The translations under genes were made by a program, and so were the position numbers. The notes under the pieces are model-generated. The model made no database searches, was not told where the DNA came from, and saw only the letters and a program-made list of their open reading frames with translations. Positions 1 through 64,000 of a stretch of 64,000 nt of DNA are shown here, one piece after another; the stretch's first letter is position 1; every line of letters begins with the position of its first letter. Source of the stretch: Scatophagus argus (lineage: Eukaryota > Chordata > Actinopteri > Scatophagidae); NCBI RefSeq assembly GCF_020382885.2, contig NC_058508.1, positions 10,577,917 to 10,641,916 of the forward strand, read 5' to 3'.

Positions 1-1097
1 ATAAAGACCATGTCCTTTAAGGTCTGGCAGACCCTGACCATTGTTGGTGTTCCCAAGGCTGGGATATCAGAGTAAGTACAAATGTAAAATGCTATCTTGA
101 TATTTTGAAATAAGTACATCACAAGAAAGCTAAAATAGTTTGTGTCTTCCTGGATTTTTTTTTGCAATCGGATCTCATTAACAGTATTTTATATCTGTTT
201 TCCAAAAACAAATCCCTTGGTTGTATTTCAGAATGCTATTCCTTTGTTTAGACATTTGGATGTCTTATCCGTTAATGAAATTATAATGAGATCAGGACCG
301 AATATATTCCATAGATGTCTGTATAAGGTACGACATGGTAGCTGACATGACATGTGGATGTTCTGCAGTTTTAAAGTGAACATTGGCCCAGACGAAGAGG
401 ATGTTGCTATGCATATCAACCCTCGTTTTGACGGCTACTCTCCAAACAATGTGGTGGTCTGCAACTCTTACCAGGGAGGCAAATGGGATGAGGAAGTCCG
501 TGGGAGTAGCTTTCCTTTCGAATACGAAAAGGAATTCAAGGTGAGAAACCCTGTGTGTGTGTATTTTCGCCCTGCGTCAACGTCTTCAGCCATACGCTGT
601 GTCTCTGTCTTTCTGTTAGTGACCTCTGGTGGAAAATGTACACCATTATGCCTCTAATACCTTCACTGTTATCATTTGAGAACCGGTTTATAGGCTCACA
701 GAGGTCTGTGAGAACAATATCTGTGCATGAGTCGTTAGACGAGATATTTTCAGGTGTTTGTAATGATAATACACAGCATATAAGAGCTAATTTTAATCAA
801 ATCACCATGTCACATATTACATAGAGCTCAGAAGGTGTGTCAACTTTGATATGTCTGCTTTATCAAAGAACAGAGCAGAAGTTCAATATGTCATATTATT
901 TTCTGCCAATTCTTCACTTTTCTCCCTGTCTCTCGCACACTTCCTGCCAGATGATCATTAAATTCACCCCTGCAGAATTCCAGGTGACTTTACCAGATGG
1001 CTCTAAAATCCACTTCCCCAACCGCTTTGGTGCAGGGAGGTACCCCGTCATCAACTTTAAAGAGGATGTTTGCATCAGTCGAGTTGAAATCAGTTAA
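1..1097 (+). CDS. Galectin copy 1 (proto-type, galectin-2/congerin-like), 5' partial
   Basis: Beta-galactoside-binding lectin with one carbohydrate-recognition domain; the family is leaderless and exported non-classically. Exons seen: exon 2 remainder 1-71 (starts at residue 7), exon 3 369-540 (172 nt), exon 4 951-1097 (147 nt, stop TAA). Exon 1 and nine bases of exon 2 lie outside the window. All introns have GT-AG ends and phases join cleanly (GA|T gives Asp30). Binding residues are complete: His45, Asn47, Arg49 (HINPR), Asn62 (VVCN), Trp69, Glu72, Arg74, each one position beyond human galectin-1. A poly(A) signal ATTAAA lies at 1312-1317. Intron 2 is only 297 nt because a block before the acceptor is deleted, a deletion shared with copy 5. 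It is probably functional; the family call is firm, the exact orthologue is not. Confidence 0.9.
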
Positions 1098-2647
1098 ACC
1101 TCCAAACTTGCAAGGATTGTTGCATTGAAGTCTAGCATAAGGTTACATATAGCCACAGCTTTTAAACAACTGAGCTGTTTAGCAGAGAAGTGCCACATAG
1201 AGGCATTTGATCATTTGTTCTTTAAGCTGCCCTGAAATGCTGTGTTTTCTTGTATTTCCTCCAGACTTTCCTGATTTGTAACTGAGCATAATGCTTGCCT
1301 TTGCAACATGTATTAAAGCATGTTCTTTTATGATAAACATGGACTTCTGTGATTATGTCAACATCTTACACAAACAAACCATCAACTCCACATAAATTCA
1401 CTGTAACAAAACATTCAGACCAACTGACCGTGAACTGGCACATGAAAATTATTCATCATCCATGAGAAACATAAACTGAACCCACATCACACGTCCTCAC
1501 AACAACTAAACTGCTGTTGTCATCTCTGTAAAAGAGTTTGGAAGGCAGACTGGAGCCTTTGTTCTGCATATTTTCTTCGTATGAATTCTTATGACAAGCA
1601 GGTAGTAGGAAGCAGTTTTAAAATATTTGGCAGGACGTCTTCAAGTATTCGTCTGAGTTTCTTTCATAAAAATATTATAATAAGCCATTTTTGCCAGTAG
1701 AGGTCGCCGTTGCTTCATTAATGCAAGTGACTGGAGCCTTGAGGATGGTGACAAAATTTGAGTGACTTTTGATTCTTTTAACCTTAGATTATTGCCAGAT
1801 GTAATTGTTCCTGAGAACCACAACCCACAAATGGTTTGTCATCAAACTGTCAATTAAACAAGCTGAACTGAGTTTCACTGTTCTGCAATTGTAAGCTTGC
1901 TGTGTAACTGTAAGTGTGTGCTTGTCTGTCGTTGAACGGTCAGACATTTTGTTAATCCGCACTTTCCTTCCTTTTGGAGTCCTCTCACACCATATTCACA
2001 GATGTGTTTTCAGTGTTCAACAGTGCAACATGCAACAAATTTACAGCCTGCAACAGATACGAACTCCAGAGCTTAAAGTTGTCAGAATCAGAATCACAAT
2101 TCCTTTATTTATTCTTCTTTCTTACAGACATTGCAATTTGCAATATTCCCAAGCAAGGAAATGAAAATGAAAAGTTTTAATATATTTGGCAGGACGTCTT
2201 CAAGTATTCATCTTAAATGTCTTGAATAAATCAAATATAATAATAAACTTTTGCCAGTAGATGTCACCATTGCTACGTTAATGCAAGTGGCTGGAGACTT
2301 GAAGATAGCATATCACTCACTGGTGAAAAAATTGAAGTGACTTTTGAATCTGTCGGTCAGTTATGATGCCAGTGGTTTCAGTGTTTGTGTCCACATTATC
2401 TGACCTTTTTCTGCCTTCAGATGGAGTCTGGTTAAACCCGTTTTATCCGTTCTTTGACAGTCTTGAAATGGTATCGATGTTCAATAATTAAGGGAATGAA
2501 ATACTGTGATCAAAAGTTGAATCATTCAAAACATGATCTTCCTGTGAAGAAAACAGTGAAACAATATTTGAAAGAAACATCATATTATCTGATGTCTCTG
2601 TTGAGCTCTTGATGAGAATTTGTACCACATGCACAAAATGGCACAAA

Positions 2648-2675
2648 ATTTATGTCTTCATAGGAAGACATAAAT
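2648..2675. repeat. Perfect 12-bp inverted repeat (hairpin), spacer 1
   Basis: ATTTATGTCTTC and its exact complement GAAGACATAAAT, separated by four bases (ATAG). Equivalents lie at 7784-7811 (loop AAAA), 25448-25475 and 38819-38846; the spacer 7 copy has lost most of the left arm. Confidence 0.85.
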
Positions 2676-2875
2676 CTTTGCGGTAGTTTCAACCAGACAC
2701 ATCATTTGTGTTTGTGTGTGTGTGTGACTTAACCAGAGCTCTGAAGCTACCTGGAAGTGTCAAAGGTCCTCTCTCTAGAGGAGGAGAGGGAGCACATCTC
2801 CTTGCCATGATGACCACTGTTTAGAACTTCTCCTCCTTTCCCGTTCTCCACTCGTGTCCGCGTGTGTCTGTGTTT

Positions 2876-3130
2876 GTGTCTTCCTGTTTTTTTGTTGCAT
2901 TCAGGTCACATTAACAGTATTTTATATCTGTTTTCCACAAACAAATCCCAAGGTTGTATTTCAGAATACTATTCCGTTGTTTAGACATTTGGATAATTTC
3001 ATGATCCGTTAATGAAATTATAATGAGATCAGGACTGAGTATATTTTATAGATGTCTGTATAAGGTACAACATGGTAGCTGACATGAGATGTGGTTGTTT
3101 AGCAAGTGAAATCATAAGTCTGAAACCTTG
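2876..3130 (+). pseudogene. Orphan galectin intron 2 fragment (spacer 1)
   Basis: The 255 bp align with intron 2 of the galectin copies (compare about 5126-5380): GCATTCAGG, TTTTATATCTGTTTTCCACA, GACATTTGGAT and TGTCTGTATAAGGTA landmarks occur in the same order and spacing. No exon sequence flanks it, so it is the remnant of a lost galectin gene. It has drifted (TGGATAATTTCATGATCCG), so it is older than the current array units. Confidence 0.75.
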
Positions 3131-4440
3131 TTTTCTGCATATTTTCTTCTGATGAATTCTTAAGACAAGAAGGTCCAAGTAAACAGTTTTAACGTAGTTG
3201 GCAGGACATCTTCATGTCTTGATCTTAATTTCTTACAAAAATAGAAACATAATAAGCCGTATTTGAGGAACAAACCACAAATTGTTTGTCAGCAAACACT
3301 GTTACGTGCAGCACAGTTATAACATGCAACAAACCCAAACTCCAGAGATTAAAGCTGTCACTCTGACACTGTGGCATTATTTACATAGTTAGGGCATGCA
3401 GCACTTTGTGAATACAAAAATGCAAAAAGCACTGTACATAAACTAAGTGACCTAATAGACATCCTCTGATTAAAACTTTCATAATGCAAAACATGGTGAC
3501 TGTGAAGAAGATAGTGATGCAATATTTTAAACTAAAAGTATGATTATCTGATGTGATAGCTTTTGCTGAGCCTAATGTGCTCTACATGGAAATGTGGCAG
3601 CAGTTTCAACCAGACACAATTTGTCTATGTGTGTGTGTGTGTGTGTCTGTGTGGATACTGTGGATAATGTGGATACAGCCAGTTCCTCAGAATATTGCCA
3701 GATGTAGTTGTTCCTGATAAAAACAAAACAGAAATGGTTTATCATCGATCTGTTTGATGACAACAAATCAAGCAGAACTGAGTTTCACGGTTCTGCAATT
3801 ATAAACTACTGAATCGTGTGCTTGTCTATCATTGAACTTCATGTAAAATCAGATGTTTTGTTAATCCGAATTTTCCTTCCTTTTGGAGTCCTCTCATACT
3901 GTATTCACAGATGTGTTTTCAGTGTTCAACAGTGCGACATGCAACAAATTACCGCCTGCAACAAATACGAACTCCAAAGCTTAAAGTTGTCACACTGACA
4001 CTGTGACATTACTTACATAGTTAGGGCATACAGCATTAAAAAAAGCAAAAAGCGCTGCTTTACTGCAAAAAACTGAAAAAAAATAAGCTAAAACAATAAT
4101 GCTCAACATAATAGAAATAACTGAAACACAAATAAGCTCAAGTCACCATGTAGAGCTGTACAATAATGGAGTGAATTAAAGTACTTCCTGTGATCAAAAA
4201 TTGAATTTTGAAGAACATGGTAACTGTGAAGAAGATGGTGAAGCAACATTTTAAACAAAAAATCATTTTATCTGATCGTTCTTTTGAGCTCTTGCTGAAC
4301 ATAATGTTGCAGCAGTTCCAAACAGACACCACTGAAATCTAAAGGCAACGACAGCCAAATCAATTTAATATTGTTGTTTTAAATGTGTTCATAAGAAGCA
4401 ACAAACCCAAACCGCAGAAGTCCTTCACTAAAGAAAGGGT

Positions 4441-4649
4441 GGATCATCACAAGAACTTCACACTTGGACTGATTGGTTGATGGTTATCATTGGCCTGATT
4501 GTCTTCGTTGATTGAAATGTCACCCAAGTTGAAGCCTCCGCCCACACTGTACACACACTGTATATATTCTCCTGTCAGGGTGCAGTGAGGAAAGGTCCTG
4601 CAGCTTGTCACTTCTTCTCAGCTGTACCTGACTGACCACGCTTGCCAAG
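4441..4649 (+). promoter_or_regulatory. Promoter and 5'UTR of galectin copy 2
   Basis: Two inverted CCAAT boxes (ATTGG at 4472-4476 and 4489-4493), a CCGCCCACAC GC/KLF-type box near 4530, and a TATA box (TATATAT, 4561-4567) lie 80-180 bp upstream of the ATG at 4650. A start site around 4590 is expected from TATA spacing. The block recurs ahead of copies 3, 4, 5, 7 and 8, which supports a real promoter. Factor assignments are by motif only. Confidence 0.7.
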
Positions 4650-6231
4650 ATGGTGAAAGTAAGTATAATTTTGACAACAATATTGTGCTCCCGCTGTGCT
4701 TTTTATTCTCTGTATGTTATGACTCAGATGAACGAACAGCATGCGTTTGTATTTTAAAGGTTAAACTGACTGCTAGTTGATATGTACATTCTGTTTGACC
4801 ATGTTTTGTATTTTCTAAGGATGGAGTAAGGTTTGGACAGTTGGCTGAGGCTACTGCTGATGCTGTTTTGTGCCTGAAACTGCAATAATAATCGTATCTA
4901 GTAAAATCTTGTAGTATTTCCAGACAATAACACACTGTATCACCACCACACCCACCACCCGTCTTTATCTGCACAGGGTATGATCATAAAGACCATGTCC
5001 TTTAAGGTCTGGCAGACCCTGACCATTGTTGGTGTCCCCAAGGCTGGGATATCAGAGTAAGTACGAATGTAAAATTCTATCTTGATATTTTGAAATAAGT
5101 ACATCACAAGAAAGCTAAAATAGTTTGTGTCTTCCTGGATTTTTTTTGCATTCAGGTCCCATTAACAGTATTTTATATCTGTTTTCCACAAACAAATCCC
5201 TTGGTTGTATTTCAGAATGCTATGCCTTTGTTTAGACATTTGGATGTCTTATCTGTTAATGAAATTATAATGAGATCAGGACCGAGTATATTCTATAGAT
5301 GTCTGTATAAGGTACGACATGGTAGCTGACATGACATGTGGATGTTTAGCAAGTAAAGTCACAAGGCTGAAACCTTGTTGCCTCCAAGTGTTTTCATTGA
5401 AATTAGGAAAAAGATTCATTTTTCATTTTGCTTGTTTCATTTGCACAGCTAAGGTTGTATGTGTAAAAATCTAATAAATCTTGTTGTTACAATGGCCTGC
5501 AGTTTTAAAGTGAATATTTGCCCAGACGAAGAGGATGTTGCTATGCATATCAACCCTCGTTTTGACGGCTACTCTCCAAACAATGTGGTGGTCTGCAACT
5601 CTTACCAGGGAGGCAAATGGGGTGAGGAAGTCTTTGGGAGTAGCTTTCCTTTCGAATACGAAAAGGAATTCAAGGTGAGAAACCCTGTGTGTGTGTATTT
5701 TCGCCCTGCGTCAACGTCTTCAGCCATACACTGTGTCTCTGTCTTTCTGTTAGTGACCTCTGGTGGAAAATGTACGCCATTATGCCTCTAATACCTTCAC
5801 TGTTATCATTTGAGCACCGGTTTATAGGCTCACAGAGGTCTGTGAGAACAATATCTGTGCATGAGTCGTTAGACGAGATATTTTCAGGTGTTTGTAATGA
5901 TAATACACAGCATATAAGAGCTAATTTTAATCAAATCACCATGTCACATATTACATAGAGCTCAGAAGGTGTGTCAACTTTGATATGTCTGCTTTATCAA
6001 AGAACAGAGTAGAAGTTCAATATGTAATATTATTTTCTGCCAATTCTTCCCTTTTCTCCCTGTCTCTCGCACACTTCCTGCCAGATGATCATTAAATTCA
6101 CCCCTGCAGAATTCCAGGTGACTTTATCAGATGGCTCTAAAATCCACTTCCCCAACCGCTTCGGTGCAGAGAGGTACCCCGTCATCAACTTTAAAGAGGA
6201 TGTTTGCATCAGTCGAGTTGAAATCAGTTAA
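4650..6231 (+). CDS. Galectin copy 2 (proto-type, galectin-2/congerin-like)
   Basis: Complete four-exon gene: exon 1 4650-4658 (MVK), exon 2 4977-5056, exon 3 5503-5674, exon 4 6085-6231; 135 residues with no signal peptide, as in all galectins. The start follows TTGCCAAG and a TATA promoter, and the 9-nt first coding exon matches LGALS1/2 architecture. His45, Asn47, Arg49, Asn62, Trp69 and Glu72 are kept, but the sugar-contacting Arg74 is Phe (codon TTT) and Asp70 is Gly (sequence WGEEVFG). Gly36 is Cys. Exon 4 has GAERYP where copy 1 has GAGRYP. Poly(A) signal ATTAAA at 6448-6453. The Arg74 loss predicts altered or reduced galactoside binding (inference from known galectin structures). Confidence 0.93.
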
Positions 6232-8040
6232 ACCTCCAAACTTGCAAGGATTGTTGGATTGAAGTCTAGCATAAGGTTACATATAGCCACAGCTTTTAAA
6301 CAACTGAGCTGTTTAGCAGAGAAGTGCCACATAGAGGCATTTGATCATTTGTTCTTTAAGCTGCCTTGAAATTCTGTGTGTTTTCTTGTATTTCCTCCAG
6401 ACTTTCCTGATTTATAACTGAGCATAATGCTTGCCTTTGCAACATGTATTAAAGCATGTTCTTTCATGATAAACATGGACTTCTGTGATTATGTCAACAT
6501 CTTACACAAACAAACCATCAACTCCACATAAATTCACTGTAACAAAACATTCAGACCAACTGACCGTGAACTGGCACATGAAAATTACTCATCATCCATG
6601 AGAAACATAAACTGAACCCACATCACACGTCCTCACAACAACTAAACTGCTGTTGTCATCTCTGTAAAAGAGTTTGGAAGGCAGACTGCAGCCTTTGTTC
6701 TGCATATTTTCTTCATATGAATTCTTATGACAAGCAGGTAGTAGGAAGCAGTTTTAAAATATTTGGCAGGACGTCTTCAAGTATTCATCTGAGTTTCTTT
6801 CATAAAAATATTGTAATAAGGCATTTTTGCCAGTAGAGGTCGCCGTTGCTTCATTAATGCAAGTGACTGGAGCCTTGAGGATGGTGACAAAATTTGAGTG
6901 ACTTTTGATTCTTTTAACCTTAGATTATTGCCAGATGTAATTGTTCCTAAGAACCACAACCCACAAATGGTTTGTCATCAAACTGTCAATTAAACAAGCT
7001 GAACTGAGTTTCACGGTTCTGCAATTGTAAGCTTGCTGTGTAACTGTAAGTGTGTGCTTGTCTGTCATTGAACGGTCAGACATTTTGTTAATCCGCACTT
7101 TCCTTCCTTTTGGAGTCCTCTCACACCATATTCACAGATGTGTTTTCAGTGTTCAACAGTGCAACATGCAACAAATTTACAGCCTGCAACAGATACGAAC
7201 TCCAGAGCTTAAAGTTGTCAGAATCAGAATCACAATTCCTTTATTTATTCTTCTTTCTTACAGACATTGCAATTTGCAATATTCCCAACCAAGGAAATGA
7301 AAATGAAAAGTTTTAACATATTTGGCAGGACGTCTTCAAGTATTCATCTTAAATGTCTTGAATAAATCAAATATAATAATAAACTTTTGCCAGTAGATGT
7401 CACCATTGCTACGTTAATGCAAGTGGCTGGAGACTTGAAGATAGCATATCACTCACTGGTGAAAAAATTGAAGTGACTTTTGAATCTGTCGGTCAGTTAT
7501 GATGTCAGTGGTTTCAGTGTTTGTGTCCACATTATCTGACCTTTCTCTGCCTTCAGATGGAGTCTGGTTAAACCCGTTTTATCCGTTCTTTGACAGTTTT
7601 GAAATGGTATCGATGTTCAATAATTAAGGGAATGAAATACTGTGATCAAAAGTTGAATCATTCAAAACATGATCTTCCTGTGAAGAAAACAGTGAAACAA
7701 TATTTGAAAGAAACATCATATTATCTGATGTCTCTGTTGAGCTCTTGATGAGAATTTGTACCACATGCACAAAATGGCACAAAATTTATGTCTTCAAAAG
7801 AAGACATAAATCTTTGCGGTAGTTTCAACCAGACACATCATTTGTGTGTGTGTGTGTGTCTGTGATGTGTTTGCAAGACTCGTGAACATTAATACAATCT
7901 AATCTGATGTAACAGCAGGCAATGTGTGTGAGGATGACTTGAGGAGCGAAGAAGAAAAGAGTTTATGTGTGAGAACAGGCTCTAAAGGAGTCGTGTAGGA
8001 TGACCTTTCCTTTCTTTTGTTTGGCAAGATTAATTAACGT

Positions 8041-8046
8041 GTGTCT

Positions 8047-8136
<90 letters not shown>

Positions 8137-8160
8137 CTGTGCGTGTGTGTGTGTGTGTGT
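8041..8160. repeat. (TG)n microsatellite
   Basis: About 120 bp of nearly pure TG with a few TC and GC interruptions. Open frames on either strand here are repeat artefacts. Confidence 0.95.
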
Positions 8161-8516
8161 GACTTAACCAGAGCTCTGAAGCTACCTGGAAGTGTCGAAG
8201 GTCCTCTCTCTAGAGGAGGAGAAGGAGCACATCTCCTTGGCATGATGACCACCGTTTAGACCTTCTCCTCCTTTCCCGTTCTCCACTCGTCTTATCTCTG
8301 CCTCGCTCACTTGTCTCTTTTTGTCTCACTCCCTCTCAGTCAGGCCTCAGCTTCAACCCATCTCTTTTGCCTGCACTCTTCATTGGAAATAATTCATTTT
8401 AGCAATTCCCCACTTCATTTTAGTTGCAGAAAAGATTAATACTCAGAGCTGTGTTGTCAGTCTACCAACAGCAGTATTGTCTGTGTCTGCATTTGTGTCC
8501 GCGTGTGTCTGTGTTT

Positions 8517-8771
8517 GTGTCCTCCTGTTTTTTTGTTGCATTCAGGTCACATTAACTGTATTTTATATCTGTTTTCCACAAACAAATCCCATGGCTGTAT
8601 TTAGGAATGCTATTCTGTTGTTTAGACATTTGGATAATTTCATGATCCGTTAATGAAATTATAATGAGATCAGGACTGAGTATATTTTATAGATGTCTGT
8701 ATAAGGTACAACATGGCAGCTGACATGAGATGTGGTTGTTTAGCAAGTGAAATCATAAGTCTGAAACCTTG
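8517..8771 (+). pseudogene. Orphan galectin intron 2 fragment (spacer 2)
   Basis: Second copy of the intron relic, with the same ends and shared drift as the one in spacer 1, so both descend from one broken gene amplified with the spacer. Confidence 0.75.
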
Positions 8772-9182
8772 TTTTCTGCATATTTTCTTCTGATGAATTG
8801 ATGAAGACAAGAAGGTCCAAGTAAGCAGTTTTAAACAAACACAAATTGTTTGTCAGCAAACACTGTTACATGCAGCACACTTACAACATGCAACAAAACC
8901 AAACTCCAGAGATTAAAGCTGTCGCTCTGACACTGTGGCATTATTTACATAGTTAGGGCATGCAGCACTTTGTGAATACAAAAATGCAAAAAGCACTGTA
9001 CATAAACTAAGTGACCTGATAGACATACTGTGATTAAAACTTTCATTATGCAAAACATGGTGACTGTGAAGAAGATAGTGATGCAATATTTTAAACTAAA
9101 AGTATGATTATCTGATGTGATAGCTTTTGCTGAGCCTAATGTGCTCTACATGGAAATGTGGCAGCAGTTTCAACCAGACACA

Positions 9183-9190
9183 ATTTGTCT

Positions 9191-9231
<41 letters not shown>
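9183..9231. repeat. (TG)n microsatellite
   Basis: TG run in the terminal module of spacer 2; much shorter in spacer 1 (3626-3648), so length has drifted between units. Confidence 0.9.
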
Positions 9232-9232
<1 letters not shown>

Positions 9233-9980
9233 ATACTGTGGATAATGTGGATAATGTGGATACAGCCAGTTCCTCAGAATATTGCCAGATGTAGTTGTTC
9301 CTGACAAAAACAAAACAGAAATGGTTTATCATCGATCTGTTTGATGACAACAAATCAAGCTGTGTGTGCTTGTCTATCATTGAACTTCATGTAAAATCAG
9401 ATGTTTTGTTAATCCGAACTTTCCTTCCTTTTGGAGTCCTCTCATACTGTATTCACAGATGTGTTTTCAGTGTTCAACAGTGCGACATGCAACAAGTTTA
9501 CCGCCTGCAACAAATACGAACTCCAAAGCTTAAAGTTGTCGCACTGACACTGTGACATTACTTACATAGTTAGGGCATACAGCATTAAAAAAAGCAAAAA
9601 GCGCTGCTTTACTGTAAAAAACTTAAAAAAAAATCAGCTAAACCAATAATGCTCAACATAATAGAAATAACTGAAACACAAACAAACTCAAGTCACCATG
9701 TAGAGTTGTACAATAATGGAGTGAATTAAAGTACTTCCTGTGATCAAAAACTGAATTTTGAAGAACATGGTAACTGTGAAGAAGATGGTGAAGCAACATT
9801 TTAAACAAAAATCATTTTATCTGATCGTTCTTTTGAGCTCTTGCTGAACATAATGTTGCAGCAGTTCCAAACAGACACCACTGAAATCTAAAGGCAACGA
9901 CAGCCAAATCAATTTAATATTGTTGTTTTAAATGTGTTCATAAGAAGCAACAAACCCAAACCGCAGAAGTCCTTCACTAA

Positions 9981-10198
9981 AGAAAGGGTGGATCATCACA
10001 AGAACTTCACACTTGGACTGATTGGTTGATGGTTATCATTGGCCTGATTGTCTTCGTTGATTGAAATGTCACCCAAGTTGAAGCCTCCGCCCACACTGTA
10101 CACACACTGTATATATTCTCCTGTCAGGGTGCAGTGAGGAAAGGTCCTGCAGCTTGTCACTTCTTCTCAGCTGTACCTGACTGACCACGCTTGCCAAG
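9981..10198 (+). promoter_or_regulatory. Promoter and 5'UTR of galectin copy 3
   Basis: Same layout as copy 2: inverted CCAAT boxes in GATTGGTTGATGG and TATCATTGGCC, the CCGCCCACAC box, then TATATAT at 10110-10116, about 89 bp before the ATG. It is nearly identical in sequence to the copy 2 promoter. Confidence 0.7.
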
Positions 10199-11930
10199 AT
10201 GGTGAAAGCAAGTATAATTTTGACAACAATATTGTGCTCCCGCTGTGCTTTTTATTCTCTGTATGTTATGACTCAGATGAACGAACAGCATGCGTTTATA
10301 TTTTAAAGGTTAAACTGACTGCTAGTTGACATGTACATTCTGTTTGACCATGTTTTGTATTTTCTAAGGATGGAGTAAGGTTTGGACAGTTGGCTGAGGC
10401 TACTGCTGATGCTGTTTTGTGCCTGAAACTGCAATAATAATCGTATCTAGTAAAATCTTGTAGTATTTCCAGACAATAACACACTGTATCACCACCACAC
10501 CCACCACCCGTCTTTATCTGCACAGGATATGATCATAAAGACCATGTCCTTTAACGTCTGGCAGACCCTGACCATTGTTGGTGTCCCCAAGGCTGGGATA
10601 CCAAAGTAAGTACGAGTGTAAAATGCTATCTTGACATTTTGAAATAAGTACATCACAAGAAAGCTAAAATAATTTGTGTCTTCCTGGTTTTTCTTTGCAT
10701 TCAAGTCTCATTAACTGTATTTTATATCTGTTTTCCACAAACAATATCCAATATCAACAATATCCCATGGTTGTATTTCAGAATGCTATGCCTTTGTTTA
10801 GACATTTGGATGTCTTATCCGTTAATGAAATTATAATGAGATCAGGACCGAGGTATATTCTATAGATGTCTGTATAAGGTACGACATGGTAGCTGACATG
10901 ACATGTGGTTGTTCAGCAAGTAAAGTCACAAGGCTGAAACCTTGTTGCCTCCAAGTGTTTTCATTGAAATTAGGAAAAAGATTCATTTTTCATTTTAGTA
11001 TCGATTCTCTTCTTTAATTACAGCACAGAACTTGGCTGAAGCTTCAAGATTACGACAAATGAAACCTTCGTCTTTCTGTGCTTGTTTCATTTGCACAGCT
11101 GAGGTTGTATATGTAAAAATCTAATAAATCTTGTTGTTCAAGAATTTCCCTCCAGGGATTAATAAAGGAATTCTGATTCTGATTGTTACAATGGCCTGCA
11201 GTTTTGCAGTGAACATTGGCCCAGACGAAGAGGATATTGCTTTGCATATCAACCCTCGTTTTGACGGCTACTCTCCAAACAATGTGGTGGTCTGCAACTC
11301 TTGCCGGGGAGGCAACTGGGATGAGGAAGTCTGTGGGAGTAGCTTTCCTTTCGAATATGAAAAGGAGTTCAAGGTGAGAAACCCTGTGTGTGTATATTTT
11401 CGCCCTGCATCAACGTCTTCAGCCATACACTGTGTCTCTGTCTTTCTGTTAGTGACCTCTGGTGGAAAATGTACACCATTATGCCTCTAATACCTTCACT
11501 GTTATCATTTGAGAACCGGTTTATAGGCTCACAGAGGTCTGTGAGAACAATATCTGTGCATGAGTCGTTAGACGAGATATTTTCAGGTGTTTGTAATGAT
11601 AATACACAGCATATAAGAGCTAATTTTAATCAAATCACCATGTCACATATTACATAGAGCTCAGAAGGTGTGTCAACTTTGATATCTCTGCTTTATCAAA
11701 GAACAGAGTAGAAGTTCAATATGTAATATTATTTTCTGCCAATTCTTCCCTTTTCTCCCTGTCTCTCGCACACTTCCTGCCAGATGATCATTAAATTCAC
11801 CCCTGCAGAATTCCAGGTGACTTTACCAGATGGCTCTAAAATCCACTTCCCCAACCGCTTCGGTGCAGGGGGGTACCCCGTCATCAACTTTGTAGGGGAT
11901 ATTTGCATCAGTCGAGTTGAAATCAGTTAA
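10199..11930 (+). CDS. Galectin copy 3 (proto-type), with GC splice donor
   Basis: Exons 10199-10207, 10526-10605, 11202-11373 and 11784-11930 give 135 residues. The exon 1 donor is AAA|GCAAGT, a GC rather than GT donor; the other five bases are consensus, so use as a GC-AG intron is plausible. Intron 2 carries a 45-bp retroelement tail (about 11139-11183) ending roughly 18 nt before the exon 3 acceptor. The protein differs from its neighbours at Asn30 (AA|T), Ala32, Cys64 and Arg65 (CNSCRGG) and Asn68, with Cys74 in place of the binding Arg and a variable GAGGYPVINFVGDI stretch in exon 4. The other binding residues are intact. Poly(A) signal ATTAAA at 12107-12112. The frame is open throughout; splicing efficiency is uncertain. 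Confidence 0.88.
11139..11183 (+). mobile_element. Retroelement 3' tail in copy 3 intron 2
   Basis: GAATTTCCCTCCAGGGATTA followed by AATAAAGGAATTCTGATTCTGA, a non-LTR retrotransposon tail type widespread in fish, interrupts CTTGTTGTT|ACAATGG of the other copies with a TTGTT-like duplication. Severely 5'-truncated. Confidence 0.6.
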
Positions 11931-13321
11931 ACCTCCAAACTTGCAAGGATTGTTGCATTGAAGTCTAGCATAAGGTTACATATAGCAACAGCTTTAAAAC
12001 AACTGATCTGTTTAGCAGAGAAGTGCCACATAGAGTCATTTGATCATTTGTCCTTTAAGCTGCCCTGAAATTCTGTGTGTTTTCTTGGATTTTGTCCAGA
12101 CTTTGTATTAAAGCATGTTCTTTTATGATAAACATGGACTTCTGTGATTATGTCAACATCTTACACAAACAAACCATCAACTCCACATAAATTCACTGTA
12201 ACAAAACATTCAGACCAACTGGCCATGAACTGGCACATGAAAATTACTCATCATCCATGAGAAACATAAACTGAACCCACATCACACGTCCTCACAACAA
12301 CTAAACTGCTGTTGTCATCTCTGTAAAAGAGTTTGGAAGGCAGACTGGAGCCTTTGTTCTGCATATTTTCTTCATATGAATTCTTATGACAAGCAGGTAG
12401 TAGGAAGCAGTTTTAAAATATTTGGCAGGACGTCTTCAAGTATTCATCTGAGTTTCTTTCATAAAAATATTATAATAAGCCATTTTTGCCAGTAGAGGTC
12501 GCCATTGCTACATTAATGCAAGTGACTGGAGACTTGAGGATGCCGTATCACTCACTGGTGACAAAATTTGAGTGACTTTTGATTCTTTTAACCTTAGATT
12601 ATTGCCAGATGTAATTGTTCCTGAGAACCACAACCCACAAATGGTTTGTCATCAAACTGTCAATTGAACAAGCTGAACTGAGTTTCACGGTTCTGCAATT
12701 GTAAGCTTGCTGTGTAACTGTAAGTGTGTGCTTGTCTGTCATTGAACAGTCAGACATTTTGTTAATCCGCACTTTCCTTCCTTTTGGAGTCCTCTCACAC
12801 CATATTCACAGATGTGTTTTCAGTGTTCAACAGTGCAACATGCAACAAATTTACAGCCTGCAACAGATACGAACTCCAGAGCTTAAAGTTGTCAGAATCA
12901 GAATCACAATTCCTTTATTTATTCTTCTTTCTTACAGACATTGCAATTTGCAATATTCCCAACCAAGGAAATGAAAATGAAAAGTTTTAACATATTTGGA
13001 AGGACGTCTTCAAGTATTCATCTTAAATGTCTTGAATAAATCAAATATAATAATAAACTTTTGCCAGTAGATGTCACCATTGCTACGTTAATGCAAGTGG
13101 CTGGAGACTTGAAGATAGCATATCACTCACTGGTGAAAAAATTGAAGTGACTTTTGAATCTGTCGGTCAGTTATGATGTCAGTGGTTTCAGTGTTTGTGT
13201 CCACATTGTCTGACCTTTCTCTGCCTTCAGCTGGAGTCTGGTTAAACCCGTTTTATCCGTTCTTTGACAGTTTTGAAATGGTATCGATGTTCAATAATTA
13301 AGGGAATGAAATACTGTGATC

Positions 13322-13560
13322 AAAAAAAAATCCGTCTTTTGGAATCAATGGCTTGTAAAAAGGATACACAAACTAAGTGATCTGTGTGTGGATGGAGTGC
13401 TCTTGTCGTTTGCTGATGCTATGCAAAAATATAATTTGGAATATGAAGATAATTTTTGGAAATATTTACAAATAAGAGACTGTATCACAAAGGGTAAATT
13501 TAATCACAACAAGAATACACTGCTTGACTGCAACAAGTTGAAAAGTAAGCAACAACAATA
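13322..13560 (+). mobile_element. L1-type LINE ORF2 fragment (copy a), truncated
   Basis: Short fragment of the same L1-type ORF2 seen in three longer copies; it starts inside SVFWNQWLVK and ends KSKQQQ. The 5' edge lies in an A-run and coincides with the spacer switch. Too short for any catalytic domain. Confidence 0.7.
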
Positions 13561-13584
13561 ATTTTCACCATGATAAAAACAACT

Positions 13585-13949
13585 GGGGCGGCACGGTGGT
13601 GCAGTGGTTAGCACTGTTGCCTCATAGCAAGAGGGTTCCAGGTTCAAATCCCGGTCTGGGCCCTTCTATGTGGAGTTTGCATGTTCTCCCTGTGCCTGTG
13701 TGGGTTTTCTCCGGGTACTCCGGCTTCCTCCCACAACACCAAAAACATGCACGTTAGGTTAATTGGCTACTCTAAATTGCCCCTAGGTGTGAATGTGAGA
13801 GTGTGTGGTTGTTTGTCTTTATGTGTTGGCCCTGCGATTGACTGGCGACCAGTCCAGGGTGTACCCTGCCTTTCGCCCGTAGTCAGCTGGGATAGGCTCC
13901 AGCTCCCCCGCGACCCTGACGGATAAGCGGTATAGAAAATGGATGGATG
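13585..13949 (+). mobile_element. tRNA-derived SINE with (GGAT)n tail
   Basis: A tRNA-like head has pol III A box (TGGTGCAGTGG) and B box (GGTTCAAATCC); the tail ends GGATAAGCGGTATAGAAAAT plus GGAT repeats, a form common to fish SINEs with RTE-like 3' ends. It is bounded by a perfect 13-bp target duplication GATAAAAACAACT (13572-13584 and 13950-13962). The empty site CACCATGATAAAAACAACTG is present at about 19345, 28198 and 34878, so this is a recent, unit-specific insertion. Confidence 0.88.
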
Positions 13950-14680
13950 GATAAAAACAACTGAAAATAACTAAATAATACATATGGATGTACAGTAATG
14001 GAGTGAATAGAAGTACTTCCAGTCATCAAATTGAATTTTGAAAAAAATGGTGACTGTGAAGAAGATAAAGAAGAAATATGTTAAAACAAAAACATATTAT
14101 CTGATCTATTATCTGTTCTTTTGAGCTCTTGTTGAGCCTAATGTGCTCACATACTGAAATGTGCCAGAACTTTCAATCAGACACAATTTGTGTGTGTGTG
14201 CGTGTGTATGTATGACGATGATTTGAAGAGAGAAAAAAAGTTTATGTGTGAGATGTATGATGACCTTTCCTTTCTTTCTTTCATTCATCAAGATTCATTA
14301 ATGTGTGTGTGTGTGTGTATGGGTACTGTTGAAAATGTGGATACTGCCAGTTCCTTAGAACAGTGCCAGATGTAGTTGTTCCTGAGAAGAAGGAACCAGA
14401 AATGCTTTGTCAACAAATGGTCAAACAATCAAGCTGATCTAACTTTCACCATACCGTCGCCACTGTATTGTGTAATTGTTAGTGTGTGCTTGTCTGTCAT
14501 TGAAATTCATGTAAAATAAAATGTTTTGTTAATCCGCACTTTGCTTCATTTTGGAGTCCTCTCACACTGTGTTCACAGATGTGTTTTCAGTGTTCAACTA
14601 ACACTCAAAGCCACAGCCAAATCAACTTAATAATCTTATTTTAAATGTATTTATAACAAGTGACAAACCCAAACCGCAGA

Positions 14681-14891
14681 AGTCCTTCACTAGAGAAAGG
14701 GTGGATCATTACAATAACTTCACACTTGGACTGATTGGTTGATGGTTATCATTGGCCTGATTGACCCAAGTTGAAGCCTCCGCCCACACTGTACACACAC
14801 TGTATATATTCTCCTGTCAGGGTGCAGTGAGGAAAGGTCCTGCAGCTTGTCACTTCTTCTCATCTGTACCTGATTGACTACGCTTGCCAAG
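14681..14891 (+). promoter_or_regulatory. Promoter and 5'UTR of galectin copy 4
   Basis: Inverted CCAAT boxes, CCGCCCACAC box and TATATAT at 14803-14809 are kept. About 20 bp present in the other promoters between the second CCAAT box and CACCCAAG is deleted here (tggcctgattgacccaag), moving the CCAAT boxes closer to the TATA box. Confidence 0.68.
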
Positions 14892-16503
14892 ATGGTGAAA
14901 GTAAGCATAATTTTACAATGTTGTGCTCCTGGTGTGCTTTTTATTCTCTGTATGTTATGACTCAGATGAACGAACAGCATGCGTTTGTATTTTAAAAGTG
15001 ACTGCTAGCTGACATGTACATTCTGTTTGACCATGTTTTGCATTTTCTAAGGATGGAGTAAGGTTTGGACAGTTGGCTGAGGCTACTGCTGATGCTGTTT
15101 TGTGCCTGAAACTGCAATAATAATCGTATCTAGTAAAATCTTGTAGTATTTCCAGACAATAACACACTGTATCACCACCACACCCACCACCCGTCTTTAT
15201 CTGCACAGGATATGATCATAAAGACCATGTCCTTTAAGGTCTGGCAGACCCTGACCATTGTTGGTGTCCCCAAGGCTGGGATATCAGAGTAAGTACGAAT
15301 GTAAAATGCTATCTTGATATTTTGAAATAAGTACATCACAAGAAAGCTAAAATAATTTGTGTCTTCCTGGTTTTTCTTTGCATTCAGGTCTCATTAACAG
15401 TATTTTATATCTGTTTTCCACAAACAAATCCCTTGGTTGTATTTCAGAATGCTATTCCTTTGTTTAGACATTCTGATGTCTTATCTGTTAATGAAATTAA
15501 AATGAGATCAGGACCGAGTATATTCTATAGATGTCTGTATAAGGTACGACATGGTAGCTGACATGACATGTGGATGTTTAGCAAGTAAAGTCACAAGGCT
15601 GAAACCTTGCTGCCTCCAAGTGTTTTCATTGATATTAGGAAAAAGATTCATTTTTCATTTTAGTATCATTTCTACATTTTTACATCGCAGAACCTTTTTG
15701 TGCTTGTTTCATTTGCACAGCTAAGGTTGTATGTGTAAAAATCTAATAAATCTTGTTGTTACAATGGCCTGCAGTTTTAAAGTGAATATTTGCCCAGACG
15801 AAAAGGATATTGCTATGCATATCAACCCTCGTTTTGACGGCTACTCTCCAAACAATGTGGTGGTCTGCAACTCTTACCAGGGAGGCAACTGGGATGAGGA
15901 AGTCCGTGGGAGTAGCTTTCCTTTCGAATACGAAAAGGAGTTCATGGTGAGAAACTCTGTGTGTGTATATTTTCGCCCTGCGTCAACGTCTTCAGCCATA
16001 CACTGTGTCTCTGTCTTTCTGTTAGTGACCTCTGGTGGAAAATGTATGCCATTATGCCTCTAATACCTTCACTGTTATCATTTGAGAACTGGTTTATAGG
16101 CTCACAGAGGTCTGTGAGAACAATATCTGTGCATGAGTCGTTAGACGAGATATTTTCAGGTGTTTGTAATGATAATACACAGCATATAAGAGCTAATTTT
16201 AATTAAATCACCATGTCACATATTACATAGAGCTCAGAAGGTGTGTCAACTTTGATATGTCTGCTTTATCAAAGAACAGAGTAGAAGTTCAATATGTAAT
16301 GTTATTTTCTGCCAATTCTTCCCTTTTCTCCCTGTCTCTCGCACACTTCCTGCCAGATGATCATTAAATTCACCCCTGCAGAGTTCCAGGTGACTTTACC
16401 AGATGGCTCTAAAATCCACTTCCCCAACCGCTTCGGTGCGGGGAGGTACCCGGTCATCAAATTTGAAAAGGATGTTTGCATCAGTCGAGTTGAAATCAGT
16501 TAA
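14892..16503 (+). CDS. Galectin copy 4 (proto-type, galectin-2/congerin-like)
   Basis: Exons 14892-14900, 15209-15288, 15775-15946 and 16357-16503; 135 residues. The complete galectin binding set is present, including Arg74 (NWDEEVRG). Distinguishing changes are Asp4, Cys36, Lys40, Ile42, Asn68, Met87 at the end of exon 3 (EFM instead of EFK), and VIKFEKD in exon 4. Intron 1 lacks several bases found in copies 2 and 3, but both splice sites are consensus. The poly(A) signal ATTAAA at 16650-16655 follows a 3'UTR shortened by a deletion near 16590. Likely a functional galactoside-binding lectin; family call firm. Confidence 0.93.
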
Positions 16504-16978
16504 ACCTCCAAACTTGCAAGGATTGTTGCATTGAAGTCTAGCATAAGGTTACATATAGCCACAGCTTTTAAACAACTTAGCTGTTTAGCTGTTTTCCTCC
16601 AGACTTTCCTGATTTGTAACTGAGCATAATGCTTGCCTTTGCAACATGTATTAAAGCATGTTCTTTCATGATAAACATGGACTTCTGTGATTATGTCAAC
16701 ATCTTACACAAACAAACCATCAACTCCACATAAATTCACTGTAACAAAACATTCAGATCAACTGGCCATGAACTGGCACATGAAAATTACTCATCATCCA
16801 TGAGAAACATAAACTGAACCCACATCACACGTCCTCACAACAACTAAACCGCTGTTTACATCTCTATTAAAGAGGTTTGGAAGGCAGACTGCAGCCTTTT
16901 TTCAGCATAGTTTCTTCTTACGAATTCTTATGACAAACAGGTCCTAGTAAGCAGTTTTAACAGGTTTAGCAGGAAGTA

Positions 16979-17505
16979 CCGTTTTTTCCAGACTATAAGC
17001 CGCTACCTTTTTCCCACGCCTTGAACTCTGCGGCCTAAACAACGATGCGGCTATTCTATAGATTTTTACGGGCTAACGGCCTGGTGATGCGAAGAGGAAG
17101 GCGCTAGTTTTAAGCGTAACTTTTAACAGTCATTTTGCGTGTCACGCACATACCGTCATCATGGAAAACACTCGAAGAAATGCATATGATGCAGCTTTTA
17201 AGTTAAAAACAATCGAACTGGCTGTCCAAGAAGGAAATAGAGCTGCTGCACGTAAGCTTGGCGTAAATGATGAGACGTTGGAGACGGCAGCGTGAAGAAC
17301 TGACGGAATGCAAAAAGACGACAAAAGCTTTCAGAGGTAATAAAAGCAGATGGTCCAGACTTGAAAACGTATGTCATGTTACAATGTGGACACCTGCGGC
17401 TTATAGTCAAGTGCGGCCTATATATATGTACAAATATTATTATGATTATTTAATTTGGTGGGTTCGGCTTATACTCAGGTGCGTTCTATAGTCCGGAAAA
17501 TACGG
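16979..17505 (+). mobile_element. pogo-type (Tc1/mariner superfamily) DNA transposon, internally deleted
   Basis: A 527-bp element flanked by TA (16977-16978 and 17506-17507). The terminal inverted repeats pair CCGTTTTTTCCAGACTATA at the left with the complement of TATAGTCCGGAAAATACGG at the right. It encodes the start of a pogo/CENP-B-like helix-turn-helix transposase from 17161: MENTRRNAYDAAFKLKTIEL, then AARKLGVND; a small deletion then shifts frame, so WRRQREELTECKKTTKAFRG continues in another frame. The DDE catalytic domain is gone, making it non-autonomous. Confidence 0.82.
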
Positions 17506-17768
17506 TATTCATTGGAATTTCTTTCATAAATAAAATCACAATAATCCATTTTGCCAGTAGGTGTCGCTATTGCTACATTAATGCAAGTGACTGGAGACTT
17601 GAGGATGGTGTATGACTCACTGGTGAGAAATTTGAAGTGACTTTTGAATCTGCTGATCAGTTATGATCTCAGTGGAGTGTTTGTGTCCACATTATCTGAC
17701 CTTTCTCTGCCATCAGCTGAGGTCAACACTCATGATTCCATATTGATTAAACCTACTCCATTCTTCTT

Positions 17769-17819
17769 GAATTTCCCTCGGGATCAATAAAGTATCTATC
17801 TATCTGTCTATCTCTATCT
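17769..17819 (+). mobile_element. Retroelement 3' tail with (ATCT)n
   Basis: GAATTTCCCTCGGGATCAAT, AAAGT, then ATCT repeats: a 5'-truncated non-LTR retrotransposon tail. Family assignment beyond this is not possible from 50 bp. Confidence 0.6.
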
Positions 17820-18249
17820 TGACAGTTTTGACACTTTGCAATAATGGAGTGAATGGAAGTGCTTCCTGTTATCAAAAATTGAATTATGAAAAACATGGTG
17901 ACTGTGAAGAAGACAATATTTTAAACAAAAATCATATCGTCTGATCGTTCATTTGAGCTCTTGCTGAGCCTAATGTGCTCTGCTTGCACTTAAATGTGCC
18001 AGTAGTTTCAAACAGACACAATTTGTGTGTGTATTTGTGTATGTGTGTGTATGTATGAACATTGTGTGTGATGATGGTTTGAGGAGAGAACATTTTTCAT
18101 ATGAGAACAAGTTCTAATGTAGTAATGTAGGATGACATTTTCTTTATTTATTTTGTTAGGATTCACATGATGATGATTTGAAGAGAGAAAAAAAGTTTAT
18201 GTGTGAGATGTATGATGACCTTCTTTCTTTCATTCATCAATATTCGTTA

Positions 18250-18263
18250 ATGTGTGTGTGTGT

Positions 18264-18295
<32 letters not shown>

Positions 18296-18326
18296 GGGCG
18301 CGGGGGGGGGGGGGGGGGGCGCGGGG
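18250..18326 (+). repeat. (TG)n followed by long G-runs
   Basis: TG repeats lead into 31 consecutive G (18264-18294), TGGGCGC, then 18 more G (18302-18319). Homologous positions in other units contain only TG repeats. Confidence 0.9.
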
Positions 18327-18431
18327 GTGTACTGTTGATAACGTGGATACTGCCAGTTCCTTAGAATATTTCCAGGTGTGGTTGTTCCTGAGAAGAAGGA
18401 ACCAGAAATGCTTTGTCAACAGATTTGTCAA

Positions 18432-19340
18432 TAGGTTATACATGTCATTCTGGGGTTATCACTTCATATGGCTTCAAATTTATACCTTCAGGTATGAAAT
18501 ATCTAGGCATTCAACTAAATGTAAATCTGGTTGAAATAATGCTCTCGAATATGGAACCACTCCTCCAGAAAATAAAAATGAACTTGGATAAATGGGGAAA
18601 GTTGAAGCTCACACTGTGGGGAAAAATTAATGTCATTAATATGGTGGTTGCACCACAATTCAACTATGTTTCCATGATGTTATCAGTCAATATAGTGCCA
18701 CAACTTTTTAAACATTATGATAGAATTATCAAAGACTTTTTTATGGGATAAAATGAGACCAAGGATTAATATTAAAAAGATGTGGTCACCAAAGGAAATA
18801 GAAGGTATGGGTGTACCTAATGTAAGATTATATAATCTGTCATTTGAAATGTCTAGGTTGAGAAAACATTGGAAGGGTCAGGAGCTGAGTTGGATCAAAA
18901 CTGAAAGGGACCTAACTAGTCCGTTTGAACCTCTGGATGTCCCCTCACATGGTGTAACAACTTCTGGACATAATTATTTTTCAAACCCAGTGCTTTCTTA
19001 TTCTAAAGCAGTTTGGAGAGAAATTCATAAGATCTATAGTATTTCACACTTAAGACAACCTTATGCCTCTCTGTGGCACAACCCAGCTATACGTATTGGG
19101 AAAAAATCTGTCTTTTGGAATCAATGGCTTGTAAAAGGGATACACAAACTAAGTGATCTGTGTGTGGATGGAGTGCTCTTGTCGTTTGCTGATGCTATGC
19201 AAAAATATAATTTGGAATATGAAGATAATTTTTAGAAATATTTACAAATAAGAGACTGTATCACAAAGGGTCAATTTAATCACAACAAGAATACACTGCT
19301 TGATTGCAACAAGTTGAAAAGTAAGCAACAACAATAATTT
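18432..19340 (+). mobile_element. L1-type LINE ORF2 fragment (copy b), frameshifted
   Basis: About 900 bp encoding the segment after the reverse-transcriptase palm in L1/Tx1-type elements: KYLGIQL, then W-K-L-W-GKINVIKM-like sequence, then FLWDKMRPRI and GMGVP. Relative to copies c and d it has an extra T in a T-run near 18740 that shifts frame, and TGG to TAG at 19233-19235. No YxDD catalytic motif is included, so it is a dead 5'-truncated element. Confidence 0.75.
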
Positions 19341-20020
19341 TCACCATGATAAAAACAACTGAAAATAACTAAATAATACATATGGATGTACAATAATGGA
19401 GTGAATAGAAGTATTTCCTGTCATCAAGTTGAATTTTGAAAAAAATGGTGACTGTGAAGAAGACAGAGAAGAAATATGTTAAAACAAAAACATATTATCT
19501 GATTGTTCTTTTGAGCTCTTGGTGAGCCTAATGTGCTCACATACTGAAATGTGCCAGAACTTTCAATCAGACACAATTTGTGTGTGTGTGCGTGTGTATG
19601 TATGATGATGATTTGAAGAGAGAAAAAAAGTTTATGTGTGAGATGTATGATGACCTTCTTTCTTTCATTCATCAAGATTCATTAATGTGTGTGTGTGTGT
19701 GTGTGTATGGGTACTGTTGAAAATGTGGATACTGCCAGTTCCTTAGAACAGTGCCAGATGTAATTGTTCCTGAGAAGAAGGAACCAGAAATGCTTTGTCG
19801 ACAAATGGTCAAACAATCAAGCTGATCTAACTTTCACCATACCGTCGCCACTGTATTGTGTAATTGTAAGTGTGTGCTTGTCTGTCATTGAACTTTGAAC
19901 CATTGAACTTTGAACGGATGTGTTTTCAGTGTTCAACTAACACTCAAAGCAACAGCCAAATCAACTTAATAATCTTGTTTTAAATGTATTTATAAGAAGT
20001 GACAAACCCAAACCGCAGAA

Positions 20021-20250
20021 GTCCTTCACTAAAGAAACGGTGGATCATTCCAATAACTTCACACTTGGACTGATTGGTTGATGGTTATCATTGGCCTGAT
20101 TGTTTTCGTTGATTGAAATGTCACCCAAGTTGAAGCCTTCACCCACACTGCACACACACTGTATATATTCTCCTGTCAGGGTGCAGTGAGGAAAGGTCCT
20201 GCAGCTTGTCACTTCTTCTCAGCTGTACCTGACTGACCACGCTTGCCAAG
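20021..20250 (+). promoter_or_regulatory. Promoter and 5'UTR of galectin copy 5
   Basis: Both inverted CCAAT boxes and TATATAT (20162-20168) are present. The GC-type CCGCCCACACT of copies 2-4 reads TCACCCACACT here, so the core changes from a GC box to a CACCC box, a change shared with copies 7 and 8. Confidence 0.68.
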
Positions 20251-21683
20251 ATGGTGAAAGTAAGTATAATTTTGACAATAATATTGTGCTCCCGTTGTGC
20301 TTTTTATTCTCTGTATGTTATGACTCAGATGAACGAACAGCATGCGTTTGTATTTTAAAGGTGAAACTGACTGCTAGTTGACATGTACATTCTGTTTGAC
20401 CATGTTTTGTATTTTCTAAGGATGGAGTAAGGTTTGGACAGTTGGCTGAGGCTACTGCTGATGCTGTTTTGTGCCTGAAACTGCAATAATAATTGTATCT
20501 AGTAAAATCTTAAAGTATTTCCAGACAATAACACACTGTATCACCACCACACCCACCACCCGTCTTTATCTGCACAGGGTATGATCATAAAGACCATGTC
20601 CTTTAAGGTCTGGCAGACCCTGACCATTGTTGGTGTTCCCAAGGCTGGGATATCAGAGTAAGTACAAATGTAAAATGCTATCTTGATATTTTGAAATAAG
20701 TACATCACAAGAAAGCTAAAATAGTTTGTGTCTTCCTGGATTTTTTTTTGCAATCGGATCTCATTAACAGTATTTTATATCTGTTTTCCAAAAACAAATC
20801 CCTTGGTTGTATTTCAGAATGCTATTCCTTTGTTTAGACATTTGGATGTCTTATCCGTTAATGAAATTATAATGAGATCAGGACCGAATATATTCTATAG
20901 ATTTCTGTATAAGGTAAGACATGGTAGCTGACATGACATGTGGATGTTCTGCAGTTTTAAAGTGAATATTTGCCCAGACGAAGAGGATGTTGCTATGCAT
21001 ATCAACCCTCGTTTTGACGGCTACTCTCCAAACAATGTGGTGGTCTGCAACTCTTACCAGGGAGGCAAATGGGATGAGGAAGTCTGTGGGAGTAGCTTTC
21101 CTTTCGAATATGAAAAGGAGTTCAAGGTGAGAAACCCTGTGTGTGTATATTTTCGCCCTGCGTCAACGTCTTCAGCCATACACTGTGGCTCTGTCTTTCT
21201 GTTAGTGACCTCTGGTGGAAAATGTATGCCATTATGCCTCTAATACCTTCACTGTTGTCATTTGAGAACCGGTTTATAGGCTCACAGAGGTCTGTGAGAA
21301 CAATATCTGTGCATGAGTCGTTAGACGAGATATTTTCAGGTGTTTGTAATGATAATACAAAGCATGAAAGAGCTAATGTTAATTAAATCACCATGTCACA
21401 TATTACATAGAGCTCAGAAGGTGTGTCAACTTTGATATGTCTGCTTTATCAAAGAACAGAGTAGAAGTTCAATATGTCATATTATTTTCTGCCAATTCTT
21501 CCCTTTTCTCCCTGTCTCTCGCACACTTCCTGCCAGATGATCATTAAATTCACCCCTGCAGAATTCCAGGTGACTTTACCAGATGGCTCTAAAATCCACT
21601 TCCCCAACCGCTTCGGTGCAGAGAGGTACCCCGTCATCAACTTTAAAGAGGATGTTTGCATCAGTCGAGTTGAAATCAGTTAA
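20251..21683 (+). CDS. Galectin copy 5 (proto-type, galectin-2/congerin-like)
   Basis: Exons 20251-20259, 20578-20657, 20955-21126 and 21537-21683; 135 residues. His45, Asn47, Arg49, Asn62, Trp69 and Glu72 are kept; Arg74 is Cys (WDEEVCG, codon TGT) and Gly36 is Cys. Exon 4 matches copy 2 at the protein level (GAERYPVINFKED) except for Pro versus Ser at residue 102. Intron 2 (297 nt) carries the same deletion as copy 1, leaving a CTGAC branch-like motif and TTCTGCAG acceptor but little polypyrimidine tract. Poly(A) signal ATTAAA at 21900-21905, only 88 bp before the copy 6 start codon. The features it shares point to different sister copies in different segments, suggesting conversion. Confidence 0.92.
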
Positions 21684-21992
21684 ACCTCCAAACTTGCAAG
21701 GATTGTTGCATTGAAGTCTAGCATAAGGTTACATATAGCCACAGCTTTTAAACAACTGAGCTGTTTAGCAGAGAAGTGCCACATAGAGTCATTTGATCAT
21801 TTGTTCTTTAAGCTGCCTTGAAATTCTGTGTGTTTTCTTGTATTTCCTCCAGACTTTCCTGATTTATAACTGAGCATAATGCTTGCCTTTGCAACATGTA
21901 TTAAAGCATGTTCTTTCATGATAAACATGGACTTCTGTGATTATGTCAACATCTTACACAAACAAACATCAACTCGCTCAACGCTTGCCAAG

Positions 21993-23771
21993 ATGAACAG
22001 AGTGAGTCTAATTTTGACAACAGTATTGTGCTCCTGCTTGTTTTTTATTCTCTCTATGTCTCTAAGATGGACAAGCAGTATGAGCTCGTATGTTAAAAGT
22101 GAGTCTGACATCTGATTGACATGTAAATTCTGTGGATGAGGCAAAGGTTGGAGAGTTTGCCAGGGCTACTGCTGATGCTGTTTTGTGCTTGATGGCTTGA
22201 AGCTGCAATAATAAGCTGCAATAATAATATGTAGTATTTGTAGTATTTTCACACAATAAGGCACTGTATCCACCCCCATCACCTCTTTCCTCACAGGATT
22301 TGATCATAAAAAACATGCCTTTTAAGGCTGAGCAGAAGTTGACCGTTGTTGGAGTGGTCAATTCTGATGCCGCTGGGTAAGTGCTAACATAAAAAACTAT
22401 CTTGATATTTTTGAAATTAGTTCATCACAATAAAACTCAGATAGTTTGCGCCTTCCAGATTCTTTTCGGCGTTCAGGTCACGTTGACAATATTTTCCATC
22501 TGTTTTCAACAAACAAGTGTCATGTTTGTTTCACATAAAGCTATTCTTTTGTTCAGATATTTGGATGTTTCATCGGTTAAAGAAACTTTAATGAGATTAG
22601 GACTGAATATATTATATTGATGTCTGTATAAGGTATGACATGGTAGCTGACATGACGTGTGGTTCTTTAGCAAGTGAAGTCATGAGGCTGAAACCTTGTT
22701 CCCTCCAGCTGTTTTACTGAAATCATGACAAAGGTTCACTTTTCCTTTCAGTGTACTTTCTCCTGTTTAGCTACATCACAGTAGGTGGCTGAGGCTTCCA
22801 GAGCACAACAAATGAAACACATTCTTTGTTTCGTATTCTTCTTTATCAGTTTTTGGTTTTCATTCCATTTTCTGTGTGGAATACCATAACTGGACCCAAC
22901 ACGAGGGCCATTCTTTACATCCATGTATAATTAGTTATAGTCAGTGACTATGTATAAACTTCCCCTGGATAATAGGAGGTCGATGAAGATAAGGTTTGCA
23001 GAGGGAAAGCAACCATGCTACTGCTGAAGCTGTGCATATCAAAATGTAATAAATCTCTCTGTCACATTGTGTTGCAGTTTTGAAGTGAATATCGGCCAAG
23101 ATGAACTGAATTATGCAATTCATATCAACCCTCGTTTTAACACCAAGGGAGATGTTAATAGGGTGATCTGCAACTCTTACCAGAACGGCATCTGGGGTGT
23201 CGAGGTTCGTGGGGGAGGCTTTCCTTTCCAACAGGGAAAGGAGTTCAAGGTGAGTGACCATATGTGTGTGTATTCTTGCCCTGCATTGATGTCTTCAGGC
23301 GTACAATGTGTCCCACGCCTATTACCTTCTGTTAGTGACCTCTGCTGGAAAATGTATGCCACTACACCTCTGGTAACTTCACTGTTATCATTTGAGCACC
23401 ACTTTATGGGCTCTCATAGGTCTGTGAGAACTATATCTGTGCATGTTTCATTAGATAAACTGTTTTAAGGTATTTATAATGATATGATACAGCATGTAAG
23501 AGCTGATTTTTACCTTTGAAATGTCTACTTTATCAAAGAATGGAACAGAAGTTCAAAATATAACATCACTTTCTACATTTTCTTCCTTTCTCTCTCTGTC
23601 TCTTCCACACATGCTACCATCCAGATCATGGTTACATTCACCTGTACAGAGTTCAAGGTGACCCTATCAGATGGCTCTGAAATCCTCTTCCCCAACCGCA
23701 TAGGTGCGGATACATACTCCGTCATCAGCTTTCGTGGGGATGCTTGCCTCAAAAGAGTTGAGGTGGAGTAA
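21993..23771 (+). CDS. Galectin copy 6, divergent paralogue without the array promoter
   Basis: Exons 21993-22001 (MNR), 22297-22376, 23078-23249 and 23625-23771; 135 residues, same exon sizes and phases as the others. It is clearly the oldest lineage: exon 3 differs from copy 1 at about 47 of 172 positions by hand count, roughly 40 of them amino-acid changing. The full binding set is kept: HINPRF, VICNS, Trp69, Glu72, Arg74 (WGVEVRG). Exon 4 opens IMVTFT and ends RVEVE. The start codon follows GCTTGCCAAG as in the other copies, but the TATA/CCAAT block is absent; upstream sequence is the 3' flank of copy 5 up to about 21975. Poly(A) signal ATTAAA at 24086-24091. The frame is intact, so it is coding-competent; transcription is uncertain. 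Confidence 0.87.
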
Positions 23772-25504
23772 ACCTGAACCCTCCCTGGGATTATTGGATT
23801 GAAATCTAGCATAAGGTCACATATAGCCACAGCTTTTAATTTCCTGACTATATTTGGCATCAGTAGTGCCTCACTTGCAGTTGTCACAAAATGTATTATG
23901 CAAGAATTCAGCTTGTTGACATGTGCAGATGCAAGCAACAGCTTAGCTGTTTAGCTGAAAAGTGCCACATAGAGTCATTTGATCATTTGTTCTTTAAGCT
24001 GCCTTGAAATGCTTTGTGTTTTCTTGTATTTCCTCCAGACATTCCTGATTTGTAACTGAGCATAATGCTTGCCTTCGCAACATGTATTAAAGCATGTTCT
24101 TTCATGATAAACATGGACTTCTGTGACTCCTTAAACTTGTTATACAAGCATATTATCAACTGACAAAAGCAATTTCCTGCCATCACTCCACATAAATTCA
24201 CTGTAACAAAACATTCAGACCAACTGACCGTGAACTGGCACGTGAAAATTACTCATCATCCATGAGAAACATAAACTGAACCCACATCACACGTCCTCAC
24301 AACAACTAAACTGCTGTTGTCATCTCTGTAAAAGAGTTTGGAAGGCAGACTGGAGCCTTTGTTCTGCATATTTTCTTCATATGAATTCTTATGACAAGCA
24401 GGTAGTAGGAAGCAGTTTTAAAATATTTGGCAGGACGTCTTCAAGTATTCATCTGAGTTTCTTTCATAAAAATATTGTAATAAGCCATTTTTGCCAGTAG
24501 AGGTCGCCGTTGCTTCATTAATGCAAGTGACTGGAGCCTTGAGGATGGTGACAAAATTTGAGTGACTTTTGATTCTTTTAACCTTAGATTATTGCCAGAT
24601 GTAATTGTTCCTGAGAACCACAACCCACAAATGGTTTGTCATCAAACTGTCAATTAAACAAGCTGAACTGAGTTTCACTGTTCTGCAATTGTAAGCTTGC
24701 TGTGTAACTGTAAGTGTGTGCTTGTCTGTCATTGAACGGTCAGACATTTTGTTAATCCGCACTTTCCTTCCTTTTGGAGTCCTCTCACACCATATTCACA
24801 GATGTGTTTTCAGTGTTCAACAGTGCAACATGCAACAAATTTACAGCCTGCAACAGATACGAACTCCAGAGCTTAAAGTTGTCAGAATCAGAATCACAAT
24901 TCCTTTATTTATTCTTCTTTCTTACAGACATTGCAATTTGCAATATTCCCAACCAAGGAAATGAAAATGAAAAGTTTTAACATATTTGGCAGGACGTCTT
25001 CAAGTATTCATCTTAAATGTCTTGAATAAATCAAATATAATAATAAACTTTTGCCAGTAGATGTCACCATTGCTACGTTAATGCAAGTGGCTGGAGACTT
25101 GAAGATAGCATATCACTCACTGGTGAAAAAATTGAAGTGACTTTTGAATCTGTCGGTCAGTTATGATGTCAGTGGTTTCAGTGTTTGTGTCCACATTATC
25201 TGACCTTTCTCTGTCTTCAGATGGAGTCTGGTTAAACCCGTTTTATCCGTTCTTTGACAGTTTTGAAATGGTATCGATGTTCAATAATTAAGGGAATGAA
25301 ATACTGTGATCAAAAATTGAATCATTCAAAACATGATCTTCCTGTGAAGAAAACAGTGAAACAATATTTGAAAGAAACATCATATTATCTGATGTCTCTG
25401 TTGAGCTCTTGATGAGAATTTGTACCACATGCACAAAATGGCACAAAATTTATGTCTTCATAGGAAGACATAAATCTTTGCGGTAGTTTCAACCAGACAC
25501 ATCA

Positions 25505-25505
<1 letters not shown>

Positions 25506-25545
<40 letters not shown>

Positions 25546-25546
25546 T
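25506..25546. repeat. (TG)n microsatellite
   Basis: TG run following CAACCAGACACATCATTTG in spacer 6; homologous to runs at 7845 and 32166. Confidence 0.9.
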
Positions 25547-26120
25547 GTGTTTGCGAGACTCATGAATATTAATACAGTCTAATCTGATGTAACAGCAGGC
25601 AATGTGTGTGAGGATGACTTGAGGAGCGAAGAAGAAAAGAGTTTATGTATGAGAACAGGCTCTAAAGGAGTCGTGTAGGATGACCTTTCCTTTCTTTTGT
25701 TTGGCAAGATTAATTAACGTGTGTCTGTGTGTGTGTGTGTGTGCGTGTGTGTGTGTGTGTGTGTGACTTAACCAGAGCTCTGAAGCTACCTGGAAGTGTC
25801 GAAGGTCCTCTCTGTAGAGGAGGAGAAGGAGCACATCTCCTTGGCATGATGACCACCGTTTAGACCTTCTCCTCCTTTCCCGTTCTCCACTCGTCTTATC
25901 TCTGCCTCACTCACTTGTCTCTTTTTGTCTCACTCCCTCTCAGTCAGGCCTCAGCTTCAACCCATCTCTTTTGCCTGCACTCTTCATTGGAAATAATTCA
26001 TTTTAGCAATTCCCCACTTCATTTTAGTTGCAGAAAAGATTAATACTTAGAGCTGTGTTGTCAGTCTACCAACAGCAGTATTGTCTGTGTCTGCATTTGT
26101 GTCCGCGTGTGTCTGTGTTT

Positions 26121-26375
26121 GTGTCCTCCTGTTTTTTTTGTTGCATTCAGGTCACATTAACAGTATTTTATATCTGTTTTCCACAAACAAATCCCAAGGT
26201 TGTATTTCAGAATGCTATTCCGTTGTTTAGACATTTGGATAATTTCATGATCCGTTAATGAAATTATAATGAGATCAGGACTGAGTATATTTTATAGATG
26301 TCTGTATAAGGTACAACATGGTAGCTGACATGAGATGTGGCTGTTTAGCAAGTGAAATCATAAGTCTGAAACCTT
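26121..26375 (+). pseudogene. Orphan galectin intron 2 fragment (spacer 6)
   Basis: Third copy of the intron 2 relic, joined to TTTTCTGCATATTTTCTTC at its right end like the others. It sits about 260 bp upstream of an orphan exon 1, out of normal gene order, so it cannot be part of a working gene. Confidence 0.75.
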
Positions 26376-26618
26376 GTTTTCTGCATATTTTCTTCTGATG
26401 AATTCTTAAGACAAGAAGGTCCAAGTAAGCAGTTTTAAACAACCTCAAATTGTTTGTCAGCAAACACTGTTACATGCAGCACACTTACAACATGCAACAA
26501 AACCAAACTCCAGAGATTAAAGCTGTCACTCTGACACTGTGGCATTATTTACATAGTTAGGGCATGCAGCACTTTGTGAATACAAAAATGCAAGAACTTT
26601 TCTTCCTTTTGGAGTGTG

Positions 26619-26735
26619 GAGACCACACTTGCCAAGATGAACAGAGTGAGTCTAATTCTGACAACAATATCGTGCTCCTGCTTGTTTTTTATTCTCTCTA
26701 TGTCTCTAAGATGGATGTCTGACATGACAAGCTGG
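26619..26735 (+). pseudogene. Orphan exon 1 and intron 1 start of a copy-6-type galectin (relic A)
   Basis: GCCAAG then ATGAACAGA (26637-26645, MNR) and donor GTGAGT match copy 6 exon 1, and the next 70 bases follow copy 6 intron 1 (CTCCTGCTTGTTTTTTATTC, TCTCTAAGATGGA). Homology then stops and spacer sequence follows; exons 2-4 are absent. A non-functional remnant of the divergent lineage. Confidence 0.8.
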
Positions 26736-26772
26736 TCCTAGTAAGCAGTTTTAACAGATTTAGCAGGAAGCA

Positions 26773-26913
26773 CCGTACCATGATGCAGCTTTTAAGTTAA
26801 AAACAATCGAACTGGCTGTCCAAGAAGGAAATAGAGCTGCTGCACGTAAGCTTGGCGTAAATGAAGAGACGTTGGAGACGGCAGCGTGAAGAACTGACGG
26901 AATGCAAAAAGAC
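26773..26913 (+). mobile_element. Truncated pogo-type relic (spacer 6)
   Basis: Retains CCGTACC at the left end fused by deletion to the transposase HTH segment (ATGATGCAGCTTTTAAG through GGAATGCAAAAAGAC); the right inverted repeat is missing and joins GACTGTGAAGAAG spacer sequence. The left flank reads GCAGGAAGCA, so the TA target is mutated. Confidence 0.75.
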
Positions 26914-27290
26914 TGACTGTGAAGAAGATAGAGAAGAAATATGTTAAAACAAAAACATATTATCTGATTGTTCTTTTGAGCTCTTGGTGAGTCTATTGTC
27001 CTCACATACTGAAATGTGCCAGAACTTTTAATCAGACACAATTTGTGTGTGTGTGTGTGTATGTATGACGATGATTTGAAAAAAAATGTATGTGTGAGAT
27101 GTATGATGACCTTTCCTTTCTTTCTTTCATTCATCAAGATTCATTAATGTGTGTGTGTGTGTGTGTGTGTGTATGGGTACTGTTGATAACGTGGATACTG
27201 CCAGTTCCTTAGAATATTGCCAGGTGTGGTTGTTCCTGAGAAGAAGGAACCAGAAATGCTTTGTCAACAGATTTGTCAATAGATTATTAG

Positions 27291-28194
27291 GTTATACATG
27301 TCATTCTGGGGTTATCACTTCATATGGCTTCAAATTTATACCTTCAGGTATGAAATATCTGGGCATTCAACTAAATGTAAATCTGGTTGAAATAATGCTC
27401 TCGAATATGGAACCACTCCTCCAGAAAATAAAAATGAACTTGGATAAATGGGGAAAGTTGAAGCTCACACTGTGGGGAAAAATTAATGTCATTAAAATGG
27501 TGGTTGCACCACAATTCAACTATGTTTCCATGTTGTTATCAGTCAATATAGTGCCACAACTTTTTAAACATTATGATAGAATTATCAAAGACTTTTTATG
27601 GGATAAAATGAGACCAAGGATTAATATTAAAAAGATGTGGTCACCAAAGGAAATAGAAGGTATGGGTGTACCTATTGTAAGATTATATAATCTGTCATTT
27701 GAAATGTCTAGGTTGAGAAAACATTGGAAGGGTCAGGAGCTGAGTTGGATCAAAACTGAAAGGGTCCTAACTAGTCCGTTTGAACCTCTGGATGTCCCCT
27801 CACATGGTGTAACAACTTCTGGACATAATTATTTTTCAAACCCAGTGCTTTCTTATTCTAAAGCAGTTTGGAGAGAAATTCATAAGATCTATAGTATTTC
27901 ACACTTAAGACAACCTTATGCCTCTCTGTGGCACAACCCAGCTATACGTATTGGGAAAAAATCTGTCTTTTGGAATCAATGGCTTGTAAAAGGGATACAC
28001 AAACTAAGTGATCTGTGTGTGGATGGAGTGTTCTTGTCGTCTGCTGGTGCTATGCAAAAATATAATTTGGAATATGAAGATAATTTTTGGAAATATTTAC
28101 AAATAAGAGACTGTATCACAAAGGGTAAATTTAATCACAATAAGAATACACTGCTTGACTGCAACAAGTGGAAAAGTAAGCAACAACAATAATT
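27291..28194 (+). mobile_element. L1-type LINE ORF2 fragment (copy c), open frame
   Basis: Uninterrupted L1-derived frame of about 300 residues, reading YGFKFIPSGMKYLGIQL through KKSVFWNQW to KSKQQQ and TAA at 28190-28192. The open frame extends upstream to 27149 only through a (TG)n run and spacer sequence. It lacks the endonuclease and RT catalytic core. The same junction with CAGATTTGTCAATAG in copies b and d shows one ancestral insertion amplified with the array. Confidence 0.78.
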
Positions 28195-28680
28195 TTCACC
28201 ATGATAAAAACAACTGAAAATAACTAAATAATACATATGGATGTACAATAATGGAGTGAATAGAAGTACTTCCTGTAATCAAATTGAATTTTGAAAAAAA
28301 TGGTGACTGTGAAGAAGATAGAGAAGAAATATGTTAAAACAAAAACATATTATCTGATTGTTCTTTTGAGCTCTTGGTGAGTCTAATGTGCTCACATACT
28401 GAAATGTGCCAGAACTTTCAATCAGACACAATTTGTGTGTGTGTGTGTGTGTATGTATGAGCATTGTGCATGATGATGATTTGAAGAGAGAAAAACAGTT
28501 TATGTGTGGGATGTATGATGACCTTTCCTTTCTTTCTTTCATTCATCAAGATTCATTAATGTGTTCACAGATGTGTTTTCAGTGTTCAACTAACACTCAA
28601 AGCAACAGCCAAATCAATTTGATAATCTTGTTTTAAATGCATTTTTAACAAGCGACAAACCCAAACCGCAGAAGTCCTTC

Positions 28681-28903
28681 ACTAAAGAAAGGGTGGATCA
28701 TCACAATAACTTCACACTTGGACTGACTGTTTGATGGTTATCATTGGCCTGATTGTCTTCGTTGATTGAAATGTCACCCAAGTTGAAGCCTTCACCCACA
28801 CTGCACACACACTGTATATATTCTCCTGTCAGGGTGCAGTGAGGAAAGGTCCTGCAGCTTGTCACTTCTTCTCAGCTGTACCTGACTGACTACGCTCGCC
28901 AAG
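28681..28903 (+). promoter_or_regulatory. Promoter and 5'UTR of galectin copy 7
   Basis: TATATAT at 28815-28821 and one inverted CCAAT box (TATCATTGGCC) are kept. The upstream CCAAT box is mutated: GACTGACTGTTTGATGG replaces GACTGATTGGTTGATGG. A CACCC-type box replaces the GC box. Confidence 0.67.
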
Positions 28904-30579
28904 ATGGTGAAAGTAAGTATAATTTTGACAATAATATTGTGCTCCCGCTGTGCTTTTTATTCTCTGTATGTTATGACTCAGATGAACGAACAGCATGCAT
29001 TTATATTTTAAAAGTGAAACTGACTGCTAGTTGACATGTACATTCTGTTTGACCATGTTTTGTATTTTCTAAGGATGGAGTAAGGTTTGGACAGTTGGCT
29101 GAGGCTACTGGTGATGCTGTTTTGTGCCTGAAACTGCAATAATAATCGTATCTAGTAAAATCTTGTAGTATTTCCAGACAATAACACACTGTATCACCAC
29201 CACACCCACCACCCGTCTTTATCTGCACAGGATATGATCATAAAGACCATGTCCTTCAAGGTCTGGCAGACCCTGACCATTGTTGGTGTCCCCAAGGCTG
29301 GGATACCAAGGTAAGTACGAATGTAAAATGCTATCTTGATATTTTGAAATAAGTACATCACAAGAAAGCTAAAATAATTTGTGTCTTCCTGGTTTCTTTT
29401 TGCATTCAAGTCTCATTAACTGTATTTTATATCTGTTTTCCACAAACAATATCCAATATCAACAATATCCCATGGTTGTATTTCAGAATGCTATGCCTTT
29501 GTTTAGACATTTGGATGCCTTATCTGTTAATGAAATTATAATGAGCTCAGGGCCGAGTATATTCTATAGATGTCTGTATAAGGTACGACATGGTAGCTGA
29601 CATGACATGTGGTTGTTCAGCAAGTAAAGTCACAAGGCTGAAACCTTGTTGCCTCCAAGTGTTTTCATTGAAATTAGGAAAAAGATTCATTTTTTGTTTA
29701 AGTATCGATTCTCTTCTTTAATTACAGCACAGAACTTGGCTGAAATTTCAAGATTACAACTAATGAAACCTTCGCCTTTCTGTGCTTGTTTCATTTGCAC
29801 AGCTAAGGTTGTATGTGTAAAACTCTAATAAATCTTGTTGTTACAATGGCCTGCAGATTTTCAGTGAATATTGGCCCAGACGAAGACGATATTGCTTTGC
29901 ATATCAACCCTCGTTTTGATGGCTGCTCTCGAAAGGTGGTCTGCAACTCTCGCCAGGGAGGCAAATGGGATAAAGAAGTCCATGGGAGTAGCTTTCCTTT
30001 CGAATACGAAAAGGAGTTCAAGGTGAGAAACCCTGTGTGTGTGTATTTTCGCCCTGCGTCAACGTCTTCAGCCATACACTGTGTCTCTGTCTTTCTGTTA
30101 GTGACCTCTGGTGGAAAATGTACGCCATTATGCCTCTAATACCTTCACTGTTATCATTTGAGAACCGGTTTATAGGCTCACAGAGGTCTGTGAGAACAAT
30201 ATCTGTGCATGAGTCATTAGACGAGATATTTTCAGGTGTTTGTAATGATAATACAAAGCATGAAAGAGCTAATGTTAATTAAATCACCATGTCACATATT
30301 ACATAGAGCTCAGAAGGTGTGTGAACTTTGATATGTCTGCTTTATCAAAGAACAGAGCAGAAGTTCAATATGTAATGTTATTTTCTGCCAATTCTTCCCT
30401 TTTCTCCCTGTCTCTCGCACACTTCCTGCCAGATGATCATTAAATTCACCCCTGCAGAGTTCCAGGTGACTTTACCAGATGGCTCTAAAATCCAATTACC
30501 CAACCGCTTCGATGCAGGGAGGTACTCCGTCATCAAATTTGTAGAGGATGTTTGCATCAGTCGAGTTGAAATCAGTTAA
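28904..30579 (+). CDS. Galectin copy 7 (proto-type), two codons shorter
   Basis: Exons 28904-28912, 29231-29310, 29857-30022 and 30433-30579. Exon 3 is 166 nt, 6 nt shorter than in every other copy, removing two residues from the loop between HINPRF and VVCN (FDGCSRKVVCN), so the protein is 133 residues. The residue at the position of Arg74 is His (WDKEVHG, codon CAT); the other binding residues remain. The exon 2/3 junction codon is Arg (AG|A), followed by FSVNIG. Exon 4 has KIQLPNRFDAGRYSVIKFVED, departing from HFPNRFGA at conserved positions. Poly(A) signal ATTAAA at 30794-30799. The loop shortening and His suggest changed ligand preference (inference). Confidence 0.92.
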
Positions 30580-32165
30580 ACCTCCAAACTTGCAAGGATT
30601 GTTGCATTGAAGTCTAGCATAAGGTTACATATAGCCACAGCTTTTAAACAACTGAGCTGTTTAGCTGAGAAGTGCCACATAGAGTCATTTGATCATTTGT
30701 TCTTTAAGCTGCCCTGAAATGCTGTGTTTTCTTGTATTTCCTCCAGACTTTTCTGATTTGTAACTGAGCATAATGCTTGCCTTTGCAACATGTATTAAAG
30801 CATGTTCTTTCATGACAAACATGGACTTCTGTGATTATGTCAACATCTTACACAAACAAACCATCAACTCCACATAAATTCACTGTAACAAAACATTCAG
30901 ACCAACTGGCCATGAAAATTACTCAAAAATTACTGAAACCACATCACACCTCACAACAACTAAACTGCTGTTGTCATCTCTGTAAAAGAGTTTGGAAAGC
31001 AGACTGGAGCCTTTGTTCTGCATATTTTCTTCATATGAATTCTTATGACAAGCAGGTAGTAGGAAGCAGTTTTAAAATATTTGGCAGGACGTCTTCAAGT
31101 ATTCATCTGAGTTTCTTTCATAAAAATATTATAATAAGCCATTTTTGCCAGTAGAGGTCGCCATTGCTACATTAATGCAAGTGACTGGAGACTTGAGGAT
31201 GCCGTATCACTCACTGGTGACAAAATTTGAGTGACTTTTGATTCTTTTAACCTTAGATTATTGCCAGATGTAATTGTTCCTGAGAACCACAACCCACAAA
31301 TGGTTTGTCATCAAACTGTCAATTAAACAAGCTGAACTGAGTTTCACGGTTCTGCAATTGTAAGCTTGCTGTGTAACTGTAAGTGTGTGCTTGTCTGTCA
31401 TTGAACAGTCAGACATTTTGTTAATCCGCACATTCCTTCCTTTTGGAGTCCTCTCACACCATATTCACAGATGTGTTTTCAGTGTTCAACAGTGCAACAT
31501 GCAACAAATTTACAGCCTGCAACAGATACGAACTCCAGAGCTTAAAGTTGTCAGAATCAGAATCACAATTCCTTTATTTATTCTTCTTTCTTACAGACAT
31601 TGCAATTTGCAATATTCCCAACCAAGGAAATGAAAATGAAAAGTTTTAACATATTTGGCAGGACGTCTTCAAGTACGGTATTCATCTTAAATGTCTTGAA
31701 TAAATCAAATATAATAATAAACTTTTGCCAGTAGATGTCACCATTGCTACGTTAATGCAAGTGGCTGGAGACTTGAAGATAGCATATCACTCACTGGTGA
31801 AAAAATTGAAGTGACTTTTGAATCTGTCGGTCAGTTATGATGTCAGTGGTTTCAGTGTTTGTGTCCACATTATCTGACCTTTCTCTGCCTTCAGATGGAG
31901 TCTGGTTAAACCCGTTTTATCCGTTCTTTGACAGTCTTGAAATGGTATCGATGTTCAATAATTAAGGGAATGAAATACTGTGATCAAAAGTTGAATCATT
32001 CAAAACATGATCTTCCTGTGAAGAAAACAGTGAAACAATATTTGAAAGAAACATCATATTATCTGATGTCTCTGTTGAGCTCTTGATGAGAATTTGTACC
32101 ACATGCACAAAATCTTCAAAAGAAGACATAAATCTTTGCGGTAGTTTCAACCAGACACATCATTT

Positions 32166-32177
32166 GTGTATGTGTGT

Positions 32178-32226
<49 letters not shown>
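32166..32226. repeat. (TG)n microsatellite
   Basis: TG run in spacer 7 with TATG interruptions, longer than its spacer 6 counterpart. Confidence 0.9.
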
Positions 32227-32227
<1 letters not shown>

Positions 32228-32804
32228 TGTGTTTGCGAGACTCGTGAACATTAATACAGTCTAATCTGATGTAACAGCAGGCAATGTGTGTGAGGATGAC
32301 TTGAGGAGCGAAGAAGAAAAGAGTTTATGTGTGAGAACAGGCTCTAAAGGAGTCGTGTAGGATGACCTTTCCTTTCTTTTGTTTGGCAAGATTAATTAAC
32401 GTGTGTCTGTGTCTGTGTGTGTGTGTGTGTCTGTGCATGTGTGTGTGTGACTTAACCAGAGCTCTGAAGCTACCTGGAAGTGTCGAAGGTCCTCTCTGTA
32501 GAGGAGGAGAAGGAGCACATCTCCTTGGCATGATGACCACCGTTTAGACCTTCTCCTCCTTTCCCGTTCTCCACTCGTCTTATCTCTGCCTCACTCACTT
32601 GTCTCTTTTTGTCTCACTCCCTCTCAGTCAGGCCTCAGCTTCAACCCATCTCTTTTGCCTGCACTCTTCATTGGAAATAATTCATTTTAGCAATTCCCCA
32701 CTTCATTTTAGTTGCAGAAAAGATTAATACTCAGAGCTGTGTTGTCAGTCTACCAACAGCAGTATTGTCTGTGTCTGCATTTGTGTCCGCGTGTGTCTGT
32801 GTTT

Positions 32805-33060
32805 GTGTCCTCCTGTTTTTTTTGTTGCATTCAGGTCACATTAACAGTATTTTATATCTGTTTTCCACAAACAAATCCCAAGGTTGTATTTCAGAATGCT
32901 ATTCTGTTGTTTAGACATTTGGATAATTTCATGATCCGTTAATGAAATTATAATGAGATCAGGACTGAGTATATTTTATAGATGTCTGTATAAGGTACAA
33001 CATGGTAGCTGACATGAGATGTGGCTGTTTAGCAAGTGAAATCATAAGTCTGAAACCTTG
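32805..33060 (+). pseudogene. Orphan galectin intron 2 fragment (spacer 7)
   Basis: Fourth copy, within the 6.7-kb duplicate block and almost identical to the spacer 6 copy. Confidence 0.75.
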
Positions 33061-33302
33061 TTTTCTGCATATTTTCTTCTGATGAATTCTTAAGACAAGA
33101 AGGTCCAAGTAAGCAGTTTTAAACAACCTCAAATTGTTTGTCAGCAAACACTGTTACATGCAGCACACTTACAACATGCAACAAAACCAAACTCCAGAGA
33201 TTAAAGCTGTCACTCTGACACTGTGGCATTATTTACATAGTTAGGGCATGCAGCACTTTGTGAATACAAAAATGCAAGAACTTTTCTTCCTTTTGGAGTG
33301 TG

Positions 33303-33419
33303 GAGACCACGCTTGCCAAGATGAACAGAGTGAGTCTAATTCTGACAACAATATCGTGCTCCTGCTTGTTTTTTATTCTCTCTATGTCTCTAAGATGGAT
33401 GTCTGACATGACAAGCTGG
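33303..33419 (+). pseudogene. Orphan exon 1 and intron 1 start of a copy-6-type galectin (relic B)
   Basis: ATGAACAGA at 33321-33329 with GTGAGT donor, same truncation as relic A. It keeps GACCACGCTTGCC where relic A has GACCACACTTGCC. Produced by the 6.7-kb block duplication. Confidence 0.8.
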
Positions 33420-33456
33420 TCCTAGTAAGCAGTTTTAACAGATTTAGCAGGAAGTA

Positions 33457-33597
33457 CCGTACCATGATGCAGCTTTTAAGTTAAAAACAATCGAACTGGC
33501 TGTCCAAGAAGGAAATAGAGCTGCTGCACGTAAGCTTGGCGTAAATGAAGAGACGTTGGAGACGGCAGCGTGAAGAACCGACGGAATGCAAAAAGAC
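33457..33597 (+). mobile_element. Truncated pogo-type relic (spacer 7)
   Basis: Duplicate of the spacer 6 relic that keeps the TA target (GCAGGAAGTACCGTACC). The shared internal deletion and shared right junction show that the relic was amplified with the block rather than inserted twice. Confidence 0.75.
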
Positions 33598-33816
33598 TGA
33601 CTGTGAAGAAGATAGAGAAGAAATATGTTAAAACAAAAACATATTATCTGATCTTGGTGAGTCTATTGTCCTCACATACTGAAATGTGCCAGAACTTTTA
33701 ATCAGACACAATTTGTGTGTGTGTGTGTGTATGTATGACGATGATTTGAAAAAAAATGTATGTGTGAGATGTATGATGACCTTTCCTTTCTTTCTTTCAT
33801 TCATCAAGATTCATTA

Positions 33817-33855
<39 letters not shown>

Positions 33856-33969
33856 GGTACTGTTGATAATGTGGATACTGCCAGTTCCTTAGAACAGTGC
33901 CAGATGTAGTTGTTCCTGAGAAGAAGGAACCAGAAATGCTTTGTCAACAGATTTGTCAATAGATTATCA

Positions 33970-34874
33970 GGTTATACATGTCATTCTGGGGTTATCACTT
34001 CATATGGCTTCAAATTTATACCTTCAGGTATGAAATATCTAGGCATTCAACTAAATGTAAATCTGGATGAAATAATGCTCTCGAATATGGAACCACTCCT
34101 CCAGAAAATAAAAATGAACTTGGATAAATGGGGAAAGTTGAAGCTCACACTGTGGGGAAAAATTAATGTCATTAAAATGGTGGTTGCACCACAATTCAAC
34201 TATGTTTCCATGTTGTTATCAGTCAATATAGTGCCACAAATTTTTAAACATTATGATAGAATTATCAAAGACTTTTTATGGGATAAAATGAGACCAAGGA
34301 TTAATATTAAAAAGATGTGGTCACCAAAGGAAATAGAAGGTATGGGTGTACCTATTGTAAGATTATATAATCTGTCATTTGAAATGTCTAGGTTGAGAAA
34401 ACATTGGAAGGGTCAGGAGCTGAGTTGGATCAAAACTGAAAGGGACCTAACTAGTCCGTTTGAACCTCTGGATGTCCCCTCACATGGTGTAACAACTTCT
34501 GGACATAATTATTTTTCAAACCCAGTGCTTTCTTATTCTAAAGCAGTTTGGAGAGAAATTCATAAGATCTATAGTATTTCACACTTAAGACAACCTTATG
34601 CCTCTCTGTGGCACAACCCAGCTATACGTATTGGGAAAAAATCTGTCTTTTGGAATCAATGGCTTGTAAAAGGGATACACAAACTAAGTGATCTGTGTGT
34701 GGATGGAGTGTTCTTGTCGTCTGCTGGTGCTATGCAAAAATATAATTTGGAATATGAAGATAATTTTTGGAAATATTTACAAATAAGGGACTGTATCACA
34801 AAGGGTAAATTTAATCACAACAAGAATACACTGCTTGACTGCAACAAGTTGAAAAGTAAGCAACAACAATAATT
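33970..34874 (+). mobile_element. L1-type LINE ORF2 fragment (copy d), open frame
   Basis: Near-identical to copy c, stop at 34870-34872, with a few substitutions (for example LDEIMLS versus LVEIMLS, VPQIF versus VPQLF). Part of the duplicated 6.7-kb block. Retention of an open frame reflects recent duplication and is not by itself evidence of host function. Confidence 0.78.
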
Positions 34875-35360
34875 TTCACCATGATAAAAACAACTGAAAA
34901 TAACTAAATAATACATATGGATGTACAATAATGGAGTGAATAGAAGTACTTCCAGTAATCAAATTGAATTTTGAAAAAAATGGTGACTGTGAAGTAGATA
35001 GAGAAGAAATATGTTAAAACAAAAACATATTATCTGATTGTTCTTTTGAGCTCTTGGTGAGTCTAATGTGCTCACATACTGAAATGTGCCAGAACTTTCA
35101 ATCAGACACAATTTGTGTGTGTGTGTGTGTGTATGTATGAGCATTGTGCATGATGATGATTTGAAGAGAGAAAAACAGTTTATGTGTGGGATGTATGATG
35201 ACCTTTCCTTTCTTTCTTTCATTCATCAAGATTCATTAATGTGTTCACAGATGTGTTTTCAGTGTTCAACTAACACTCAAAGCAACAGCCAAATCAATTT
35301 GATAATCTTGTTTTAAATGCATTTTTAACAAGCGACAAACCCAAACCGCAGAAGTCCTTC

Positions 35361-35583
35361 ACTAAAGAAAGGGTGGATCATCACAATAACTTCACACTTG
35401 GACTGACTGTTTGATGGTTATCATTGGCCTGATTGTCTTCGTTGATTGAAATGTCACCCAAGTTGAAGCCTTCACCCACACTGCACACACACTGTATATA
35501 TTCTCCTGTCAGGGTGCAGTGAGGAAAGGTCCTGCAGCTTGTCACTTCTTCTCAGCTGTACCTGACTGACTACGCTTGCCAAG
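35361..35583 (+). promoter_or_regulatory. Promoter and 5'UTR of galectin copy 8
   Basis: Nearly identical to the copy 7 promoter: upstream CCAAT box lost, second inverted CCAAT kept, CACCC-type box, TATATAT at 35495-35501. It fits the adjacent 6.7-kb duplication of which both are part. Confidence 0.67.
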
Positions 35584-37265
35584 ATGGTGAAAGTAAGTAT
35601 AATTTTGACAATAATATTGTGCTCCCGCTGTGCTTTTTATTCTCTGTATGTTATGACTCAGATGAACGAACAGCATGCGTTTGTATTTTAAATGTGAAAC
35701 TGACTGCTAGTTGACATGTACATTCTGTTTGACCATGTTTTGTATTTTCTAAGGATGGAGTAAGGTTTGGACAGTTGGCTGAGGCTACTGCTGATGCTGT
35801 TTTGTGCCTGAAACTGCAATAATAATCGTATCTAGTAAAATCTTGTAGTATTTCCAGACAATAACACACTGTATCACCACCACACCCACCACCCGTCTTT
35901 ATCTGCACAGGATATGATCATAAAGACCATGTCCTTCAAGGTCTGGCAGACCCTGACCATTGTTGGTGTCCCCAAGGCTGGGATAAAAGAGTAAGTATGA
36001 ATGTAAAATGCTATCTTGACATTTTGAAACAAGTACATCACAAGAAAGCTAAAATAGTTTGTGTCTTCCTGGTTTTTCTTTGCATTCAAGTCTCATTAAC
36101 AGTATTTTATATCTGTTTTCCACAAACAATATCCAATATCAACAATATCCCATGGTTGTATTTCAGAATGCTATGCCTTTGTTTAGACATTTGGATGTCT
36201 TATCCGTTAATGAAATTATAATGAGATCAGGACCGAGTATATTCTATAGATGTCTGTATAAGGTACGACATGGTAGCTGACATGACATGTGGATGTTTAG
36301 CAAGTAAAGTCACAAGGCTGAAACCTTGTTGCCTCCAAGTGTTTTCATTGAAATTAGGAAAAAGATTCATTTTTTGTTTAAGTATCGATTCTCTTCTTTA
36401 ATTACAGCACAGAACTTGGCTGAAGCTTCAAGATTATGACGAATGAAACCTTCGCCTTTCTGTGCTTGTTTCATTTGCACAGCTAAGGTTGTATGTGTAA
36501 AAATCTAATAAATCTTGTTGTTACAATGGCCTGCAGATTTTCAGTGAACATTGGCCCAGACGAAGAGGATATTGCTTTGCATATCAATCCCCGCTTTAAC
36601 ATCCACTACGATGAGAATAAGGTGGTCTGCAACACTCGCCAGGAAGGCAAATGGAAGGAGGAATACCGTCAAGGATCCTTTCCTTTCGAATACGAAAAGG
36701 AGTTCAAGGTGAGAAACCCTGTGTGTGTGTATTTTCGCCCTGCGTCAACGTCTTCAGCCATACACTGTGTCTCTGTCTTTCTGTTAGTGACCTCTGGTGG
36801 AAAATGTACGCCATTATGCCTCTAATACCTTCACTGTTATCATTTGAGAACCGGTTTATAGGCTCACAGAGGTCTGTGAGAACAATATCTGTGCATGAGT
36901 CGTTAGACGAGATATTTTCAGGTGTTTGTAATGATAATACAAAGCATAAAAGAGCTAATTTTAATTAAATCACCATGTCACATATTACATAGAGCTCAGA
37001 AGGTGTGTCAACTTTGATATGTCTGCTTTATCAAAGAACAGAGTAGAAGTTCAATATGTAATGTTATTTTCTGCCAATTCTTCCCTTTTCTCCCTGTCTC
37101 TCGCACACTTCCTGCCAGATGATCATTAAATTCACCCCTGCAGAGTTCCAGGTGACTTTATCAGATGGCTCTAAATTCCAATTCCCCAACCGCTTCGGTG
37201 CACACAGATACCCCGTCATCAGGATTGCAGGGGATGTTCGCATCAGTCGAGTTGAAATCAGTTAA
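35584..37265 (+). CDS. Galectin copy 8 (proto-type), strongly altered binding-loop block
   Basis: Exons 35584-35592, 35911-35990, 36537-36708 and 37119-37265; 135 residues. The introns, exon ends and promoter are almost those of copy 7, yet the centre of exon 3 (about 36590-36690) is very different: FNIHYDENKVVCNTRQEGKW followed by KEEYRQGSFPF. His45, Asn47, Arg49, Asn62, Trp69, Glu72 and Arg74 are all present, so it should bind galactosides. Exon 4 also varies (KFQFPNRFGAHRYPVIRIAGDVRIS), including Arg for the otherwise invariant Cys128. The junction codon is Glu (GA|A). Poly(A) signal ATTAAA at 37492-37497. It is the last gene of the array. Confidence 0.93.
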
Positions 37266-39070
37266 ACCTCCAAACTTGCAAGGATTGTTGCATTGAAGTC
37301 TTGCATAAGGTTACATATAGACACAGCTTTTAAACAACTGAGCTGTTTAGCAGAGAAGTGCCACATAGAGTCATTTGATCATTTGTTCTTTAAGCTGCCT
37401 TGAAATGCTTTGTGTTTTCTTGTATTTCTTCCAGACTTTCCTGATTTGTAACTGAGCATAATGCTCGCCTTTGCAACATGTATTAAAGCATGTTCTTTCA
37501 TGATAAACATGGACTTCTGTGACTCCTTAAACTTGTTACACAAGCATACTGTCAACTGACAAAAGCAATTTCTTGCCATCACTCCACATAAATTCACTGT
37601 AACAAAACATTCAGACCAACTGGCCATGAAAATTACTCAAAAATTACTGAAACCACATCCCACGTCCTCACAACAACTAAACTGCTGTTGTCATCTCTGT
37701 AAAAGAGTTTGGAAGGCAGACTGCAGCCTTTGTTCTGCATATTTTCTTCATACGAATTCTTATGACAAGCAGGTAGTAGGAAGCAGTTTTAAAATATTTG
37801 GCAGGACGTCTTCAAGTATTCATCTGAGTTTCTTTCATAAAAATATTGTAATAAGCCATTTTTGCCAGTAGAGGTCGCCGTTGCTTCATTAATGCAAGTG
37901 ACTGGAGCCTTGAGGATGGTGACAAAATTTAAGTGACTTTTGATTCTTTTAACCTTAGATTATTGCCAGATGTAATTGTTCCTGAGAACCACAACCCACA
38001 AATGGTTTGTCATCAAACTGTCAATTAAACAAGCTGAACTGAGTTTCACGGTTCTGCAATTGTAAGCTTGCTGTGTAACTGTAAGTGTGTGCTTGTCTGT
38101 CATTGAACAGTCAGACATTTTGTTAATCCGCACATTCCTTCCTTTTGGAGTCCTCTCACACCATATTCACAGATGTGTTTTCAGTGTTCAACAGTGCAAC
38201 ATGCAACAAATTTACAGCCTGCAACAGATACGAACTCCAGAGCTTAAAGTTGTCAGAATCAGAATCACAATTCCTTTATTTATTCTTCTTTCTTACAGAC
38301 ATTGCAATTTGCAATATTCCCAACCAAGGAAATGAAAATGAAAAGTTTTAACATATTTGGCAGGACGTCTTCAAGTATTCATCTTAAATGTCTTGAATAA
38401 ATCAAATATAATAATAAACTTTTGCCAGTAGATGTCACCATTGCTACGTTAATGCAAGTGGCTGGAGACTTGAAGATAGCATATCACTCACTGGTGAAAA
38501 AATTAAAGTGATTTTTGAATCTGTCGGTCAGTTATGATATCAGTGGTTTCAGTGTTTGTGTCCACATTATCTGACCTTTCTCTGCCTTCAGATGGAGTCT
38601 GGTTAAACCCGTTTTATCCGTTCTTTGACAGTTTTGAAATGGTATCGATGTTCAATAATTAAGGGAATGAAATACTGTGATCAAAAGTTGAATCATTCAA
38701 AACATGATCTTCCTGTGAAGAAAACAGTGAAACAATATTTGAAAGAAACATCATATTATCTGATGTCTCTGTTGAGCTCTTGATGAGAATTTGTACCACA
38801 TGCACAAAATGGCACAAAATTTATGTCTTCATAGGAAGACATAAATCTTTGCGGTAGTTTCAACCGGGCACACCATTTGTTTGTGTGTGTGCGTGTGTGT
38901 TTGCGAGCTTCATGAACATTAATACAATCCAATCTGATGTAACAGCAGGCAATGTGTGTGAGGATGACTTGAGGAGCGAAGAAGAAAAGAGTTTATGTGT
39001 GGGAACCGGTTCTAAAGGACTCATGTAGGATGACCTTTCCTTTCTTTTGTTTGGCAAAATTAATTATCGT

Positions 39071-39142
<72 letters not shown>

Positions 39143-39505
39143 GTGTGTGTGTGACTTAACCAGAGCTCTGAAGCTACCTGGAAGTGTCGAAGGTCCTCTC
39201 TCTAGAGGAGGAGAAGGAGCACATCTCCTTGGCATGATGACCACCGTTTAGACCTTCTCCTCCTTTCCCGTTCTCCACTCGTCTTATCTCTGCCTCGCTC
39301 ACTTGTCTCTTTTTGTCTCACTCCCTCTCAGTCAGGCCTCAGCTTCAACCCATCTCTTTTGCCTGCACTCTTCATTGGAAATAATTCATTTTAGCAATTC
39401 CCCACTTCATTTTAGTTGCAGAAAAGATTAATACTCAGAGCTGTGTTGTCAGTCTACCAACAGCAGTATTGTCTGTGTCTGCATTTGTGTCCGCGCGTGT
39501 CTGTG
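37266..39505. repeat. Array spacer after copy 8 and right edge of array
   Basis: 3'UTR of copy 8, whose flank GACTCCTTAAACTTGTTA matches the flank of copy 6 rather than copy 7; then the two usual modules, hairpin 38819-38846, (TG)n 39067-39152 and the pyrimidine-rich block 39250-39490. Array homology stops in GTGTCCGCG near 39,490-39,505, exactly before the point where other spacers continue into the intron 2 piece. Confidence 0.78.
39067..39152. repeat. (TG)n microsatellite
   Basis: TG run of about 85 bp in the final spacer, homologous to the one at 8041-8160. Confidence 0.93.
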
Positions 39506-39511
39506 TGTATG

Positions 39512-39728
39512 TATTTTACTTACCTTGTGGGGACAAAAATCAGTTTACTCAGTTGTACACATGTGGGGACTCACCTTCCTTATGGGGTCAAAATGCAAGT
39601 CCCCAAAATATAAATGATTACGTCTAAGGGTGAAGACTTGATTTAAGGTTAGGTTTAGGTTAGAGTAAAGGTTAATGTTTGGCAAGAAGTGGTTATGGTT
39701 ATGGTTTGAGTAAGTCTCCAGGAAATGA

Positions 39729-39775
<47 letters not shown>

Positions 39776-39785
39776 GTAATGTTCC
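39512..39785. repeat. MITE-like fish repeat with (TA)n core
   Basis: Contains CCTTGTGGGGAC, GTGGGGACTCACCTTCC, AAGTCCCCA and a GGTTAGGTTTAGGTTAGAG stretch, a combination widespread in teleost intergenic DNA, then a (TA)n run at 39733-39774. It starts right where the galectin array ends. Its class is uncertain. Confidence 0.45.
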
Positions 39786-42700
39786 CCTAGGACATGGAAA
39801 CAGGACTGTGTGTATGTGTGTGTCTGTGGGTGTGCGTGCGTATGTGTGTGTGTGTGTTTGTTCAGCAACCACTTAGGCTTGAGACTTCCAGTAATGCTTG
39901 TGTGAAGGACAAGCCTCCAGCCCTTCCACACACATCGGGTCGATTTTGTTGAGACTTGGATTAACATATTCCAATCACCTTGCTAATAGCAGGAACACAT
40001 GCCAAACACATATGTAAATGTAATTTCATCAAACAGAAAGCAGACCTATGCAGTGCTGTCAGTTCTTTAAATCTATTTCATATGATGGGTACTACAGATC
40101 TTCAGCACATCCCTGTGTTTCGATCACCTGTGCCATGTCACTTATTCAGTGTGTGTGAGTAAATATCCTCAAATGTGTGGAATGGAATGATTCACCTCAG
40201 CTTACATAAAACCTTTGTCTATATTTAGCGCCAGCATGACTCCAGATTTCTGCACTGAAGCTATCAGCCACACATTGAGATGTGCGTGGGCCCGCTCTGA
40301 GCTGACTGCGGTCCTGGATTCATGTTCAGCATGCCTGCCTCACCTCAGGCTTGGTTTTATCTTAGAAACAGGATAACACTTAACTCAAGAGAACCTGCTG
40401 GGTTCCAACATCATGACAGTGTTACCTTGTGGGATCTAAATGAAAAATATATAGTTTATTTATTTGCACAGAAACCATAATATGAAAACAAAGATGTAAA
40501 ACATAACAGCTGTGCAAGAGGACAGAAACTCAGATGGGCTTGTTAGAGAGCATTGAAAATCAAGTTCCAAATTGTGCTGGCCCCACCTGAGAAATTCCTG
40601 CTCATAAACTAATTATGAGGATAGCATTTCATATGTGATCTTGGTGATTACAGAGTTTATCCTTTCATCATATTTTGGGATACTTTGGGATAAATCTGAA
40701 TCCGTCTGGGAAATTGAAAGGATCTTTGTAACTTGTCTTCGAAAAGAAGTCCAACAATGGAGGTCCATCCAAGAGGTCCAAGAATGGAGTCTTGTGGAAC
40801 TCCACATCTTAACTGATCCTTAGACATCAGTGAATAGATACAAGTTGAATATCATGCATATTATGAATGCTAATTCATGATCATTTCAAACAGAAATGCA
40901 TTGGATCATTTTAAAATTGGTCAAGATAATCTATAGGATAGTGGGATGAAAGAGTCACTATCAGACTCATACTAATATTTATACATAAATACATATGTTA
41001 GTTCAGGATCACAGTGCTGAGTGTCTCATTGAGAGGAAATCTTGCAGTTCTTCACCAGCAATCTGGTATTCAAAATGGCGTGAGTGACATTGATATTCTT
41101 TAGTTGAGCTGATAAAACCCGAGCTGTGACCCTGAAACATGACCTGACTCTCAGAGGAGTACCATATAAAATATCTCTATATAAATATCTATCTGAGACT
41201 GAGAGAGATCTCTTCTATTCTTATCTCTATTTCTTTATCTCTAGCTATCTCTTATCTCTTAATACCTAATGTCACAAGAGTTCACTCCCATCATGTACAG
41301 ACCTTCAGCCACTCTTTTCATGCCACCAGCAGCACCACCTCCATTTAAGGGGGGGGGGTTACTATACTACATGCAGCTTCACCAGCTGCTCAAATATAAC
41401 GACAACATGATAAAACCTTTTACATTGTCATCTTTACTGATGCATTTAAAAAAAATAATAAAAATTTGTTCCGTCTTAATGAGGTTTGCCCTGACTGAAC
41501 TGAACTCTTGACTGATTTTAAGTATCACTGAACACATAAAAGGTGTATATTGTTTTAGGGAATTTAAGTAACACAAAAAATCTGCAATTTGTATGTCTTA
41601 TAAATTGTATGTTTACGTGGCTGTGTGTGTCACAGTGAGAGAGAAAGAGTTCATCCACTTTAACCTCCAGCTTGATTTGTACACATCTTACACACGTTTT
41701 ATCAAAGTCAGTCACTTTGTTGCCTCGATTTGTCTCCTGGGCTGGAATGAAGCTCATCACCACAGTAATGCTAGCAGTTACGGACTGACAACCTGGCTGG
41801 TGTGATTTCAGTGACCTTTAAATACCAGTATAAAGCATACAAACATCAGGACCACTGGTTTGATGCTATCCAGGCTCAACTAAGACTAGCCTCAAGTAAC
41901 ACCTGATACCACTGCTATATTCCCACAGTCAAACCTTATTACGGCTTTACTAAATGTGCAATTGTACAGGTTTTAGTTGCAATGAGAATTTTCTGTCAGT
42001 GTACACAGTTGATGCCTCAGGAACAAATTTTATTCGTGCCAGAGCGTGTATTTTAAGCCTCCATTACAATGCATTGATCTACTTTTATGTGTAATCCAGT
42101 GGGAGCATAATTGAATCTTTATAGCAAGCATGTAATGAGTCACATTCAAGTCATGCCTTCATAATGTAAATGCCAAGAGTCCACCTGAAAAGAATTTGTA
42201 TTTAATGTCCCCATAAACTTGGAACACACACAATATTTGCTACAATATTTTTGACCACCAGTGAATTAATTTTAAAATTCATTTTAGGGTCCATCAGGCA
42301 ACCACTGATGTTGAAAAGAGAATTTCATTTATTAAATGGTTATTTCAAAGTTAGTTCCAAATGTCCTGGAAATTTTGATGTACACTGGACATCAAGTAAA
42401 TTGTGGGCTTAATTGTGGGAGTTCCATGATTCATATTTGAAATGTGTTTGTAAGAACAAACAATATACTCTTCATCCAGAGAAAACAGGTTTTCCTTATT
42501 CTAACTGTTCAGGAATAAAAGAACATGCTCCATAAACTTTGTCAGAGCCGAGCTGTCAAATGAAACATTGTTCTAAATGACAAAACTACATTGATGGAGC
42601 TGACAAGAAACACATTGTGGTTGTGGGTGTGCATCAGTGATAAAATAAGCATAAGGAGCCATAAGCTCCACTATGGTGTTAATCCAGATAGCAGCCTTGT

Positions 42701-45240
42701 TAGTTTGCTTACTGCTGACTGTAAACACAGGGAAAGAATTTCAAACTGAATTTTCTTTAACATCTTCTTCCCCATCTGTCTGTTTAGTCCAACATTGGCT
42801 TGATTTGTTGAGCAGCTTGTGCACACACGTCTTCCTTATTGTGTCCCAGTTACTTGTATTTGTAAGTCTCTTGTAGTGCTCTGAGCTCCAGTCACTAGCA
42901 CGCATGTGTTTAAGTGCATGCTTGCTCAGTGAGGGAGCTAAGCTGCTCCATGTGTGTGACAGTCTCCTGTGTTCCCGTGAAACATGCTGTGAGAAGATCT
43001 TTTTTCATCAAGGTTTTACTCTCACCATTTTATCAAAGAACCAGCATCTAAATGAATCAGTGTATTGTTCATGTTCCACTCATGTTCAGTCAGGCAGCAC
43101 ATTGCAGTTTTGCATGTTACTGATTTTTGACAAAATTATTTCTGTTCGCCTCCCTTCTTGCTTCTTCATGCCTTACCTGATTCCCCCTCTCTGAACTCGT
43201 CTCTTAGTTTATTCACTCTGTTGCGTCTCACCACTCTTCTTTGTCTCTCTCTCTGTCCGTCTATCATCACCTCTGCAGAATTGTCCCTCGTTTTTGTCAG
43301 GTTTCCTCACATTCGTCGCCCCCCACTCCCGGGGGGCACAGCGAGTCAGGTGTGACCACATTTCTGCTTCCAAGAGTTGCCTGGGTTAAACAACCGCAAA
43401 CTGCAAACTGTTGATTTGAATCAGTGTGTCGTGGAGCTCCATACACTCACCCAGTGACTGTATGTGTATTTCATGAGGAGCATCAGAACACACACATGTG
43501 CGTCCTTCTTCCTCATGTGCACAGTTTTAGCAGGAAATATACATGATAAAATGATTGTGTGCATGTATTTGTGAGTGCAAGTGCATCTCACGGTGTGTGT
43601 CTTAACACATGTGCCTTTGAGTTCAGCTTTGCTAAAGACATGATACAGAATGTACTATGCACTTTGTGTGCATTTGCTATACATGCACACATAAACGAAT
43701 GAAGCCAAATTTCCTGTGTGGTTTTACAGATGAAATGAGTATCAATGTAAGTGTGGTTCAAAATTTAGGGTGCTGATAAAGTAGAGCTCTGTTCTTCCTT
43801 TATTATTTCTATCACCCCCGTTCTGATCCCTTTCTTTTTTTCATCCCTCGTCCAAACACAACCCCTCACTCTCCCACCTTTTCCCGCCTCCATCCTCAAA
43901 CCACAGAGGCCTCCGCTGTGCTCCACTTGCTACTTTTCTTGCATGTCTGCCTGAATGTTTGGATCGATAAGAGTCGGCTGAGTAATAGAATTAGGCTCTA
44001 ATGGAAAGTACAAACTAGCTTTCTATTTACTAAATCCCTCCAGGGAGGGTTCTGGGTTGGTAAAGAGCAGGCTGTGAAATAAGACTGTGGCTGAAGACGT
44101 ATGTGCACGATTTCCATGCGCATGGTTTTGTGTGTGTGTGTGTGTGTGTATGAAATGAAGGGTGATACTGTAAATAGACTAGAAATCAAGTCAGAATTGG
44201 ATTAAATTCTTCAGCTGCTGTCTCAATGTCAGGTAGATGGATTTTTCCACAAGTGATTGTGGCTGAGGACAGCAGGAGTGAGAGAGTTCTTTGCTTGTAC
44301 GTGTCTATAAAAATATGTTTGCAAAGAATGTCAAATGTGTTCAAAGAATGTCTTGGTTATAGAAGATTTCCTATTTATGAAGACTTTTTAAGGCCAGTAT
44401 AGAAGCATAAACAGCAACAAGTTGATGAATAGTAACAATGAAACACATGTTAAATCAACAATTTGTTATATTCAGCACATAATGTTGGCAAATTATTGCA
44501 GTGAAGTACAACATAGCTTTGCACATTTTCATGAACCACTGCTCAGAAAAATTAGAAAGAGATTTTATTCAAAGCAGCTGAAACCTGACAGGAAACAATT
44601 AAAATGATACAATTGGAATTATTGTTTAGTTTAGTAGGATTTTTTTGTTCGAAACAAAAACGCTAGCTGCCAAATCACAAAGCTAACAGCACACAGCTAA
44701 ACAAACAATCCATCAGTCCACATGGGCAAAACATCGCAGTTGGGGTTTAATGGAAGCAGAGTTGTTATGTGAATTGCTTTTGTTGTGGCAGTGTTTAGAT
44801 TTGACAGCCAAGGACTGTTAAATGTGAACATTTTAAAATAATAAAATGGCTTTTTTTTCTGTGGGCCTGCTTTGACTTTATAGTTATTATCATAAACTTG
44901 CTTATCTCACCTCTTGGTTCTTTGTCTTCTCTTTTGTACTCCTCTTCATTCCTCCCTTCTTCTCTAATCCTTACTTCCCCAAGGTGGAGAAAGGAAATTT
45001 GAGCATCTTTTTTTTCTGCACCTCTTCTGTCATCAGTTTCACTTTTTCCATCTCTCCCAGTCGGTTGTGTTCTCCAGTTGTATTGAAACATGTGGGAGTA
45101 ACATGACCCTTTTGGAAGGATACCTCAGCATGGCATGAGAAACACATTCAGGAGCTTATCCACTCAAAGGTGAACACATGTCCAGTCAACTGGGACTCTG
45201 AATGTTTCATAAGAACACAGAAGGGGCAGGGATCAGGTTT

Positions 45241-45276
<36 letters not shown>

Positions 45277-45731
45277 GAGAGGGAAAGTTTGTCTGTCTGC
45301 ATAGAGAGGCAGAACTGGTAAGAAAAGTTCATGGCACACAAAGAGAACTGAAGATGCTTTACATAAGACCTTAAAGAGAAGAGGTGTCACATGAGATTAC
45401 AGATGGAGTAGTTTCCATGTTATTAACGAAACTCCTGGAGGCGTATTTGTGTGTATGTGCAAGATTGCCTTGGCACATGCATTTATGATTTCAACAAGTT
45501 ACTTACATGTATGCACATAAGTGTCCATTAACCTGTGTGTGTGTGTGTCTTGTGCTACCTTCATGGTGACGGTCGTTTTTAACTGAGTTTAGATAATGAG
45601 TGTGTGATTTGAGCCTGTGGCACTAATCACTTCCTTCACGATCCCTCCACGTTACAAGTACCTCCAGGAGTCCCCTTATCTCTACCCAGAGATGTGAAAA
45701 CACTCACTTTTACACATAGACACAGACACTA

Positions 45732-45763
<32 letters not shown>

Positions 45764-48000
45764 ACACACACATACCTTGGAATGTAGCCTATCTCTTTCC
45801 AGCAGCCCCGGAGGCTCTGTACAACTGGAATCTGTGCAGAAACCTTTATCAAAATGGTCATCCAAACTGACACACCTGAATTAAACAAACTTTAATATGG
45901 TTTTTCAGGCATGTTTGGTTTGTCCTGTCAGACTCTGAAAAACCCAAAGAGAGACTTTGAATGCACCACTAAGTAAATCACCTGTACTGTATTAGTACTC
46001 TTCTGGATGCTGAAGTCTGATGCTTATTATGGTTACTTTTAGCAAACAAAGGCGTTTTGGCTCAAGATAAGGAAAAAAAAAATTTTTTTTGTTACTTTTA
46101 AGCAAGAAAAGCACTCAGCTTAAGGTTGGGAATGCATCAATTTCAAATATTTTATTGATGTGTTCTGTATCAATATTTTTGCAACTTTGATACCATTTCC
46201 TAATTATGTTTTGTAGAGAAAACATAATATAATATGAAATGAATAATATAAACAGAAAAAAATGTACCTCAGTAGAAAACAATGCACAATGTCAGGTGAA
46301 TTTAGATGCCAAAAACAAAGCAAAAAAGATCAACACAGTAAGTGTCAGTAGTGGGAGTATTTAGTTCCGGGTGAGGAAATGTTTTCATTTTGCACACATC
46401 TGTGATATAAACATGCAAATTGTGTAAATTAGAAAAAGTGTCTGGCTTTAACCTTGACAGGTGGTAGTAAAAATCCTGCTGATGTTATTGTCCTGAGTAA
46501 AAACACCACCATATGACTCATGACATTATGCATTGCTGTCCGATGCTGCTGTTTCATTGTTGTGAGTTGTGATGCAAGTCACTTGGTGTGATCTGACCTG
46601 AAGTGATGGGATATGATGTGACACTGGGGTGACATGATGTGATGCGATGCAACATGACAGTAAAATTCTCATTCACACATGTTTTCAGGCATCCCCAGAC
46701 TGTTTGGGAACTAGTGCAACCTAATGAGTGTGGTTACACTGTCACACCAAAGAGATTCTTACCAATAAAAAAAGAATAAAAACAAACCTCCCTGAATTTT
46801 AGCAATAGTAACACCAAGTCAGTGACATATCCATTGTTAATAATATTCAAACTAGATAGAAAAAGACTAGTTTGACAGCTCATTCTTTATCACAAATATA
46901 CAGAGTTTCTTGCTTTGTTTCTTTGTTCTTCCTGCTAATTGCCTGACCCAAGCATTGTATTTCCTCATAAGTGCCAACCCAGACAAAGCATACAGTCAGC
47001 AAATACCCCCCCCCCAGTTCCAACTGTGCTCCCTAAACCTCAATTATTCACAACTTATGAAAAACGCACTTCACCTCAAGCTGGCAAGTGGGGGTATTTT
47101 TGCACATGGCGCATTGAATTAGTCATAACCTCACAATGGCAAAACATACAATTTTCATGCCTCCAGCTTTTTTCTTGCGCGGCGTATAAAAGTGCCATAA
47201 TAAGTATTTTGCTGTCAATACATGTAGAGAGTGTCTAAAACTAACCCGTATACTTAAGCTTCAAAGCGACTCGCCTGCTGCTTTCAGTGGGACTGACCTG
47301 GCATGTAAAGGAATGTAGTCATGTTTAATTGATCTGAAATCTGTGCAGCCTCACTCTTTATGTTGTGTGGCTCAGCGTTATTTCTGATGACCAAAAGATA
47401 AAGAAAAACAGGAAAATGCTTCTTCTTCTTTTTCTTTTCTTTCTTTGTTTTTTTTTTTTAGCAAAGAGAACAAGTTGTTATCCAAGACATACTGTATCTG
47501 GTAGGCACTGAGCCTCCATCATAATTTCTCAGTGAAGTTAGTAAAACAAATAAACATTAAATTACCTACTTCAAACCTTTTTTGTTATTTTTTTATATGC
47601 AGTAATTGATGGGTGTCCCTCCCATGAGGTCACCTGGATGAAGACATGGTCTTCTAATGGTCTTCTAACGAGAATCACTCAGACTATTTTGAAAAATGCT
47701 CTGCCAGAAGAAAATGAAGAATGAGCCAGTGGCTGAATATGGTTAAACGGCACTAAAATCCACCAAGGAGGTATCTCAAGAGGTCGTGAGGAATATGACC
47801 AAGTGCTCTGACCCCTCTGTGGAGGAGGTTAAGGCACATAAACGGAGGGAATGAGAGAGTAATGACCTACATTAATACCAGTCTTTCCAAATGAGAACTT
47901 CTCAGCACGCTGGACAGCGAGGAAACGGGCCTGCTCGCTTGTTAGCTGTCCATGGTGCTGAAAGAATGGAAAAGAAGGCACCAAGGAAAATAGATTCTAT
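39786..48000. other. Non-array intergenic or intronic DNA, no gene seen
   Basis: Single-copy AT-rich DNA with small microsatellites: degenerate TATCTC repeats about 41170-41260, a run of G near 41350, TG/CA runs near 44131, 45243 and 45734, and a GATGTGAT-rich patch about 46600-46650. Scattered frames of 60-100 codons lack codon structure, domain motifs or splice context. No exon is supported here. Confidence 0.6.
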
Positions 48001-48099
48001 GCCGTGTGTGTGTGTGTGTGTGTGTGTGGTCATGTTCCGGACTTCTAAATAAGATTTTCGCTCCCAGCTGATTTTCCATTCACATTAAACGCATCTTGA

Positions 48100-48403
48100 G
48101 GCTTCCTCTGTCCCTTTCTCTGTTTTTCTCCTTCTCTCCAGTTGACTCGACTTTCTGCTGTGAACACAACACACATGTTACCTTATCACGCGCCAAGGTA
48201 TCGCCACCCCCTTGCCAACATGATCCGTGGTGAACTTCGTCCGGTGCGGCCAGCCCCCGCCGCAGTCGCCTCCTGGTGTTGGAATCGAAGTTGCTCATGC
48301 GTGACTCTTTCACGTTCACGCTGCGATGGTGCGTTCGCTTGTCCGATCTCATGAAGACATGAAACGCTCAACCCGATTATCCACCGCTGTGTGCGTGTCA
48401 AGG

Positions 48404-48438
<35 letters not shown>

Positions 48439-48801
48439 CGCGCGTGCTTATGCCACGTTACTCCTGTGTCTCAAATCACTATGCTGGTGCGAACTGGTTA
48501 TAAGCATGCCTCATCAAATATTCAATACGCCATACACCATTTCTCCTCAGATTGCCATTCACTCCACGAACGCGCACGCGCACGTAGATGAACGAGAGAG
48601 TCCAACTCCTCTTCATCTTCTTCCTCGTTTCAATTCAATTCAATTGGATGCCGTTCAGTTTAGGAAGTGAGTTAGTGCTGTAAATCGGACTCGGACTAAA
48701 TAAATGTGTGTTCCTATATAATCAGGATAATGTCTCGTCCCCCCCACGCACACACACACACACACACCCTCTCTCTACCTTTTCCTCCCTCCCTCCCTCT
48801 C

Positions 48802-48850
<49 letters not shown>

Positions 48851-49865
48851 CTCAGAACTCTTCTTCACTGAGAATTCAACCACAAGACCAGGTTTTGACG
48901 CGCCGGGGAAATATAAACCCAAGGAGTGTGGAAATAATTAGAAAGCATCCACTTTTTTTCTGAGCAAGAAGAGGACGTTTTTAACAGTTTTTTTAAACAC
49001 CTACATTTGTCGGACGTGATACTTGGGGGGAACCTTCGTGGGATATTTTGGCTGTGCAGAGGCTGGCTGTGACAGGCGCCCCTCGATCGCGTTTTTAACC
49101 TGGAGGAGGACTCGGCGCGTGATGAAGTGAAGCAAGATACTCTTATATACTAATTTTTGTATTTGAGCCTGCAGATGATTAACTGTTGCCGGTGAGTCTG
49201 ACAACAAGCACGCCTTTTGGATACACCGCCTGGGAAGAACAAGTTGAAATTGGCGTGGGAATGATCTAAGAAGATGTGAAATGTTCTTCGTACCAATTTT
49301 GGGGGAGAATGTAAAACGGAAGATAGGCACGTTGTTTGAACATGCCGGGTCTGGCAAATATTTTCTCCTGCCTGTAGGATGTTTTTGCAGTGTGCTCAAT
49401 CAACGTGACCGTTGATAAATAAAAGTGTTCCCAAATTCCTCGGCTCATACAGCTTAAAGTGGAACTCAACATATTGATTAGCTTTGACATTTACTGCCTC
49501 GCAATAGTCGTTTCGGAACCTCTAGATAAAACTTGGCGGGAATGATACACTGTGAGAATTTCATTTTTCTCGTTGACTCCTTGGAAATGTGAATCCAGTG
49601 GAGACCAGTGCGCACCACACAGAGTCGCCAAGGCTGCAACGCACAACCCAATTTTTCCATCGGGGGAACCGGGCTTGGCACCGCAGCACCGCAACGACGT
49701 TCTCGCATTTTTCTTGCTGAAATGCCGCCGTGTGCACCGATTCCATAAATGGCCAGTGGATAGCGATACTCCATGGTGTTCACCGGCCAGGTGTCTCAGA
49801 GAAGGCGAAACCTCGGCTGTTTGGTTCAGTAAATCCTGGACACACCTTTTTTAATGTCAGTCAAG
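48100..49865 (+). promoter_or_regulatory. Possible promoter and 5' exon of an unidentified gene
   Basis: CpG density rises clearly here (for example ATCACGCGCCAAGG, GGTGCGGCC, GACGCGCCGGGG, GATCGCG, GCAACGACG) after tens of kilobases with little CpG, and the stretch ends in ATGTCAGTCAAG|GTAAGT with a donor at 49866. If the ATG at 49854 were the start it would encode only MSVK before splicing, and many upstream ATGs make a purely untranslated 5' exon equally likely. A large (CT)n run at 48773-48846 lies inside. The gene cannot be named. Confidence 0.35.
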
Positions 49866-51057
49866 GTAAGTTTGGCCTATTTTGACTTCAAGTCTTTACT
49901 GCATGTTGCTGTGTTAAAAACTGGTTATTCCCACGCTGTGATGTTACATGGTTTTTAAGAAAGGCTGAGAGAAAGCGCACACATAAGCCAGAGATGTTGT
50001 TTGTTTATTAGACCTGCAGACCCACCGATCCGACAAGTGATCTTTTTTTTATAATCATAGAGAGAAGAGGAGAGAGTGAAACCTCCTTAACAAAACAATT
50101 TGCCATGAAAATAAAGCTGAAAATGACATTACCTTTTATTTGAAAAGGTAACTGGGGAATTTAGAACGTTAAACTAATTCTAAAACAATAATTAGAGCAA
50201 ACATTTTCACTGACTGTGACTACAATCGGACCACTGTGTTTCATTGCATTTCTGTATTTTAGGGACTGTCTGCAAAACCGTAAACATATACAGCAATACA
50301 GTAATATAATCAGAACTGTGGTTCATTTAGCTGTTTTTGTCATCCTTACAACACATTGCCTGTTTTTGTTTAGTTTACAAATAATCAAAAATTACAGTTT
50401 TACTCCCATTTTGGATGCTGTCCATGGTGCTGATCAATATTCTGTCACATGCGCTGATACACCTTAAATTGTTGAGGGCCTCCTGTTTTGTGTCTTATGG
50501 ACAATAAGACTAAGCACTTCATAACTAATGTGATGTTAGAGTCCCAAACCGTGACACGTTTTGATCTTTTATTTGGAATATTTTCTAATGCTTTCAATGA
50601 AATTGTATTCAGTTAACACAGCGGTGCAAACATCTAATCAAACAGAGCATGATCTCACTGGAGTAACCGCCCCCTCTCTAGTGTTCTCATCTTATTGTTG
50701 ATGGAGACATTTACTGCCACATCAACCTCATTTGTGTGTCTTGCACCAATGCAGAGAGAGAGAGAGAGAGAGAGAGAGCTAAAAGAAAATAGATACTGTA
50801 GATCCAAGTACTGCCTGATGCTTCAGCAGAGCATTTTCCATCCAAGCAGATGATCTGAGGGTAAAGGGACAATCATTTTTCTATATTTATTGTCCCGGCA
50901 AATGGACCCTCACACTGTCTACCAGGTCTTCTTATAGTTTTTTCTAGAAAAGTAAGCTCACTCTTGTACTGTACCCAATGTAAGTGACTCTGCATAAACT
51001 GCCATCTTAAAGTCTACAGCATAATATAATTGTATTGCACTATCAGACAGACAGACA

Positions 51058-51093
<36 letters not shown>

Positions 51094-54000
51094 GCCCCTG
51101 TGTAGCTCTCAGTTGAAGGAGAATAGACCTCCAATCTGCAGTCCAAAAATGATTTATTTATTTATTCTTGTCCATGTTGTTAAAGGCAGAGTTCCTGCTA
51201 TTGCTGAGGTCGTTCTTAAAATAATGAAACGCCCTGGAGCTGCACGATGGGAGTCAAATGGCAATAGTTTGAAGTGAACTCTGACCCCTTTAAGTGACCC
51301 TTTGAACAAAGCATCAATACACCTGAGCTTTCATATCTGCTCCACCTCCTTTCCCTTCCAGTGATGTAAGTTCCTGCCATGGTGTCTAATCTAAGGCTCC
51401 TGTTTAGAGGAGCCTGGCTGTAGCAAGAACCAGTATCATGTCCAGCCTGTCTCACCAGAAAAACAATCAAATGAGTTGTCTGAGCGAGCAGCATATGACA
51501 ACCCATATTTATGTTTATTGTTAGGTGGTGACCTCTAGTGGACCTAGTAATAATGGGAGCAAAAGAGAAAGTCGGGTGACGTAATATAACAGGCAAGCCA
51601 CACAGGGACGAGGGATAGGTCAAACAAAACCAGGGTCTTTCTCGAATTACCTAATGAACTTTACCTAAACCTAACCAAGCGGGTTTGGTGCCCTTACCTA
51701 AACAATCTAGGAGTGGTTCACAATGTTAACCACAGGACGACAAAGATGGCACAACAAAGGTCCGGTACACCTGTCGTTGGCACTCTCCAACACTTCATCT
51801 TTTGGAGGTAACTGCCAGTCTGTCTGTTGGGTCATTTAGATATACAGACATGTTGCTGATGTTAGTTCATGCCGTTGTTAAAAGACACTGATAAGCTCAA
51901 TTGTTACATGGAACATTCCTACCTAAAATTCAAGTGTTGCTAAATATATTTTAAAAAATCCAGTCGTATTGGCTTATGTCAACTCTGAAAACAACTCATT
52001 ACTTAAACACACGTATGTATATCCTTTGTTGGATCAAAACTATTAGTCGGTTTTCTTTTTCAGTCATCAGTGATCATATTTCTTATTCTGGTGATGAAAT
52101 GAAATATTCTGTGAAATAAGGTACACAGAATAGGATGTTCAGTACCTCCTGTCCCTGAGTCTGTAGGGTCTCGATCTTTGGCAAGACAAGACACAGACAA
52201 GAAGTTAACAAACTATTTTGCTGCTGTTTAACCAACACTGCATGGAGCGATACAAAAATCCTAAGAATGAACATGAGGAGGAGTGACGCATGATGGTGGC
52301 TCTCTTTTATAGACCACGGTCAAGGAGGATTTGCAGTTTAGTCATTCCCTAGACACTCACGTATGTGTATGCTTTCTTCAGTAGATAGACAGATAGATAG
52401 ATAGATAGATACTTTATTGATCCCGAGGGAACACCCAGACACACACATTCACACATAGAAGTGCACACGTACACAAACAAACGCCAGGTTTTGGCCTGTG
52501 AGCGTTCTAGTATTGTGGTTCACCACAGGAGGCAGATAGTTCTTTTGTTGCAGAAGTTCACAATGACCTGAAAGTAACAGGGGGTGGCAAAAATAGAGAG
52601 ACAGTGAGCGTGTACAGGAAATGAGATTGGAACAACAAGCAGGACAGAGATAGAGTTAGAGAGACAGGAAGAAGAAGAAAGTGGGGAGAGACAAGGAGGC
52701 GATCAGGGGACAAATGGGGACTCAAAGGAGAATTTAACACATGGAGAGAAGCAAAGGGCAAAAGAGGAGGGAAAAGCTGAGGAGGTACCAAAGGTGTAAA
52801 GATCAGGAGAGATGTTAGGGGAGACAGAGAGAGGGAAAAAGACATGGAAGGGGTGAAAATGGCAAAAGGCTGGAGGGAGCACAGGCAGAGCGACAACAAA
52901 CGGGATGGGAGTGAGTCTGCAGTGAACGCTGGTATTATTCAGTTAGGTGAAACGATCGGTTTGTGCTTGACAACTGTGTGGTGAGGGCAGCCACATACTG
53001 CGCCTTAAGAGCCTCCAGTGAAGGCCAAAGGAAGTGAGAGTGAGAGAAAGAGAGAGACAGAGGGAGACGGAGGGAGGGACAGAGGGAGAGAGAGTGGACG
53101 AGAGGTTTGGTAGCTGAGACTGTCGATATTCCACGATAGAGAACAAAGAAAGAGGAAATGCGATGGGTGGAGGGACAAACACTAGCGGAGAGAGTAACGC
53201 CAGATGAGACAAACAAAAGAGAGGCATAAATTGCAAGGAAAACAAACACAACAAACAACAAAAAATGACACAGAGAAAACGGATGAGATAAAAAAATCTG
53301 CATCTTTGTCTGACATGATGTGGCAAAATCATGAAAGGGTTGTTCAACAGTTTTCAGTTCGCCTTTCATTTCATTGATATTCTGCACCTGTCCTGCCTAG
53401 TTAGAAACAATATTCCTGAGGATTTTATTAGTCAGCGTATTAATCAGGTGGTCTTGACTTCAAACCCACCCATCTCTCTGTCTCTCTCTCTCTCTCTCTC
53501 TCCATGTGTGAGTCTCTCTCTGCGTCTTCCTGGAAACGTGAGTCATGGTGAATGCCACAGGCAAGCAAGGCTTTTGACTCAGGAACACTTACCCACAGGC
53601 TCTGCGATTGTTTCATACTGAATGTGATTGTGACCAAAGGTGCGTGTGTGACCACGGGGGTGTTTGTGCATCTGTGCACGACAGATTGCATGCAAAGAAA
53701 CATAAATATTGGTCGATATAATAGTATAAACACCCCACGAAGGGGGACTTTTCTCTTACTGTGAGCACAAAATCACAATTCTAAATGCAGCTGCTACGGT
53801 GACTCATACTAAATTCAATTACAATTTTAACAGACTGTTCAAAGGCCAAATGAGTAAAACACAAACTCTTCAGCTACTGAAAAACCACAAAACTATTCAA
53901 AAAGGCATGAGGAGCAATCTTAATGGGAATTAGATATTAACACAAAAATGAATCGGTACCTCACTGTACAATGTATTAACAAATACCCTAATATTTCACC

Positions 54001-54460
54001 TAAGCATCATCCTCTCAAAGGATTCTGCAGACTTAAAGGATACGTTCACATTACAAGGCGCTTTTAAAATAGTATTCAGGTTCCCATATACACATTAAAG
54101 CTTGTTGTAGCCATTCCTCCTGTTCATACAGGCTATCTAATATGAGATAACATGAGGCCTCAGCAGGCTGAGCCAGAAAAACCACATTAGTGTCTCCCGG
54201 AGTTACAGTCTTAGAGTGCAGAAACACTGGGGAAATACAAGCAGACAGTTCTAAAAAGACTAAATATGTTAGATATTCATTTGAAGCTGCTACTGCTGAA
54301 GCTTCATATTAACTTCAGACAAACTTTGGAATATAATTTTACATGTAATGAAGAATGGGGATTTCGCAAAAAGCAATAACTGTTTCAGTGTACATATGGG
54401 AACCTGAATATTGTTTTAAGATCAGAGACATTTATCTGACGCCAAGTTGCACGTGTATGC
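49866..54460. other. Non-coding stretch with purine-rich block
   Basis: Probably intron or intergenic. Contains an (AG)n run (50753-50778), CAGA/CA repeats (51043-51091), a minus-strand retroelement tail, a block 52,600-53,110 in which the plus strand is overwhelmingly A and G, and a (CT)n run near 53476-53502. Long minus-strand frames opposite the purine block are Ser/Leu/Pro-rich artefacts of composition. Confidence 0.55.
52384..52560 (-). mobile_element. 5'-truncated retroelement, tail on minus strand
   Basis: On the minus strand it ends CCTCGGGATCAATAAAGTAT with ATCT repeats, matching the tail at 17769. The left limit (plus strand 52384, GATAGATAGATA) is clear; the other limit near 52560 is a guess from composition. 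Confidence 0.5.
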
Positions 54461-54489
54461 TCAGCCAATCAGGATGCTCCCACTCAACC

Positions 54490-54568
54490 CTAAAGAGACT
54501 GCCCTTATAAAAGAGCAGCAGCTGTCCTTTTCCTTATCCACTTCTCTTTGACAGCAGCAGATGACAAC
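54490..54568 (+). promoter_or_regulatory. TATA promoter of an unidentified secreted or membrane protein gene
   Basis: CTTATAAAAGAGCAG (TATAAAA near 54507) lies about 60 bp upstream of an ATG that opens a hydrophobic leader, a normal TATA to start distance for a short 5'UTR. Confidence 0.4.
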
Positions 54569-56688
54569 ATGGTCAAGGTTGTCTTCATCATGACTTCTCA
54601 GTTCTTCCTGGGTGAGCCTGTGGACCTACATTGATAGTGTTTTATTTTCAACTTGTTAGCCCTGTTTTTCACTATTGATTTGGTATTCCCCTTTGCTTTT
54701 GGTTTTCCATCTTGCATTTGCAATATGGAAATATAGCCTGCTTAGGAAGCAAGTTGTGGTGGCTGAATGAGTTAAATAGAGGACATTATTTCAGGACACT
54801 AGGATTCAAATCCCATGTAACTTGGGTAAAAGGACTGGTGCCCAAAGCCAGTTAATGGTCAGCTTGGCCCTTAAAGGAAATGCTAAAACAACAAGAATAA
54901 TTTGTCATTTTTCATGCCTTAATGCTGACGCGTATATGAAAATACATTCTCTGTAAGAGAAATACAGTCCTCAGTGTTGTGTGACATCTCCTATTCTGTG
55001 TTTGCCATAAAAAGAGAATGAAATAATAATTTAAAAAAAAACATTATTTGTGTGTACATATATCTGTAGCTGTTTTTTGTGATTAAACACCTGGAGTCAG
55101 AAGAAAACCTAATGTGTATGTGTGAGCATCTGTGCTTTTTTATCACTTGTTTACGTATAGACAGGCAAACATTTGTGTGAGCACATGCATGCAGCGTGTC
55201 CTCAGAGTATTACATTTAATCCAGGTGCTACCACTCGGTGTGCTCAGGCACAACAATAGTTACAAACCTGCACACACACACACACACACACACACAGCTA
55301 ATCTGTGTTGACAAGCAGCAGTCGCCCCATCACACAACATCCCAATTATAGATGATTGTATGCCACACAGTATGTGAGGGTGTGGATTTATGGTAACTGG
55401 GTGTGTATGCATCTAAAATGATGTGTTTGTCCTGTCAAGGATTAATGTGCAATCCTCTGAGCTCTCATGACAGTTGACTGTTTCTGGTTAAGCTGCAGTT
55501 CACTCTGAAAGTAAAATGTGCCCTTGGATCAATACATGAAGGTTAAACTTAAAATTCATGTGAATTCAGATTTAAATATTGTATTTGTCTATCCAAAGTC
55601 CTGTCGTTGCCTTGGTTTATTTAAGCACATTAATCTGAAAATACAGAGGCATTTGAATTAGTATTCTTTTAGTCACGCCTCTCCTTCTCTCGCCTGAGAA
55701 CAAATAGAATACACAGCAGTTACCTTACACAAAGACCCGAAACAGTGGTGCAGCTGCCACATAATCCCCATGAAACTGAAGGACTACACTTTTTACACAC
55801 TAACTAGAGACAATATGTGACTTTCTTGTCTTTGGATAGAGAGAAGACTGGCTGTATTCCCGTGTTTTGAGTCTTTGTGCTGGACTAAACTACCTGGCCG
55901 CTGGGAGTAGCTTCATATTTACCACACAAACAAGAGTCTGGTATCCTCACCTCTAAGCTCGCGGCAAAACAAGCAAATACGCAACGTTCTGTGAAGTTGT
56001 GATTTTTGGATTTAGACAGATAATTATCTTGAAAACCAGTCCTGAAATGCTCACGATTTCCTGCCAACAAATGACTTTCCTGCCTACTTGAGTTTAACTT
56101 GCAGACTTTCTTTCAGCTGTACTGTGTAGTACTTACTAGCACTGAAAAACACTGTACAAAAACTTGTTTTCTTTTGGGATGGCAGTGTGTAGAAGACAGA
56201 GTATGCTATCCCCTTGTCCCACAGAAATCTCACACCTGTTCTCCATATTAATGAGCAGCTACATACCTTGTAACAAAAATTCACACCAAACTCATATTTA
56301 TCTTAAGATACGTACATTAAATTAAATTCTCAACATGTAAATCTGACATTACTGGCATTTAGTATTTAAGACACTTAATTGCGACAGAATAAAATCAGTT
56401 AATTGCTCAGTTAATAATGATGTCTGACTACTCAAAGATCTTACAGCATCCTCCTACATATGATGCTGTAAGATTTTGTGTCATTGCAAGTCAGTCCAAC
56501 AAAAAGCACACCTCTGTTGCACTTAATAGCCTGATATTTCGGTTTTAACTTGTGTCTCTTTTATCACTAATCTCTCTCTCTCTCTCTCTCTCCCCCTTCC
56601 CATCTTACATGCACACTCACACACGCACACGTGGTCCCTTGGCTAGGTTCTTCTGCAGCTGTTTTGTCACCTGTCGGGGCTGACACCA
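54569..56688 (+). CDS. Putative split signal-peptide exons of an unidentified gene (5' part only)
   Basis: Exon 54569-54611 encodes MVKVVFIMTSQFFL plus one base, ending at a GTGAGC donor. A candidate second exon 56659-56688 (acceptor TTCTTCTGCAG, donor GTAAGG) is 30 nt and in phase, continuing with AVLSPVGADT. Joined, this gives a plausible signal peptide with a cleavage site near its end. A phase 1-1 mini-exon in the leader is known from Fc-receptor-like and related immunoglobulin-superfamily genes, but no following domain was found in the window, so the identity is open. An upstream ATG at 54561 opens only a short frame. Confidence 0.35.
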
Positions 56689-58988
56689 GTAAGGAAGGCC
56701 ATCTCAGGCCCACTCTACCGTCTCTAAGTCATTCTGACGGACACCGCAACCCCATTCAGCTCGCTGCTCAGTGATGTGAACACCCCCCCCACCCCTCACC
56801 CCCCACCCCGTCATGAAGATTTGTGACCTTTTGGAGTCAGGGTGGCACTTCCTTAGCGTTCTTGTCTTATAATGTTCTGCACGGTTGATTGCATGATTAA
56901 TGGATCATTTAGCGCTTGTAAGGGAAAGGCAGACTAATATTGTACTAGAATAATTTAGCTTATAAATTCTTATGTGCAATTGTTATCTGGCATGAGATGA
57001 CAAACGTTTTTTCCCTCAAATTACAACTGAAAAAGACATTAGAAATGGCTCCTCTGTTACTTGAAAAGTCATTGTTTTGACAAAATGACTGAGGGCAAGA
57101 ACTAGAAGAATTACTGTGATTTTTACAGGGTAGTAAGTGACTTGGGCTCTTGGTCAACAAAATGTGAGACAAGCTGCAGGATCGTATTGGTTTCTGAAAA
57201 CAAATGTCGGACTGTACATAACATTAAAGACAGTCCACCCATGACTCATTTGGATATTCAGTCATCAAGCAACTTCTGTTTTCCATTAGTAAATCGTAAG
57301 TTTGAGTATTATAACTAATAACAAAGTCGGGGATGGGCCGGGGGTTAATTGTGCCACAATTGTGCACAGTGCTGCTTGTGCTCATTGCGGTGTCTCAAAC
57401 CAATTAAATCAGTGAAATCAATCTAAGAGAAAAAGAAAACGGCCACCAGGTTTCATACCACACAGTTTTGTAGAGTGTGTTAAAACTGCAGCAGCTTTTG
57501 AGTAAGCAGTTTGGAGACCCAGGGACGCATTTGACTGGAGTCAGGGAGACATTTGACTGGATCATAGTCGTTATCTCTGGAAAACAGCTCTCTGCTCTAT
57601 CTGTTCCTGTCTCATGTTCTCTTACCCAACATGCAGGCTAAAGAACTGAATGCAGCAACAGATCCAAGAGGCACAAACCATTCAACGTTAGGTTTCAGAG
57701 GTTGTCACAAAACTTGTGTTATTTGTCAGCAATAATATAGCTGAGTAAAGATATTTCACAGGATTTGTATCTAAAACAGAAAATAAGTTATTCTACATAA
57801 AAGAAAAAGCCCATCCCAACCATCACATGTTGATTGTAAGTGTAAAAAGAAATGTTTTGAGATAAACTTAAACACCAGTAAATCTATGGCTGTTTCTTGC
57901 CAGCATTTCCACTAATCTTTCACTCACAACCCAAATAATTTGCTGAAATGAGTGCGCATGACTTTTGATTAGATACTAATCAGTGATTTAATTGATTGAA
58001 AGTCCACACTTTGCAGTGAAATTAACATGAGGCAATTGAATTTTATCTGATTTCAAATGAACATATACACACATCGTCTGTTCTTCTTCTCTGTCATTCT
58101 CTGTCGGTTGCTTTTAAATTAAAGGGCTTGCATGTGTCTGTGCCTCTGTGTTTGTGTGTGTGTGCAGATGAGTAAGACATTTAAGAGGATGGGAGTACAA
58201 AGCAAACTTGCTTTTGGCTGGAAGCCCGTTATACTCTTTCACTCCAAAATGCTCCCCTCGTCCTCACTTTTAAGTAGCCATTTGACTCACTCAACTCAGT
58301 TCTCTTGTCACCTGTGATCCCATAGTATTACACTCACATATTAGTCTTGTTTTGCTTTTGTTCCTTTGCATAATCACATTTAACAACTTCAAGGTCATCA
58401 GTCTTTGCCATCTTGGTTAAAAGCAGTAGCATGATTACATCGGGTATTTTCATCAGCAGCAGCCTCGTAAACACTTTTTCATTATCTCAGGCGTTATCAA
58501 ATACACCAGCGGCAACAGCAGCATTACTGCCATCGTCACTGCTGTAATTACAATTATCAATATAAAATAAACCTAATCATAACCATCTCCTCTTCTTTGT
58601 TCATCCCTTTTTCTACTTTTTTGGTATGACCTAAAAGCTGCTGCTTCTACTGCTTCTTTGTCAACATAAGACCAATCTGAGGGACTTAAATATGCTTTTA
58701 CTGACACGGTCCATTATACAGTCGGAAAATAGTATAATGGATTATTGTTCATGTTTTGTATCTCTTGTGGACGTTTTTTGTCCTTCTCATATGAAAACCT
58801 GTACGAGGTGGCCACTTTCTGCATCAGAGCAGCAGAGGACACACACAACCACACACAAATACAAACACACACACACATGCACGCACACACAAGCAAACAA
58901 ACAAAACTGAGAGCTCCAGGGCTGTAAATGTCAGCCCTCACTCTGTCTATTTGTTGATCAATTTGATTGATTGTGGACTGTGTGTGTA

Positions 58989-59031
<43 letters not shown>

Positions 59032-60774
59032 ATGTGTGAATTACAGCTACCACAAATTGTCAAAAAACACAGGTGCGCAGAAATATTACCATTCAATAGT
59101 AGTGACCGATTTCAGCATTTTATAGTCATGCGTTTCAATCCATCATTCTAAATGTCCCCTGGTTATCAACACAGATGCCCCCGGCCACCAATCACAGTGC
59201 AAGTATTTGGTTATTAACAGCTTGTCAAACCACACTTGTACAGTTTGTCGGGACACGTCTTCCCTCTTATGACATTTGAATGAGTCTGCTTCCTCCTAAC
59301 TGTCACGGGCATGTTACAGTGCATTAGTCAAGGATCATAATGATGTGAAGCAGGAGTCATGGAATATGAGTAATTGCTATCGGTCATACTACATGAAATA
59401 TAACATCAGCTTGACGACAGTGATGGAGTTTGGGAAGGAGAAGCCTGGAAGGCAGGGCAAATGTGTGTTTGTGTGTGTGTGTTGACATTTTGAGGCCATG
59501 TATTTAGACGAATGACAGTGCAGACTCAGGTCATACTGAATCACTGAAAAAAGTTAAGTGATAAAATGTCTTCAGATATTTTTTCTTGTGTGTGTGTGTG
59601 AGAGAGAGAAAGAATGACCTATGATTTGATGTTGTCATTGGTAATAATTAACTCTCGAAGGTGACTTGACAAATCCAGCAATGTGGCACCTTCTCAGGGC
59701 TGTCTCGAGGTGTGGCTGTGTTTATTTGTGGTTTAGAATGTGACTGCTGTGAATCAGTCAGAAAATATTCTTTTATTTATCCGATTCACTGCTTTCTTTC
59801 TATGTGCAACATCGTCAAACTTTTAGCATCAGTGTAGAATTGAAGTTTTGTAAAAATATCAAGTAAATGGCCAGTTTATCTCATATTTAATCTGTATTTT
59901 TTAATATTCAGGATAGTGTTATACATTAAATGACTTCAGAATTGTCAGTTGTCTGTTGAGAAAGAGCCTTTGAAAGCTACTGTAAATAGTCTTTCCAGCG
60001 GAGGGTGAAGGCGCAATATGACATCACATAGCTGAATCGTGTCTGTCTGCTTTGTTTTGACGACCCTCTCCCGAGCTATCACTCCCTACCTGTCTGATCT
60101 CTCTCTCTCTAATGCCAGCCTTGTATTCTCAAGACCGTAGCGTGGGCTGACAGACGTATGAAGCTATTGCAGTTGTTGATGGTGATGACGCCGCGGTTCC
60201 TTCGAGCACCTCCTCGTCATCCTGATTCATTACCCTTGGCCACTCATAAAGCAACCGAACACAAACACACAAGCGTCAACAGGGAATTCACAGACATACA
60301 CACAGGGATAAAATGAAAAATGCAGACATCCAGGCATGCACTGACATGCACATATTATATTACAGGCCAGGTTTCCATGAAAATGTTGCAGAAAGTTTAA
60401 GTAACTGTGTAGAAAATCAGCAAAAGGACATGCATATTAATGTGCATTTCCATCTACTACCATTATGTGACTGATAGGTTAAGATAATGTATTATGTGGC
60501 CCTTGCACAACAAGATGAGCTGAAATGGTGGAAAACAAAGCAGAAGCCATGATTGAATTATGGTTTGCGCGTGTCTATTTGTTTGATGTATCAGTTTGTA
60601 TTAATTTGAGTAACGGTATGTACATCGCTCCAGACAAACCTGACGTTTTCATCTGCTCCTGCTTTTTCTCTCTCTAGCAGACAGAAGCTTCACTGAACTT
60701 AGTAACACGCTGCACGTTGGCCATGATTTATTTGTCGGTTTTTGCACTTTAACTTTTCTTTAATCAATACGCCA

Positions 60775-60807
<33 letters not shown>

Positions 60808-63800
60808 TCAGTCAAGCATAAAAACCTCCTTGCAATATTTAGTTTTTAATTCTTTTTTCGACCTGTTCTATGCCAAAGTTAAAAATGTGCAGAAAGACTG
60901 AAATCTTGTCAAAAATCTGTTTCTATCACATACTTATACAGTCACACAACTACACTAAATGCAACACTAATAAATACACAATCACTGATACAGAAATATT
61001 TTAACGGCTTTATGCATAATCGCACCTGCACGAATATGTAAACATCCATCATCTCCTTCACACAGACATACTCACTCCATGCAAGATGTGCTGACACATC
61101 GAAGGCACTCTGTCCTCTTTCCCCCCAAGGATTCTGGTAATTAGATTCCTACAGGCCAAGTCTCTCAATTTCACTGCATTTAATTGGAAACACACACACA
61201 CACACACAGAGAGAAGGCTCCACAGGTCCACGCTTGTTGATCACAAGCCGGGACTGTGCCGCTCTAATAATTAATTTCTACGCTGGCCCCCCTCACATGC
61301 CTCATTTACCAATCAATCCCTTCTTTGTTTTATGAATTCTATTAAGTCTGTTCTGCTGGGAGGAGACGGGGGAAAAATGAAAGGCAAGAGTAGCGATGCA
61401 TTCTTGTTGCATGGCGGAGTCAAGCTACATATTAAGTGTTCATGGATGGGTGGGCTGCAGGTAGGTGAGTGTGTCAAAATGTCTGCATGTGCACGGAGAC
61501 ACTGAGGTATGAGAGCAGATATGTGGGGGAAAAGGAGGAGTACATCAAATTCCTCATCCTGTTCTCTGAAAGGCATGACACTGATTGACGCTGACATCTC
61601 AGCCCTGGGCTTTCTTCAGGGTTAAAAGCTCTGATGCACCTGAATCCAGAGAGGCGTTTTAGTGAGATTACGGTATGTGATCATTCACATGTGTTCAATA
61701 CATGGATGATAGAGGCTGGAGTATGTTATCACGGCAACAGTGCTCTTCATTTAGGCTAGGGGTCTAAACTCACTTACCCAGCTCATAAAAATACCAATTG
61801 ATCCTTTGGACTTCAGCAGTCTTATGCTGCTGCTGGTGCCTCAAAGCTGAAAGTTCCAACTTTGAACGCTGCTTGGTTGATTTAAACATATTCAGTGTCA
61901 AACCTTACGACTCCCTGCTGAGTCATATCACTTCCCTTAGCCCCTCCCTCCAAAACTCATGATATTTTTAAAGGATTTAAAACTTCCTCTTTTCTATCAT
62001 GACATAAGTTACAGTAACATGTAATGAACTTTGCAATTGCTTTCTAGAGAGTCCTGTGGAAAACTATAACAGGGACTGGGATATCTAAAACCAAAGTCAT
62101 CTGCATGACAAGGTACCGCCAGGTGAGAAAATGCGTGTGTGTTTTCATACCTTGAGGGATGTGACCCTTTAAAGTCGTTTGGGATAAAGTTTATTACATA
62201 ACGCATGTGATAACTTGAGGAAATAAGAGAGACAGAGAAAGAGAGACAGGGAGAGAGAAAGTAAACTACTAAACTACTGCTGACATCTTGCTTGGTTGCA
62301 TCTGTAGAGTGTATACTCCACTGGGACTTAGACCAGAGACCATCTGTCACTCGCACGCACACACACACACACACAGAATAAAGGGCAGGGCCACCATGAA
62401 AAATACAGAGCAAGGTAGATAGATAAACAGACAGATAGACTAAGACAAGACAAGGCAAGTTGCTCATTAAGTGCCACAGGTTCCAGTGCAGTGCCTCAAT
62501 AATGGAGATGGCCTAATGCAATATTTCTAAATTATTCTTATTATTAAGAACTGGAGCAAGCAATTAAGGAAGACAGTTTAATCTGTTGTGGATGCAGGCA
62601 CAAGCAGTGAACTAGACCATGAAAGCTCTCTATTTTTGACGACACTTCTCATCCCTGGAGAGGCATGCAGCTAGCATCCTGGGGCACATTTACTGCTGCC
62701 TACACGCACATGCACACACACACCCACACACACACACACACTCACACACACACACGTAGTTGTGCAGTAGTTGTAGGCTATACATGTTTGAGAACATAGA
62801 GGTACTCAAGGGATATGTTTATATGTGAAGGTGCTTAAGGAACATGTGAATATATGGCAAGTGCAATGTATTTGTCCCTTTCACTTCCAGACAGTCTGCT
62901 GAAATTCCACTATTTACCTTCTGTGTTTGGCAGAGAGCCACCTGAACTTGGATTGTGGATAATGGAAGCCAGAATTTTATTAATTTATTTTCAAGGCAGG
63001 ACTCTTAAGTGGGCAGCTGCAAAACAGATTATTAAGATTAAGGCAATCAAAATGTCAGCTTAATCAATTTACATTTTTCAAAGGAAAATTATTTTTGCTT
63101 CAATTGAAACAGAATTGTGCAGGATGGAAATTTTAGCATATACACACATGCAAGGCATTATTCCCAAAAAAAATACACACAAAGACACACACACTTACTT
63201 ACATCATATACCCCTGCAGGCAGAATCTAAACCAGGCAATGGTGGCTGACACTCCTCAGATGTTAACGACCTAGTGTTTTGTGTTTTGAAAATGTTTCAG
63301 GCTGAAACAATGCCAGATATACTTTCACGCACACACAACACAAACAAGTGGTATTGCAGTCAAGTTGCCTAATCTAACATGACTCATTTACCAAGCCAGG
63401 AAAGCATGGTAATGTCACGTTATGCTGAATGCACCCTACATTGTTCAGAGCTCTCACACAACAATAAGGCTCAACTCGAATGGCCTTTGACATATAGAGA
63501 TGTGTGTGTGTGTGTGTGTCTGTGTGTGTGTGTGTGTGTGTTGGGTTATGGGCCAACTCTCTGAAAAACAAAGTCATTCTTTACTGCAGAGAGACATCAT
63601 CATCAAATTTCTGGCTTTATGTACAAAACTTTGATATTAACTAGCTGACTGCCAACAGACACAATCCTGAAACATTAATTATTGAGACATCTTCTTTAGC
63701 CTCGCACTCAACCTGCGTGTGTGTGGACGCATCTGGAGATCTTCAGAGTAATGAGATGGAGCACAGAAGCATTAGTATTTTTAGCCCTGTTAGCTTCACA

Positions 63801-64000
63801 GAAAACAGGGTGTTTTGTGGACGTTAAGTTCTCTCCCCATCTGCCTTTTAGTCTGCGATGCTTATTAGGGAGAACTGCAGAGGAGGGAGGCGGAATGACA
63901 GGAAGAGAGGGAAAAACTTCAGAAGAGGAGAAAGATAAGAGAAGAGCAAGAGAGTGAAGATCCTAAAACATGCACGTACAAAAACGTGTTGAAAAAGACG
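56689..64000. other. Non-coding stretch to window end, no gene seen
   Basis: AT-rich DNA with C-rich patch 56780-56810, (TG)n 58979-59031, a 28-base T run 60777-60804, CA runs 61191-61208, 62357-62376 and 62707-62756, and (TG)n 63499-63542. If the leader exons upstream are real, part of this is their downstream intron. Short frames at 58132, 61313, 62009 and 63721 cross repeats or lack support. Confidence 0.55.

Follow-up and report, generated by a model that had tools for sequence, protein, structure and literature searches.

Accelerated evolution of fish galectins is already known from congerins I and II, the galectins of conger eel skin mucus, which are free of cysteine (PMC2843614, in the available text) and are encoded by duplicated genes with a dN/dS of 2.6 and a changed sugar specificity (PMC3269628, likewise in the available text). 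Zebrafish Drgal1 comprises three genes on two chromosomes, and all key LacNAc-contact residues are reported to be kept (PMC13163536, in the accessible sections). Similarly, striped bass Msgal1-L1 keeps all seven residues of the carbohydrate recognition domain (CRD), namely H44, N46, R48, N61, W68, E71 and R73 (PMC12116657, accessible sections). Sauropsid galectin-1B, a duplicated galectin-1, carries a branch-site signal of positive selection (chi-square 4.4) at Cys8, off the core ligand-binding site (PMC4224342, in the part available), and a lineage-specific cluster of placental galectin genes is present on primate chromosome 19 (PMC6593412, in the part available).

The locus analyzed here resembles the congerins in that it consists of duplicated, fast-evolving proto-type fish galectins, with a phmmer match to the reconstructed ancestral congerin at E = 1e-21. 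However, only two congerin genes have been described, whereas the present array has eight galectin genes, and its selection signal can be traced to subsites A-B and E. Congerins are marked by a lack of cysteine and by a strand-swapped dimer; all eight copies contain at least one cysteine, so membership in the congerins is rejected. The closest solved relative by sequence is zebrafish Drgal1-L2 (PDB 6e20; E = 5e-43, gapless across 131 residues), which was also the top match when the PDB was searched with copy 7, and the Drgal1 isoforms have four exons, as predicted for the array copies. Unlike Drgal1 and Msgal1-L1, which retain the LacNAc-contact residues, half of the array copies have lost Arg73. 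Galectin-1B is a single duplicate with one selected site, in contrast to an array with many selected sites around the sugar site. The primate cluster, although also lineage-specific, belongs to another galectin lineage and setting. Its binding sites are reportedly altered, and we know of no contrast between exons and introns there like the one described below. No comparable galectin array was found in the literature on galectin duplication, clusters or selection among the matches listed, mostly outside subscription journals, and the available text of two papers on galectin evolution (PMC10343441, PMC4224342) mentions none.

The reading that we favor, with a probability of roughly 0.7, is that duplication, loss and exchange among copies would supply variants, and diversifying selection would then change the residues at the rim of a conserved galactose pocket.

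Layout and relationships of the eight copies

Eight proto-type galectin genes are arranged head to tail on the plus strand, in positions 1-37265 of the window (the whole stretch of 64,000 nucleotides that was analyzed), the last exon 4 ending at 37265. The earlier note had described an eight-gene array with a shared scaffold and shared intron phases, and this is borne out: all copies have phase 2 at the end of exon 2 and phase 0 at the end of exon 3. All eight gene models are predicted, on the basis of splice signals and reading frame. Exons 2-4 form an open frame in all copies, as does every coding frame visible in the window. For seven copies, an exon 1 of 9 nt is proposed, encoding M-V-K (M-N-R in copy 6); copy 1 is truncated by the window edge, so that its exon 1 and 9 nt at the start of exon 2 lie outside. 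Residues 29/31/54/73 are given at the end of each line.

1-1097, + strand: copy 1, predicted; exon 2 (cut by the edge) 1-71, exon 3 369-540, exon 4 951-1097; D/K/P/R
4650-6231, + strand: copy 2, predicted; exon 1 4650-4658, exon 2 4977-5056, exon 3 5503-5674, exon 4 6085-6231; D/K/P/F
10199-11930, + strand: copy 3, predicted; exon 1 10199-10207 (GC splice donor), exon 2 10526-10605, exon 3 11202-11373, exon 4 11784-11930; N/A/P/C
14892-16503, + strand: copy 4, predicted; exon 1 14892-14900, exon 2 15209-15288, exon 3 15775-15946, exon 4 16357-16503; D/K/P/R
20251-21683, + strand: copy 5, predicted; exon 1 20251-20259, exon 2 20578-20657, exon 3 20955-21126, exon 4 21537-21683; D/K/P/C
21993-23771, + strand: copy 6, divergent older lineage, predicted; exon 1 21993-22001, exon 2 22297-22376, exon 3 23078-23249, exon 4 23625-23771; G/E/D/R
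28904-30579, + strand: copy 7, predicted; exon 1 28904-28912, exon 2 29231-29310, exon 3 29857-30022 (two-codon deletion in the loop after HINPRF), exon 4 30433-30579; R/S/R/H, the assignment of residue 54 varying with gap placement
35584-37265, + strand: copy 8, predicted; exon 1 35584-35592, exon 2 35911-35990, exon 3 36537-36708 (divergent tract in codons 43-75), exon 4 37119-37265; E/S/D/R
2872-3132, 8513-8773, 26117-26378 and 32801-33062, + strand: relics of galectin intron 2
26625-26715 and 33309-33399, + strand: relics of the copy 6 type (exon 1 and start of intron 1)

Pfam PF00337 was matched above the cut-off by both proteins scanned (copy 1, E = 3e-26; copy 6, E = 3e-27). The layout is that of the proto type, with a single CRD of 132 residues after the 3-residue exon 1 and four exons predicted in seven of the eight copies; residues 1-112 align with residues 3-114 of bovine and human galectin-1, leaving 20 residues over in each. 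Judged from the sequence, these proto-type (galectin-1-like) genes form a tandem array of recent origin, apparently in a teleost, given the nearest solved relative. A scan of the window against Rfam at gathering scores yielded no match. Ten open frames chosen by eye at 37-63 kb, from 207 pieces of at least 50 amino acids, matched no Pfam family above the cut-off; three of these had matches below it (E 0.015-0.06).

Seven copies are young, whereas the intron divergence of copy 6 (about 0.20-0.24) places it in a far older lineage. Copy 6 also lacks the promoter region common to copies 2-5, 7 and 8, and is predicted to be silent or transcribed by read-through from copy 5. Some copies might be allelic duplicates or assembly errors, given that copies 1 and 5 share a deletion in intron 2 and are 99% identical in that intron, and that copies 7 and 8 are 98.4% identical across 3 kb up to exon 2. 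However, the spacing between copies is unequal (2.1-6.8 kb) and divergence in introns 2 and 3 is 1 to 6.4% across the 21 pairs of close copies, which makes this very unlikely.

Distribution of variation over the sugar-binding site

Among the seven close copies, 42 of the 132 codons are variable at the amino acid level. The differences had been said to fall mainly in three segments (the loop between HINPRF and VVCN, W69-S77, and residues 114-125). By hand count, these segments (29 of the 132 codons) contain 21 of the 42 variable codons, about 2.3 times the even expectation; the enrichment is real, although, with half of the variable codons, "mainly" slightly overstates it, and a further hotspot at the junction of exons 2 and 3 (codons 26-29), with well-supported selected sites, had been missed. 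The assignment of the variable residues to loops near the sugar site holds in part, some being located on strands by comparison with galectin-1.

Divergence is 0.109 in exon 3 and 0.062 in exon 4, compared to 0.022 in the intervening intron 3. Across the seven copies, 52 of the 172 columns in exon 3 vary vs 22 of 410 in intron 3 (Fisher p = 7e-15; exon 4 vs intron 3, p = 1.6e-4); without copy 8, exon 3 still has 24 variable columns of 172 (p = 0.001), with p = 0.02 for exon 4. Given this contrast, chance is an unlikely cause.

The six core galactose contacts (H44, N46, R48, N61, W68, E71) are identical in all eight copies. Copies 1, 4, 6 and 8 retain Arg73 and copies 2, 3, 5 and 7 have lost it; Asp54 is lost in six of the eight. 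The equivalents of all seven extended-site contacts published for galectin-1 (PMC9082524) vary: Ser29, Val31, Asp123 and Gly124 in subsites A-B, and Gly53, Asp54 and Arg73 in subsite E.

Selection tests and alternative explanations

For the seven close copies, comparison of M1a with M2a gave 2dlnL of 35.5 (noncoding tree), 26.1 (exon tree) and 66.4 (star), and without copy 8, 22.4, 12.0 and 41.4, respectively. The copies are mosaics, with 606 of 1176 informative column pairs incompatible, and with such heavy recombination, chi-square p-values are too small. In 52 neutral simulations with copies reshuffled between blocks, which modeled seven copies at full length and used the noncoding tree alone for fitting, the maximum 2dlnL was 10.5 in one set of 19 and 15.3 in the other 33. 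At 12.0, the test with six copies on the exon tree is the weakest; it falls inside this range, with 4 of 33 simulations at 12 or above, and retains only two sites. This variant excepted, the class of sites with dN exceeding dS is robust to tree and recombination. The codon-model check proposed in the earlier note does not refute its reading: neutrality is rejected by the site models, and the variable sites are neither spread evenly nor confined to a dN/dS of 1 or less.

Nine sites are called as selected on the noncoding tree, and six of them belong to the published set of seven extended-site residues (hypergeometric p = 9e-8, for a contact list picked after the variation had been seen); the overlap is five of seven on the exon tree, and five of seven and two of two without copy 8. 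Selected sites 26, 113 and 119 are off this list, as might be expected if selection came from pathogen proteins that attach to the lectin surface or obstruct it, or from new protein partners, rather than from the glycans read, but the strong overlap of the remainder with the sugar-site contacts renders this unlikely.

Independently of any tree, the seven contact codons show pN of 0.42 and pS of 0.10, or 0.34 and 0.01 when copy 8 is left out. The order is reversed beyond the hot segments (pN 0.023, pS 0.074), and the bulk of the protein is therefore under constraint. Under relaxed constraint, redundant extra copies would drift and the surroundings of the binding site would decay; the losses of Arg73 and Asp54, the relics, which indicate that copies do die within the array, and the missing promoter region of copy 6 are all compatible with such decay. 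The open frames, the invariant core contacts and the constraint outside the hot segments argue against it, and pN at the contact codons exceeds intron divergence some 8- to 19-fold (0.34-0.42 vs 0.022-0.044), which is not expected from drift. Relaxed constraint is insufficient as the sole cause, and we consider it quite improbable.

Exon pS (0.056-0.080) exceeds intron divergence. The exon excess may therefore consist in part of older variation that survived as the introns were homogenized. Taken further, gene conversion would homogenize introns and flanks while selection protects old exon differences, so that variation is kept rather than newly made. The heavy mosaicism is in line with this scenario, as is a block in copy 8 that resembles an imported tract: in codons 43-75, copy 8 differs from copy 4 at 32 of 99 nt, compared to 10 of 126 before and 17 of 171 after, and four of its synonymous-only codon changes lie within this block and five outside. 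The sequence pattern suggests that the tract was probably imported. Copy 6, the only part of the window in which a donor was sought, is rejected: over the tract, it mismatches copy 8 at 34 of 99 nt, and copy 4 at 29 of 99. Nevertheless, masking the tract does not weaken the signal (2dlnL 40.9), so it is insufficient as the sole cause, and without copy 8, the contact codons combine pS of 0.01 with pN of 0.34, unlike old tracts. Conversion with retention of old differences is thus possible, albeit doubtful.

Mutation at CpG sites could also drive the changes, above all at Arg73 (CGT to TGT or CAT), where the codons are CGT, TGT, CAT and TTT; altogether, eleven codons could have changed by CpG transition. 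This may explain part of the Arg73 pattern but is insufficient as the sole cause: sites 26, 27, 29, 113, 119, 121 and 122 are off the CpG list, and 2dlnL is 32.9 without the eleven codons, or 34.9 with the copy 8 tract masked as well. In the CpG-dropped fits and in that of exons 2 and 3 alone (20.1), the neutral class collapsed and nearly all variable codons were called, so their test statistic alone is used; exon 4 alone gave 20.2. We regard CpG hypermutability as an extremely improbable explanation.

Predicted ligand preferences

In galectin-3 mutants, the equivalents of Asp54 and Arg73 govern lactosamine preference and binding, and R186A, which corresponds to a change of Arg73, abolishes binding to both LacNAc types (PMC4422656, in the available text). 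Given the losses of these two residues, some copies of the array may have shifted in preference and others may be devoid of ordinary lactosamine binding. Copies 6 and 8, with the full Arg48-Asp54-Glu71-Arg73 network, are predicted to prefer ordinary type-2 lactosamine; copies 1 and 4, without Asp54, would be shifted; and copies 2, 3, 5 and 7, without Arg73, would bind lactosamine weakly or not at all, or recognize a different ligand. Under diversifying selection, the reading we prefer, each product would either keep galactose as an anchor or have lost that capacity, and its own rim would read the adjoining sugar or substituent. It seems likely that the driver is defense of mucosal surfaces, as proposed for the congerins.

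The suggestion that the array is a repertoire of glycan preferences gains from the positive selection and from the identity of most selected sites with galectin-1 extended-site contacts, but the absence of Arg73 from half of the copies argues against a simple repertoire of galactoside readers. A bolder scenario, which we rate as rather improbable, is a germline "anchor and rim" lectin locus, in which the galactose anchor stays fixed, hypervariability is confined to subsites A-B and E, exchange among copies mixes rims and loops into new specificities, and the copies without Arg73 have gone from beta-galactosides to other, perhaps microbial, ligands.

The array is a natural series of closely related lectins with differences concentrated at residues thought to set fine specificity. 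With it, the reading of glycans by subsites A-B and E could be tested directly, along with the question of whether arrays of lectins in animals evolve as germline recognition repertoires. Arg73, which has been treated as essential, can be lost from genes with frames that are still open.

An array of predicted galectin genes

A motif scan of the whole window (G+C about 39%, animal genomic DNA) identifies eight H-I-N-P-R sites on the plus strand and none on the minus strand, and a repeat analysis detects a 300-bp stretch present eight times at a spacing of 2.1-6.8 kb. The eight tandem proto-type galectin genes (copies 1-8) are predictions, with exons modeled from splice signals and reading frame: exon 1 of 9 nt, encoding MVK (or MNR in copy 6), exon 2 of 80 nt, exon 3 of 172 nt, shortened to 166 in copy 7, and exon 4 of 147 nt including the stop codon. 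Intron phases are indeed kept in all eight copies, as the earlier note had it, with phase 2 after exon 2 and phase 0 after exon 3. The splice donor after exon 1 is GC in copy 3 (10199-10209) and GT in the other six copies seen. Because copy 1 starts within exon 2, at the window edge, the array may extend further to the left. Both proteins scanned, those of copies 1 and 6, match PF00337 (Pfam); the best solved relative is 6e20 (E = 5e-43; 131 residues without gaps), which PMC12116657 gives as zebrafish Drgal1-L2. Between 37300 and 64000, no gene was recognized, and ten open frames scanned there matched no Pfam family above the cut-off; simple repeats are abundant, by eye, in the translations of this region.

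Copies 1-5, 7 and 8 (hereafter the seven close copies) form a young set: averaged over the 21 pairs, the pairwise difference is 0.022 for intron 3 and 0.043 for intron 2. The introns of copy 6 differ from theirs by about 0.20-0.24, and this copy is an older lineage. Intergenic relics are traces of lost copies:

2872-3132, galectin intron 2 relic
8513-8773, galectin intron 2 relic
26117-26378, galectin intron 2 relic
32801-33062, galectin intron 2 relic
26625-26715, copy-6-type exon 1 relic
33309-33399, copy-6-type exon 1 relic

Given these four intron 2 and two exon 1 relics, copies therefore arise and vanish. Furthermore, 606 of the 1176 informative column pairs do not fit a single tree, and the closest copy switches between regions; there is heavy recombination among the copies.

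The stretch from the copy 5 stop to the copy 6 start is about 310 nt long (21684-22001), and nearly all of it is of the 3'-flank type of the other genes, reaching within 17 nt of the copy 6 start codon (97% identical to copy 1 and 99% to copy 2). The promoter region common to copies 2-5, 7 and 8, which has a TATA-like stretch by eye, is absent before copy 6, so this copy may be unexpressed or be a read-through product of copy 5.

Exon variation, exchange and probable selection

Across the seven close copies, the amino acid varies at 42 of the 132 codons. The earlier note placed the variation mainly in three segments (codons 48-55, 66-74 and 111-122 in our numbering, which omits three exon 1 residues); by hand count, these 29 codons hold 21 of the 42 varying ones. 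Variable columns make up 52/172 in exon 3, 24/147 in exon 4 and 22/410 in intron 3 (against intron 3, odds ratio 7.6, p = 7e-15 for exon 3 and 3.4, p = 1.6e-4 for exon 4; against introns 2 and 3 pooled, p = 9e-14 and 0.0014), whereas exon 2 does not differ from the introns. Without copy 8, the counts are 24/172, 17/147 and 22/410 (p = 0.001 and 0.02 for exons 3 and 4 against intron 3; 0.009 and 0.09 against both introns). New cysteines are seen in exon 3, at codons 33 (copies 2, 4, 5), 50 (copy 7), 61 (copy 3) and 71 (copies 3, 5):

5503-5674, plus strand, exon 3 with new cysteines
11202-11373, plus strand, exon 3 with new cysteines
15775-15946, plus strand, exon 3 with new cysteines
20955-21126, plus strand, exon 3 with new cysteines
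29857-30022, plus strand, exon 3 with new cysteines

In codons 43-75 of copy 8, within its exon 3 (36537-36708), 32 of 99 nt differ from copy 4. Both silent and replacement changes occur in this block, the adjoining DNA is far less divergent, and four of the synonymous-only codon changes of copy 8 fall inside it, with five outside. The pattern suggests that the block is probably an imported tract; sequence comparison rules out copy 6 as the donor. Given this apparent import and an exon pS that exceeds intron divergence, conversion that makes the introns uniform while leaving the exons alone is a genuine contributor.

The site-wise codon-model test proposed in the earlier note (M1a vs M2a, our own GY94 code) favors M2a. 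For the seven close copies, 2dlnL is 66.4 on a star, 35.5 on the noncoding tree and 26.1 on the exon tree (41.4, 22.4 and 12.0 without copy 8), and for all eight copies, on the star only, it is 72.1. Dropping eleven codons open to possible CpG transitions gives 32.9, masking the copy 8 tract 40.9, and both together 34.9; exons 2 and 3 alone give 20.1 (21.2 with the tract masked) and exon 4 alone 20.2. In the CpG-dropped and exons 2 and 3 fits, the neutral class collapsed and almost all variable codons were called, so their site lists were set aside. Neutral simulations without exchange exceeded 5.99 in 1 of 18 replicates (maximum 6.0), and those with copies reshuffled between four blocks did so in 2/19 (maximum 10.5) and 9/33 (maximum 15.3; at least 12 in 4/33), so the nominal p-values are too small. 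None of the 52 reshuffled replicates reaches the main results, but the weakest variant, at 12.0, falls within the range of the replicates. The simulations mimic seven full-length copies with the noncoding tree; for other fits they serve only as a guide. Leaving out copy 8 weakens the support, both in the comparison with the two introns and in the exon-tree fit.

A tree-free count agrees: pN and pS are 0.079 and 0.080 over the entire coding region and 0.023 and 0.074 outside the hot segments. The pN of 0.20 within these segments is not independent evidence because they were picked from the same data.

Sites under probable selection, sugar contacts and predicted binding

Residues 1-112 align to residues 3-114 of bovine and human galectin-1, with 20 residues left in each, so that the galectin-1 number is the codon number plus 2. 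A galectin-1 crystal study (PMC9082524) assigns Ser29, Val31, Asp123 and Gly124 to subsite A-B and Gly53, Asp54 and Arg73 to subsite E; PMC5855614 and PMC4945863 concur on Ser29, Val31, Asp54 and Arg73. This contact list is one paper's and was picked after the variation was seen. All seven of these extended-site residues vary (p = 2e-4 given 42/132, for a list chosen post hoc), with a tree-free pN of 0.42 and pS of 0.10 (0.34 and 0.01 without copy 8). With the noncoding tree, nine codons are called (26, 27, 29, 52, 71, 113, 119, 121 and 122), of which six are extended-site residues (p = 9e-8, with the same post hoc list), compared with 5/7 on the exon tree and 5/10 on the star, and 5/7 and 2/2 without copy 8. 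Six other CRD residues (H44, N46, R48, N61, W68 and E71) are invariant in all eight copies, a pattern with a chance of about 1 in 10 for the seven close copies and 0.6% for eight.

The Arg48-Asp54-Glu71-Arg73 network determines lactosamine preference: according to PMC4422656, in galectin-3 E165A (the Asp54 equivalent) moves the preference away from type 2 and towards type 1, and R186A (the Arg73 equivalent) abolishes binding to both lactosamine types. On this basis, prediction from homologues makes copies 6 and 8 canonical. A shifted preference is expected of copies 1 and 4, where Pro replaces Asp54, and weak or absent lactosamine binding of copies 2, 3, 5 and 7, where Arg73 is replaced by Phe, Cys, Cys and His, respectively. 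From congerins (PMC2843614, PMC3269628) and from zebrafish and striped bass galectins (PMC13163536, PMC12116657), we infer a putative defence role in skin mucus.
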